Source: Entrophospora sp. SA101 (Eukaryota; Glomeromycota; Glomeromycetes; Entrophosporales; Entrophosporaceae). From it: 64,000 bases of DNA. The notes beneath the pieces are model-generated. The model worked only from the letters and a program-made list of their open reading frames with translations, made no database searches and had not been told where the DNA came from. Below, piece after piece: positions 1-64,000 of the stretch. The stretch spans positions 25,088 to 89,087 of the forward strand of contig CAUDNR010000702.1 of NCBI GenBank assembly GCA_958430865.1, read 5' to 3'. The position numbers and the translations under genes were made by a program. The first letter of the stretch is position 1. Each line of letters opens with the position of its first letter.

Positions 1-669
1 CGAATCCAAGCGTGTATAGCAGCCGAAGGTGGAGCAACAAAATATTAAATTTTTAATAAAACATGTAAAAAATATTCGGAACAAGTAAATTTTCATTTAT
101 TTTAAAAAAAATATTAATATAAATAAATAAATGTAAACGGTTTTTTAATCATTCGGAAACCCGTGATCACCCTCTGTAGTTTACTAAAATTTCAACTTTT
201 ATCAGATCATCATCCCAGCTGCCACCATTATTGCCACTGTCATCAAAAGGGTAAGTGTTGTTAGAGTATTTTTTTTTTTTTAAAGGTGGTGGTCACATGC
301 AACTGCTGGTGGTTGCAATCATCACAACTCATTGTCATTTTAGTTTACTTATAAATAAACCTTGTTCTTTATTTATAACAATAGTAATGATATTAAAGAA
401 TGGATTGATACAGATGATCTACTTGAAAGTATTAAGAAGATTCTATGAGGACCACCACCAACACCACTAGATACTCTGGAACTTTTTGAATATCTGAAAA
501 TATTATTATCTGAAGATAATGCTGAGATTCCAGTATGTTTTAACAATTTCTCTATTAAGCTATTCATTGAATGTTTTGTAGATTTTCAAATATTTTTACA
601 TCACATAAACATTATAGGATTCAACTGAATCATCATTGTCTCATGATAATGGTACCACTAGTGATTAAA

Positions 670-772
670 GCTCCCCACAAGCTGGCTTGTGAGCCAGATA
701 ATTTATTCAGCTTGAGAGCTGGCTTGTGAACTTATTAAGTTATTTGGCTTGCAAGCTGGCTCATGTGGAGCC
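670..772. repeat. Imperfect palindrome built on GCTGGCTTG
   Basis: The left end (GCTCCCCACAAGCTGGCTTG) resembles the reverse complement of the right end (CTTGCAAGCTGGCTCATGTG followed by GAGCC). A further GCTGGCTTGTGA copy lies in the middle. It could be a short MITE-like or foldback element; no target-site duplication was identified. Confidence 0.45.
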
Positions 773-1234
773 TTTCTAGTAATAATGAAACAATGACAAT
801 AGTGTTACTACTGAAAGTGATGACAATTATGACAAATATTCTGATTATATTGATGATGATGATTTTTGTAGAAAATTTCAGCAAAAAATTTCAAAAGTAA
901 ATCATATTAAATTTATTAAATTGTAAAAATTTTTTTTGGCTCAACTTAAATGATAATTTTGTTCTTTGATTTTTTTTTTAAATTAGTACATTAAAAAAAA
1001 AAATCTACAGGTGCCCATTACACCAAAATTTTTAGAATAAAGAAAATATGTTGCAAGTTTCAAATCTTTAAAACTTTGACACAAGTTAACTTTGATGTAA
1101 ACTTGAATTTTTATACAAATTTTGAGCTTTATATCCTGGTCCAGAAGATAATTGGCATTAATTCGCTGATTGAAATTCCGGAGTAATCTATTTTATTTTT
1201 TTTATTATTTTTATTATATTCTATTTCTATTATT

Positions 1235-1640
1235 TATTTGTATAACGATCTAATTTATTTAACTTTATTAAAGAAGAATCATCTTACTTAGAGTACAATT
1301 TATGACTAAAAGTACAATTTATGACCAAAAGTAAGGTTATCGATAATAGTAATATTTATTACTTAGAGTAAAATTCATTACTTAGAGTAATATTCATCAC
1401 TAAGTCAAATTCATTACTAATACTAATTAATAATTGTATATAAGGGGCTTGAATTTGATGCGCTTGTAAAATAACTTTGTAACAAGTTAACTTAGTAATA
1501 AGTTAATAAATTACTTCCAACTAAATAAATATTCTTATTATATCTTCTTTAAACAAAATTATCCATTAATAGCAAATTAATTTGTTTAGTAACCTATTCA
1601 TTCTAACACATGCTCTCCCGAAAATTAATTGGTGACAATA
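1235..1640. repeat. Dispersed LTR-like repeat, copy 1
   Basis: Shares an ordered series of blocks with 20810-21145: TAATTTATT, AATTGTATATAAG, AACAAGTTAA, AACCTATTCATTCT and GCTCTCCC. A TATATAAG promoter-like block followed by a conserved downstream segment suggests decayed solo LTRs, but I cannot define termini or a target duplication. Confidence 0.4.
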
Positions 1641-2292
1641 ATATGAATTTGAAAACCTATTGGAAACCTGGATTTGCTCTAAAGTGTAATCAAAGGTATG
1701 GAAAGAAGGATGGTAAGAAGTTTGATTTAAATAATTAAAAGGCATGTTTTTAGCTGGTAATATAGAAAAAAGTAAAATACTCTCTTGATTTAGTCAACAT
1801 CACAGAAAGTAGGAGGCTGTAAACACACACAGTCAGATTGCTTGTCTATTTCTTTCATGTCTTGTTTAATTCTCATAGTGTGTTTTCCGCTTTGACTTCC
1901 AGCCACTGGCGCAGAAAGTTTGTTCTGATAGTAAGACTCTAAGCTGGTCCATATTCTACCATCATCTAATTAATAAAAAAAAATTTTTTTTTTCTTATTT
2001 ATTACTTTTGAAGACAAATAAATTATATGTTTTTAATAAATAATACAACCATTACATGGAAAATGGAAAAAATTTTTATATGAAAACTCTTAAAAATCTA
2101 CAGGTGCTAAAGAGTAAACTTTTTTTTTTACTTAAGTAAAGACAAAAAAAAATTGATAATATGTTCTTTGAGATTTGTTTTGTTTGTGGATGTAAAAAAA
2201 AATTATGTGGTGGAACAAAAGTATAGTATATACCACTTTTCATGCAAAGGTACTCGATTAGTTGTTTTGTGTCAAATTTCCCTCATTTTTTA

Positions 2293-2552
2293 CTATGTGA
2301 GATGTCCACCAGCAATATGGGGGTCTGAGAACTCCTGGCCAAAATTGAGTTTTTTGCATAATGTATATCTATATCATAAGGATTATAGTTGGTGAAAAAT
2401 TTAGAACATGTTTACCTAGTACAATAATGAGATACAAGACTTGAAATATTTACTTTACATATCAAAACTATTTGTGTAACCAATTTTGTTTTGATTATAA
2501 CACAGAACAATTTAATAGTCTCAGACCCCCTTTTGCTGGTGGACATCCCATG
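2293..2552. mobile_element. MITE with about 30-bp inverted repeats, TA-flanked
   Basis: The left end carries GATGTCCACCAGCAATATGG then GGGTCTGAGA. The right end is its inverse, TCTCAGACCCCCTTTTGCTG then GTGGACATCCCA. TA dinucleotides flank both ends (2291-2292 and 2553-2554), as for Tc1/mariner-class insertions. No coding capacity is visible in the roughly 260 bp. Exact ends are uncertain because the outermost few bases are not perfectly inverted. Confidence 0.6.
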
Positions 2553-2576
2553 TATGACACACTCATTTATTTGCAG

Positions 2577-2917
2577 ATCATCAATTAACTGTACTCAATT
2601 TGGTACAAACATGTAATGAAGTGCAAAATAGCCATCTTTTAGCAGAAGGGATGATATGTGGTTCAAGCTTATTAGAAGAAAATCCAGAACTTTATAAGAA
2701 TATTTGCAAAGAAAACATTAATTTTTATACCTTTGATGATACTGAATATCAAGTTGAGCTTACATTGGATCAGAAAAACCTCATAAAAGAAATTGTTTTA
2801 AATGGCAATTTTAATATCAAATTAAATGATCAAAATCACTTGTTACATTTAGCAATGATCAATTTAGCTAAAGATTTTAAAGAGATTTGGGAAATAAAAT
2901 CATATGACCTACTGTAA
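2577..2917 (+). pseudogene. Exon-like fragment of unknown protein
   Basis: An acceptor-like TTTGCAG at about 2570-2576 precedes an open frame of roughly 112 codons ending at 2917. The frame has balanced, non-repetitive composition (for example YKNICKENINFYTFDDTEYQ), unlike the low-complexity frames around it. It starts without a convincing ATG, so it is either an internal exon of a decayed gene or a fragment carried by a transposon. I recognise no family. The neighbouring MITE inserts just upstream. Confidence 0.3.
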
Positions 2918-3819
2918 ATGAAAATAGCTATGCCCATCAAGTAATCAATAAGATTACGAGTTTCCTTTTTTATGACATCAATAATGTTGAATCAAGATGG
3001 TAATTACTACTTGCAATTTTTAATGTAAATATTGAGAATATTATATATTGTAAGATAGTAAAAGAGGGACTGACCTAGAGTCCAAGCTGAATGCAATTAA
3101 TCAAAGTAATTTACTGTGGTGGTCACGTGATTTGGAAGATAAACCAAATATTTAGACTGCGCGAAGCATGGTAATCGGAGGGAAGTTCCTTGTAGACAAA
3201 AGGACATCACAATAGAATTCTTAGAACACTTATCTTATCTATAATATTAGCCATATTACTTATTTTATAATCTTATTTATATTTTTATCATTCAGATGAT
3301 GTAAATATTTGTATGAATTAATAATTCAACTTTAGTATATTTTATTGGATGGAATCATGTAAAGGTCATGTTATTTGTATAACTTCAATAGTTATAAATA
3401 AGCTTGAAATTGTCCAGCTTGTAATAATTATGTATATATAATCATGTCCATAATAATAATAATTCACTTCATAATTTATTAAATAAACTTTCTTTGTGAA
3501 TACCTTTTAATATTACATTATTGAATAATGTATCCAAGAGGACATCCTTAGGACTTATAGATGTATATAGAATGTCGTGTGCAGCTGGAGGATAAAACAG
3601 AGGAGACCTACCAGAATTCTTCTGCAATAATAAGGGCAGTTAGTGGCCAACACTAATATTATAAAAGGAAAACTAGCTAGTAAAGTAAAGGAAAGTAAGG
3701 TTTTAGAGTTTGCTATTAACAAAAGCATTAGTAAAGGGCTAGTGTCATAATAGCATTCATAGTGTCAAACTTGGACCGCTTGCTTGCAATATTAACTATA
3801 TATATACATAATATTTTAG
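2918..3819. other. Intergenic, AT-rich, no gene seen
   Basis: No supported reading frame. It contains TATATAAT-like and polyA-like blocks at 3420-3520 that might belong to a decayed LTR, but I could not find a matching second copy. Confidence 0.4.
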
Positions 3820-4325
3820 GAATGGCTCTCCTTCACAATCAACTCTATATAGAAATCTAGATGATCAAAATTTGATTAGATGTCCTGATGCATTTTATTT
3901 TGTGAAAAATTATCCGATCAATTATGAGTTTCTATATTCAGAATTTAGTAATGGTCCATGGTCAAACAACTCTAGTCACAAAAGTCATGTTCATGAAGAC
4001 TTTTTCAGATTAAATCAATTTGTTAAGGACTCCTATAAGCTTATTCATTATTTTTTAAAGAACAATAATTTAAAAAGTGGTGAAAAAATTTGGGGAATTA
4101 AATATCCATCTGATTTAAATGAATCAGCAGAATCTTTAATCCAGCTATGTGGAAAACCGTTATTGCTCAAAAGAAACCATAAATTATATTAACGATCTTA
4201 ACAATGCAATTCTTCAAACTCTTCAAACTGTTGTAACTAGACCAACTACACCACCTCAAGCCAAAAGAATAAAACTGGAACCAGATTCTGGTAATAGTGT
4301 TTTCACAACAATGAGTTCACCTTAA
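3820..4325 (+). pseudogene. Fragmentary protein-coding remnant, unknown
   Basis: After an acceptor-like TATTTTAG the frame is open for about 124 codons to a stop at 4192. Coding-like sequence then continues in another frame to about 4325 (LNNAILQTLQTVV, then KRIKLEPDSG). That implies either a short intron or a one-base shift near 4160. No upstream start was found and no family is recognised. It is probably the 3' part of a host-repeat or transposon gene. Confidence 0.3.
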
Positions 4326-6459
4326 TTTTTTATTTATTACCAGCAATAATGTTAATAAAAATTAGTTATTATAAAAGTAATATAAATAAATATAATAAAC
4401 AGGATTTAATATTTTAATTTAATATTAAGAAAGTGCATCTAGTTTGTTTTATTACAGCTTCATTAGAATTGTTAGCTGAAATATATAATTTCAACAGATA
4501 TTTAGACATTTCAACTGTCAAAATATACTCATCAAGGCTATTTGGTTTGCTGTAATGTTGAAAATGTCTAAATATCTAAATATCTGGGATACTTGTGTTT
4601 ACATTTAAACTTACACTCCTTCCATTCAATTACAAGAACATTTGTCATGATATTAAGAACACAATGACAATATGTCCCATAATAGATTTGATGTAAATGA
4701 GTTTCATATATATAGTAATAGTACTAGAGAAAAAACAAAAATAACAGATGGGTGATTTTAGTAATCACATTACTAAATTTTGACCCCTGAAATTTTGGTA
4801 ATACAAATGTTCACTTTGTCTGGTTTTGTTGCAGCATGCCCCAATTTATATACAGTGTAGATCATCTATAATCAATTAATTGCTTATACGTAGTAACAAT
4901 TGGTCAACTTCAAAATACTAAAACAAAAAATTTTTATATCATTTTAAAAAAATTTAACTGATAAGTTTTATTGTTCATGACTCAAGCTTCAAAACTTATT
5001 GGCTGGTTTTTTCTTAAACTGGAAATTGGCTGAGCCTTAGCATTTTGAGAATTCCGAGTTTTGTTATACACTTAAGAAATTGAGACCAAGTAAATTTCGT
5101 GTAACAACTTTTTTTCATAAAATTTTCTACAACATACATTTGGTTTATTTGATTTATTTTTATTTCCTTTTTTTATTAATAAATAAAAGTTCTTTACAAC
5201 AAAAAAGTTTAACGAACGTATTACATCAAAAGAAAATCATTACCAAATTTGGTCGTGGGATTCAAAATATTGTATATAACACGAAAATTATTTGAGCATA
5301 ACTTTCAAATTTAAAAATTTATGAAGGGACAAATTTTTTTTTATAGATTAATAGACTCCTTTTTAAAGCTGAATTGAATGGTGGTGGTTTTTTTAAAATC
5401 CAATTTGTGGATCAGATAATATTTCAAAAATTTTAACTTTTGAGTATAGATGATCCGCACTGTATTTAACAGAACAAAATTGGAGAAAACAAACAATATC
5501 TGAGTTTATTAAGGGGAGTGCCCAAAATGGCATCATTGCACTCTGATATAAGCTCATAACCCTATGTCGGTATCTCAAAATTTTAAAAATAAATTTTATT
5601 GGATCATATTACGTGTAACGTCGAAGTCTCCCCTAAATTCCTTGTATATAAATATTAAAAAAAAAAAAAAATTTTATTCGAATTATTTTTTCGTTTTATT
5701 ATATATCATTATTATTATTATTTCATTTTATTTGTTTATTTTGAATTCAAATTATTCATTTTATTTGTTTATTTGAATTCAAATTATTCATTTTATTATT
5801 TTATTCGTATTATGCGTATTATTATTATTCATTTATTTGGTTCAAATTATTCATTTTATTCATTTGTTTGTGTATTCGAATTCGAATTATTCGTTTTATT
5901 CGTTTATTATTTATTATTATTTGTTTATTCAAATAAACTTCGAATATTCAAATTTATAAAAAACCTTACGATTCTATAATATCGTGTGACACCAAAGAAT
6001 ATCATTGCTATTTGGATTTGAAAGTTTGCACCTGGCGCAGCATTTGATGTTAGATGGCGTGCACCATAGTACATTATTATTAATATGTATGTAATCTCGA
6101 TAAAATACTTGGTAATATAAATAAATAACTAATTTTTGTTATGGTGATCACTCACCTTTGTTATAATAATAATGGGTGGGAACTATCCATCTATAAATAA
6201 ATTTTCTAGCATATATAGAACACATGACCTCCTCGGTTAATTGTAATTGTCCGTCATTATTATGGTACGATTTTTTTATGTTGATCGTGCTATTCTTGGA
6301 ATAAGTTTATTATGGTATGAATTCAAGATGTCATGATGACGATAATAATCGGGACGATTTTTTTATAATAATAAATAGTAATAGTTAAAATTTTTTAAAA
6401 ATTAAATATCTTTTTTCAACTCGTTCTATATACAAATAATACAATTTTTAATTTAAAAC
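4326..6459. other. AT-rich intergenic DNA upstream of GAPDH
   Basis: No credible gene. An imperfect inverted repeat lies at about 4495-4588 (CAGATATTTAGACATTTCAA against its inverse). At 5660-5960 a low-complexity tract of TTCAAATTATTCATTTTATT-like repeats produces meaningless F/Y/S-rich frames. The last few hundred bases presumably hold the GAPDH promoter. Confidence 0.45.
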
Positions 6460-8399
<1,940 letters not shown>

Positions 8400-9270
8400 C
8401 GTTAATTATTTATAAAGTCTATATAATTTATTATTATTTGTAACTAGTTATTATTATACACACACCAATAAGGTTATAAATATTATGTAAATCATGTTAC
8501 TTTTTGTCCAATCATATTTTTAACCAATAAAATATAACGATTTTTACACCCACCAATCAATCGATTATTGTTGAATTTTCTCTTTACCAATTAAGGTTTG
8601 GTGATAAATAATAAATAAAGTGTGCATAATGGATTTTTATATTACATCATATAGACCACATAGACTTAAAATTTTTAGTTATGGAAAATTCCTTGTTTTT
8701 TCTTTGTCATCATTTCCTGTTAATAAAAATTAGCTATGGTACAATAATATAATTAAAAAATTGAAAATTTCTTTAAATAGAAATTTTATTTCTAAATTTA
8801 GAACATAGGGAGAAACTTTCAATTTTATTTTATGCTGATGCTAAATAAAATTAATATAATGAAAAAAATGTTGTTGTTCTATTATGGTATCTTTGTGTGC
8901 ATTATGTTATTACTTTATTACGTTGTCAATGTTGTTTTTGTTGTTTTTTGCGATATGTTGTTATGTTATTTTGAGAAATTTAAGAAATTAATGTCTTTGA
9001 ACCCTATTTTTATATTAGGCTATATTAAATACAGATAATTTATATAAATAAAACGCAAAAATAACCCAATCCGAAATTTCAATATTTTCTAATTTTTTTC
9101 ATTTGCATCACTATTTAAAAATCATTATTCCCTCCCCCCCTCTTATTCCTTATTAATCATAAAGAAAAATATTGATTATTTTTATTAAATAGAACGATTA
9201 TTTTATCATTCATTATACATCACACACACACACACACATATACATATATAGAAATAGACGGATAGAAAAA
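8400..9270. other. Intergenic between GAPDH and arrestin
   Basis: AT-rich, with no supported gene. A pyrimidine-rich tract (CCCTCCCCCCCTC at about 9130) and a CA repeat (9220-9237) precede the arrestin start and may be promoter sequence. Confidence 0.4.
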
Positions 9271-11056
9271 ATGAATAATAGTATAATAGCTATAGATATA
9301 TTACCATGTAATGATGGCAAAGTGATAATGTATGGTGCTCCTGATAAAGACGCAACAGTCAAATTATCTGGTAAATTACGCATCGTCCTTTCAAAACCAC
9401 TTAAAACAAAATTCGTCGCAATACAATTGAAGGGAAAATCGGAATTTTCCGACTGGGAGAACCAATACTCTTGCATAAACGTTGCAAAATACGAAAACAT
9501 AATTCGCGAAAAGTTTACTTTACCACTTGGTGTAACCGATTTGGATTACGAATTTGAATTACCTGCCAACATTCCTCAAACATATGTCACCCCTTTTGGT
9601 CTAATAAAATATAAATTGGTTGCAACAGTTCAGCCAGCTTCGCTCTTAACAAAATATGGAAGAGTCGAAAAACCAATCACTTTTCACCGACATTATTTAC
9701 CCTGCAAAAGAGATCTGTTGCCCGCTCCTCCCACAAAAGTCTATAAAGGTCAACGGAAAGATATTCTAAAATATGAGTTGGATGTGCCTACTATCACGTG
9801 CATTGATGACAAATCAATACTGGTTAGACTCAGATTATTGCCTTTAACAGATCAAGGAAAGATTGAAAAAGTTTCTTTTGATATGATACAATCTGAAAAA
9901 TATAGGTATGTTTTATCATCATTATCATCATCATTATTATAATCATAATAATGATAAATTAATCATAAAACATAATCATTTATATTATAGAATTCATCCA
10001 ACTAACCAAGATCTTCGAGATTTTGCTATTGATGGCGCTCAACTTGTTGGTAATGTTCAATTAAGCGGCTCATCATCTTTAAAGCGTGTGAGATCTCATC
10101 CGATAAAACCAACCACATTGAATATCCACCACGATGATGATTGTTGGAATTCTCCTTTAACTTGCAACTTGCCATTCACTAGTCATGCTATTTCTGATTC
10201 TGACTCAAGCAAAAAAACAAAATTAAAGGCTTCAATAAAAAGTCCATTGATACGTGTTAGGCATAAATTAAAAATCACATTGAAATTCCAAGATCAAAAT
10301 GAAAAAAGATTAGAATTGACTTTTCCTATTACTATTACCACTGTACCTGAAAAAAATGATTTCGATGGTGGTTTACCTTCATACGATGATGTTATTGGAA
10401 TCGTTAATAACAATAATAATAATCAAATATTAACTGATGATAATGACGATGAACTTTCTTCCAATAATAATACAAGACCTGTAACACCAACAAATGATGA
10501 TTTCAATTCTTCTCCATATCCACCAGCATTGTCACCACCATCATCAACAACATCATCATCGCCATCATCATCACCACCATCTCCTTCCTCATCATCATCA
10601 CAATTAATTCCAAATGATGAGAGATATCATAAACTTCGACAAAAGAAAAGCCAAAATTCGTTGGCACAATCTTTAGGCAAGTTATTGTTAAGGTCTGATA
10701 GTAAATCTAAATCCAAATCTAAATCATCAACACCAAGTATATCAGCTTCAACATCTCCAAAAACATATTCACTCACCTCTTCCTCTTCCTCAGACTCAAC
10801 ATCATCATTAGCATCATTAGCAACAACCGATCAGTCTAATAATTTATCATTAGCGGATCGTCGTTTTCGTTCGACTGAAAATTTAAATTCATCATCATCA
10901 AATCATAATCATGAATACAGTTGGTTTATAAATAGATCAAGTGATAACGATGATGATAATCCAGAAATTCGTTCAGCTCCTTCAAGTCCACTTCAAAGTA
11001 AATTTCACGGTATTGAATTCAATATTTCATTACCAAGCCCTACTTTGGGATTTTAA
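9271..11056 (+). CDS. Alpha-arrestin (ART/Rod-like adaptor)
   Basis: Two exons, 9271-9905 and 9991-11056, joined by an 85-bp GT-AG intron; the spliced product is about 566 residues. The N-terminal arrestin fold has typical patterns (SGKLRIVLSKPLKTKFVAIQ, and LPLGVTDLDYEFELPANIPQ). After the intron the C-terminal arrestin strands continue (LIRVRHKLKITLKFQDQ, LELTFPITI) and end in LPSYDDV, a PY-type motif known in alpha-arrestins to bind WW domains of Rsp5/NEDD4 ubiquitin ligases. The last about 200 residues are Ser/Pro/Asn-rich and disordered. Known role of the family: cargo adaptors that direct ubiquitylation and endocytosis of plasma-membrane transporters. The exact cargo cannot be read from sequence. 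Confidence 0.85.
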
Positions 11057-11145
11057 AAAAATGTATCATTGATTTTGTTTATATAATTTTTTAAAGTCCG
11101 CTGAGCGGTGTCATACTTTTTCAATGTATACAACAAAAACATTAC

Positions 11146-11405
11146 CATCTTTGCATCTCTGCATCATTATATTTGCATATTTGCATCATTATATTTGCAT
11201 ATTTGCATCATTATATTTGCATCTTTGCATCATTACATTTGCATCTTTGCATCATTACATCATTAGATTAATTCAATTTATTGATTATAGATTATAAATT
11301 CATTCATTCATTTATATTCAACATCATTCATTAATCAATTCATTCACTCATTCACTCATTCACTCATTCACTCATACACTCATTTATATTCATTCATTTG
11401 TATTC
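11146..11405. repeat. Simple tandem repeats
   Basis: Repeats of TTTGCATCATTA(T/C)ATTTGCA at about 11146-11260, followed by CATTCACT units at about 11330-11390. Ordinary microsatellite and minisatellite DNA. Confidence 0.8.
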
Positions 11406-11899
11406 AAATGTAATTATACATATAATTTCACTTATTCATTCATTTCAATGTATTTAATTAACAAAACTTTTTTTTATTTTCAGTATATCTCATTTTTTGT
11501 AATAAATAAACCTAGAAAATAGAAAAAATAAAATAAAATAATCTTAGCATATAAACTTATCAACTGATTGGTTCGTTGTTAAATCTTGTTGTTTTTGTTT
11601 TGATTTATTTTCTGACTTAAAATTATCTCACTAAATCCATCTTGGATTTCATCTCCAATGCTTGCCTTCATTTCTGTTTACTCTGCTGGTAGATTTATTA
11701 CAACTACAAAATTACCATATGGAAATTTTTCCATAACAATTTCTCCTTCAGCAAATTTTTCTTTATAATTTTCGCCTACATAAATACCTTCCTTATCTTC
11801 ATAGTCGAAATTAAATTCAATATAAATTATTATGATAAATTCTTCACTTTGCAAAATAAAAAAAATGTCAGACAAAATTAATAAGTACCGATCCAGATA

Positions 11900-12272
11900 C
11901 ACAGTGAGTCTCGGTATAGCGGATTTGGGGTTTTAGCGGATAAATTTTCAAACCCAAATTTTTCTACAATTATTTTATCTCGGTTTAACGGATTTAACAG
12001 ATTTAACGGATTTTTCATATAATAATAATAATAAATTCGGTTTATTGGATATTTTTTAAAAATTTTCTCGATATTACGGATAATGATATTCACTCTTTTG
12101 AGCTAATAAGTAATTATTAAATATTAACAATGTCATATTATTCAAAAATAAAAAATAATTTTTTAACGTAACGTGTATCACATGATTTAATCAAAAATTC
12201 GATTTTTTATGGATATCGGATGACTCGGTATAGTATGGAACAAACATATCCGTTATACCGAGACTCACTGTG
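11900..12272. mobile_element. Tc1/mariner- or pogo-type MITE with 27-bp TIRs
   Basis: Left end CACAGTGAGTCTCGGTATAG and right end its inverse (CTATACCGAGACTCACTGTG with a single A/G-type mismatch). Both are flanked by TA at 11898-11899 and 12273-12274. The 373-bp interior has no transposase frame; it contains internal GGATTTAACGGATTT repeats echoing the ends. CAGTGAGTCTCGG-type ends are typical of pogo/Tigger elements (family knowledge), so a pogo-like transposase probably mobilised it. Confidence 0.8.
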
Positions 12273-12999
12273 TAACACAACTTATTCTAATACATAGTTT
12301 TATAAAGATCATAAACAATTTCATCAGAATTATAACGATCAAAAATCGAAAAGAATAGTCACGAGATTGTTGGTGATAACCTGATTGCTGCAAATTACCA
12401 CGTTTGCAAGTCATAATTGGACTACTAATAGGATGTTGATTTGGAGGAGTCGGAGGACAGAAATGTTATTTATCTGGAATAATAAAGAGTAGCGTGAAAA
12501 TGCGAAGGTATGAAAGCGGTGAAACGTGAAGGCATGAATTGTAAACGTAAAGCAAAAAATTCTTTTTATAACCATTTCACAATTTGTTAATAGATTATAT
12601 GTCATATATTTTCTCAAAGTCATTGAGTTTTTGAATGTAATTGAGAAGACGATCTTTTGCAATTTCAGCATTAGATGTCAAAATTTTTAACCCTATATTT
12701 AATAACAGTTAATAATCACTTGTAAGTCACTAATAAAGTTATGAAGTACTTGATAACTTGGTCATTTTTCAAAATAATTTTAATTCGTATAAGAACAAGT
12801 TCTTCAATTCAGTATGCTTATGTAATAAATCAATTGACATCTTGCTATGTTTGATTATACAATGAGGCATGCACCAATGCTAACCAACGCTTGACTGATT
12901 CCCTTTAAACTCATTTGATTCAGGTGGTTAATTCTCCTGTATTCAGCAAGGACGCTTTCGTCCACCTTTAGACAGTCAAAAGCGAATGACAGTATATTT

Positions 13000-13546
13000 A
13001 TTGAATGTCATTTGAAACAAGATTATGACAAGGAATTAATTATTGATGTCATCTGGCATGTTCGACATGACAGTTGCATTGAGCATTGTTTTAAAATTGT
13101 ATTTGGAGGTTACAAAAAACAACATCCAATTAGTTGTAAAAAATGTAGCCAAGTTCCAACAGGTTCTGCTAAAAAAAATAATAATTGAAATTACAGCATT
13201 ATAGCCAGAAATACTGGTCTAAATGCATATTTACTTCATCTAGATAAGGATGAAACTGTCATAATAGCTGACTATAGAGGCTTTGGGTCATTGGTCCGTT
13301 GTTCCAATACAAAAAACATGGTTTACAGCTTCCTCGTTCGATGCCTTATTTTTTACAATAGAAAAACCCCTTTTGTGGATTGAAGCATTATTTGATAATG
13401 GTGCACACTATCATAATAAAGAATTGATGATGATGAATAGTCAATGGTATGATATAGAAATAAAATCATGGGCTTTCTTGGAGCCTGGTGAAGTCAAAAC
13501 AACTATTAATCCCAACCATGAGCTTACCACCACATTAATGGCTTAA
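13000..13546 (+). pseudogene. Degenerate transposase fragment (Rhizophagus repeat family)
   Basis: The best part is the 3' frame at 13283-13546, with WFTASSFDALF, LFDNGAHYHNKEL and FLEPGEVKTTI. Upstream pieces in other frames (YKKQHPISCKKC, DETVIIADYR) fit the same protein. The order DYR, FDNG and LEPGE looks like a DDE-type catalytic series, and it resembles a highly repeated family I associate with Rhizophagus genomes; this is memory-based and not verified. Several frame changes and stops show it is dead. Function if intact: transposition. Confidence 0.5.
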
Positions 13547-14810
13547 TAATTTCATCACATGGCAATGTTAAATATTTCATTATTATTGTTATGATGATCG
13601 TGATGTTCTTGTTGACAGTTTATTATGGCAATGAAAATAAGAAATAATTAAACCAATAAATAAATAAAAATACAGCTGTTGAAGTCATTAGAATTTGATT
13701 TCATACTATAGTGAAAGTTGCCTCAGGACGCAAATAATAATAAATTTAATTACTAGAAAAAAAATTTAACAAATTCAAAAAAAATTTTACCTAATCGTTC
13801 CAAACAATCATCTCTATTTCAGATAATAAACAACTGCCAGTTTCATTAACTTCACAATCATAAAAATAATCACTTCTGTTCTGAAGAATGGAATGCAGGC
13901 CACATCTAATACAGTGATTTGCTAAATGAGCTGCAAGTCTCCACTTTGAAACTTTTTGGGATAGTGCAAACATTTAGCAGAAAATGACCTTTAGAATTTC
14001 TAATAGGCTATATAGTTAGGATTATCTTCAACACTTGAATTATCATTTACAAATTGAAGCTGATTATGAGATTTCAATGAAAAATCTTAAATGAACAAGT
14101 GGATATGAACTTACTTTAAGAGCACATATAAATTTGTTGATTATTTTTAATTAATTATATTTTCTACTTTTTGTCATATTTTTCGTCCTTTTGTCACATT
14201 CACCACTTCGTCAATTTCGCCAGGTGTGATGAAATTAACAACAAAAAAGGTATTCCACTATCAACTCTAAACACACTATAATCCTGAATTTTTTGTCTTT
14301 TCGCCCAAAAATAAAATGAATGTATTATTTTAATATATATTCAATGTTATATTAATTATGTGGTGATTATACTTATTATAGATTTGGGGAACCATTATGC
14401 AAACTACGCACTGTCCTGTTAGTGAAAAACAAGTCAGAATTACATGTCCAATAACTTGATTTGACTTTCTGTACAAATTTAGAAACAATCAATCTTAAAT
14501 AGCATTTTCAAAAAGTTATTTCGTGAAACTTAAGGTCCAAATTTATAAGGTATAATGCCTATAAAAAAATTCATTGATCAATTTTTATGTTCCCGAATTA
14601 TACATTCAATAAATTTTACATGCGATGTAAACTACATATATATACGATTGCCAAAGAAATCTTAAAATAGATTTGGGATTATATATAAAAGGGCTGGATT
14701 CGTGAAACAGAAGCTTCCCATAATCAATGATACTCATATATAAATACTTGTATTGGAAGATATAAAATCTTGCATACTAAATTTATTAATCTATTATTAT
14801 TTCATAAAAA
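13547..14810. other. Intergenic, no confident gene
   Basis: AT-rich sequence. A minus-strand frame at 13791-13973 contains HCIRCGLHSILQNRSDYFYD, but it has no start context, partners or domain I can name. Confidence 0.35.
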
Positions 14811-16000
14811 ATGAAGAAATTCGCCGTCAAAGAGTGGGCTGAACTTATTTCAGATCCTATTATGTTGAGAGGGCAAGATCAACGTATCTTTAACCATGCT
14901 GACTTGCCCGTGGTGAAAGATCAGCTGTCAATGACATTACGATTGAGACTTATGGAGCATTCCCTTTCCTATGATACTATTTTTCACAAAGGTATGCTTT
15001 TTGTAAGAAAGGCTTTGGACAGCAAAATTAAAATTTATTTTTGTCTAACTAGCACTTTTTTGGCTCAAATGAAATATAAATACATTTAGGTACTGAAGAT
15101 TTAATCCGCACGCCTGGACTTTGGCTAGGAGGAGATAAATTGCATGCTCGCTTCACAGGGAACTGGGATTGTAATGCAGGAATTGATGAGCTCACTCCCG
15201 GACTTTTTTTAAACAAATGGTACCATCTAACTTATACACTTTCTGATTCTGAAAAAAAAATTAGATTTCTACATAGACGGTGAGTGGACCAGATACTATA
15301 GCATCCAGGATGTTAAAGTGCAAAAGGTTATCTTCAATGATGGACCGCTGTATGTTGGACGTGCTTTCTCTTGGGGTGCGATTAATGGAGAAATTAGGTA
15401 TGCATTTATAATAATGAAATTAAGCTAAATCACAAAAATATTAAATGACCATTTTATCAAATAGCAATTTTCGTTATTTCAACTGGCGCTTATCCGCTGA
15501 AGAAGTGAAGGAAGATTTTTTCGTGAGATACTTTAGAATTTCACATTGTGAGCTTTTACAATTTGCTCGTTATAACTATTTTATTTTTTCTAAATAATGA
15601 ATTTCAGAAAAGGCCAATTGTAAAAGGGTCAAAAGTTGCTCTTGTTCATGTGCCTACCAGAAAATATTTATCTACTAAAGGGGTCATAGCGTTTCTCGAA
15701 CAATATATGGTGTTCATTATTATTTTTTCTTGATTGTTATTTATATTATAATATTTAACATTATAAACTTTATTTATAAAATTTAAAAAGGTTATAGGTA
15801 ATGGTCAGGAAATAGATTTGAAAAATGATGTTTGGACTGTTATTGGAGCATGTGGTACAAGCGAAAGTGCAGGAAGTCCTGTGTACTTTAATACCATTGT
15901 TGGATTTAAACATCGGGCGACAGGAGGAAATTTACACTCTCATGGTATGGATTGTGGGACAACACCAAAATCTAACCATCAGCAAGGTACTTTGAGTTAA
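14811..16000 (+). pseudogene. LamG-like plus MIR-domain protein, multi-exon, probably broken
   Basis: Exon 1 (14811-14991) begins with ATG and encodes MKKFAVKEWAELISDPIML. Exon 2 (15090-15397) encodes a concanavalin/LamG-like segment (TPGLWLGGDKLHARFTGNWD, then LNKWYHLTYTLSDSE). At an A9 run near 15252-15260 the frame shifts by one base into FYIDGEW and YVGRAFSWGAING. Exon 3 starts at 15465 (NFRYFNWRLSAEEVKEDFF). Exons from 15609 and about 15797 encode a MIR-type segment (LVHVPTRKYLSTKGV, then TIVGFKHRATGGNLHSHGM). MIR domains occur in protein O-mannosyltransferases and IP3 receptors and probably bind sugars or peptides. No continuation after about 15985 was found, so the gene seems 3'-truncated as well as shifted. 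A homopolymer sequencing error could explain the shift. Confidence 0.6.
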
Positions 16001-16329
16001 TATATCTATTTTTTGTACAAACATAAAATTAAAAAATTTTTATATTTGGGGTTTGTACTAGGAAAATCAACCTTCCAGACAATAAATCTATTTTTAGTAA
16101 CAACCCTTATAAATTTGGTTACACATATGTTTTTAATATATAAAGAAAATATTCCAAGCCTTGTATCTCATTTTTCTACTATGCAATCAGGGTCCAATTT
16201 TTTCACCAACTGTAAATCCTTTATTAGAGATTATTGTTGAGTAAAAAGACAAAAAAAAAAAAAATAGCTGGAAGCTCGATTTCCTAGTACAGACCCCATA
16301 TTTATTTAAATGAATTCCAACTTGTGAAG

Positions 16330-17127
16330 CTATACTCCCTTACCACGACCTCTCATACTTCCCCTTCCCCTTCCCCTATTTGTTTCTTTTGAGATTTTGG
16401 GCAAAAAATTTTCAAATCTCACAGCTTTTGGCCGATCTGGTGTGAATCCAGTTGCGTATTTAGTTTTAGGTTTTGCAATAAGTCGCTGTCCTTCCTTTGA
16501 GAATTCCTTATACCACTTGATTTTTTTAATAATGTTGTATCATAAACATAAGAGTGTTCGGACAAGTCTAGGTGCATGTTCTAAATTGATAAAGGAAGTT
16601 GGGATAGTAGGAGCTGGAATTGTAAATGGTGAAAATAAGTACAAGCCGGGTCCAATAAATATCAATTGGCCAATTTCGATTTTATCAGCTACAATTAAGT
16701 AAACAAGAAGTGTATTAGATTTGAAGTAAAAGAATCACCTGCAGGTTCAAAAATATTAAAAAGATTTAAAAATTTTACCAAATCCTTGGGCCAGGAAAAC
16801 ATTCAATGTTTCACACACTTTCCATATTGCTAACTCGGTACTTATCATAAACTTATTAAGAGCAAAAACACCCTCATCCATCAACTTCTTTCTGTCTCCA
16901 TTAACCTTATCCAGGTCCGGATTATTAGGACCTTCTGAGACCTCAAGCAAAAACAATGGAATTTGCTTGGGTTGCTCGAAAAATTCCAATACACCATCGG
17001 CTTTATAACCATTATTTTGGAAGCATGGTGGAAGTTTGATTTGATTGGTTGTGAAACGTGACAAAATTGAATCACCAAAATTAGAATTTATTATGTAATT
17101 TCGGCCATTTTTATTTTTAGATTCCAA
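16330..17127 (-). pseudogene. Decayed repeat-family protein with Arg/Gly tail
   Basis: The first exon (17127 down to about 16790) encodes KADGVLEFFEQ and FLLEVSEGPNNPDLDKVNGD, a layout resembling a degenerate PD-(D/E)XK-like core. After an intron-like gap the coding signal resumes as KIEIGQLIFIGPGLYLFSPF and NLEHAPRLVRTLMFM. It then continues, in a shifted frame, as KWYKEFSKEGQRLIAKPKTK and ends with a GRGRGS/GRGKG basic tail at the stop 16330-16332. Multiple frame changes mean it is probably dead. It is similar in feel to multicopy Rhizophagus proteins, but I cannot name a function. Confidence 0.4.
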
Positions 17128-17361
17128 GTAACACCAATTTGTGTAATTCTTTCGCGTTTAAACACTCGCTTCGTGAAACTCTTTCACGTTCAACACTTCA
17201 AGGATATTCTCATCTAATTTGTTTTTAGATTTCAAAAACTTATAAATAGGAAAGTAATTCATGTAAATTTGAAAATTCAAATAAAAATTCTTATATATAA
17301 TATTAAAAAATAGCTATAATTCTTTCCTGTTACTATATACTAATCATTATTAATATAAAAA

Positions 17362-20049
17362 ATGCATAGAAAAAATGAAAATTGTGGTCCCTGCACAATT
17401 ATTAATTGCAAAAATACTGAAGTTAAATTTAAGACTATGACAGACCTTGCACTTAATAAATTACAACAAAGCCCAGATTATGGAAGTGTGAATTATTTAA
17501 AAAAAAATGATCAAATTTGTCATATTCATTATATGAAATATGTAGAGTTTAACAAGTACAATAAAAAATTAAGAAGTGATAAAATCTATGAAGAAATTTC
17601 CAAAAATAATGATAATATAAAAATAAATGTTACTGAAAATGGTGTTCTTCCATCAAAGGAATACTTTGGTTCATTAATTTCAAAAATTGAAAATTTAGAA
17701 TCAACAATTGAAAAAAAAGTAATCAAATCAAAGAAATTGAGAACTTAATTGATGTTAGTAATGTTTATTTAACAGTTCAACAACAATCAGAAAAAAGTGG
17801 GTATAGTAATTATGTTATTTTTTATTATGTTACTTGTATTGATTGTATTTTCTATTTATAGGTACATTATCATTTGCTGATAAAATAGAATTATTAACAA
17901 ACATTCTTTATGAACAACAAAGAAAATTCAAAAATGACATTGTGTTGGATCTGCAGATTTTTGTAGATTAGTTGAGGAAAAGGAACCAAAATTAATAGGA
18001 TTTTTTGATGAACTAATAAATATTATTCCAAAAAATCATTCTCATTTAAATAAGGAATCAACAAAAAAAGCTATTGTAGGTTATTGCTACCTTTTAGCTG
18101 GTATAAGAAATAAATTCGTGAATAATTTTAAACTGGATCTTGGACTCTATCTAGAAGCAAATGGAACAAATGCTGCAGCACTTGACACTTTGTCAAACAC
18201 GGGTATCTCAGCTTGTTATAAAACAATACAAAGTTATAAAAAAAAAATTGCTGAAAATCATCAAAAAATGATAGAGGAATATTTTTTAAAAAATTTACAA
18301 TACATGCATTGTTTTAATATTGATGATTACCATTCAATCCATGAGTGGAGAAGACCTGATTCAACATCATTATCTTCAGCAACACATATGGCAACATGTG
18401 TTGCTAAAAAAATTGAGAATGCTCTTGCAGTTCCTGCTAAATTTAATAATATACCTATTATTAATCCTAAAAATATTGATGATTCATTAATTAACACTAA
18501 ACTAATTAATGAATATATGGGAATTTTTGATATAAGTTACAATGATATAAAATCACAGTGGATTAATAATAAAATTCTTGGTGATAAACTTTTTGATCAT
18601 GTTGAACTTTTAAAAGTTCATATATATGATGCAGATATTGAAGGAAAAAAAGAAGAAAGATCTATGGAATCAGTAAAATTAATTGATATAAAACAACAAA
18701 GTCTTCGTTCCTTAAAAGATTATTTATTAGCAATTAAAATGATAACAAATATAGATGGATTATTAGAGTTTACTAAAATTTATGTAATACCAGTAATAGC
18801 TGATTTTCCAGGACAACTTTTTATTAGAAAGGCTATTACGTTGTATATGAATAATCAATTAAGTAGTTTTGAAGGTATTCAGAATTTTGTTCCAATGTTG
18901 GGTCCACTGCATGTTTCTTTAAATTCAAGAGAAAATGTTATTCATATACATTATGATTTCTTCAAAAAACTATTTTGCACTGTACTTGAAAAGAAAAAAT
19001 TTGCACAAAAACCTAAACCGTGGCGCATTAATCTTCTTCTCCAATTGACTCATGATGCATGGTTGAAAATTTCAAAAGATATATTAGAAAAATTTGAAAA
19101 AACAAAAGATGTAGAATATAGAATGATGATTGATCTATTGGACAATATAATACCAGCTACTTTAGATATATACACAATCCTTTTTCGATCTGGAGCCTTT
19201 GATCAATATCTCCAAACTATCTTTCGTATTTGGACATTTTTCTTACGATGGAATAGAAAAAACTACAATAAACTTCCACTTGCATTCTTGTCTGACTACT
19301 TTTATTGGAAGGACAATAATCATCCATTTGCTAAATTATTAGAAAATTCATTAGTGAATTTTAATGATTATTTTGTTGAAAATATACACAGTAGAATAAG
19401 AGCTCAGACAAACAAATTTTCCTCACCCAACTCAATAATAGAAGAAGCATTTATTGTTGATTCTAATAAAAGATCACCATTCATCGAAGCATTTTCAAAA
19501 AATAAAAAATATCCATATACTCCAGCAGCTTTAGATTATCTCACTAAAAAAACTAGTTGTTTTTTAATTGATTATTTTTCCAATGTCTATAAAAATTTAA
19601 ACGCTAGTCAACCATACTATAAGAAACAAAAATTAGAAAAATATAAATTAGCTACTTTAGATAAAATAGTAGATTTAAAATCACTTCCTGCTGGTTATCA
19701 TACAGCCCATCCCCCAAAAAATAATTCGTGTGATCATTGTAATGAAACATTTGATGATGGGTGTGTATTGATTTGTGGCCATAGTTATCATTACAATTGT
19801 TATGAATATTTAGAAAAGAAATGTGGTCACTGTTTGGAGTTCTATAAAAAAGGTGTTTCTTTAAATGTCAAAAGCTTCATAAATCGATTAGAAAAAGGGT
19901 CGGAAGACATAGAATTGGATGATTTGGAAAGTGGTGGAGATAGTGATGAAATTGATGAGGAGGATGATGAATCTAATACAATTAAAATAAATCAAGAATA
20001 TATAAATAGATTATTTTTAAATGCTAAAAATGACATAAAGAATTGGTAA
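17362..20049 (+). pseudogene. Transposon-type protein with N-terminal Cys/His finger and C-terminal RING, frameshifted
   Basis: The 5' frame (17362-17748) has a Cys/His cluster (NCGPCTIINC and QICHIHYMKY). At an A8 run near 17711-17718 the coding signal moves one frame (NQIKEIENLIDVSNVYL), passes a short intron-like gap, then resumes from 17950 (SADFCRLVEE) in a frame open to 20049. That main part is about 700 residues and includes FNIDDYHSIHEWRR, PMLGPLHVSLNSRENV and KPKPWRINLLLQLTHDAW. A RING-H2-like zinc module follows (CDHCNETFDDGCVLICGHSY, HYNCYEYLEKKCGHC), then an acidic tail. I recognise it as a multicopy family of AM fungi, probably transposon-encoded, but have no demonstrated activity to assign. 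At least two one-base shifts separate the parts. Confidence 0.55.
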
Positions 20050-21146
20050 ATTCTATATAACATAATTAATGAAAATAAATAAAATTATTAGTCTTAATTC
20101 CAAAATTCTACATATTATTTATTAATATGCATGTAATTTAAATGAAAATACATTTATATTAAACCTTCATTAATATTTGTGTTATCGAGATTAAAATTTC
20201 AAATGAATAACTTTCTCAATATGTTGTATCTAATGATATAGTTTCCTTTAATATCCTAATAGAAAAATTGTTTTGTTAAAAATAAAGTAAATTAGCTAAA
20301 AAACACCATATAATTTTGATTGCTTATATTAAAACTTTATGAATACTTATGTTATCAAGATTAAATTTTAACCAGGCAATCTTCTTTATATTAATATATG
20401 AAAGAATTATTTTTTATATACATTGTAATACAAAAACAAGAAATTCGCAATTGTAAAATACATTTTTATTATACGAAGTACTTTAAAATTATATAGTCAC
20501 ACAACATAAATTTGAGATCGTCACAAAGTGATAAATGTGATAAAGAGAAATTCCACCATGCTCGCGACAATAGCATGGGACATTCATTTGTTGCACAAAA
20601 TATAAAAATGTTACACACCAAAATCAATCAAGATTTAATCCAAGTTTACTACTAAAATATTGATTCCTGATATAGAACGTAACGCTCTTTTGGCTGAAAT
20701 TAACTAATTCCGAAACTCTTAATTTTTATTATTATTCTATTTTAGTTTATAATCTTATTTTATGAATTAGTATTATTTTATTCGTGTTGCGCCTTTCGTA
20801 ATACGTTTTATTTTTATAACGTCATAATTTATTAAAGAATCGTCTTTCCAATATTTCAATTTTGAAATATTAGAATTACTAATCAATTTAATTGTATATA
20901 AGAAGATTGAATTCAATGTACTTGAAAAATAACTTTCTAACAAGTTAATTAGTTTCGACTAAGGAAAACTAAATAAATAAAATAATAAATATTTTATTTT
21001 ATTTAAAACTTTTATCTTCCTTAACCAAAATTATTCGCTAATCCAAAATCAACTCGTTGATAACCTATTCATTCTGATCCACAAAAATACAAAAATAATT
21101 GTTATTACCAATTAAAATACGCTCTCCCAAATTTAATCGGTGTTAG
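20050..21146. other. Intergenic with LTR-like repeat
   Basis: No gene supported. The distal half (about 20810-21145) is the second copy of the LTR-like repeat seen at 1235-1640. Confidence 0.45.
20810..21145. repeat. Dispersed LTR-like repeat, copy 2
   Basis: Collinear with 1235-1640, sharing AATTGTATATAAG, AACAAGTTAA, AACCTATTCATTCT and CGCTCTCCCAAA blocks, with insertions. The hAT element at 21155 inserts directly after it. Confidence 0.4.
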
Positions 21147-21154
21147 TTATTCTT

Positions 21155-21944
21155 AGAGATGGTCAGTACTATACGTATAGTGCGTATAGTTCTAGAAAAA
21201 TATGCCAAATAATAGGTGTTATGTTACACATAAAAATTAATTAATACTCTTCTCACGATAATGTATATTTTCAGTCGCGTTTACTTCGTCGACACCCATT
21301 TCGTTGAAAGTTTGTTTCATCGAAAGTTCATTTCGTCGAAAGCTTGTTTCATCAAATGTTCACTTCGTCGAATGTTCATTTCGTCAAAAATTATTTCATC
21401 CTTGAGCCAGAGACCGAACGAGTTAGATGTGAGGAGTGTGGGAAGTTAGTTAAGAAATTAGTGAGAAAAGCAGATTGTGTGGGAAGTGTGAGGAGAAGTT
21501 TGTTTAATGAAGTTTTTTTTTGCGACGAAATGAATCAGACTCATATATTTTAAACTTGCCTGCAATTTGGCAACATTTTAATATTAACGTTCTATATAGT
21601 TCAATATCTAGATGTGAAAAACATTTACGTCTTTGTCCAAATGCCACAATTCAAATTAAAAGAAATTATTTCGGAGAACATTTTAATACTTCAAATACTT
21701 AGTGTACAAATAAATTACAACATAATTGAAGATTTTATCAAAGAAGCTGATGAAAATTTTATTGAAAATAAAAACCTAAAAAAGTGTAGGTAAAGATCTT
21801 AATATCCAAATTATTTTTTTTATTCAGTTTTGTATTACATTGGAAAATCACCCAATCAAATTTCAACACTACTATACGCACTATACGTAAAGTATCATAA
21901 AGTATCGTATAGTGTTCAACTATACGCCATTTTGCCCATCTCTA
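21155..21944. mobile_element. Non-autonomous hAT element with 8-bp target duplication
   Basis: Ends are TAGAGATGG and CCATCTCTA, flanked by the identical octamer GTTATTCT at 21147-21154 and 21945-21952. An 8-bp duplication and TAGAGATGGGCA-like ends are diagnostic of hAT transposons. Subterminal TATACGTATAGTGCGTATAG motifs are mirrored at the right side. The interior holds remnants of a BED-type zinc finger (VRCEECGKLVKKLV, then RCEKHLRLCPNA) split by a TTCGTCGAAAG/TTTCATCGAAAG filler repeat, so no transposase is encoded. Length is 790 bp. Confidence 0.88.
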
Positions 21945-21952
21945 GTTATTCT

Positions 21953-22215
21953 AATTAAATGTATTCTGTGTAGTATTATTTTCAAGTTATTTCTAAAGTG
22001 ATCAAATCATTTAAAATTTCTTCGTTTAATTAAATCTGAAAATTAAAGGTCTGCTATATTTTAGAATGTTGGGATATTTACTTGTTGTTTGAGATATTTT
22101 CCATGAGTCCATTATTTTATTGGTTATTACAGTGATTAAGTAACAATATGAAATTGAATATATAGGTGTCCTGCACTATACTTGATCAGTTTTTCCGATT
22201 TTATTTGCGTGCAAC
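21953..22215. repeat. Long inverted repeat, left copy
   Basis: Shares, in inverse orientation, a series of blocks with 26105-26340: TTCTAATTAAATGTATT, TTTAATTAAATCT, TTTTAGAATGTT, TTGTTTGAGATATTTTC and AATATGAAATTG. Visual identity is around 70-80%. With its partner it brackets about 3.9 kb and may be the termini of a decayed foldback-type or large element. Confidence 0.5.
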
Positions 22216-22439
22216 TTTCGTAAATCATTTTATTGATTTCCCGTGATATGTAAAATTACCATTATTATTTTACAGTATGAATTTAAATCATGGGACGTTA
22301 GTCTCCATGGGACAAATCAGTTATTCCATGGGAACAATGAGCTACACGGTGAAAATCATTGATCACCATGAAACAAAAAAAAATTTAATCAATAATAATA
22401 ATAATAATAAACATTATAATAATACCATTAAATATGCTA

Positions 22440-22715
22440 CAACCGATAACGCGTGCCAGATTCTATTCTTCAGTTGGTACGTGGCTTTTCTATAAATCCT
22501 GACCGTCACAGCGAGTCTTCTTCCACAGTGTCACCCAGCAAATAGCAGGCTAGTTTCCTCACTGACACGCTTAACAAAAGGTAGGAAGGATATCTATACT
22601 TTTAAGTGCATTCTGCAGGATTGGGGTGGAGACAGTAAGGAGAAGCTTATCCAAGTACTCTCCTTCAATAAGGAAATAAGGAGGTTGAAAATAATATTCC
22701 TTGTTGCTTGTGATA
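22440..22715. repeat. Direct repeat, copy 1
   Basis: Begins GATAACGCGTGCCA and contains GAGTCTTCTTCCACAGTGTC, GGTAGGAAGGATATCTATAC and TAAGGAGAAGCTTATC. The same order recurs at 22783-23025. There is no open frame; it may be a non-coding duplicate or short transposon derivative. Confidence 0.7.
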
Positions 22716-22782
22716 ATAAACAAACAACTGGTACATTTGTTAATAATATATATAATAATATTATTAAAATATATTCCAATAG

Positions 22783-23025
22783 ATAACGCGTGCCAAGTCT
22801 TATGCCTCAGTTGCTACGTGACTCTTTTGTAAATCCTGTCCATTCCAGCAAGTCTTCTTCCACAGTGTCACCCAGGAAATAGCAGTCAGTTACCTCACTG
22901 GACACGCTTAATAAAAGGTAGGAAGGATATCTATACTTTTTAAAGTGCATTCTGCAGAATCAAGGTGTATGCAGTAAGGAGAAGCTTATCAAAGTGCTCT
23001 CCTTGTTGCGTGTGATAATAAACAA
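22783..23025. repeat. Direct repeat, copy 2
   Basis: Second copy of the unit at 22440-22715, roughly 80-85% identical by eye, with small indels. Both copies end at CTCTCCTT followed by a GTTG(C/T)GTGTGATAATAAAC block. Confidence 0.7.
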
Positions 23026-25443
23026 ATGATTGATATATTTGTTTTGCGTGAGCATTCATTACATTGTTATCATTAAAATGTTAAATATATATATATATAT
23101 ATATCATACACATATAGGAAACTGCTATTGAACAATCTGGGAACACTAAAAAGTGATTTGATATGCAACATTTTGTTGCTCAAATATTGCAATCATTCAC
23201 ACATTCCTCGTGAAAAAGGCTAATCTGACTTGATCCCCCGATGATATAAGAACGGAATTAAACTTCGGGGAGGGGTAACGATGCTCTGAAGTTTATCGAT
23301 CACGTTGTGTTAAAGCCTCTCGCTTGTCTGAAGCCTTCAAACTTGTTCAATTGCCTTACCTGTAGAAAAAATTAAAATTCTACAGTTATTGAGGTTTGCA
23401 ATCGCATGACGCTTGCTTGTTTGTGAAAGGAAAATTTTATTAAATCTGACACCCAATAAAGCAGGGTTGGCATTGGCTGTAGATCAAAATCCACCATCAC
23501 AATAATCAACAACAGCACCACCACACAACCTCACTCCAACCCCACCATCTCAATCTCAATCACCAACCCAACCGAACTCATCACCATTCAACCTCCATCA
23601 TCAAGAACACCAAGTCAGAATACATTTTGAACATGTTCAATGCCAACCCTGTTTATAATAAACATCAGATTTATTCATTTGGAAATATTTTTTAAAAAAG
23701 TTCTACAACTTGTAATTGTGTGCAATTGGAAAGTGCACACACGCAAGAAAAGGGAACCAAGTAGAAGAAAAGGGTTTTTTTATCTCCAATTCTACCAAAT
23801 TCCCTGTCTTCTACCCGCCAGGAAAGACATCATTATGTGGCTTTTTTAAAATCACTGCATGGTCTTGGTATTATCATTACCCGGGTGATGCAATTTTATG
23901 TTATACCAAAAATGTAATAATGGGCTTAGCAAAATCAGCGGGGAAAGAAAATCCTGTTGAACTTGACTCTAGTTTGACGTTGGAAAAAGACATATTAGGG
24001 TAAATGGGGACGATTCAGCACAAATGATGAAATACCACACACTACCCTTATCAATTTTTTTACCAAATGTGTGGGAAAATTAGAATATATGAACCAATCT
24101 ATCATTGAACCCAAGAATTATAGTAATATCATATACATTTTAAAAAAGCAACAAGGTGAGAAATTGCTCCTTATGTTTTTAAAATAAATGATACTCAGGC
24201 ACCCGAGAATTATTTAAGGAAAGCTAATCTTGATGCAAATTATGCATGAATATAATACATTAATATGACTGTCGTATATTTACTCTAGGCAATTATAAAG
24301 CAGTTCAGTGATGCGATGCTAAGTAACCCAAATGGCTTGGACCAACCATCATCTTGGCAATCAAATTATTAAAATAAGATTTGTCCTTTTTTTTTATATA
24401 TGAATCTAGAGAATTTAACCTAATCAATATATTTACATGATACCAAAAACCTTTATGTCTTTAATATGCTCGGTTTCTAGGTCTCTGGAAATTTGGTTAG
24501 CTGATCATGCATCAATATTATAATTTTGTAGTATTAATGCAACATCTGAAACCATGATAATCGCTACATTTCCTCCTGGATAGACAGGCAAGTTTACCAA
24601 TTCCATTATTCTTTGTTGGCTGCATGTGTACTTACTACTGAATGATAAAAGATGGATTCTTTAAAGATCTAAAAATATAAAATGGTGATTACTTTATAGC
24701 TTGATTCTTCGGAAAATAAACTATTAAAAAGTGGCACATATACATACTTTCCATGTTATTTTTCTTGGAAATAATTTTTATTTAGAATAAAAAATTAGAA
24801 AAAAAAAAAAATACAAATAAATTTATACTGCCATACTTGCAAAATTGTGTATTCAAAATGTAGCATTGAATGAAAGCTTAATTAAAATTTATCCTTTCAC
24901 TTAAGATGCTTAAATTCTTAATTGATTATTTTATTTATCTTGGATTTTTTTATAATAACTTTTGGAAACAAAAAATTCAGAAAGATAAGCATCTACAATA
25001 GTTTTTAAATACAAGCTATATTTTGATAAAGGTTCAAATACACAAGTTCCTTCTTTATGCATGCATACTAAAAATTCAATTGCTTTATTGATGTTAGACT
25101 GTGGTGATTTAAAGCTGATCATTGACAATAATATTGGGATACCGTCAAACTATGCCTCAAAAGCCAAATCATTACAAGTATAACAATTGTTACAGATCAA
25201 AGTACACTATATGTTTAGTGGACGGACTTTTTGGCAATTCATCTTTCTGTGGGTTGGAAATTGGATTAATATCAAAAAATTCGGGTTCGTTAAAAACAAA
25301 ACAGTCAGTCTTACCCATCCAAAAAGAATATAGTTTATTTTCAATGTTTAAATATAAAGGCACACTTTTAATGAAGTAGTAATCGACTAATTTTAATAGA
25401 ACCTACCTGTTAAATATCTCCTTCTCTTAATTATTGGTACGTA
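23026..25443. other. Intergenic, no confident gene
   Basis: Holds an AT dinucleotide run (23086-23102), a CCA/ACC-rich tract (23480-23590) and isolated frames such as 23716-24003 and the minus-strand 24931-25128. None has a domain or start context I can support. Confidence 0.4.
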
Positions 25444-26024
25444 CAGTCACGTCACAAAGTAACGCCCGATTTTCCCATGTAACTACGATACAATTCATTT
25501 ACACAGCCCGTTTCTTCCCCTTTTTTGTATAACTTTTCTCATCTTAAACATAACTATTGCCATATCAGCATGCAGTTCGTGAGTTGACAGGAGGTTCTGT
25601 GGTTTATCAACAGGACAACGCACCGATCCATACTTCAAAAGCAACCAAGGAATAGCTAAGGACTAATAAAATTGCAACTATTGACTGGCCGGCGAATTCG
25701 CCAGACCTGAACCTGATAGAGAACATTTGGAAGTTGTTAAAGGATAATATCCAAAAGCATGAAGACTTTCTGAGAACTGTGAACGAACTTAAAATTGCAT
25801 TGAGAGAGGAGTGGGAAAATTTGGATCGCTCTGTTTTCGAGGAGGTTGTTACCTCAATACCAAAAAGAATCGATGCGGTATTAAGAGCAAATGGTGGGCC
25901 GACAAAGTATTAGTTAGATATTAATTTTTTTTTATGTATAAATTGCTAAAAAATAAAAAAAATCAATAAATATCTTTATTTTCGGTTTCAATTTTGAATC
26001 GGGCGTTACTTTGTGACGTGACTG
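25444..26024. mobile_element. Internally deleted Tc1/mariner element, 28-bp TIRs
   Basis: Perfectly inverted ends beginning CAGTCACGTCACAAAGTAAC on the left and ending GTTACTTTGTGACGTGACTG on the right. TA flanks both sides (25442-25443 and 26025-26026). The interior retains only the 3' half of a transposase gene, so it is non-autonomous. Confidence 0.9.
25599..25913 (+). pseudogene. Tc1-type transposase C-terminal remnant
   Basis: Reads VYQQDNAPIHTSKATKE, an in-frame TAG, then IATIDWPANSPDLNLIENIW, and ends at GGPTKY with a stop at 25911-25913. The QQDNAPIH aspartate and the SPDLNLIEN glutamate are the second and third residues of the Tc1 DD34E catalytic triad. The DNA-binding half and first aspartate are missing, and the TAG (probably from a TGG Trp codon) kills the frame. 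Confidence 0.88.
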
Positions 26025-26104
26025 TACAGTACATATTATGATTTTATATAAGATAATAAATATTGTGCAAAACTTCTATAATATGGCGCCAAATATAATA
26101 AAAT

Positions 26105-26340
26105 CGGGAAAAAACTAATAAGTGTTCAAAACCAGTCCAATTTCATATTTTTATTCAATCACCAATAAAATAATTGACTCGCTGAAAATATCTCAAACAA
26201 TGGGAAATAAAATATTCTAACATTCTAAAATGTAAATGACATTTAATTCTTAGATTTAATTTAAAACGAAGGAATTTAAATAAACTCGAAATAATTATAC
26301 ACAGAAGGTTCAAGTAATACATTTAATTAGAATAAGTTAG
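26105..26340. repeat. Long inverted repeat, right copy
   Basis: Inverse counterpart of 21953-22215, sharing CAATTTCATATT, GAAAATATCTCAAACAATGG, AACATTCTAAAA, AGATTTAATTTAAAACGAAG and AATACATTTAATTAGAATAA. Confidence 0.5.
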
Positions 26341-27490
26341 ATTTCAAAGAAATCGGAGGACAACATTTATTTTAATAATATTTCAGGTGGTTTATTGGGT
26401 TCACCTAATCTCATGAATATTAGATAAGCTTTCTGATGAAGGTTAGCATAAATTCACTACTTTCTCCTATAAATCAAATCCAATTTAATGTAGTAAACTT
26501 ACATATATTTGGTTTTGTGTTTTAAAAAAGGTAAAAAAGGATTTTATGGGTTGGGATATGTACACCAAAGTTGCATCCAAATATCGGTGGTATCTTCAAT
26601 ATTACAAATGTTGAACCAGCATTAGGAGAGTTTGTGGGACGAAGTTTAATGCATTGGGTTTAAATTTCTTTTTTTCAGAATTGATTTTTAAGGAACTGCA
26701 ACATATTAGTATCAGTTAGTGATGAGTTGTAACTATTATACATATGTATATTGCAATGATACCATAGCAGTATTTATAAAAATCTATAATAGCCAAACAC
26801 CTGTTACTAAACTTGTATACAATCAGGATGAGGAACTTACTGCTGAAATTCCCACTATGATTTGGACAAAAGAAGAATAAGGTGAAAGAAGTTTCATGCC
26901 TAAGAAGTAAATAATATGAATAAGGTAACATAACTTTCATCTCCTACATGGGAAGACAAAAACATAAATGGTTTATTTTACTAACTCTGCTAAATTTTCT
27001 CATTTTTACTTGTTAGGAGGACATGGCGTGGCTTCTTTAAATTGGTTCCTTAAAAGTTAATTTGTGCATACATGGTCACAGTATTTCATTACTGAGATAT
27101 TTTATTGGTTGTAAATTCAAGAAATATATGTCAAGTAACAATATCAAATGGCTTCAAAAAAAAGGCTGCTGATAATGTTTGCAATGTTATATGATTCCAG
27201 ATTTGGGGCACATTTAAATAGGGTATATATACATCTTTGATATATTACACCAGTCTTTATCTAAAAAAAAGTATGTAATGTTTACTTTTGCTGTTATTAT
27301 TATTGTGTTTGTAGTGATTTGGACTTTTGTAAACCTATAAATTTATGTGTAAGTTTTTAATTTAAATAATTTTTCACAAGAATTTATCTAAATCTATTAT
27401 TTATATAAAATATAGATTGCATTATAGAATGGTGACATGCTAATGTATTCATTGATTAATACTGTACTGTAAAGGTAATGGTTGTTTAGC
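26341..27490. other. Intergenic upstream of the uS2 copy
   Basis: No gene supported. I looked here for the missing N-terminal exons of the ribosomal protein gene and did not find them. Confidence 0.4.
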
Positions 27491-27533
27491 ATTTTTGTTC
27501 TTTTTTATCTACTCATTATATTTAATTTTTGAT

Positions 27534-28583
27534 GCTCGTATCATTGTTGCCATAGAAAATCCAGCTGACGTATGTGTCATATCATCTCGTCAGTATGGTC
27601 AAAGAGCTGTGTTAAAATTTGCTTTATACACAGGAGCTCAACCTGTAGCCGGTAAATTTATTCCTGGCACGTTCACAAATTACATCACTCGTTCTTTCAA
27701 GGAGCCTAGACTAATTATAGTAAATGATCCTTTGAGTGATCATCAGGCCATTAAGGAAGCATCATATGTCAACATTCCTGTAATTGCTTTATGTGATACG
27801 GAATCACCTCTTGGATTTGTAGATGTGGCAATCCCTACAAATAATAAGGGTAAGCATGCAATCGGCTTAATCTATTGGTTACTTGCTCGTGAAGTACTTC
27901 GTCTTCGTGGTGCTGTTTTACGTGACTCGTCATGGGATGTAATGGTGGATATGTTCTTTTGCCATGACCCTGAAGTTATCGAAAAAGAAGCCGAAGGGGT
28001 TCTGTCTGAAAAATTCGCTGGCGACACACATGAAGTTGATGCTACCTCGTTTCAAGATTCTAATTGGGATGCTTTTGGTCCAACCGCTGTCATTGGTGTA
28101 ACCAATCCTCAACTTGCTACTACTACTTCTGTAAATAATTGGGATGCTTCCGGAGTGAATTGGGCAGACAAAATTGAATATAATCAAACTAATACTATTG
28201 ATATTGATGGCGGTGATGCTATTTGGACAGCTGAAACTATTTCAGGAGGTGATGCTATTTGGACAACTGAGACTACTACAAGCGATGTTAATTGGTCAAC
28301 CGAAGGCGGTGGAGGTAGTAATTCTAATTGGACAGCTGAGACCACTACAGATGATTTTAGTTGGGCAATCGAATCTACTTTGGCAAGTGGCAGTGATAAT
28401 GCTAATTGGACACCTGAAGCTGTTACAGGTGATGTTAATTGGACGGCTGAAACTACTTCAGGAGATGGCAATGATGATGCTAATCGGGTAGCCGAAATTG
28501 CCACAGGTGATAACGGTGGTGGTACTAACTGGGCAGATGAGACTGAAGGTGATTGGGCAAAGGAATATACGAATACTGTATAA
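27534..28583 (+). CDS. RPSA: 40S ribosomal protein uS2 (RPSA/RPS0), 5'-incomplete, extended Trp-repeat C-terminus
   Basis: From codon GCT at 27534 the frame reads [20 protein letters not shown] and continues through [38 protein letters not shown] and [18 protein letters not shown], a clear match to eukaryotic uS2, a component of the small ribosomal subunit. The usual first about 60 residues (normally including a LGTKN-like segment) are absent upstream and I see no AG acceptor before 27534, so the copy may be 5'-truncated or the splice site lost. The C-terminus beyond about 28120 is an acidic series of about eleven Trp-centred repeats ([22 protein letters not shown] and similar). This recalls the (E/D)W(S/T) motifs of metazoan RPSA but is longer. 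The body of the gene is intronless. It may be a functional gene with an unrecognised 5' part or a recent retro- or partial copy. Confidence 0.75.
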
Positions 28584-29403
28584 AATTGGGATTAATCAAA
28601 AAAAAAAAGTCTCTTCTGCATGGTTTATCAAGTGGGTTTTGGTGATCAGGATTTTTTCTCTGATGGCACTTTTTATTGAGTTTTTGCTTAAATTTTTAAT
28701 GAGCTTTTTTAACTATATAATAATTATTATTATTAGAGAATTTTATTTTTGAAAAAATATGAAAATAAATAAATTTGTTTGATAAACATCACTATCGCAA
28801 AAAAAAAAATCTATTCAATTCTTCCATGCTAAATTAGCAAATTGAATATTGTCAAAAGATGAAGAAATATCTATAAAGTCTTGTTTCCTTTTGTTAATGT
28901 CAATTTGTAGACAAAATCCGTTTATTATTTCCTAAAGCAACGTTGTAGTATATTATCTTCTGGCTAATAACGCTGGCGATAAGTTTAATTACTGGACGCG
29001 TTTCATGATTATGATGGTACGTGGCAATAATTTTGGTTCGCTTCCACCTTCAGTCATCTGCATGAAGATATAATATATTAGTAATTCATAGAATTCAATA
29101 TGATTATTTTTTTCTTTCAAATAGAATTACTCGCTTAGCATTACATATAGATGATAAATCTGTCAAGAGTGTCATGAACATTTTCTTTTTTATATTTATT
29201 TGTTGATGATCTATCAGGACCCCGGAACTTCTAATTGATGTCCCAGTCAATTTTCATGATTTTTATATTAAGTTTACCCAAGGGTTTATATAATTAATTT
29301 ACCCTGTTAATATTAGTAACATTTTTTTTAACACTATTAAATCTACCCACTTTATATCATGGACTTTTTAAAAAAAATTTATTATTATTAAAAAATTATT
29401 AAA
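28584..29403. other. Intergenic, no gene seen
   Basis: AT-rich; contains A-runs at 28600 and 28800. No conserved frame recognised. Confidence 0.4.
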
Positions 29404-29850
29404 CTAATTTTTAAAAATATGTTTCAATTGCTTTATAGCATTCTCATTATTAAAAAATGAATAAAAGGATGATGTATTTTCATCAAGAGAAAGAAAATTA
29501 TTTTGAAATGAGAATGAAAAATTTTTATCAAAATAATATATAACTTCTTTAGGAGTAATATGTGCATATAATTTACCGCCTGCACCACAATAATTAGTAA
29601 ATAACCTATTTCCATAAACATGAACAAACAGAAATATATGATAATGTATCAATAGTATTGACATTATCTACTAAAGCATGTTTTCCTCCTTTCAATTCAT
29701 ACATTACAATAATTTTGGCAATACATAATTGGTTTTCAGTAAAAATAAGTAAATAACCATTTCTATCTAATGGATTGATTTCTGAAATATTTGCACATCC
29801 AATATTAAAACCTAAATTAACAAGGATTTTTTTTGCTTAATAAAAAAATT
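29404..29850 (-). pseudogene. 3' fragment of a multicopy AM-fungal transposon protein
   Basis: Reading leftward from about 29850 the frame gives KKILVNLGFNIGCANISEIN, NPLDRNGYLLIFTENQLCIA and VDNVNTIDTLSYIS. A one-base shift near 29640 then leads into LFVHVYGNRLFTNYCGAGGK and LYAHITPKEVIYYFDK, ending at 29404. It resembles the C-terminal part of repeated proteins common in Rhizophagus (memory-based). The large 5' portion is missing. Confidence 0.45.
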
Positions 29851-30242
29851 AAATGAATTAAATAATGAAATAAATTAATAAAATAAAATATCACCTGGCA
29901 TATTATCATTGGTTCTAAATGAAGATGTTAGCTGAAATGGTTTTTGAAAAATTCAATTTTAGCAGGCAATTTCGGATTTACAATATTTTCATAATGATGG
30001 ACATAAAAAAACTACTCAGAATTTTGGCTATCGAGTTAAAGTGTTCAAATAATTTTAATTCCGGCAATTAATAAAGTTAATTTCGGCAACTACATAGGTA
30101 AACTCGATAAATCAGCCGTGCATGGCTGAGCATGTTTGGTTGACTTATCAAGACCGTCTTACAAAGAACATGTGACATAAAAATTTTTTGTGTTAAAAAT
30201 TTTATAAATAATAAAACATAAAAATATGAAAATTTTTTTTTT

Positions 30243-30700
30243 TTATTCTAAATAAATATCCATGCTAGATTGTATTGAAGAAGTTGCATGTTTTCTACTA
30301 ATTGTCCATTTTAAATCTCTCAACCCTGAAACAAATAAACTGTTTACTTTTATATCATCATTTTGTTGCAAATAATCAGATAAATTTTGGATGCTTTCTA
30401 GAGCAATTTTATTAGATACTGGAATCATATCTTCTTCTTCTTCCTCATTTTTTGGGGCTACTTGGACTGCTGCAATAATTTCATCATCACTAAGCATTTC
30501 ACCTGTTCTTAAGTTATGCCAATATCATCATTCATTTGATCAATGAGTAATTGGATGTCTTCATCTTCTATTTCACTATTATCATCAACTAAATTATTGC
30601 TAGTCATTTCTTCAAGAGTATAGGGACATTCAGTATGGTATAACTCTTGCAAAAAGTATGGTATGGTATTGTATAAATGTAATAAAATGGTTGTATACCA
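30243..30700 (-). pseudogene. Pogo/Tigger-type transposase C-terminal remnant
   Basis: The minus strand reads LYHTECPYTLEEMTSNNLVD and EIEDEDIQLLIDQMND. After a shift it continues into MLSDDEIIAAVQVAPKNEEE and ALESIQNLSDYLQQNDDI, ending at 30243. An acidic EEEED stretch, then a helix before a QQ(N/D) motif, is the typical tail of pogo-like DDE transposases in AM fungi. The catalytic domain would lie to the right but the contig ends at the N-gap. Confidence 0.5.
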
Positions 30701-30732
30701 ATGCTTAAATCTAACATACTTCCCTTCACACC

Positions 30733-30742
30733 NNNNNNNNNN
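30733..30742. other. Assembly gap (10 N)
   Basis: Ten undetermined bases join two contigs. Everything to the right up to 43253 is one contiguous piece; its linkage to the host block on the left is by scaffolding only. Confidence 0.99.
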
Positions 30743-31381
30743 TGTTCTTGAGAGTCTGAGTTCGAAAAAAACTGTTCTCGATAACTGTCACAACTGTCAC
30801 AAGTTACTTAGGTTGATTTGTCGATTCCTACCTTATTTTTTTTTTCTATGGGTACACCATATGTATATGTATCAAAGGTATGTATATATCGGGTATATAA
30901 CATATGTATATGCGCATATAACATATGTAGGTATCAGGAATATAACATAGGTAAGTATTGGGTAAGGACGAAGCTCAGTGCTTTGCAATTAGATATAGTA
31001 CATATAACATGGGTTAGTATCAGGTATATATCTTATAGGTATACCATAGTGAAGATTTTTTTTTTTCGTTTTGAATTGACCTATTGTAAGAAAAGCAACT
31101 ATTAACAGTGTGTAATTTTTTATTTAGGACAAAGGAAGGTATGTAGCCAACCTTTCCTCCGGAATCTGCAGACCTTTATCAACAACAAAGTTAGAGCGTC
31201 TGAATAGAGGACTTGGAGTGGTTACCAAGCTGTTATACCCAGTAATTCTCCTAGGCAATGGGCATATTGCACTTTGACTAGAAGTTACCCTAACCTTGCA
31301 AAATAAAAATACACCCATTTCCATTAGTGGAAACGACATAATTATGTCGTTTCCACTTAGTCTAGGTTATTCCCCCTCAGG
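30743..31381. other. Left end of contig B, no gene seen
   Basis: Contains repeated (C)ATATGTATATG/GGTATATA motifs at about 30855-31040 (TACCATATGTATATG, GGGTATATAACATATG, AGGTATATATC). No supported gene. Confidence 0.45.
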
Positions 31382-31569
31382 AGTGACGAGCGTTTTGCAT
31401 TTGCCTCGTCATTCGAGTGACGAGCGTTTTGCATTTGCCACGTCATTCGAGACTGTGGCTATTTTTTGTATATCAAATTGGTGATCCCGGGTGATTTAAA
31501 ATACAAGGCGCTCAGTGAGTTAGGTTATGAAGGAGTGACGTGCGTTTTGCATTTGCCTCGTCATTCGAG
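31382..31569. repeat. Three copies of a 36-bp palindromic repeat
   Basis: Copies at 31382-31417, 31416-31451 and 31532-31569 share the core CGTTTTGCATTTGCC between GTGACG(A/T)G and C(T/A)CGTCATTCGAG. In copy 1 the arms TGACGAG and CTCGTCA are perfect complements. The right arm of copy 2 (CACGTCA) pairs with the left arm of copy 3 (TGACGTG). Could be protein-binding sites or iterons near one end of the element. Confidence 0.75.
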
Positions 31570-31900
31570 CGCAGTCGATCGCAAAATTCAAGTCATGATT
31601 GATAGATGGCTTGAATACCCTTTTGAAAGTCAAATTCGATATCAATAATGTTTTAATCACTCATATAAATTTTCGTATATCGGTTTAGTGCTTCTAATCG
31701 ATTTCCGTTATAAATAAATCCCCGAATTAGGTTATGACGTAGCATCATAGTCCTTCTGCGTTTTCTATTATAACCCAAATTCGATAGCATTATTTGTATA
31801 CCGATTTGATAACCGTGACTGATTTCCGTTGCAATAAAATAACTGGGGTAGGTTATGAAGGAGTGTAAGCCTCATCGCGAGTTTGATCGGTCAAACATAT
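31460..31900. repeat. Degenerate repeats of about 120 bp
   Basis: Recurring blocks TTAGGTTATGA(A/C)G, GATTTCCGTT and TAT(A/C)CCGATTTGATAAC/TATATCGGTTTAGTG recur in the same order at about 31465, 31676 and 31796. The AGGTTATGAAGGAGTG block occurs at 31521 and 31851. There is no open frame. This is structured non-coding DNA upstream of the polymerase. Confidence 0.5.
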
Positions 31901-32224
31901 TTTATACGTCATTTGATATCACATGCTAGTGTCAAAGACACATATTATCTGGTTATGCTATCAAGTATGTCGCGTAATTGATATCGGTATATGCATCGCG
32001 TAATTGCTATCGGTATTGATTGCAGGTTGATGGGCGGAGTATATATTTATGAAGGCGTCTGATTTCTGCATTTTTAGTCTCCGCCATGTAACATTCATGA
32101 TCATCGTCACCTATAAGTAGCACTCCAGGAAAATGCTTATTTTGGCTTTTACGATGAATTCGATTGCGAGGGATGAGATACGAAGTGTCGAATTGCTATC
32201 AATTAATGCTATCTAGTTGCTAAC
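31901..32224. other. Non-coding leader, short direct repeats
   Basis: Includes TCGCGTAATTGATATCGGTA and GCATCGCGTAATTGCTATCGG as a tandem pair at about 31969-32015, and a GTGTCAAAGACAC palindrome at about 31929. No gene seen. Confidence 0.5.
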
Positions 32225-32750
32225 GGGTATATAATATTACCGAAGTTACCTACCCCGAAAGCATACCTGAAAACATATCATGAAAACGGGTAGGTTTCTG
32301 CCATAATTCTTATAATATATTTCCGCACTTACCTACCCCAAAAACATATCGTCAAATGGGTAGGCATCTTCCATATTTATATATAATATTTCTGAAGTTA
32401 CCTACCCCGACCACATATATCCGAATACGTATCATCAAACAGTGAAGCCTTCTGCCATTTTTCTTATATATATTACGCAGTTAGCTTCACCTCACCATAT
32501 ACCTAAAGCATACCCGAAAACATATCGTCAGATGCGGTATATAACTTCATTTTTTCTTATGTGTCAAAAACACTAGCTCCGCTATATATTATTACCGCAC
32601 TTACCTACCATGCCAAAGTGGTGTATTCTTCCATATATTATATATAATATTACTGAAGATTACACCACTCGATCACATACCCGAAATATATATGCTAAGG
32701 TGGTGTGTTCTTCCATTTTATATATAATATATTTCTGAAGATTACACCAC
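32225..32750. repeat. Tandem array of about seven inverted repeats with covarying arms
   Basis: Each unit is a 5-14 bp arm, an AT-rich loop with TTATATATAATATT, and the complementary arm, followed by an ACATAT(A/C)-rich spacer. Arm pairs: GGGTA/TACCC (32225-32255), GGGTAGGT/ACCTACCC (32288-32338), GGGTAGG/CCTACCC (32358-32407), GTGAAGC/GCTTCAC (32442-32490), GCGGTA/TACCGC (32534-32598), GTGGTGTA/TACACCAC (32618-32668) and GTGGTGT/ACACCAC (32700-32750). An inner block also changes in step: CTTC with GAAG in three units, TGC with GCA in two. It sits directly upstream of the DNA polymerase, so an origin, regulatory array or structured RNA is possible. Confidence 0.85.
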
Positions 32751-32928
32751 AAAGTTTTCTTTATCTCTATCACATTCATTTACATTCTCGCTAAAATATT
32801 TGATACATATTTTTTACTATCACTTACCACCAACTGAAAAAATTAATTTAAACTTTTCCAAACTATATTGTAATAATATAATCGAACAAAGATTGATACA
32901 TACCAATAAAAAAAACCAAATACCAAAA

Positions 32929-35900
32929 ATGAGCAAACAAAACGCACAAGTGATCAGGTACGGGGGCGGGGAAACTTTAGCCGGGATTCCAACTCGCAAT
33001 GATATTATTTCGGAATGCGATAATGGGTTAACAGCTATACTCCAACAAAATTTATCCGATAAACAACCTATACACTTCATGCCCAATGATGTAAGTGATG
33101 CCACTGAATATATAAATGGGGTATCTACATATATTCTACGTATTTACGGCTCTTTGATTAATGGGCAAAAGGCTAGAGTAGACATTACAGGGATCAAACC
33201 CTTCTTCGATGTCGCCATGCCTGATAACGAACCTTTATCTATATTCAAACCAAGATTAGTAAAAATTATATTGGGATCGGAAAAGATTGATAAATCAAAG
33301 TTTGGGATAAAAGTTATCCACGCGTATCCAATTCGTGGTTACCATACCGAGAAAAAGGTATATGTTTGTATCACTACATGGAATCATTATGATAGAACAC
33401 GAATCTTGAAAGAGGTTCGTAAACACAATATTGAAACGGCATCAGATGATATCACTAATGTTTATTATTATCGAAAAATAGCCCGTGAAGAAAAACTACC
33501 CCTTTCTGAGTGGGCTGTATTAAGCAATTATAATTACATATCAAATACAAATTCATCATATTATTTCCGTGTATCTGTAAATAATTTTCAACCTTTAGGG
33601 AATAACAGGCCAGATGATCAAATAGTATCTTCAGCTCTCATGCATGATCGAACTCTTGTGCTCACCTGGGATATAGAAACATATAGTAGTCGTAAGATGG
33701 GAGATTTACCTAATGCAAAAAATGACGAGGATCAAGTTTTTATGATTTGTATTACTGTACATTGGAAGGATGATCCAGTGCCAGTAAAGCAGATTTGTCT
33801 TGTTGACATTGAAATATCACCAGATCCAAATTGGGTTACGGTTGTCTGTGAAACTCAAGGAAATTTATTAAAAGCATTCGCTCTTTGTTGGAAAGCAATC
33901 ATGCCAGATATACAAATCGGGTTTAATGATTCACAGTATGACTGGCCTTTTATTATAGAAAAAGCCAAAAGTTTAGGTATTCTTGAATGGATGTTTAATC
34001 ATATGTCACCTGAATCATCCAACGTTGAAGAAATTATAAAATGGAAATATCGAAAAAGTGAGATAAAGATATCTGATGAGAAATTCTACTCAAAGTATCT
34101 TAAAATACCAGGATGTATACCTATTGATGTTCGTGCTTGTTTCAAAAAATTATATCTAAAATCAGAGGCGAGTTCACTTAAATATTATCTAGATGTCTGT
34201 GGGTTAGATGAAAAGGCAGATATGCCCATTCACATTATGAATAAGTATTACGAAGAAGCAATACTCCAACCCTCTGATGTTTCTGCAAAAAATATGCATG
34301 AAGTGGCAAATTATTGTATAATAGATGCACTGAGATGCCAAGAGCTTATGGTTAAACATAATGTAATCAATGACTATAGGGAAGTATCATCTATTGCATA
34401 TGTTTCTCTTTCTGATTCTCATTATTTTGCGGGGGGTATGAAAGTATGTAATCTTTTGGGAGCTGAAGCTTGGAGTAGTAGTATGTTGTGTAGTATGATT
34501 GCTTCAGAAAATACAGAATCTGGTAAATATCCAGGAGCTTATGTTATTACACCGATAAAAGGTCTGGAAAACAAACGTCCAGTAACAGGTTTAGATTTTG
34601 CCTCCCTATACCCAAGTCTTATAATGACATACAACCTTTCACCAGATAAAATCATACTATCCCGCGAAGAAGCGATAAATGTAATCCGTAGTGGAAAAAA
34701 AACCCACATGATTAAGTTTCTATTCAATGGTCGAACTATAGAAGCTTGGTCTATTCGCCATAATAATATACCTGAAGAAAAGGGATTATATGCTAGAGTG
34801 TTGGAAAATCTATTTAATAAACGAAAGAAGATGAAAGAAACCCTTAATGAATTGGATGATAAAAGTTTCGAATATAGTTGCTTAGACTCAAAACAAAAGG
34901 CGGTAAAATTATATATGAATACATTTTATGGTGAGGCAGGTAACAATCTCTCTCCATTCTATCAACTTCAGTTAGCAGGTGGAGTTACTTCTGCTGGGCA
35001 ACGTAATATTAAATTTGTTAGAAATTTTGTTGAAGATAAAGGGTTTGGTGTTAAATATGGAGACACCGATTCTTTATATCTCACATGTCCAGAAGAGTGT
35101 TTCCAGGAATGTGATCGAAAATATAAATTAGATCAACTCTCACAAGAAGAGTACTGGAAGGAAATGGTAAAAATATCTATGAAAGTGATGGCAAACCTCC
35201 GTAATGAAGTAAATACTGAACTTGAAAAAGACAATGGAACGCCTTACCTTAATATGGCATATGAAGAGGTCTTATTCCCCGTGGTATTTACAGGAAAGAA
35301 AAAATACTATGGTCTTGAGCATAAAAAGGAGCCAAATTTCAATCCGGGTAAGCTTTTCATTAAAGGGGTAGATATTGTGAAAAGAGGCCAATCTAAGCTC
35401 TTTCGTGATGTAGGTAAGGAAATTATGAATAGAACTTTGAAAGTCGGTAATGAGGAGACAATACACCAGATTGTTGAAAAAGTTCTTTGGGAAAATGTGG
35501 AAAAACTTTCCAAGTTAGATTATGATGAATTTATTCAGACATGTATATGGAGGCCTAAAAAGGAAGGTAAGCGGGGGAATATCTCTGTAGAACGGTTTGT
35601 TTCGCGAATGGGGGCTAAGTATTCTCGTGAAGTATTGGAAAATCAACAGCTTATAAAGAAGGGTTTACCCGCTAACGAATACCTATATAAAGTCCCCAAA
35701 CCCGGTGAACGAATTAGTTACATTGTAGTAGTACCTGAGGAGATTTATGATAACTGCGGGAAAAAAATACCACAACAAAAAGGAGACTGTATGGAATACC
35801 CAGATGTGGTAAAAAAGTTCAACAAGAAAATAAATATTGATTATTATATCGAAAGTCTATTTGGTCTCTGCGCCCATTTTATAAATTATGATGATAAATA

Positions 35901-36579
35901 TCAACCATCACCTGAATTCCTCTCAAAAGTCTTGGATCGTAAAAAGAAATCTAAGGAGAAGAAATTAAAAATTGCTAAGGATATATTGCAGAGCAATGAC
36001 TCTCCGAGTCTAGATGAAGATGAAATAGCAAAAATTAAAGATGAAGAGTCACAGAAGTCGGCTAAAAAATGGCTCAAAAATTATATCAAAGATTTACGTG
36101 ATGCTCCGAAAAAAGATGAAGTCATCATCTCCCATTTATGGAAAGATGCCATTATACATGCCGAAAAATTGTACTCTACTATGAATATTAGCAAAGCGGG
36201 TATAACTAGGCCTTCTACTTCAGGCGCTTCTACTTGGTATAATAATTATCTTAATGCATTAGATAAAATTGCAGACTCCATTCGTTTGAAATTATCAGAT
36301 CTACTTTTAGAATTGTCTAAGCTAAATGTCGAATATAGAAATGGGTTATATAAATTAATTACACAGGCGCAAAAACGTAAACCCAAAATTACAATTCTGG
36401 AACAATATATACTTCTATATGATTTGGGATCAGAGTGTCGAGAATTAATAGATTTCCGGAATACATTGCATAGGGTGGTTGGCCTTGAAATTACCCGGCT
36501 TCAAGCATTATCAATCACATATGGCAGTAAAAAAGATGACCCATCAGACATCGATGATATCATTGACCTATATTGTTAA
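32929..36579 (+). CDS. polB: Family-B DNA polymerase (RNA-primed, delta/NCLDV-like)
   Basis: Replicative DNA polymerase with 3'-5' proofreading, 1216 residues from ATG 32929 (the frame is open further upstream, but the AAAAATGAGC context and the start of conserved sequence favour this codon). Exonuclease motifs: Exo I WDIET (D248, E250), Exo II GFNDSQYDWP (about 331-340), Exo III YCIIDALR (D466). Polymerase motifs: A LDFASLYPS (D556), B KLYMNTFYG (660-668), C KYGDTDSLY (D712, D714), and KKKYY (790-794). It lacks the TPR insertions expected of protein-primed Polinton polymerases and resembles eukaryotic delta and giant-virus enzymes. The C-terminal about 200 residues are Lys-rich and end in DDIIDLYC, possibly a clamp-binding tail. 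Intronless and unbroken. Neighbours: hairpin array upstream, convergent membrane protein downstream. Confidence 0.93.
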   Translation: MSKQNAQVIRYGGGETLAGIPTRNDIISECDNGLTAILQQNLSDKQPIHFMPNDVSDATEYINGVSTYILRIYGSLINGQKARVDITGIKPFFDVAMPDNEPLSIFKPRLVKIILGSEKIDKSKFGIKVIHAYPIRGYHTEKKVYVCITTWNHYDRTRILKEVRKHNIETASDDITNVYYYRKIAREEKLPLSEWAVLSNYNYISNTNSSYYFRVSVNNFQPLGNNRPDDQIVSSALMHDRTLVLTWDIETYSSRKMGDLPNAKNDEDQVFMICITVHWKDDPVPVKQICLVDIEISPDPNWVTVVCETQGNLLKAFALCWKAIMPDIQIGFNDSQYDWPFIIEKAKSLGILEWMFNHMSPESSNVEEIIKWKYRKSEIKISDEKFYSKYLKIPGCIPIDVRACFKKLYLKSEASSLKYYLDVCGLDEKADMPIHIMNKYYEEAILQPSDVSAKNMHEVANYCIIDALRCQELMVKHNVINDYREVSSIAYVSLSDSHYFAGGMKVCNLLGAEAWSSSMLCSMIASENTESGKYPGAYVITPIKGLENKRPVTGLDFASLYPSLIMTYNLSPDKIILSREEAINVIRSGKKTHMIKFLFNGRTIEAWSIRHNNIPEEKGLYARVLENLFNKRKKMKETLNELDDKSFEYSCLDSKQKAVKLYMNTFYGEAGNNLSPFYQLQLAGGVTSAGQRNIKFVRNFVEDKGFGVKYGDTDSLYLTCPEECFQECDRKYKLDQLSQEEYWKEMVKISMKVMANLRNEVNTELEKDNGTPYLNMAYEEVLFPVVFTGKKKYYGLEHKKEPNFNPGKLFIKGVDIVKRGQSKLFRDVGKEIMNRTLKVGNEETIHQIVEKVLWENVEKLSKLDYDEFIQTCIWRPKKEGKRGNISVERFVSRMGAKYSREVLENQQLIKKGLPANEYLYKVPKPGERISYIVVVPEEIYDNCGKKIPQQKGDCMEYPDVVKKFNKKINIDYYIESLFGLCAHFINYDDKYQPSPEFLSKVLDRKKKSKEKKLKIAKDILQSNDSPSLDEDEIAKIKDEESQKSAKKWLKNYIKDLRDAPKKDEVIISHLWKDAIIHAEKLYSTMNISKAGITRPSTSGASTWYNNYLNALDKIADSIRLKLSDLLLELSKLNVEYRNGLYKLITQAQKRKPKITILEQYILLYDLGSECRELIDFRNTLHRVVGLEITRLQALSITYGSKKDDPSDIDDIIDLYC

Positions 36580-36680
36580 GTATTCTTAGCTAAGATCACC
36601 ACAACCCACTAAGATACTTATATATTATTAATAATATTTTTTTCGTACATAAATATTATCCAAGTTTAAATAGATAATTC

Positions 36681-37691
36681 CTAATACCTAGCCCACACAT
36701 CCTGCAACTGCTCACTTTTCCTCTTCAATCCCCATGTACGTCTCAATACCACGAACCACATAACTGCGATAATTAATATAATAAGAAAAATATATGCTGA
36801 TAGCTGTGACATCAAAGAGGGGGTATAATTTTCCCGTTGTGCAAGGTGTGGATTCACATTCTTTATCTCTTGAACTGGTAATATATCTTTACTAATTTCG
36901 CTAATGATAGTTTCCTCATTTATCTTAGAGCTTATCTCAGTATCGACTTTTAATGGTTCAGTAATCTCGTCATGCCTCTTTGAGGCGCTTAAAGGCCTAG
37001 TATGATCCGAGATATTACCATCGATTTTTCCAGCTTGATCCATATTTTTTTTACGTATAAAATATTGACTGAGATTTTTGATAGGTTCAATAACTGCAGA
37101 TATATCATCAGACTTGGTCATGGAACTTTGTTCCTCGTACAGCGTATTTTTTTCGTCGTTTCCACCAACCACGGGTATTGATATAACCTCCGATTTCAGA
37201 CACTCAAGCTCATTAACTTTCGATTCCAATTCGCTCTTTATATTTTCTAATTCAGCTATTTTGGATCTAAGGGATAATATCTCAGAATCTTTTTTTAGTG
37301 AGTCGTTTTGAACCGAAAGCACATCCATCTGAGCCGATTTCAACTTACCTTCCAATATCTTGATCATAGACTCAAGTGATCTAATTTTCTTGGAATTTAT
37401 ATTGTTATCGGCTTTAAAACTTGCAAGAGAAATATCTTTGCTAGCATTTTTAATCTGCAGACGTTTAGTCTCAGCAATAAGCTCCAGATCATGGGCACGT
37501 AAATTCTGAATCGCAGTATTGGATTCATCTACTGTCTGACTCCATTTTTTTCTCTCCTGTTCCCAACCTTTCCGTTCACGATCAAACCCCTGATCTTGCT
37601 TTATGCACCTGTCTTGTAATTTTTTATTACGAGAATTTAATCCAGATATAACTTTTACAATACGAGATTCTTTATCTTGCACATTGGCCAT
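36681..37691 (-). CDS. Coiled-coil protein with C-terminal membrane anchor
   Basis: 336 residues. From about residue 15 to 185 the sequence is a long charged coiled coil (heptad-rich, for example SLESMIKILEGKLKSAQMDV). A Ser/Asp-rich linker follows. Near the C-terminus there is one hydrophobic segment (AYIFLIILIIAVMWFVVL, about 299-316), then a basic RRTWGLKRKSE tail of about 20 residues. The topology suggests a tail-anchored membrane protein. It converges on the polymerase gene (about 100 bp apart). Function unknown; a virion-membrane or host-membrane tether is only a guess. Confidence 0.65.
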   Translation of the reverse strand: MANVQDKESRIVKVISGLNSRNKKLQDRCIKQDQGFDRERKGWEQERKKWSQTVDESNTAIQNLRAHDLELIAETKRLQIKNASKDISLASFKADNNINSKKIRSLESMIKILEGKLKSAQMDVLSVQNDSLKKDSEILSLRSKIAELENIKSELESKVNELECLKSEVISIPVVGGNDEKNTLYEEQSSMTKSDDISAVIEPIKNLSQYFIRKKNMDQAGKIDGNISDHTRPLSASKRHDEITEPLKVDTEISSKINEETIISEISKDILPVQEIKNVNPHLAQRENYTPSLMSQLSAYIFLIILIIAVMWFVVLRRTWGLKRKSEQLQDVWARY

Positions 37692-37967
37692 ATATTTTGG
37701 CTAAACTATGTGTAATAGAAATAAGATAAATCATAAAATTTCTGATTATTAGAGAATATCTAAAAGATTTTGATTAAATAAAACATAGCTTTTACCTGAA
37801 ACCATTTGTGAAATAATAAATAGTAGAGGTATGCAAAATGCAATATCGATTTTAGCTAAAAAAGTATCACATATCTTATACATCTATCCATGATATATGG
37901 AAATTTGTGGATATTATAAATAATTAGTACAAATGTTTATACATATTAAAAAAAAATAAATATTCTG

Positions 37968-38035
37968 AAACATATACAAACATTTTGAAACATATACAAA
38001 CATTTCGAAACATCTCGAAACATTTCGAAACTTTT
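37968..38035. repeat. Tandem GAAACAT repeats upstream of a small gene
   Basis: GAAACATATACAAACATTTT units followed by CGAAACAT(C/T)T units, roughly ten GAAACA/CAAACA copies. They lie about 40 bp before the start of the gene at 38076 and could be promoter or binding repeats. Confidence 0.65.
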
Positions 38036-38075
38036 CTTTATTTTTAATAGCTATAAACAATAGAAAATTTCTGAT

Positions 38076-38582
38076 ATGGGTCGTATTCATAAAGAATATT
38101 ATAGCGCTAATGCGAGATTTTTATCAGTTGAGGCAATCAAAGATATTAAAACATCACCCGGTAGAGTACCTGATGCTATAAATTCTATGGCAAAAAAATA
38201 TCGTATATCCTATGTTCGAGCCGAAGATTATATTGAAAATCGGGAGCGTAAACAACAAATGATATACTCTCATTCATCTCAACCATCTATACTTGTAAAT
38301 GATTACTTGCCAAACACTGAAATCCCTGGACAAAATATAAATAATGATTTCCATCTCGATTCTCAATCGCAAGACACCAAAATAACTTTGCATAGCTCTG
38401 CTGATATTCCAGATAAACAGACGAAAAAGAGGCGATCGAAGTCCAAATCTGTACGAATTTCTGATCCATCCACTAATAGTGATAGCCAACTTGAAAAGGT
38501 ATTAAATGAGGGAGAGAAACGAATAGAAAGTTCAGATCATATATTAAATAGTCTCTCTGTGTCTATCACCAGCAATTCTTAA
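38076..38582 (+). CDS. Small basic protein, possible helix-turn-helix
   Basis: 168 residues. The N-terminal third (DAINSMAKKYRISYVRAEDY) has the spacing of a short helix-turn-helix such as those seen in resolvase-like or transposon DNA-binding proteins. The middle is Ser/Asp-rich and contains a basic cluster (KQTKKRRSKSKS) that could be nuclear localisation or DNA binding. I recognise no family. It is divergent from the coiled-coil gene and convergent with the protease frame (95 bp between stops). Confidence 0.55.
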   Translation: MGRIHKEYYSANARFLSVEAIKDIKTSPGRVPDAINSMAKKYRISYVRAEDYIENRERKQQMIYSHSSQPSILVNDYLPNTEIPGQNINNDFHLDSQSQDTKITLHSSADIPDKQTKKRRSKSKSVRISDPSTNSDSQLEKVLNEGEKRIESSDHILNSLSVSITSNS

Positions 38583-38676
38583 TCGGTTTTCTCTTTATTC
38601 ATAGTTTCGTATTTTGATTGTAAAAGTCTGTTACGAATATTAAGCTCGGTAATGATTTTGATAGCCCTCTCACAAT

Positions 38677-39645
38677 TCACGCATTTTTTTTTAAAGTAGA
38701 ATTGGTAGATTCTAAGCTAAAATCCGTAGGAGCGTGCCATTCTTCCTCCAATGATTCATTACCCCCCTCATTACTATCAACTTCTTGAGAAATTTGATCG
38801 GATACCAAAGGCTTATCATTCTGAGATGCGGTAGCGCAATTTACTTCGAGCTTATTCTTGACTTTATGCATAGTTACTGGAATAATGTGATCCTTCCCAT
38901 TGAAAGGAATTTTCAATTCATCTTTCCCCCAATCTATAGCGCATTTATATTTCTTGAGAAGTGGGTTTGGGAATATCAATGTTGGTTTAGGAACACGTAC
39001 AACTACAAAATCTTCACGTATAGTAAAACCTGGAGGGAATGTTATTGGGAAATTACGAGCAATACCGATAGATTCTGTTGGAACTGTAGCAACACCACTA
39101 AGATCATATTTTTCTGATTTATCAATCGGCCAATTTACACGTTTAACAATATCTTCTGACGTAATTGGAGGTTCAGCCCCACTATCGAGTACCAATGCTG
39201 GAATTTTTAAGCGTTTGATTTTAACTGGTATAGTTGCAAGGCTTGTGGTAGGTTCCTTTCTTCGAACAAAATCTATCTCCATAGGATCGTTCAGTGTCTC
39301 CTCTTCGTCATCTGATTCGGGTATTTCTGGGGCCGGCTCTCGATAATTTAAGCACGAAGTGCCCTGCTTTGCAGTAAAGTCAGGTTTTGCAGGCCTTGGG
39401 GCGACTCTTCGAGTCATAGATAAATTCGTATTATTAATATTGTTTTTAATCGTTTCTATAACCTCTGGATCGTTAAACATAGCTAGAATAATTTTTCGAA
39501 TTTGTGAGTCGATAATCATACCTGATTTCTTTTGTATTTTTTGTGAAGAGCGTTGAATCGGAGATTCGAGACTCTGTCTCTTCTTTGAACCAGACTTTTT
39601 AGATAATGATTTATCCGATTTACTCTTTCGCTTTACTTGTTTTTT
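38677..39645 (-). CDS. Retropepsin-like aspartic protease (Pro), -1 frame of Gag
   Basis: The frame is open without a stop from the slippery heptamer at 39639-39645 to 38677. An internal ATG lies at 39519, but coding-like basic sequence (KRKSKSDKSLSKKSGSKKRQ) extends upstream of it to the Gag overlap. The protease core is IPALVLDSGAEPPI, with the D-S/T-G-A catalytic aspartate of retroviral and LTR-retrotransposon proteases, and a later hydrophobic IPVTMHKVKNKLEVN segment. Expected role (family knowledge): a dimeric protease processing the Gag-Pro polyprotein. The tail is acidic (ESLEEEWHAPTDFSLEST). No reverse transcriptase, RNase H or integrase follows in this frame, unlike a normal Ty3 polyprotein. 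Confidence 0.75.
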   Translation of the reverse strand, partial: KKQVKRKSKSDKSLSKKSGSKKRQSLESPIQRSSQKIQKKSGMIIDSQIRKIILAMFNDPEVIETIKNNINNTNLSMTRRVAPRPAKPDFTAKQGTSCLNYREPAPEIPESDDEEETLNDPMEIDFVRRKEPTTSLATIPVKIKRLKIPALVLDSGAEPPITSEDIVKRVNWPIDKSEKYDLSGVATVPTESIGIARNFPITFPPGFTIREDFVVVRVPKPTLIFPNPLLKKYKCAIDWGKDELKIPFNGKDHIIPVTMHKVKNKLEVNCATASQNDKPLVSDQISQEVDSNEGGNESLEEEWHAPTDFSLESTNSTLKKNA

Positions 39646-42185
39646 TTTGATTTAGAGACGTGTACATCAAAACTATGATCAGATTCAACTTCAGATGAGG
39701 AATCCCCAGAATCGGAGTTATTATCTGAAGAATCGTTACCTGAAGAATCGTTATCTGAAGAGTTTGTATCTGAACCCGAATCTACAGCAACCTTATTAAC
39801 ACTGCCTCTTTTTTTGGATCTACTCTTGGACCTTTTCTTACGAGTACACTTACGAGAATTATGCCCAGTCCTGTTGCAATTTGAGCACCTATGTTTGGAT
39901 GATTTCTTAACAACGGCATGTATCAATTTCATTGCTTTAGCTATTTTCGCTTGATTGATATCCAATTCCTCGAATTGTAATCTCAATTCTTCAACCGGGT
40001 CATAATCATACCCCTCTCCAGGTAAACTCGTATCAACCGGTAAACTCTCTAAAAAACGGTCTACAGCAAGATCATCAGCTTTTCGTTTCCCTGGGCCGGG
40101 TTTTTTCGATAAAGTCCGCTTTGCTCCAGCCATTGTTTCCTTCAAACCCAGCACTATATCATAAAGTTTTTTGAAATCATCTCGCGAAACAGAGTTATCA
40201 TTAGCTTGTATCTCCTGAGACTTAGAAGGGTTCACGGGGGTCATATCACTCGAGTGTTTATTTTTTTCATGAGGATTGGGTGTTGGAAATACTGGAAAAG
40301 AAGATGGCGTGGTCACTTGAGCTAATGTATATTTTTCCGCCTCTGCCAATGCTGTTGTAATGTTGTCCTGAGAATCATGAAATTTAGCCATCATACGTAA
40401 ATTATATTGATTCATAGGAGATAACCCACGAATAAATTGCTCCCTTTGTTGCTGGGGAGACATTCCAGCAAGTTTACCAAGCTTTTTTATTTTATTACTA
40501 AATTCTTCCACTTGCATAGATCCTTGCATAAGCTGACCAAAGATGGCCATTTGTTTTTGCGCCTCCACTGTAGTATAAAAATATCGAAGTCTGTATATTT
40601 TTTGACCGAGCTTCATACCAGGTGCAATTGTAACATTAGGAAATCCTCCACCACCATTTGGTGCCACTGGTGCATCATTTACTGGCATTCCACCTGCTAT
40701 AGACCAATCCTCATTCCATGTTCCATTTGGAATTAGATTAGCCCCAGTTGCTATTCCTGCACCAATTCGACCAATTTCTGCACTCGCCTCATTACGAAAT
40801 TCGCCAGCAGTATTTAAACCACCTATCTGATTACCTCCATTTCCAGCACCGAGTGTACGAATTGCAGTTATAGTAGCTACTCCTAAGTTATCAGAAATAT
40901 TATTGCATTTCCAATTCTTGCCTTTGATATTAGTTTCATACCAATTTAATGCTGGACCTTCAAGACATGATTCGAATAAGCCATCTGCTTCTGCTCTCCC
41001 GGCCACACCACCTGCACCAGCTGTCACATTTATTCGAGAAGCTACTACATATCTTTGAAAATCTCTAAGAAAATCTTCCGGATCTTCTCCAGGATTACCT
41101 CTAAAAATTGGGGGTCCGTATCCTACCATTCCTGATATATGTTGGTTATTTAGTAATGGATTATTCTGTAGCGCAAAAATTTGTTGATTTAAATTCAAAA
41201 TATTCTGATTTTGGTTCGTAATTAATTGACCATTATTTCGGCATCGTCTTTTCCACTTACCCCATTTAGTATCAAGCTGAATATCGCTAAGAAGTAAATC
41301 ATCCCGGCATGTATCTAACTCTTGTCGCAGGGCTCTAGCATAATTCTGAGATTGTTGTAATCGATGGCTATAATTGCGCAATAATAATTGAGTGGCGAAT
41401 TTCTCACGTAGTAATGTACCAACTCGCCTATGTTTATCTTTATATGAATAGAACCAGTGCCTACGTTCATTCTTTTCATTATGATAGGCCAAAAGTAATA
41501 TTCTATAATCACCTTCAGCTTGGGTTATACCGGTATTTAACCTTCTAATATCTTGGTTCTTTTGATTGACTTGGACTTGTGCCTGATCTGCCCGATTCTT
41601 TTCCCAGTCCAAAATTTCTCGAAGCCTTTTTACAGCGTTTTTTATATCATCAAATTCGCGATCAATAATACCTCTGGGGATTGTAGATACAGGAGTTCTC
41701 TGAAATATACTATTGATATTATTGAATGTATTGCGAACAGATTCCGTAATTGTCTGTGCCTCACCAGGGGCAGGTGCTCGAATTTGTTGAGCCATATCTG
41801 GGTTATCTTTATGAATATATTTATGGGATGATATTTCATGAATTCGAATTTTAAGGCTCTCTACTTCACTTTCTAGATTGGATATTTGTGTATCCCGATA
41901 TACTATGAATTCTTCTTTTTTATCTACATCCTTTAAAGCTATTCTGAGGCATTTTTCAAGATCAGATACTTGGGTTTTTAATTCCCGAATCTCTGACTCA
42001 TGAGCTATAATAGTGCTATCCTGGAATGAAATAGTCCTATGGCAACTCTCAACTTCTTTTATGAGGTCGCGGATTTTTTTCTCATTCACTTGGTTTATAG
42101 CTATTTCGCTTTCTAACTCTTTGCGCAACCTCCGGTTAGAATCTAGCAGTTGTAAATATCCTGGATCGAATTCAAAATTCGCCAT
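39633..42185 (-). CDS. Ty3/LTR-retroelement-like Gag with zinc knuckle
   Basis: 850 residues. The N-terminal about 130 residues are coiled coil (LEKCLRIALKDVDKKEEFIV), with a second coiled region near 185-290. The Gag capsid-type region starts near 361 with FRGNPGEDPEDFLRDFQRYV and GPALNWYE. After an about 120-residue Gly/Asn/Ala-rich insertion it resumes with MQVEEFSNKIKKLGKLAGMS and QREQFIRGLSP. This bipartite pattern matches the retrotransposon Gag family. A CCHC knuckle CSNCNRTGHNSRKC lies near 763-776, followed by an Arg/Lys- and Ser/Asp-rich tail. Expected role: particle assembly and nucleic-acid binding. Its start is 43 bp from the divergent integrase. Unusual features are the long coiled-coil N-terminus, the inserted low-complexity block, and the absence of a downstream RT. 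Confidence 0.85.
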   Translation of the reverse strand: MANFEFDPGYLQLLDSNRRLRKELESEIAINQVNEKKIRDLIKEVESCHRTISFQDSTIIAHESEIRELKTQVSDLEKCLRIALKDVDKKEEFIVYRDTQISNLESEVESLKIRIHEISSHKYIHKDNPDMAQQIRAPAPGEAQTITESVRNTFNNINSIFQRTPVSTIPRGIIDREFDDIKNAVKRLREILDWEKNRADQAQVQVNQKNQDIRRLNTGITQAEGDYRILLLAYHNEKNERRHWFYSYKDKHRRVGTLLREKFATQLLLRNYSHRLQQSQNYARALRQELDTCRDDLLLSDIQLDTKWGKWKRRCRNNGQLITNQNQNILNLNQQIFALQNNPLLNNQHISGMVGYGPPIFRGNPGEDPEDFLRDFQRYVVASRINVTAGAGGVAGRAEADGLFESCLEGPALNWYETNIKGKNWKCNNISDNLGVATITAIRTLGAGNGGNQIGGLNTAGEFRNEASAEIGRIGAGIATGANLIPNGTWNEDWSIAGGMPVNDAPVAPNGGGGFPNVTIAPGMKLGQKIYRLRYFYTTVEAQKQMAIFGQLMQGSMQVEEFSNKIKKLGKLAGMSPQQQREQFIRGLSPMNQYNLRMMAKFHDSQDNITTALAEAEKYTLAQVTTPSSFPVFPTPNPHEKNKHSSDMTPVNPSKSQEIQANDNSVSRDDFKKLYDIVLGLKETMAGAKRTLSKKPGPGKRKADDLAVDRFLESLPVDTSLPGEGYDYDPVEELRLQFEELDINQAKIAKAMKLIHAVVKKSSKHRCSNCNRTGHNSRKCTRKKRSKSRSKKRGSVNKVAVDSGSDTNSSDNDSSGNDSSDNNSDSGDSSSEVESDHSFDVHVSKSKKNK
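39639..39645 (-). promoter_or_regulatory. Candidate -1 ribosomal frameshift site A-AAA-AAC
   Basis: On the minus strand a run of nine A followed by C places A-AAA-AAC exactly in the Gag zero frame, two codons before the Gag TAA stop at 39633-39635. The protease frame is the -1 frame and is open through this point. A-AAA-AAC is one of the canonical eukaryotic slippery heptamers (known from retroviral gag-pro junctions). I do not see an obvious GC-rich stem downstream. Confidence 0.7.
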
Positions 42186-42228
42186 TTATTTCAACCCTAA
42201 TTTATTATTAGAGTAAAATGCATTGAAA
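42186..42228. promoter_or_regulatory. Bidirectional intergenic region, Gag and integrase
   Basis: Only 43 bp of AT-rich sequence separates the divergent starts of Gag (minus) and integrase (plus), so both must be expressed from this very short region or from signals inside the genes. The right-hand integrase copy also approaches the window edge in an orientation where the same arrangement could lie just outside. Confidence 0.45.
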
Positions 42229-43253
42229 ATGAGCAAATTGAGCAAGCCTATTATCAGAATCGATCCTAATGATGAATTAGCTTTAGTTTGCAAGTTATTG
42301 TTCTATCAACCCACAGGTTATCATTCCAATGCTCGATCATTACATAAAGACCTCAAGAAGGAAGGATATAATTTCCCATATAAAAAGGTTCGTGAATGGT
42401 TGCATAACCAGAATGAATGGCAAAAATACGCTCCATCGCCAAAAGAGACTCCACGGGTTAGTTATGGTAAAATTCAAAAACCAAATTGTGTACATCAGTG
42501 TGACCTCTTATTTCTTACGCATGATTTCTATAAAGGTAAAAAATGGAAAGCAGTATTACAAATTATAGATGTGAGTAGCAGGTTCAAGGCAAGTGTTCCT
42601 CTAACATCGAAGAATAGTTCCGAAGTTGCTAAAGCATTCAGGAAAATTTATGATAATCCCAATAACCCTCTTACGTATCCGACACTTCTACAATGTGACC
42701 AAGGCAAAGAATTCATGGGTGAAACGGCTCGACTAATGGAAGCACATGGTGTAATAATCCGAGTAGTTGATGCATATAGCCATCGAGGACTAGCCCTTGT
42801 AGAACGATTCAATAAGACATTAGCAGAGATGCTTTATAAAATCCAGTATGCCGTCGAATCGATATCTAAAAATCCTAAATTAATAAGAGAGTGGGTCAAG
42901 TATTTGCCAGAAGTTATCGATTACCTAAATAATTATCCAACACGTCTTATTAGAGCTCCTGGATCCTCGAAGTGGGGGTTAGCACCAATAAAAGCCATCA
43001 AATTAGAAAAGGTTGAATCTCGGCCATCCACAAAATATAAACGTCCTGTTGGGAAAAATGAGGAGAATAAGTTAAAGAAGGGCGATACAGTTCGTTACCT
43101 GCTTGCTAATGCAGAGTGGGAAGGAGGTATGGAAACAACACGCCGGGCGACAGATCCTGTATTTTCGCCTTCTATCCATAAAATTCGAAAAATTGTAGTA
43201 ACGAAAAATGAACCAGTTTTATATTATCTCGGAGATGATGACGATGAATATGC
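42229..43253 (+). CDS. Polinton/Maverick-like DDE integrase, 3'-truncated by gap
   Basis: Starts at ATG 42229. An N-terminal helix-turn-helix-like region ([31 protein letters not shown]) is typical of Polinton-type integrases. The catalytic core has D92 (VHQCDLLFL), D157 (LQCDQGKEF) and E192 ([11 protein letters not shown]), a D-x34-E spacing, and a C-terminal SH3/chromo-like part ([18 protein letters not shown]). It integrates DNA by strand transfer (family knowledge). It is nearly identical at DNA level to the inverted copy at 62380-64000 but stops at the N-gap, so the nuclease domain of that copy cannot be checked here. Confidence 0.9.
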
Positions 43254-43263
43254 NNNNNNNNNN
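43254..43263. other. Assembly gap (10 N)
   Basis: Joins contig B to contig C inside or just after the integrase gene. Linkage of the polymerase/Gag half with the helicase/ATPase half depends on this scaffold join. Confidence 0.99.
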
Positions 43264-44284
43264 AAAACGAATCTTGCAAAATAGATATGGGTTTAGTGAG
43301 GATCAAGTGGAAGCCTTATTCTCTGCCCAGGAAAACGAAAGTAGGTTCGGAGAATCATTGCTTTGCAGGACTGAAGGAACGACCCTAAAGGGTTATAAGA
43401 CCGTAAATATGTGTCAAGACACTAGCTCCGCTACTGCGGTTTCCAACAAACCCTCAAAAGGAATGGAGGAAGAAACTATTGGAGATATGGTGCAACGGAT
43501 TTTACGAAATAAACTTAGCATGAGAGATGTAAGAGCCGAAGCTTATGCCTTAGCCCTATCAGCAAAAAATGCCAATGCTGGTTCATCACATCTCTCTCGT
43601 CTTCGTAGAGAATTAAGGAACCTTAATGCATCACTTGAGATAATCGAAGCTACAAAATTTCCAGATATTACAGAAGATGCTAACAAAATCCAGAGTGATA
43701 ATTGGAAAAAGGCTAAAACCATTAATTATCCAGATGAATTTACATTAGAATCGGTCTAAGAAAGATTAGATGTGTATGATTTAAAAACCCCACCTAATTA
43801 TCAGGCTCTTGCTGATGTTATGGTGATGCTTTGTATCCGCCCTGCTGAACTTACAACTTTATGTATTACAGACTCTGGAGTGACAGGTTATGCGAAGAAT
43901 TGAGGTCAGCCAGGTATTCCTAGAAAATTTAGATCTATGGAGAAGGATCAAGAACGAGCCAAAGAACTACTCACTTGGATTCAGCATGCTATATCATCTG
44001 GATGAATGGGTGATCCAGGTAAGCCAGGAGTTAAATGGTTCAATAAATTCTTAAAAGATTATGATTTAATTCCTAAATATTTACGTAAATTAGGAGCAGT
44101 TTACGGTGCAGTATTACATAAAGCTGAGAACCCAGCCCACGTCTATACCATTGCTGGAGAATGTCTACACCACAATTCCGACAACCATACTTCACCTGTG
44201 CAAAATTACGTTGTAGTCAATTATAGAAAAAGAGGAGTTCCTTATGAACAAGCAAGACCATTTCATATCTATGATCAAGATTAA
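43264..44284 (+). pseudogene. Tyrosine recombinase remnant with three in-frame stops
   Basis: Collinear with the intact recombinase at 47683-48771: YGFSEDQVEALFSAQE matches its N-terminal part, then LSRLRRELRNLNASLEIIEA, VMVMLCIRPAEL and ELLTWIQHAI. A single frame is kept throughout but is interrupted by TAA 43757-43759, TGA 43901-43903 and TGA 44003-44005. The first two stops align with Gln and Arg codons of the intact gene, so both fit C-to-T change. The C-terminus diverges and the catalytic Tyr region is not conserved. A GTGTCAAGACAC palindrome lies at 43411-43422. Dead copy. Confidence 0.8.
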
Positions 44285-44293
44285 TTACGCTTC

Positions 44294-44325
44294 TTTACTT
44301 TTGATTCTAGACATGGGCACTGATT
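44294..44325. repeat. 32-bp direct repeat, copy A
   Basis: Matches 49971-50002 at 31 of 32 positions (core TTTTGATTCTAGACA then GGGCACTGATT). The two copies flank the primase-helicase, the intact recombinase and the broken F-box gene, about 5.7 kb apart. Confidence 0.8.
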
Positions 44326-47300
44326 GTCGCTAGCTGATTTTTTGACGAAAATTTCATGCAATTGTTGAAGAGAGACATTCGGAAATAATGGTAGTCCCTC
44401 ACCAGTAAACCAAAATTTTTTTACCCCTATATCAGCGAAAGAAATACCGGATTTACTTTGCCGTGCCTTTTCAAGAACCTTTAGAGAAATATACCCAGAA
44501 TGGAATTCCCATACTTTAACAATTGCTAGTAGTAGTGATAAGAAAAAAATGTCACTTCATATTTCTACTTTTGGTATGAGACTTAAAAATATAACAGCTT
44601 GTGCATTATTTACTGAGCTTGTTCGTAATAAACTCCGGTGGGGCTACAAAGCAAGGAAATTGTTGATAACATCGCCAACAAAAACTCATTTTCCTTACGA
44701 ATGCTTAATAGTCTGAAGGTAATCGAAATAAAATGTAATGAAAGCGGTAGAGGCAGAGCCTCATTGATTCACAATAAAAAATCATATAAGCATATCCGTC
44801 CAAAGAAAGCATTATTTCCAAAAGATAGTTCTGTTTTCGATTTTATGCTTCGTCCTCCACATGATGAATCACAAATTATAGATAGCCCAATGTTAGACAT
44901 TCCAGACCCTAAAACATCGAATAATTGTAGGTCCATAGACCATGCTTCGCATAAAAGTGATGCAGGAACATTCGGATCTGAAATAGAATTTATAGAAAGA
45001 TTGCTTGAAGAATATAAAATAGAAGGTTATGAAGTTTTGTACCCTTCACCCGCACTTCCAGACATTTTTCCTCTAAACCGTACATCTATATCTGATTGTC
45101 CACTTTGTAAATGAGAGCACACTAGTGATAATGCATATGTGATCAGAAATAAAAAAACTTACCGCTACTATTGTCATCGTTCAGATCAAGAAACATCCAC
45201 AGGTACGAGAAAACCATTGTTGGAACTTATCGTTAAAGAATCAATTGAAGATTGAGAAAAAAACCTCCCCAAACTTGTAAAATTAGAGCAATCTAGAATT
45301 TCCAATCCCAATGATCATTTTGTATGGGGTGACTTACTGGATATGTGTGCCTCAAATAAAAAATTTTCTCGTGACGAAGTATATGAAGCCATTCAAGCAA
45401 CAGTTGCCTGTGTTGATGGCTTGGAAACGTGGTTATTTAAAGTTGAACATCCAGAAGATGGGCTTTATTTTAATATGAAATCCAAACTTAGTCTTGCTAA
45501 ATATGAAATCAACATAATCGAACTAGGCAGAGAATTGGTAAAATTAAGTTCATTGATACAACGAGCTTTTACTAATAACCTAATTCGATATCACATTATC
45601 AACTTTCACCCATACTCACCAAATGTGAACCCGCCAAAGACGAATTTCTTCAATCTCTTCTTGGGATTTCTAGCTAAGCTGACAAAAGAGATTAATACAA
45701 AGATCATGAATCCTATCCTCTGGCATGTAAAATATGTGATCTGTAATGGGAATGAGGAACTTAATAAATATATTTGGAACTGGTGGGCATTTTTAGTACA
45801 AAGACCGGAGAAGAAACCTCGCTCAATTCTAGTATTAAAATCTGCACTTCAACAGTGTGGAAAAAATATTATTACTGATTTTATTGGTGATAAGGTATTA
45901 GGACCAAATCTCCATTACGCGACTTCCGATCTGGGGAAAATTCTTGGAAAATTTAATAGTCTTATTCAAGGCAAAAAGCTTGTAGTTATGAATGAAACTA
46001 GTATGTCTAGTGGGGAATGGCATAGATTCAATGGTCATCTCAAATCTCTTATAATGGAGGGAAGAGTATCTATAGAACGAAAAGGTCTAGAACCTTTAAG
46101 ATTAAATGATTTTAGTGGGTTTATGATTACAAGTAACCAGGATGCCCCTATCAAAATAGATGCTGGCGATGCCCACGTAGTTTGTTTTGACGTATCTCCA
46201 TGTTGTAGGGGTAATATACCATATTTTGATCGACTAGGAGAAATTCTTGATCATCCTGACGCGCCAGGAGTAGTCATGTCATATCTTCTTAGCCATGATC
46301 TGACAAAGTGGAGTCCACAGAATTTCCCTATCACTAAAATGAAAACAGATACAATAATGAAACAACTCCCAAACCCTATTCGCTTTATAATACAACATAT
46401 TAAATCATGGTCCAAAAATCAAATCGAAAAACCAATCTGTGGAAATTTATATCAAGATTATCTTACTTGGTGTGGGAATGATGGCAAAGATCGAATCAGT
46501 AATAACAAATTTGGAGGTTTTCTTCCACTGATAGGAATTGAGAAAAAGCAAGTACGGATTAATGGAAAAAGAGAATGGGTATATATTCTTGATCGATCCA
46601 AAATCGTAGCTAAGTTACGTGAATCGGTAGGTGATATCAAGGAATTTTTAGACACACCTGAAGCCGAGACATTTACCAACACTTCCACGGATATCCCTGT
46701 ATTCGATATATCTGAAATTACACCTACCGAACCAGAAAAAAAGATATCTGAGTCATCGACCACCGATCACATCAAAAAAGGTAAGAATGTATCACCTGCT
46801 TCACCCATTACTAACATGACCCAGGATCTCTTCGATTCTATAACAAATGAATCTCCAGTTGCTTCGTCATCCAAGTCTACCAATATATCTCTGCCTCCCG
46901 AGATCGAACATGTAGAATCTGTAGACGATAGATCCGAACCAGCTTCTGAGATCATTAAACCAGCGAATGATGAAGTTGAACCATCTCCTATTGAATCTGT
47001 GGAAAATGAACTGAGAGCCAGCAACGAAGCACCTCCCCAGCAGATATCATACACACCCGGATATCAAACCAGAGAGCAACGAGAAATACGATTAAGGCAA
47101 AAAGCTGTTGAGCTTGGAGAGGATCCTGATAAATTCGTTACCATAACTGAGAAGGATAAGCTCGATTCGATAGCATTCCGTGATAGAATGCAGACCGATG
47201 CGAGAATGTGTGGTTATGCAAAGGAGGCCGAAGAAGATCCCAGTGAATATATGGATATGACAGTGCGAGAAAGATTAATAAGTGAAGAAATAATCCGACG

Positions 47301-47400
47301 CGGTCTCGAGGATAAAGGAATTACATCATCATGGCTCGATACTGACGAGGAATGGAAAAAAACGATTAACATACTCCAGGAAAATGGTATGTTATGGTAA
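44297..47400 (+). pseudogene. D5-type primase (broken) fused to SF3 helicase
   Basis: The helicase half (from about 45343) is intact: LVLKSALQQCGKNIITDFIG is a degenerate Walker A region, then GKKLVVMNETSMSSGEWHRF as Walker B/B', and GFMITSNQDAPIKI as the sensor, the order of D5-like superfamily 3 helicases. Upstream in the same direction is a primase-like region (RAFSRTFREIYPEWNS, MSLHISTFGMRLKNITACAL) and a Cys cluster (SDCPLCK...YYCHR). This half is interrupted by TGA at 44321, 44366, 45112 and 45253 and by a one-base frameshift near 44636. If intact the protein would prime and unwind replicating DNA. The last about 250 residues are acidic and disordered. Translation could restart at the ATG near 45343 to give a helicase-only 685-residue product. 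Confidence 0.82.
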
Positions 47401-47682
47401 ATTGTAAATCATTACTAAATGTATATCAATATAATAGAAGTAAATTTTGTTAATAGAAACTTTGGTAAAGGGGGCTTTTTTCGTCCTTTACAAATATCGT
47501 ATATAAAAATTCAGATTAAAATATATTAGCCGTGCTCGCTTCGCTAATTATGTATCGTTTTTGTCTTATCTTACCCAAAGCTATTTTATTTTTTTCGGCT
47601 AATTTCACTAATTTGAAAAAATAAATTTTATATAGTAAATACTCGGTATAAATATAGTCTACATATTCATCCCATAATTACA
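47401..47682. other. Intergenic, helicase to recombinase
   Basis: AT-rich; includes GGGGGCTTTTTTCG and GCTCGCTTCGCTAAT. No gene seen. Confidence 0.4.
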
Positions 47683-48771
47683 ATGTCAAGAGTTGTTTCA
47701 AATCTCGTAAATCAAAATAATCTAACTCCTCAAATGAGCGTATATAAACTTAATTATTATGTTGAAGAATTGGACAAAGACCTGAAGGATTCCAAAGCGC
47801 GTGAACACGCTAGAAATAGATTTCGAAAATTAGGTTTTAGTGAAGATCAAGTATACGCTCTTGTCCCCATTCAAACATCCGGGAAGCGTGTAACAGGAAG
47901 AGAACCTATTAAGAAGATCGCATTATATATTATGCAAAATAATTTAAAGGCAGAAGAAATAAATGAAATTGCGTACGATCTAACAAAAACAGCTCCCAGT
48001 GAAGTAGCTAAATCTTCACGTCTTGTATTGCTCCGAAAAGAGTTACGTAAACTCGGAGCTGATTATCATATATTGGAAGCTACAAGAATACCTGATATCA
48101 CCTATGAATCAAATAAAAGGCAGAGAGAATTGCAAGAACTACGTGAAGATGAGGGATTCGACTGTCCAGACTTCTTTACTCTAGAAAAAGTACAAGAGCG
48201 GTTAGAAAAATGTAATACGGCTAGCTCTCCTTCAATGCAAAACTTAACAGATATAATGATAATGTTATGTATGAGACCGGCAGATGTAGAAAATCTTCGA
48301 ATTAATTATTACAATCGAAATAATGATGAATGGTATAATTCTAAATATTCTTGGTACTGTACCGGATATGCTAAAAATAGAAATGAAAAAAGCGTACCTC
48401 GACCATTTGTATCAATGGAAAAGAATCCTATACGGGCTAGAGAATTACTTACCTGGATCCAAAAATCAATACCGGAGAGATTTCTATCAAAAGGAAAAGA
48501 TGGTAATGTGAACGTTAATCCAATTAGTAACTTCTTAGCTCGTCATGGTATTAGCTCATCACATTTAAGAAAAATAGGTTCTAGTCATGCCATTATAGTA
48601 CATGAAGGTAAGAATAATGCTCAATGTAAGCGTCTCTGTCAATTAGCAGTGAGACATAAAATAATTAATATTGCGTCAGATCACTATAGTATAATGAATA
48701 GTAGACCTAGTGTCGAGATACATAATAAACCAGATACAGTAGAAGAAATCATTGATCTATATAATTACTAA
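47683..48771 (+). CDS. Tyrosine recombinase (intact)
   Basis: 362 residues from ATG 47683. The catalytic residues can be placed as R198 (MLCMRPADVENL), K231 (GYAKNRNE), R296 (SSSHLRKIGSSHA), H325 (LAVRHK) and Y335 (ASDHYSIMN). The canonical HxxR histidine appears replaced by Ser. The N-terminal about 190 residues are a helical core-binding-like domain. It cuts and rejoins DNA site-specifically (family knowledge); related enzymes drive Cryptons and several virus-like elements. The tail ends EEIIDLYNY, echoing the polymerase C-terminus. An upstream paralogue at 43264-44284 is dead. No introns. Confidence 0.85.
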   Translation: MSRVVSNLVNQNNLTPQMSVYKLNYYVEELDKDLKDSKAREHARNRFRKLGFSEDQVYALVPIQTSGKRVTGREPIKKIALYIMQNNLKAEEINEIAYDLTKTAPSEVAKSSRLVLLRKELRKLGADYHILEATRIPDITYESNKRQRELQELREDEGFDCPDFFTLEKVQERLEKCNTASSPSMQNLTDIMIMLCMRPADVENLRINYYNRNNDEWYNSKYSWYCTGYAKNRNEKSVPRPFVSMEKNPIRARELLTWIQKSIPERFLSKGKDGNVNVNPISNFLARHGISSSHLRKIGSSHAIIVHEGKNNAQCKRLCQLAVRHKIINIASDHYSIMNSRPSVEIHNKPDTVEEIIDLYNY

Positions 48772-49049
48772 TTTCCTGTTAACTATTACGATAAAAATTT
48801 TTTTATCCGTTACTCTTTCTTTGTTTATCGTATATGTACATCATATTCTATATCAGTAGAAAAATTAGACTCTGTTTCCGATGATCCGCTATTATTTTCA
48901 GTTTATTTAGTAATTCTTGATGAATCGATTCAGTATTACTATTATTTTCAACTATTGGAATTAAAATTATATTATGTATTAGAGATACTAGTACCGTTAT
49001 TAATATATAGAAAAAAAAATCCAGATTAAAAATATCATATAATTTTGAA
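48772..49049. other. Intergenic, possible tiny membrane protein
   Basis: A minus-strand frame at 48848-49066 (72 codons) contains the hydrophobic stretch FFFYILITVLVSLIHNIILI. Without a homologue or start context I do not call it a gene. Confidence 0.3.
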
Positions 49050-49879
49050 ATGATACAGCTTAACATTTTTAATTTGCCGGAATTATTAGAATCGATTCTA
49101 CATTTTTAGCAATAGATCGCTCTCTTTATCCCACTTTGTTTGTTAATCAGTTTTGGTATCACTGCGGTGCTCCTATTCTATAGTATCGCGTTGAGTTTTT
49201 CAATGAAGATTATCAGCAGAGTCGGCATGCCTTAAATATGTCTCGGGTTCTTACTCGGCGATTGATAAACTTTGAAAGAAGTATGCGTAGAAAAATAAAG
49301 CCACTCTATTGTTCAAAGATGGTATATCTCAGATTGGAAGGTTTAAAAATCTCGGATGATTTGATCAGTACAATTCTGCATTCATGTCCGAATATTTGCT
49401 TTCTTATTCTTGATAAAAGTAAGGGTTTCAGTAATATACCAATTATAGAAATTGCGAGATTTTCTCCAAAACTACAGCATCTGAGTCTTAATTCATGTAT
49501 ATGTTTCACTAATCGATGTATCACAGAAATAGTGCGTTCTTGTCCAAAACTTAGACACCTTGAGCTTGGTAACTGTTCGATTAGTAATAAAGCTGTCGAG
49601 GAAATAGCCCGCAACTGTACTAATTTGAAATATCTTAGTTTGGAGGGATGTAAAGGGATTAACAAAGAAGTAATAAAAAAATTCAATTCAAAAATTAAAT
49701 TCGAATATCCTGATTATTCAGATAAAAAATGGTCCGATTCTGATCTACCTCTACCTATTCCAATGTTTACCGGTACATTATTAGATGAAACAGATCTTAT
49801 TTCTGCGCTCAGTAATTGTATCAGAGAGATTGGCGGAATTAATCCTAATCATTCATGGTTTACAAATAATTTTACTTAA
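49050..49879 (+). pseudogene. F-box/LRR protein, broken paralogue of 61217-62359
   Basis: ATG at 49050 starts IFNLPELLESILHF, an F-box start. Near 49109 a one-base loss shifts the frame into DRSLYPTLFVNQFWYHCGAP, and an in-frame TAG at 49181-49183 interrupts the segment where the intact paralogue has IIWR. From 49238 the frame is open for 213 codons with leucine-rich repeats (CPNICFLILDKSKGF, CPKLRHLELGNCSIS, CTNLKYLSLEGCKGI). The family are substrate receptors of SCF ubiquitin ligases. The 3' part could still make a short LRR protein, but the F-box is lost. Confidence 0.8.
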
Positions 49880-49970
49880 TGTCGAAGAATAGAGCGGGTA
49901 ATCAGGTATTCGACAGACAAAGAATTTTTATTTGCTGTGATGTATATATATCTGTGATAATTTTTCTTGT

Positions 49971-50002
49971 TTTACTTTTGATTCTAGACAAGGGCACTGA
50001 TT
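49971..50002. repeat. 32-bp direct repeat, copy B
   Basis: Partner of 44294-44325 (one mismatch, A for T). It overlaps the last codon of the small minus-strand gene at 50001. It may be an att-like site, a recombination scar, or a leftover of a second primase gene start. Confidence 0.8.
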
Positions 50003-50243
50003 AAACTTCATCTTCGTCAGACGAATCTTCTGGGTTATCAGTATTATTATGAGTCATCATTGAATCTATAATTAGTTGATGAATTTCCGGTTTCACTATA
50101 GCTAACAATACACGTAAAGAAATTCTGATTTTATTATTCTTAAATGATGAAATAAGCCTAGAAACATTATTTCGTGTACTTTTACTAATATTAATGTGTA
50201 AATTCGAGGCTTCAGGATTATTGGTTTCGATTGGTATAGCCAT
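50001..50243 (-). CDS. Small protein with acidic tail, unknown
   Basis: 80 codons beginning MAIPIETNNPEASNLHIN, basic in the middle (SFKNNKIRISLRVLLAIV) and ending SSDEDEV. Good ATG position and a compact gene-sized interval between two plus-strand genes, but no recognised family. Confidence 0.4.
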   Translation of the reverse strand: MAIPIETNNPEASNLHINISKSTRNNVSRLISSFKNNKIRISLRVLLAIVKPEIHQLIIDSMMTHNNTDNPEDSSDEDEV

Positions 50244-50488
50244 TTTATTAAATGAAAATAAATTCGACCAAAATTAAAAAAATTAATGTACGTTAAATAT
50301 TATGTTGTGGAAAATCATCCGAGATCGCCCATAGAGAATAAATTAATTCCCATTCATGAGAAATATTGCTCCGAAATTACTAATTTATTGATTTTTTGAC
50401 TTGCGGAAATACTAACATCACTTCGCGGCTATAAAATGGCTATAAAAACATTACTTATTATTTGATAGAAAAGAAATATATTAACAGT

Positions 50489-51505
50489 ATGGATGTTACG
50501 TGCCTTAGGTCTCTTGCTTTGAATATTCTCAAAAACGGTTATCCTGAAAGTATTGCAAGTAGTATTGAAATTCCCGAATTAGAACCATGCTCAATATGTA
50601 ATGAAGAATTATTTTTACATCAATTAAAAAAATCATTCACCGTATTAACATGTGGACATATTTTTCATAGACTTTGTCTAGAGAATAATAGAGAAAATAC
50701 AACCATATGTCCTAACAAAAATTGCGTCGCGGAAATCGAAATCATTGAAAGATCGCCACTAGCGAGAATGTCATCACAAAGAAGTATGAGTATAGATGGA
50801 TCGCAAGATAAATCATTTGATCCAACGATCTTCAACAACGCCTTTTTAGATAATGATCCAACATGTCTAGATACAATTACGGAAGAAATTTCCAACCATG
50901 TACGAAACATTGAATCTGATATACCTGAAACATCGACTGCAAGTACTTTACCATCCAAGCGTGTTGGAGATCCTACGTCTGTTGATAAACCCTCTAATAA
51001 AAAACCGAAAGCAGTTAATAGAGAAGATTCATTAAAACTGAAAAAACTTATCGAAGAATTGGCTAATTCACCAAGCCAAGAATTATCAATATCTGCTTCC
51101 GATTCTGTTTCAACGATAGATACTCTTAATTTTTTACACTTATATCGCGAAATTACTAAAGCTGAGACCCGAAATGAAAAAACGAAGCAAGAAGTGATTC
51201 AATGTTATTATAATTTTGGAGAACTCTTATCGCAACGTTTCTATTTTCATTATAGCCAAGTTAAGAATGACCAAATGGCTCAAGTGGAAGTTAACAAGGA
51301 AGCCAGAGAACAATTACCTAGCAATATTTCGGGAGATGCTTTTAAGAAGCGAACCGAAAGAGCTCGAAAGGTTTACTTTCTTTTTAGTCAAGAACATATT
51401 GGAAAAGAAAAGATAGGATTAGTAAAATCTTTTACGGCATTGACTATTTCGAAGTTAAGTCTGGGCGATATTAAATATATAATAAATAAAACAAAACCTT
51501 CGTGA
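50489..51505 (+). CDS. RING-finger protein
   Basis: 338 residues from ATG 50489. RING-type zinc module near residues 33-80: CSICNEELF, VLTCGHIFHRLCLE and CPNKNC give a C-x2-C ... C-x-H-x2-H-x2-C ... C-x4-C order. RING domains recruit E2 ubiquitin-conjugating enzymes, so a ubiquitin ligase is likely. The middle is Ser/Thr-rich and disordered with a KRVGDP...KKPK basic patch. The C-terminal third (LNFLHLYREITKAETRNEKT, GDAFKKRTERARKVYFLFS) is helical and resembles repeated Rhizophagus RING proteins. Intronless. Position between the broken F-box gene and the Crinkler-like gene suggests an accessory or host-derived role. Confidence 0.75.
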   Translation: MDVTCLRSLALNILKNGYPESIASSIEIPELEPCSICNEELFLHQLKKSFTVLTCGHIFHRLCLENNRENTTICPNKNCVAEIEIIERSPLARMSSQRSMSIDGSQDKSFDPTIFNNAFLDNDPTCLDTITEEISNHVRNIESDIPETSTASTLPSKRVGDPTSVDKPSNKKPKAVNREDSLKLKKLIEELANSPSQELSISASDSVSTIDTLNFLHLYREITKAETRNEKTKQEVIQCYYNFGELLSQRFYFHYSQVKNDQMAQVEVNKEAREQLPSNISGDAFKKRTERARKVYFLFSQEHIGKEKIGLVKSFTALTISKLSLGDIKYIINKTKPS

Positions 51506-52245
51506 GAATAGTATTACTACGCCCATGACCTCGAGGACATACCCTGCCTAACTGTGCTACACACACAGACGAAATATTCTTATAGTAATAGTAGTTTTAA
51601 TCATTATTAACGCAAAAATTAAAAATATTTAATGGTTTGCACATTTATTTTAACAATGTATATGCGCCTATATTGACTGTTTCAGAATTGCCTGTTGCGT
51701 GAGATACGATTCTCATAATCTTTGATCTTCCGCGATCCACTTTTTCAAGTATAAAAGTGTATACTTACCTTCAATAAATTCCCTGACTGTACTTCATGAA
51801 AATTGGAAGTTCATACTTATATTTTATGGGATCTTTCTTAAATGCGGGTAGGTAATAGTTGAGTGTCTTTTCCATATTTTTTTTTAATCGTTTAGCAAAG
51901 TAAAGAAGAAATTCAAATTTTAATAATCGATCAGATAATTTAATTAAGATGTTACACAATATCAATGGGGCTGTGCAACGAAATTATTTTTATATGCATG
52001 CATGTTTATTTGTGCGATTAACCAAATTCGATTAATTAGCATTCATGTACATTATTTTCTTTGTGAGAGGAATTCATGGCGTAAATACATTCTCAAAAGA
52101 AGAAATAGGCGAAAACGGTTTAAAAGGACAGTATAACGAAGTTAATAATATTATTCATTGCTTTTTGCTATTGATTTAATAGTCTCTTGCTAACTTCTTT
52201 TCCATCCGCTTTTAACATAATTTATATCAATTTAACTACATTAAA
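51506..52245. other. Intergenic, tRNA-like remnant
   Basis: No gene. The minus strand at about 51515-51571 reads GTGTAGCACAGTTAGGCAGG then a GAGGTCATGGG block, like a tRNA D-arm and variable region with the anticodon arm missing (decayed). Confidence 0.4.
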
Positions 52246-52515
52246 ATGGCTACTGTATTATTTGAAAAAATTTACAATTTCCTTGGCGAGTCCCCTTTGA
52301 AACATATTAGTGCCGTATCAGTTATATATAAAGCAATTGAGGATGAACCATGGATTAATCAAAGGAAATTAAAAACAATGATACAACAAGTAATTAATAC
52401 TTTGCTGAAGAAGATTTCCCCCAGAACTTCACGATATAAGAAACTAGCTAAGATTCCTGAACAGGTTAGTAGTCAAGCTTCTTTATGGAATTTAAAGATT
52501 AGCATTGAAGAATGA
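52246..52515 (+). CDS. Small helical protein, unknown
   Basis: 89 codons from an ATG in good context (TTAAAATGGC). The sequence is predicted mostly helical with basic residues (LLKKISPRTSRYKKLAKIPE) and no recognised domain. It could be a first exon of the Crinkler-like gene downstream or an independent small gene. Confidence 0.4.
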   Translation: MATVLFEKIYNFLGESPLKHISAVSVIYKAIEDEPWINQRKLKTMIQQVINTLLKKISPRTSRYKKLAKIPEQVSSQASLWNLKISIEE

Positions 52516-52784
52516 TGAAGGCGCAGAGTGTACCATCTTCCAACACTGAATATAATGATAACAGTCTACTCACCCTATAGTCCGCGAGTAAGGGATTTAT
52601 CCTTGGAAGCGTGAAGGGTGATGAAACTGTTTGTTTATGTGTGGTTAATGCGGTACCATACAAAGCGCTGTTGGAGTTGTGGCCACACGAAAACAGTAGC
52701 TTTGTTTTTCCTGACGGCGTGCACGCTAATTTTGGATGTATTATAAATCATGAACAAATTCTAATTTAAATTATTCTACTCCAG

Positions 52785-54488
52785 TTTGATATTGCGTATG
52801 AAGGTGTCTGCACACTATGTGAAATCGGAGTAATGAAAACGGTAACCTTAAAGTTTTATCAATACCATCCAATAATCAATAATGACATTCGCTAATTTTT
52901 TATGATAATCTCGCTATTCAATAAAGAATGTGGAAGGTCCACTCAGCTTTAACGAGATAGAAGCCAACATTATGGAGTTGAAGTCAAAATTTTCGGTAAG
53001 TACATTCCGCAAACATTACATAATAATAATAATAAGTCTTATCACCAGATTTCTCATAGCTTTCTGATTTTATTAGAAAAATCCATCACCCCTTTTCAAC
53101 CGTTTGCTTGTTGATCTACAAGGTATTTCTGCATATGAATTGTCATGGAAGGACCCTATCGCCAGCCAGGTTGTTAGCGATAACTCGGATATGATACGGC
53201 AATTACCGGAAGATTTATTTAATAATTTTATGGTAGGTGATTTACCTTCATTGACAAGGGTTTATTCAATCTTTTCTTTTTCACCTGCACTAATGGTCAA
53301 CTTGGCTTTATGTGCTCGTTGCGGGCATTAATAATTGATTTAACTTCACTAGGAACTTGCACAAAAAATGGTACCTCCCTCTTTATCGGTCGTTCAAGAA
53401 GCATGTAGAAGATTTATATCAAGTTTTGATGAGTTTCCTGCTGTAATTTATCCAGAGAACCTATCACACGACGGGAATTGGAAAGAATCAAACGATTCTC
53501 TATTAGAGATTGCATCTGGGATTCTCAATGTAATGTGAGTACTGGAAAAAAGTCAAAATATCCGTTAATTCTCGATAAATAAATAAATAATTATTTCAAT
53601 CGCTTTTCCTTGGTAGAGATGACTCCTGGAAGAATCCAGCGTTTGGGACTGAATTTGCATCATCTATGAATGAAGGAACTTATGTTACAAACGTAATCAT
53701 ACCCGCGGTTAGGGCTTCGTTAAAAAACCTTTATCTCGGGACAACCTCATTCATTAGCACGTAGGTTATAATTTACTAGTCACTATATGGTTAAGTAAAA
53801 AAGCTATACATATGATTATTTCTATAGTTCGGAAAGACAAAGTGTCGCTAGTGCGGATAGAAGAAAGGAAAGTGGCCATTCTGGGAGACGGCCTGATATA
53901 ATGTTTGTAATAGAAGATAAGGGATATATTTATGAGCTCATGTTTAGTGAATGCTCACGATTAGTATGTATTGAGCGCAAAAAAAGTGACGACGACATTA
54001 AGTTGTGGCGAGAAGCCAACGATGGGATTGCTTGGGTTCGTAAGGGGTGTAAACCAAAAAAGGAAGAATTTGGAATTATTGGATTGCAAGTTGCTGGTAC
54101 TGTTTTATTTTCTTCAACCGATTTTTAAGTAAATACTAATACAGGAACAAATTTTTAGGGGATATGCTGCATCTCAATGTGCTTATAATGGATGCGACAG
54201 ATGTACATCGTTACTATCATTTGAAATCGGTAAAAATTCCTGTTCAACGGGCAGATGAAGCCGTTGTAACAAATTTCGTGGAGACCTTATTAATCATGCG
54301 GGTATGTTGGCGGTGTTGCATCTGAGCTTCTACTCTTTATTATGTTCTTCGCCCACAACTAACTAATTCTCATTCCATAGAATATTTTATTTGTCAATAT
54401 ATCTCTCCTACATAATGCACCAATATCCAGATCACGTAAGAATATAGAAAAAAGTACAACAGTATCTTCAGATCAAGGAAATGATTAA
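52785..54488 (+). CDS. Crinkler-like / nuclease-fold protein, multi-exon
   Basis: Exons by inspection: 52785-about 52841, about 52924-52995, 53077-53259, 53353-53534, 53617-53760, 53828-54096, 54159-54301 and 54381-54488. All introns are short GT-AG and frame is kept across every junction I traced. Key segments: LQGISAYELSWKDPI, VPPSLSVVQEACRRFISSFD, GRRPDIMFVIEDKGYIYELM, SECSRLVCIERK, AWVRKGCKPKKEEFGIIGLQ and YHLKSVKIPVQRADE. The RPD...YELMF...K order resembles a PD-(D/E)XK-like core, and I associate this architecture with a multicopy Rhizophagus family related to Crinkler effectors (inference). The 5' end is uncertain: coding-like VKGDETVCLCVVNAVPYKAL lies at 52600-52740 but I could not join it confidently. 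It is the only clearly spliced gene in this block. Confidence 0.65.
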
Positions 54489-55020
54489 CAGGTATGTCAT
54501 TTTATATAGATGTCTTATGTTTGGCAATAGAAAACTATGTAGTTTAATTTTTAATAAACTCACAATATGAACCATTTCAACTGAGAATATCCGAATCGAG
54601 ATTATTTACCTCTAGATATCTGCATACCTCTCCATAATCAAATATCACCTTCACATCTTGCGTGTTCTTATTTATAATAGTTATAAAGTCTTCGTCAATT
54701 CTATACATATACTTATCCTTATTTTTATATTGTGAGTACTGCGTAGGATTCATAGTGTATATTTGCCTTGAGTTCTGCGTCTGTTATTTTTAGATTTACG
54801 AGACGTATTAACATATCTATATAAATAAATGACTTCAATTTTCCCCGATTAATCTCGGATAAAAACACGAATGAATATAAATGGTTATGTAGATCTTGTT
54901 TTATTTTATGAAATAAAAACTTTACTGAAGTAAAGACATAAAAATAAAAATATAGCCCCAGAAGGACGTAAAAAATATGTATTACCATTACATGATGCGA
55001 ATACAAATAAAAAAATCTAA
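54489..55020. other. Intergenic, weak minus-strand frame
   Basis: A minus-strand frame at 54725-55006 (hydrophobic start HIFYVLLGLYFYFYVF) begins with TTG and shows no family; not called. Otherwise nothing seen. Confidence 0.35.
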
Positions 55021-55341
55021 TTATTCATTCTCTGGTTCACGTAGGGAGTATGCAATAATGTGATATATGTTTCTAGGAGGATTATCATTGAAAAAACTAG
55101 AGATTGGAGCTGGTGATCGCATACGCCTTTCATCTACACTTCCAGGATAATAAATCTGGCGAATATCGAGAGGAATATTATTGAATGGAGGTGACAATTG
55201 ATTCTGAATTGCGGTTTGTAGATCATCAACCGTTGCATCTCTGGAAATCGTAATTGTAAGTACAACACTATTGATTGAAAGTTGATTACGTGGGCTATTA
55301 GGAATAGCAAGACAATTGAGAGTGATATTGTTGTTGGCCAT
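55021..55341 (-). CDS. Crinkler-type N-terminal header domain protein
   Basis: 106 residues from ATG at 55341. The start NNNITLNCLAIPNSPRNQLS, then VVLTITISRDATVDDLQTAI and the later PPFNNIPLDIRQIYYPG, follow the ubiquitin-like header of Crinkler/CRN proteins (LNCLV...V.I....TV.DLK...I). It stops after the header with no effector domain. It is divergent from the gene copy at 56509, with about 1.17 kb between them. Known context: headers act in targeting of CRN effectors; a stand-alone header could be a decoy or a truncated gene. Confidence 0.55.
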   Translation of the reverse strand: MANNNITLNCLAIPNSPRNQLSINSVVLTITISRDATVDDLQTAIQNQLSPPFNNIPLDIRQIYYPGSVDERRMRSPAPISSFFNDNPPRNIYHIIAYSLREPENE

Positions 55342-56508
55342 TTTCACGTTTCCTAAATACGAAAACCCATAGTAAGTAAAATTTCGCTTTCATAGATAGG
55401 GCTTTGTTATAAACAATGAACACGAGTAAGCCAGACACATTACCTTATAAAAATTTTGGGAAGATGAGAAATGATATCTCACAAACCCGGTTTATTTATA
55501 TTGTTTCATTCGTTAAATCTGAGAGCCTGCTAGAAGAAAAAATAGATGATTAGTAATTACGTTATCCTGACATTTCTCAGATCTTTGCTCCATAAAGCAA
55601 TTCTATTAGAATCATAAGTGCCAAGTACTGAATATATGAGTCATATAGTTCTATGCAAAGTATATTTCGTCATCTATGAGGAAAATTAAGCTTTTGAATC
55701 TGCCGATCGCTCTTGTAAAATGCAAAATAAGCCAAAACTTGACGATCTCGGAGATGGCGGAGATCTCGACTCCCATAACATATGAATTTTGATATAAGCA
55801 AGACTCTACGTAGTATTATTACTGGTAAAGAACAATAAACTCTCCTCATTCATATCTTTTTGCGACTCATTTGTATTTTTTCCTATCGAAAAGCTTTACT
55901 ATAAATTCATAAATATGAAAAGAAAATAATTTAGCGGTATCACAAAATAATCTTGTGGAACATAATTATTAATATTAGTATATAGGCCAATCAATATATA
56001 ACCCGTAGTCTAAGAAAATAAGAAAAGGCTTTATTATATGTAAATATGTAACGATAGAAAATAAATTTTAGCGATATCACAAAAAAATTCATTGTGAAAC
56101 GAACAGATATAATTTTTTTTTCATATATCGAAATTAATACTAATCCATATACATTACTTTTGTGTTTTCATATGTCATCGAGGTAACTTGACTATTATTA
56201 GAAGTTCATAGAACGTGTAAAAGATCAGTTGATATATTTGTGCGACTATATGCAAGTATATCAAAATTGGATTAACTACACATGGTTTAGATTCTTGTTA
56301 AAAATTATGCATATTAATGTATGTATATATTTTTTTTTTCGATTTGTTCCCATATATCAATAATAACTATAGATTATCTTCTCGTTTTACTAAAAATGAA
56401 TCGCGTTTTAAGTAACATATACTTGATAAAATTAATAGGTCTAAAACCCTAAATACATTATAAATCACATAATCATATTCATATAATCGATAAATAAGTC
56501 ATATAAAA
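55342..56508. other. Spacer of the duplicated unit
   Basis: Non-coding AT-rich DNA between the header gene and the truncated 208-residue gene copy; part of the duplication described at 55526-56605. Confidence 0.5.
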
Positions 56509-56605
56509 ATGGATACTATTCAGGATTTACGTGGTTCTAAATGTAGTGAAGAAGAATGGTCTGAATATTGCTGGATGCCACAAGTTCGCACTAATGAAAC
56601 TCCTA
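55526..56605. repeat. Near-identical direct duplication, copy 1
   Basis: By eye identical to 56934-58013 at a constant offset of 1408 bp. To the left of 55526 similarity continues up to the header genes but drops to roughly 80-85%, a sharp step. Copy 1 ends abruptly at 56605 inside the plus-strand gene. Confidence 0.9.
56509..56605 (+). pseudogene. Truncated first copy of the 208-residue gene
   Basis: Encodes the same first 32 residues (MDTIQDLRGSKCSEEEWSEY and onward) as 57917-58543, then runs into antisense header sequence at the duplication junction. Confidence 0.85.
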
Positions 56606-56625
56606 AAGCTCTTGGTGACCTTGAT

Positions 56626-56742
56626 TTACCAACAGACCTTCAATCGCTTTTTAAGTGTGGCAACCTTATCTTCCTTACATATTTCAATATTAAAATATTC
56701 ACCATCTGGAAAACGACACTTGAGACTAATAGGATTGGTCAT
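56626..56742 (-). pseudogene. Truncated second header-domain copy
   Basis: The minus strand from ATG 56742 reads MTNPISLKCRFPDGEYFNIE then KVATLKKRLK, a Crinkler/ubiquitin-like header start, and stops after 38 codons just before the duplication junction. Paralogous in position to 55021-55341 but clearly diverged. Confidence 0.55.
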
Positions 56743-56933
56743 TTTGCGTTTCCTAATATAAAGTTCTGTAATAAGTAAAAATTCATTTACAATGGATAGT
56801 GTCCTTATTGCAAATAATGCATAATGAACACCAGCAAACCAAACACGTTACCTTATAAAAATTGCGAAAAGATAAGAAATGATGCCTCACAAATCCAGTT
56901 TATTTATATTGTTCCATTCGCTAAATCTGAGAA

Positions 56934-58013
56934 CCTGCTAGAAGAAAAAATAGATGATTAGTAATTACGTTATCCTGACATTTCTCAGATCTTTGCTCCA
57001 TAAAGCAATTCTATTAGAATCATAAGTGCCAAGTACTGAATATATGAGTCATATAGTTCTATGCAAAGTATATTTCGTCATCTATGAGGAAAATTAAGCT
57101 TTTGAATCTGCCGATCGCTCTTGTAAAATGCAAAATAAGCCAAAACTTGACGATCTCGGAGATGGCGGAGATCTCGACTCCCATAACATATGAATTTTGA
57201 TATAAGCAAGACTCTACGTAGTATTATTACTGGTAAAGAACAATAAACTCTCCTCATTCATATCTTTTTGCGACTCATTTGTATTTTTTCCTATCGAAAA
57301 GCTTTACTATAAATTCATAAATATGAAAAGAAAATAATTTAGCGGTATCACAAAATAATCTTGTGGAACATAATTATTAATATTAGTATATAGGCCAATC
57401 AATATATAACCCGTAGTCTAAGAAAATAAGAAAAGGCTTTATTATATGTAAATATGTAACGATAGAAAATAAATTTTAGCGATATCACAAAAAAATTCAT
57501 TGTGAAACGAACAGATATAATTTTTTTTTCATATATCGAAATTAATACTAATCCATATACATTACTTTTGTGTTTTCATATGTCATCGAGGTAACTTGAC
57601 TATTATTAGAAGTTCATAGAACGTGTAAAAGATCAGTTGATATATTTGTGCGACTATATGCAAGTATATCAAAATTGGATTAACTACACATGGTTTAGAT
57701 TCTTGTTAAAAATTATGCATATTAATGTATGTATATATTTTTTTTTTCGATTTGTTCCCATATATCAATAATAACTATAGATTATCTTCTCGTTTTACTA
57801 AAAATGAATCGCGTTTTAAGTAACATATACTTGATAAAATTAATAGGTCTAAAACCCTAAATACATTATAAATCACATAATCATATTCATATAATCGATA
57901 AATAAGTCATATAAAAATGGATACTATTCAGGATTTACGTGGTTCTAAATGTAGTGAAGAAGAATGGTCTGAATATTGCTGGATGCCACAAGTTCGCACT
58001 AATGAAACTCCTA
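56934..58013. repeat. Near-identical direct duplication, copy 2
   Basis: Second copy of 55526-56605, including the promoter region and first 32 codons of the plus-strand gene, which continues intact from here. Confidence 0.9.
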
Positions 58014-58543
58014 GCGAGTGGAAAGAACGAATCTGGGATCGCTTACAGTATTTTAGAGAAAATCTTCTTTTACCTTATGAGAGTAAAGATTATTTTAAAG
58101 CGAGAAAATTAATACAATTTCCAGATGGTAACTCATATGCTCCTTGTATAGGAATTGTTATTTGTTTATCTTGTAACCAATTAGTACATACTGGAGAGTA
58201 TGTTAAAAGAATGGAGAGACACTGGAAATTTTCATGTACCGGTAATAAATATTGTAGAATAAATTATGAAGAGTATATGAAAATTAAACAAAAACCTGAA
58301 TCTGAACGTAATTTCGATGATAACATTGCATTAAATTATTATGAGCTGTGGAAGTGCAATGCAATCAGTAGAATCGAACGTGCAAGGGAGGTTGGAAAAA
58401 AGATCCGAGCATGTACCATCATACAGAAAAAATTTATAGAATATTATTATCGCCCTGATGGACTTTGTGCTACAGAGTTAGCTAATCATTATAAAATATT
58501 ATGGAGCATTCGAGAAGAAATGCGTCAGATTAATAACGTATAG
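57917..58543 (+). CDS. Unknown 208-residue protein with Cys/His cluster and IQ-like motif
   Basis: Full-length copy of the duplicated gene. A possible zinc-binding cluster CLSCNQLVHTGEYVKRMERH then WKFSC (C-x2-C...H...C), at about residues 79-106, is reminiscent of BED or C2HC fingers. A segment ACTIIQKKFIEYYYRPDG near residue 172 resembles an IQ calmodulin-binding motif and recurs in Rhizophagus repeat proteins. No enzyme domain is seen. It has an AT-rich 1-kb upstream region shared with the truncated copy. Function unknown. Confidence 0.6.
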   Translation: MDTIQDLRGSKCSEEEWSEYCWMPQVRTNETPSEWKERIWDRLQYFRENLLLPYESKDYFKARKLIQFPDGNSYAPCIGIVICLSCNQLVHTGEYVKRMERHWKFSCTGNKYCRINYEEYMKIKQKPESERNFDDNIALNYYELWKCNAISRIERAREVGKKIRACTIIQKKFIEYYYRPDGLCATELANHYKILWSIREEMRQINNV

Positions 58544-58915
58544 ATGGTTTGTGAAATAATATTTATCTATTTATTAATGTATAACTTATTTATCTATTTA
58601 TCTATTTATTAATGTATAACTTATTTATATATAATTTATCATCTGAGAGCTGGTATTTTTTTTTTATTTTTCTGGGATATATATATATATATATTCAAGC
58701 TTAGCGGAGTTAGTTCCACTAAAAAATCTCGATCATAATTTATTTTCTTTATTACGCAATTAATGATTTGATCTCTTTTTCCAGATCTAGAGGATTCATC
58801 TTCAATTTTTTACAAAAGTGATCAGCGTGATTTTTTATTTTAACCAACTATCTCCGTATATTGAATATATCGATCTCTTATATAAAAAAATATTATTGAT
58901 CATAGTAACGGAAAA
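58544..58915. other. Intergenic with short tandem repeat
   Basis: TTATTTATCTATTTATTAAT-type repeats at 58555-58640 and an AT run at 58678-58692. A TAGCGGAGTTAG block at 58703 echoes the CTAGCTCCGCTA motif found elsewhere in the element. No gene. Confidence 0.4.
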
Positions 58916-59266
58916 ATGTCTTATGAACTACGTGATCAGGTTTCCAAGTATATAGGATTCAACCCTGAAGAAATCCGCCTCCCAGTTACGGATGAAGATA
59001 GACAACTATTTCAAGAATTAATAGCAGATCAAGAGAAGATGATAGATATTGTGATGGACGAGTATCGATTTTTGCTTCATCACGGACATAACTACAAGGG
59101 CGGGGAATCAATACATATAATGTGGGTATATATATGTACTGAAAAAGATGCTGAGAAAGTATTGATAGATGTACCTCCATCGAAGATATTATCTAGAAAA
59201 GTTTTAGCCCACATCGAAAAAAGATTCAAAGACCTTCCACTCGCACCAGTTTTTATAGTTGATTAG
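58916..59266 (+). CDS. Unknown 116-residue acidic protein
   Basis: Starts at the ATG in AAAAATGTCT. Balanced composition with NPEEIRLPVTDEDRQLFQEL and EKDAEKVLIDVPPSKILSRK; no membrane segment, zinc cluster or family recognised. Its context is a compact run of small genes between the Crinkler-like unit and the ATPase. Confidence 0.5.
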   Translation: MSYELRDQVSKYIGFNPEEIRLPVTDEDRQLFQELIADQEKMIDIVMDEYRFLLHHGHNYKGGESIHIMWVYICTEKDAEKVLIDVPPSKILSRKVLAHIEKRFKDLPLAPVFIVD

Positions 59267-59761
59267 ATGTATCACTACTCTGGAATGCGGATACAGTTGG
59301 TATGCTTATTTTTATGATGGCGAGGATTTCTTTATTGATGATGAGGTTAAGTGAGATAAATGATATAAGTGAAATCTATAATTATATTCGTTAAAGGTAA
59401 TTAATCGAATTTGGTTAATCACGTACATATTTACATCATTATTATGATCAGGTGTACAGATTGAAATTTTAATCTAAAAATAGCGGCTAATTTTTGTTAT
59501 ACAACGTACAACATATTAATTATCTGATTTATTATGCCAAAGGGATGAAATAATATTTTAATATTATGATTTACTATATTTTTAGCGTGATTCTAGCTCG
59601 ACTCTAGCACAAGTATGATATTTTACATATAATTATATAGAAAAAATCTAGCGTGACTCTAGCTTGATTCTAGTATGATTCAACCATATTTAAACTCCGG
59701 TTTTGGATAATTTTCATAATTTTTGCATGCAAACTTTTTTTTGCGCGCAAATTAATAATCA
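59267..59761. repeat. Intergenic with TCTAGC(G/T)TGA repeats
   Basis: At 59583-59685 the motif TAGC(G/T)TGA(T/C)TCTAG occurs four to five times (TAGCGTGATTCTAGC, CTCGACTCTAGC, TAGCGTGACTCTAGC, TTGATTCTAG). It could be a binding array upstream of the gene at 59762. Confidence 0.5.
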
Positions 59762-60343
59762 ATGTTTCATCCTGATTACAACCCCATTATATCGAAGCTT
59801 CCAAAAAGTCTAGTCAAGAGGGTATATCATAGGCTTTTATATCGCTCCAGGTTACCCATTACACCAGAGCTAATTTCCGAAAAATGCGATCGAATTGAGG
59901 CTTATTTGTATCATACATTAGAGGTATATGAAAAAGGATTAAATCGAAAACGTAAAAAACAAATCCAAACTATAGAACTACTTGAAAATTTATCATATAA
60001 TAACAAAACTAGTGTCAAGACATATATAGATATGGCTAATCAAGAAACCCAAACCCAGAATATTAATCCGATCTCCACCTGTAATCAGGCACGTAAGTGT
60101 CCTTGCTTCGCATGTGAGGAAGAAATCAATCGTCGTGTTAAGAAAGAATTAGATATTTTATGTCGACGATTACTTGAATATAATGAAGAAACTTTTGGTA
60201 AATTTATGCGAGAAATTACTATAGAGCATGAAAAGCGGGTTAATGAAAATAAGAAATTGCGATATGAGGTTGAAGAAAAGAGGATAGAATTACAAGAGGC
60301 AGAAAAATCCCTAAAATATCTGAAATCCCGCTCTATTCATTAG
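59762..60343 (+). CDS. Unknown protein with CxCx2C cluster and coiled coil
   Basis: 193 residues from ATG 59762. The N-terminus is basic and helical ([20 protein letters not shown]). A CPCFAC cluster lies near residue 113, followed by about 75 residues of charged coiled coil ([20 protein letters not shown]). It overlaps the 3' end of the convergent ATPase gene by 11 bp, showing tight packing. Function unknown. Confidence 0.55.
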
Positions 60344-61100
60344 GACTTTCAAGAATTTTATCCCAACCAATTCGTATTCTGTGTGGATGTTCAGGAGGTA
60401 CACTTAGATCGAAGACGATAAATTTCTGTTCACATAGATACTTATTAACAATTTTATATACATTGCGCCAGTCGTTAACATATAAACGAAGTATTCTGCT
60501 TAACTCATCTGAGGTACAAGAGCCGTTAAAAATTACAACATATTTTAAGTTTTTCCTTATTAGTCCCGGGCAGTCAAAATAGCTTTGTGAAACATACATT
60601 GAAGAAACATTGGAATGGCGCCCCTCAGTAAAATAGGGTATAATCTTCTCCTGGATTTTTTTCGGTTCAGTACATACATCCTCAAATATAGCTACAGTGC
60701 CTCTTTCTGGAGAAAATGAATCCAGCTTTGGAATTTTATCAGGCTTCATAGCCCGGAATGTAATATCTTCACGATGTGGCTCTGGACTATTAGCAATTAT
60801 TTGATATACTGATTTAAGATACATATATTTGGGTTCCTTGAGATGGTGTCCAATAAGTACGACATCATCACATTTAATATATCTAACACCCCCTTTTTTA
60901 CCGTTAAACATTCTATATAGTTTATTCCCAGACAAAAGACGAACAACTTCTCTAGATTTTCCTGAGTTAGTTCGACCGCAGATTAAGCATGTGAAGGGCC
61001 ATTGAGGTGTACTGTTTTTTGAGTTATATTTTTCTGGATTCTTGTATTCGTCTATATTTAGAACAAGCTTCTCGAGTGGATCAAGCTTTTTTATTTTCAT
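60333..61100 (-). CDS. A32-like (FtsK/HerA-type) packaging ATPase
   Basis: 255 residues. Walker A GRTNSGKS (residues 42-49) follows the strand PFTCLIC; Walker B VAIFED (136-141) is followed by [20 protein letters not shown], the sensor/SQ region of A32-type ATPases, and [12 protein letters not shown]. These enzymes pump DNA into capsids in giant viruses, Polintons and virophages (family knowledge), so its presence argues that the element is or was packaged. Full length for the family and unbroken. It is convergent with the CxCx2C protein and divergent in function from the neighbouring F-box gene. Confidence 0.87.
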
Positions 61101-61216
61101 TTTAATCGAGATAAGTCACTAATTATTATATCGAAAAAATATTGATCCTTATTGTTATATATATTCACCCGATTTTTTATTCTATGTAGTCTAATAAATG
61201 CGACATAGTAAATCAC

Positions 61217-62359
61217 TTAAGGCTCTCTAATATCAATGCGTGGATTGCTAGTCATAAGAGCATCGATTGCCTCATCAGTAACAGAGTAACATTTTTTGAG
61301 ATCAAGACTACGCAGGTTCTTACATGATCGAATAATTTCATGAATTGATATATCACTAATAAAGCAATTTAGAAGAAGTAGCACTTCTAGTCTTGGGCAT
61401 GATCTTGCTATTTCACAGATAGACTCGTCGGTTATATAACACCAATCCAGATTGAGGCTTCGGATACTTGGGCACGATTGTGCAATTTTTTTAACTGATA
61501 TATCACTTACCCCACAACTCTCAAAAGAAAAATCTATAATATTTCGGCATGAAGTAGCGATCGCACAAACCCCCACATCGGAAATACCTCCACAAGACAT
61601 TAGTCTCAAATGTTGGAGTCCAGGACAGGAATACGCTACTGCTTTTAATGTCTCATCTGTAATACTGCAACACCACAAACTAAGATAACGTAATTTGGGA
61701 CAGGAATGTGCGATATCAATCATAGATATATCGGTGATATGTTTATTGTGTCCCAGACTGAGATAGTTTAAGTTTGGACACGAATCGGCGATTTTGCTTA
61801 AAGATTTATCAGAGAGTTTAGAAGAACCGAGACTTAGATATTCCAGATTTCGGATTGCAATTCCACAAAGTATTCTGTCATCAATATATATAAATTTACC
61901 AGAGACCCCCTTTTTAGTGTTGTTAAAATCAAATTCTAAATGTTTTAGATTAGGCCACATTTTCAAAGAATCTGCAGTTGATTCATAAGAAAAACCATTA
62001 CAGCCGTTAAGAATGAGACATTTCAATCCGGAGGTTTCGCAAGCAATCTTGATTAAGGTTCGATCTGAAATTTTACATTCGTGAAGAATGAGTCGCAATA
62101 GCTTAGAATGGTAAAGAGGTTTTTGTTTCCCACGCATCACTTTCTTGAATTTTTCGAATTGTACTAGATTTCTTTTATCAAACACCGCACAACGCCAGAT
62201 AATCGGCCCTGCACATGAATACCAAAATTTATTGACGAATAAGGTCGGATACAATGATCTATCTTCAGCTAAATTCAAGAAAATTTCGGTTAATATTTCA
62301 GGTAAGTTTAGTGGATGTAATTTAACCACAAAGTGACTGCTTCTAGCAATATATGACAT
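61217..62359 (-). CDS. F-box/LRR protein (intact)
   Basis: 380 residues. The N-terminal F-box-like segment (LNLPEILTEIFLNLAEDRSL, YPTLFVNKFWYSCAGPIIWR) is followed by about ten leucine-rich repeats of the cysteine-containing type (CPNLNYLSLGHNKHITD, CPKLRYLSLWCCSITDE, CRNIIDFSFESCGVSD, CPRLEVLLLLNCFISD). The family are substrate adaptors of SCF ubiquitin ligases, so a role in host protein turnover is likely, perhaps host-derived. It lies 20 bp from the end of the integrase-nuclease gene and is same-strand. The paralogue at 49050-49879 is broken. Confidence 0.85.
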   Translation of the reverse strand: MSYIARSSHFVVKLHPLNLPEILTEIFLNLAEDRSLYPTLFVNKFWYSCAGPIIWRCAVFDKRNLVQFEKFKKVMRGKQKPLYHSKLLRLILHECKISDRTLIKIACETSGLKCLILNGCNGFSYESTADSLKMWPNLKHLEFDFNNTKKGVSGKFIYIDDRILCGIAIRNLEYLSLGSSKLSDKSLSKIADSCPNLNYLSLGHNKHITDISMIDIAHSCPKLRYLSLWCCSITDETLKAVAYSCPGLQHLRLMSCGGISDVGVCAIATSCRNIIDFSFESCGVSDISVKKIAQSCPSIRSLNLDWCYITDESICEIARSCPRLEVLLLLNCFISDISIHEIIRSCKNLRSLDLKKCYSVTDEAIDALMTSNPRIDIREP

Positions 62360-62379
62360 TGGTATTTAAATTTACGAAT

Positions 62380-64000
62380 TTATTCTATATTTGATAAATA
62401 ACCTTTTTCGATCAATTTACTCTTTATATATATTAATAAATCACAGTCAAACGGGATTTCGATGAGACATATACCTTGCTCCTTGCATATATCCCGCTTT
62501 TTTTGATCTCTGATTTTTTGTTGTTCCAAGTCTATCTTGCCTCGCTTATGGAACATTGGATTCTCGGAAAAATGTTGAGGTCCCTGGAATTCGTATGCCA
62601 ATTTTAATTCTTCATTATATCCATCTAATTGCATCCCATTCAAAAATGACGGTTTACAAGATGGAAATTTTTTACCTAACAAATCTTCGAAAATATACCT
62701 CGCGGATCTCTCACCTTTATTATGATGACATAGGGGACACCATTCGAATTTCCGCTCTAAAACTTCTAATGGATACTCAAACTGATGCTTCCCGTTTTCA
62801 CAGGACCAGAGATATACATCGAAACCATTTATTTGGCCAGTTTTACCACGACATTCTCCGCCACGCCTCTCAGCATATGCAACGGCTTTAGACATTTTAT
62901 TAATAATACGAACGAAATTAATAGATCTGGAACGAGTGTTTTCTTCCAATATACTCTGGGGTGGATACTGAAGCGTATCGATATTCACATATAAGAGTTC
63001 CTCTTTCACAAACCCCCGCTTTGGTGTAAACTCATCGCCTTCGAGATAATATAAAATTGGTTCATTCTTCGTTACAACAATTTTTCGAATTTTAAATAAA
63101 GTTGGACTCCATACCGGATCCGTGGCTCTTTTCTGATTCTCCATACCTCCTTCCCACTCTGCATTAGCAAGCAGGTAACGAACATTATCCCCCTTTTTTA
63201 ACTTATTTTCCTCATTTTTTCCAACAGGACGCTTATATTTTGTGGATGGCCGAGATTCAACCTTTTCTAATTTGATGGCTTTTATTGGTGCCAACCCCCA
63301 CTTCGAGGATCCAGGAGCTCTAATAAGACGTGTTGGATAATTATTTAGGTAATCGATAACTTCTGGTAAATACTTGACCCACTCTCTTATTAATTTATGA
63401 TCTTTAGATATTGATTCAACGGCATACTGGATTTTATAAAGCATTTCTGCTAACGTCTTATTGAATCGTTCTACAAGAGCTAATCCACGATGACTATAAG
63501 CACCAATTACTCGAATTATGACATTATGCGCTTCCATTAATCGAGCAGTTTCGCCCATGAATTCTTTACCGCCGTCATATTGTAGAAGTGTCGGGTATGT
63601 AAGAGGGTTATTGGGATTATCATAAATTTTCTTAAATGCTTTAGCAACTTCGGAACTATTCTTCGATGTTAGAGGAACACTTGCCTTGAACCTGCTACTC
63701 ACATCTATAATTTGTAATACTGCTTTCCATTTTTTACCTTTATAGTAATCATGCGTAAGAAATAAGAGGTCACACTGATGTACACAATTTGGTTTTTGAA
63801 TTTTACCATAACTAACCCGTGGAGTCTCTTTTGGCGATGGAGCGTATTTTTGCCATTCATTCTGGTTATGCAACCATTCACGAACCTTTTTATATGGGAA
63901 ATTATATCCTTCCTTCTTGAGGTCTTTATGTAATGATCGAGCATTGGAATGATAACCTGTGGGTTGATAGAACAATAACTTGCAAACTAAAGCTAATTCA
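62380..64000 (-). CDS. Polinton-like integrase fused to zinc-ribbon and PD-(D/E)XK-like nuclease, start outside window
   Basis: Frame open from the window edge ([10 protein letters not shown]) to 62380; by comparison with 42229 only about 14 codons are missing. The DDE core matches the other copy ([36 protein letters not shown]). After the SH3-like region an extra about 200 residues follow: a zinc-ribbon-like segment ([27 protein letters not shown]) and a nuclease-like domain ([34 protein letters not shown]). That D...EFQ order resembles endonucleases known as solo proteins in giant viruses. The fusion of an integrase with a second nuclease is unusual. The gene is inverted relative to the 42229 copy. 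Confidence 0.88.

What the first reader, a model, noticed from the sequence alone, without database searches (positions are those of the whole stretch)
30743..64000. Virus-like element mixing giant-virus replication genes, a Polinton-like integrase and a retroelement Gag-Pro
Seen: delta-type PolB, D5-type helicase, A32-like ATPase, Polinton-like DDE integrases, tyrosine recombinase, Ty3-like Gag and retropepsin, in compact mostly intronless blocks. Known: Polintons carry protein-primed PolB, Ulp1-type protease and capsid genes, and LTR elements carry RT. Neither description fits. Inference: a new class of large DNA element, or an endogenised virus that captured gag-pro, or nested elements.
Basis: partly seen in the sequence, partly recalled or inferred. 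Interest (0 to 1): 0.92.

Follow-up and report, generated by a model that had tools for sequence, protein, structure and literature searches.

The report
Fungal DNA element with retrovirus capsid
A soil fungus that lives with plant roots carries dozens of copies of a virus-like DNA element that has its own DNA-copying enzyme and, where a DNA virus would be expected to have its usual shell gene, genes for the Gag shell protein and protease otherwise known from retroviruses and their relatives.

The parts
30733..30742 (.). 10-N scaffold gap; the finding starts just after it
   Evidence: C638:55820-55829
32800..36579 (+). asfarvirus-type family B DNA polymerase, one open frame; likely ATG at 32929 (counted by eye)
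36681..37691 (-). ccTM: coiled-coil protein with C-terminal transmembrane helix (read by eye), convergent with polB
38076..38582 (+). orf168, small HTH-like ORF (HTH by eye) kept in place at low identity
38677..39651 (-). pro: retropepsin-like protease, in the -1 frame of gag
   Evidence: C1863 homologue just over the Asp_protease_2 cut-off
39633..42185 (-). gag: N-terminal coiled coil, retroviral-type CA (about 356-625), CCHC zinc knuckle (by eye)
39639..39645 (-). poly-A heptamer A AAA AAC in gag phase at the gag-pro overlap
42223..43253 (+). int1: rve-like integrase, cut by the N gap
43254..43263 (.). 10-N scaffold gap separating the left block from the gap-free right piece
   Evidence: C638:68341-68350
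43277..44227 (+). broken YR-like gene of another YR family (2 TGA, 1 TAA in the matched part)
44433..44433 (.). junction at which the helicase-end sequence of several other copies begins to match
44638..45114 (+). orf158, gene next to the helicase
45343..47400 (+). D5-type (DUF5906) primase-helicase
47683..48771 (+). tyrosine-recombinase-like ORF (motif by eye; no Pfam hit)
49238..49879 (+). LRR cargo gene
50462..51505 (+). RING-finger cargo gene, 94% protein identity in C566 and C660
57917..58543 (+). orf208, conserved, function unknown
58886..59266 (+). orf126, function unknown
59762..60343 (+). orf193, conserved next to A32
60333..61100 (-). A32-like packaging ATPase
61217..62359 (-). LRR protein, cargo
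62380..63999 (-). int2 fused to a zinc-ribbon/endonuclease-like domain (by eye); the open frame continues past the window

Best explanation
This is one copy of a multicopy family of integrating, virus-like DNA elements of arbuscular mycorrhizal fungi. Its conserved core is A32 ATPase - integrase (with an endonuclease-like domain or gene) - gag - pro - HTH-like ORF - coiled-coil/TM protein - polB, in several loci with a D5-type helicase and a tyrosine recombinase at the other end. Shown by sequence: the recurrent order, a predicted retroviral CA fold of the window Gag, a -1 gag-pro overlap at a poly-A run, purifying selection, an asfarvirus-type PolB, and exchange of PolB type and of Gag parts between copies. 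Inferred: the element is copied as DNA by its PolB with the helicase; Gag and Gag-Pro (by -1 frameshifting) assemble a retrovirus-like particle matured by the protease; the A32 ATPase moves the DNA into it; the integrase inserts the DNA. In effect it is a Polinton-like element whose jelly-roll capsid and Ulp1 protease are replaced by Gag and retropepsin.
Confidence: 0.72

Rival explanations
1. The core element is real, but Gag-Pro is not its capsid: it was captured and kept for another job, such as binding element RNA, transfer of RNA between cells as in Arc, or blocking rival retroelements.
For: PEG10, the best solved match, and Arc are domesticated Gags. No virion evidence. Gag differs far more between copies than polB does in the pair compared (C638 against C1399: gag 31% identical, polB 91%).
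Against: CA, zinc knuckle, protease and frameshift-type overlap are kept together, as particle building and maturation need; an A32 packaging ATPase is kept beside them; no other capsid candidate was found in the gap-free 30 kb by Pfam, though orf158, orf126, orf193 and orf208 were not folded.
Confidence: 0.22
2. Two elements lie side by side: the A32-int-gag-pro-ccTM-polB element and a separate helicase-tyrosine recombinase element; the window joins them by insertion.
For: 15 of 22 listed helicase copies have a YR within 4 kb, but only 3 of 22 have A32 within 16 kb. A junction at 44433 borders another YR family.
Against: The same convergent YR-A32 arrangement at 8-13 kb in C638, C566, C1863, C1446 and C1676, 5 of the 7 YR places that have A32 within 16 kb (C566 and C1863 are close relatives). 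The far relative C896, not among the 22, has helicase, A32 and pro in the same order three times. Helicase ends share sequence with polB ends.
Confidence: 0.38
3. Endogenised pieces of an asfarvirus-like giant virus of AM fungi that happened to capture gag-pro and an integrase.
For: Asfarvirus-type PolB; a 1.5-Mb asfarvirus-like region is reported in Rhizophagus irregularis (PMC10640383, abstract and passages seen).
Against: Dozens of places with a fixed gene block; a PF03175-type polymerase replaces the asfarvirus-type one in the same layout; the reported scattered polB regions had no A32, D5 or major capsid gene found; PF04451 gave no match here, but its control rang nowhere either, so this says little.
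Confidence: 0.12
4. The arrangement is an assembly or amplification artefact.
For: N gaps, inverted arms, and identical gag and ccTM stretches next to diverged polB and int in C638; amplified nuclei were used for this strain in the published work seen.
Against: Random joins cannot give one order and strand pattern in many copies at 30-60% protein identity, or related genes on shared records in other genera. It may well explain the inverted duplication in this window.
Confidence: 0.04
5. Gag-pro is a nested remnant of a Ty3-like LTR retrotransposon.
For: Gag with CA and zinc knuckle followed by a protease, the order usual in LTR elements.
Against: gag lies head to head with int (about 40 nt apart in the window) and in the same place in the copies read; no RT among the Pfam hits of the window ORFs scanned; dN/dS well below 1.
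Confidence: 0.02

Closest known systems
Polinton/Maverick elements and adintoviruses (features from recall; papers on them seen only as search listings)
   Same: Integrating DNA elements with rve-type integrase, own family B polymerase and A32-type ATPase; three related loci carry a protein-primed-type PolB; the far relative C896 has a chromodomain ORF beside pro.
   Different: The window copy has an asfarvirus-type PolB; no Ulp1 peptidase match on the contigs studied; no jelly-roll capsid candidate found; Gag and retropepsin in their place.
Ty3/gypsy and retroviral gag-pro
   Same: Coiled coil, CA fold, CCHC knuckle, aspartic protease in the -1 frame at a poly-A run.
   Different: No RT or RNase H found in the block; integrase on the opposite strand, head to head with gag; neighbours are PolB and A32.
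Asfarvirus-like sequences of AM fungi (PMC10640383, abstract and passages seen)
   Same: Many scattered asfarvirus-type polB genes per genome.
   Different: There the scattered regions were described as encoding only PolB and/or an mRNA-capping enzyme; here polB sits in an element with int, gag-pro and A32.
Composite giant transposons such as Teratorn (PMC10175614; search listing only)
   Same: Virus genes joined with a transposition gene.
   Different: Teratorn is described in the listing as a fusion with a piggyBac-like transposon; I know of no Gag in it (recall).
Crypton/YR elements of fungi (recalled)
   Same: Tyrosine-recombinase-like gene; YR units also occur apart.
   Different: Coupled to a D5-type helicase and, in five loci, to the A32 block.

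Membership tests
Polinton/Maverick | rve-type integrase | tested here: met
   PF00665 at 18-32 bits, each just or well under the cut-off of 32.6 in own copies; many relatives carry a precomputed PF00665; D, D and E seen in int1, int2 and C1365 (by eye), third acid lost in C1399 and C1863
Polinton/Maverick | protein-primed PolB (PF03175) | tested here: not met
   Window PolB is PF00136, asfarvirus-type; PF03175 over the cut-off in the same order in C235, C1437, C1591, three of six places
Polinton/Maverick | A32/FtsK-type packaging ATPase | tested here: met
   Window copy 20.5 bits (cut-off 22.8), C1863 copy 39.1; 53 places
Polinton/Maverick | Ulp1-type cysteine protease in the element | tested here: not met
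   PF02902: 26 matches in the genome, none on C638, C1399, C1365, C2085, C325, C1585, C1863, C566, C660, C235, C1437, C1591 or C896; diverged or missing ends not excluded
Polinton/Maverick | double jelly-roll major capsid and minor capsid genes | tested here: inconclusive
   No candidate among Pfam hits of the window ORFs scanned; PF04451 none, but its control rang nowhere; small unknown ORFs not folded
Polinton/Maverick | terminal inverted repeats and short target duplications | tested here: inconclusive
   Inverted shared sequence between polB ends and helicase ends of different contigs; no target duplication found
Retroviral/LTR Gag-Pro | CA fold | tested here: met
   Foldseek top four rows are PEG10 CTD at E 0.04-0.11 with probability 1.00; only the window type of Gag was folded, and the match is clearest for the C-terminal half
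Retroviral/LTR Gag-Pro | gag-pro expressed through an overlap with a frameshift site | tested here: met
   -1 overlap with poly-A run in 8 of 8 copies; in-phase heptamer listed in 6 of 7; frameshifting itself not testable here
LTR retroelement | reverse transcriptase and LTRs | tested here: not met
   No RT in Pfam scans of the window ORFs; no room between genes in five blocks; LTRs not searched for as such
Nucleocytoviricota (asfarvirus-like) | asfarvirus-type PolB | tested here: met
   in the tree the ASFV row sits on a long branch with open position
Nucleocytoviricota (asfarvirus-like) | NCLDV major capsid, RNA polymerase, VLTF3 | tested here: inconclusive
   None among Pfam hits of the window ORFs scanned; PF04451 control failed; RNA polymerase and VLTF3 not searched genome-wide

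The most novel reading that the evidence does not exclude
A lineage of double-stranded DNA viruses or self-replicating DNA transposons of AM fungi that package DNA copied by their own PolB in a retrovirus-type Gag capsid, matured by a retropepsin and filled by an A32 ATPase: a union of the DNA-virus replication and packaging module with the retrovirus capsid module, whose polymerase has been exchanged between protein-primed and asfarvirus types while Gag-Pro was kept.
Probability: 0.5. Interest if true: 0.97.

Novelty: categorically new. Interest (0 to 1): 0.9.

Why it matters
Capsid type and replication mode are the two features by which deep virus groups are told apart. To my knowledge no DNA virus or DNA transposon has been described with a retroviral Gag-Pro as its shell; four full-text searches listed none (open-licence papers only, listings only, so this is weak). 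If right, capsid modules can cross between retroelements and DNA viruses, the scattered asfarvirus-like polB genes of AM fungi get a concrete mobile carrier, and there is a testable candidate for DNA-virus-like particles in a major plant symbiont.

Tried and rejected
Nested LTR remnant: rejected (see rivals). Delta-type PolB: rejected. Relatives in IMG/VR: gag, A32, PolB and an integrase alignment gave no confirmed locus; the gag alignment had no usable conserved stretch. Integrase relative P0270 in bacterial and archaeal species genomes: 54 stretches matched a pattern, none confirmed, so the unnamed relatives around P0257-P0290 are probably not prokaryotic. PDB sequence searches for pro, A32 and int gave nothing useful. 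Termini: DNA searches from the polB side and the helicase side did not give one clean terminus. A genome-wide gag search did not complete (12 tries), so gag counts rest on the int-pro spacing and on the copies read. Folding of the second CA type (A5, A6) was never accepted: queue full.

Rows dropped before counts. polB list: 27 places from 69 rows (fragments merged; C1892, C1395, C783 left out as cellular-looking or broken pieces). pro list: 61 from 70 rows (four split matches merged; the weakest five left out). int 45 plus endo-only 13 from 80 rows; A32 53 from 77 rows; ccTM 57 from 84 rows; helicase 22 from 70 rows (C896 and matches to parts or the C-terminal tail left out); YR 39 from 95 rows: in these lists fragments were merged and weak or partial rows left out by hand. 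Some contigs are near-identical duplicates (C566/C660 over 11.8 kb; probably C235/C1437), so copies are not all independent. The tool calls its tables lower bounds. The polB tree used 51 of the 120 listed relatives plus 3 own copies.
Full report
WHERE IT IS. The window is G000:C638:25088-89087 of a 101-Mb genome in 2123 contigs, 25-38% GC in the window. The gag homologue P0002 of Entrophospora sp. SA101 sits on an NCBI contig of 30,345 bases, exactly the length of the gap-free piece C638:68351-98695; the source is therefore most likely that AM fungus. For strain SA101 a published assembly used MDA-amplified nuclei scaffolded with Nanopore contigs (PMC6987183, passages seen). Whether G000 is that assembly or a later one is not known. 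C638:1-25087 is withheld and reads N.

LAYOUT AND ITS TRAP. C638 carries 10-N gaps at window 30733-30742 and 43254-43263. The left block (polB, ccTM, orf168, pro, gag, int1) is an inverted copy of C638:88119-98665 (96% over 9258 bp plus 81% over 1108 bp). gag and ccTM are identical between the two, pro differs by dS 0.016, int by dS 0.21; polB matches at 87% and 78% protein identity in its two large pieces. This mosaic could be recombination between copies or an assembly effect. The right piece alone is gap-free and reads: a broken YR-like gene, orf158, helicase, YR, LRR, RING, a decayed stretch with a Crinkler-like ORF, orf208, orf126, orf193, A32, LRR, int2 fused with an endonuclease-like domain, gag, pro, orf168, ccTM, polB running off the contig end.

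RECURRENCE. C1399, C1365 and C2085 have A32 - int/endo - gag - pro - orf168 - ccTM - polB in the same order and strands; orf168 matches are weak (E 1e-5 to 1e-6), C2085 keeps only the C-terminal part of int, and C1365 has frame breaks in polB and A32. C325 and C1585 have int to polB, C1863 A32 to orf168. Genome-wide, of 61 protease places (list reduced as told), 32 have ccTM downstream on the same strand within 4 kb (3 downstream opposite, 1 upstream), 13 polB downstream on the opposite strand within 9 kb and none otherwise, 26 int upstream on the opposite strand within 6 kb (1 other placement, C204), and 17 A32 upstream on the opposite strand within 9 kb (4 other placements). The int-to-pro gap is 2.2-3.1 kb in 25 of 26 and 4.1 kb in one, room for gag. 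In one search, polB and ccTM lie within 3 kb in 15 of 27 polB places, int and A32 within 4 kb in 27 of 45 int places, polB and int within 12 kb in 7 of 27, helicase and YR within 4 kb in 15 of 22; uniform placement would give 0.08-0.31 such pairs.

MODULE EXCHANGE. Gags of C1399, C325 and C1863 share the N-terminal coiled coil with the window Gag (40-46% over about 245 aa) but not a BLAST-detectable CA, while C1365 and C2085 resemble the window Gag through CA and tail; so there are at least two CA types. The part of the C235 Gag that was read has an N-part 94% identical to C2085 (191 aa) and a CA 58% identical to C1399 (292 aa). C235, C1437 and C1591 have PF03175 polymerase matches over the cut-off (41.1, 40.7, 27.6 bits against 25.8) where other copies have PF00136, with int and pro in the same order and strands; they are 3 of 6 PF03175 places. 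gag was read only in C235, and C235 and C1437 may be near-duplicates. C896 has helicase, A32 and pro in the same order three times, two of them 12.4 kb apart, with a chromodomain ORF next to pro on the other strand (58.7 bits).

POLYMERASE. The best PDB match of the window PolB is a chain named 'DNA polymerase' (8ywg, E 5.5e-235; ASFV polymerase by recall), against 1.3e-25 for a pol delta chain (6s1m); the ASFV cluster P0171 is 41% identical over 84% of the query. In an unrooted quick tree of 54 rows, 28 rows (3 from this genome, 24 named AM-fungal, 1 unnamed) form one clade (SH-aLRT 99); the ASFV row is a long branch of open position. The window copy pairs with Gigaspora rosea (95) and C1399 falls outside that pair, which hints at movement between hosts, though slow evolution is not excluded. 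The earlier report on R. irregularis found 15-33 polB copies per genome in regions with only PolB and/or an mRNA-capping enzyme, and no A32, D5 or major capsid gene in five strains.

ENDS. polB ends (C1365, C2085) and helicase ends (C956, C566, C660, C1565) share sequence in inverted orientation; the longest pair, C956 against C1365, has 334 columns at 81% and 147 bp at 85%, including what looks like a small Cys-rich gene and the starts of the neighbouring genes (by eye). This fits terminal inverted repeats, but no single contig shows both ends, and no target duplication was found. In the window the helicase end is cut at 44433.

OTHER FUNGI. The named gag relatives come from Entrophospora, Rhizophagus, Gigaspora, Diversispora and Cetraspora (all AM fungi, by recall); the rest are unnamed. 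Records of equal length carry gag and polB (Gigaspora rosea 142,917; R. irregularis 4,428,036), gag and int (R. irregularis 2,366,058) or polB and int (R. irregularis 77,382; R. clarus 1,155,017). Equal length is taken as the same record; distances are unknown.

MECHANISM. Shown: gene content, order, predicted fold, overlap, selection, exchange. Inferred: DNA replication by PolB and helicase, Gag particle, protease maturation, A32 packaging, integrase insertion; ccTM may anchor or release particles. Weak points: integrases of the C1399/C1863 type lack the third acid yet evolve under constraint, so they may not cut DNA; helicase-YR units also occur alone; no expression or particle data.

LITERATURE. 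TE papers on R. irregularis list 'Maverick' families among recent expansions or newly found families (PMC8647823 and PMC11075540, passages seen); some of these may be this element. Full-text searches for Gag with Polinton, PolB, integrase or tyrosine recombinase in DNA elements listed no description of it (listings only).

Noticed in passing
C235, C1437, C1591 (G000): Protein-primed-type PolB (PF03175) sits where the asfarvirus-type polB sits in other copies, with int and pro in the same order; gag read in part in C235.
   Followed up: partly
C896 (G000); L039: Far relative with helicase, A32 and pro in the same order three times, two of them 12.4 kb apart head to tail, and a chromodomain ORF beside pro on the other strand.
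   Followed up: partly
C1399 and C1863 integrases (L017, L023): Third catalytic acid replaced (E to K) although dN/dS between the two is 0.12.
   Followed up: no
C335, C633, C1499 (G000): Matches to the helicase N-part lie about 2.05 kb from Ulp1-type peptidase matches: possibly another element family.
   Followed up: no
window 43277-44433: Broken YR-like gene of a family with about 20 copies, ending near the junction where the helicase-end sequence starts.
   Followed up: partly
window 55021-55389: Crinkler N-terminal domain just over the Pfam cut-off (24.8 against 24.6), in a decayed stretch inside the element region.
   Followed up: no
window 27495-28583: ORF with a ribosomal protein S2 domain left of the element, probably a host gene.
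   Followed up: no
C956:93031-98912 (G000): Helicase-YR unit with no gag-block gene in my lists nearby; a 140-bp sequence that ends at the same junction base as in the window (44433) lies at its far end.
   Followed up: partly
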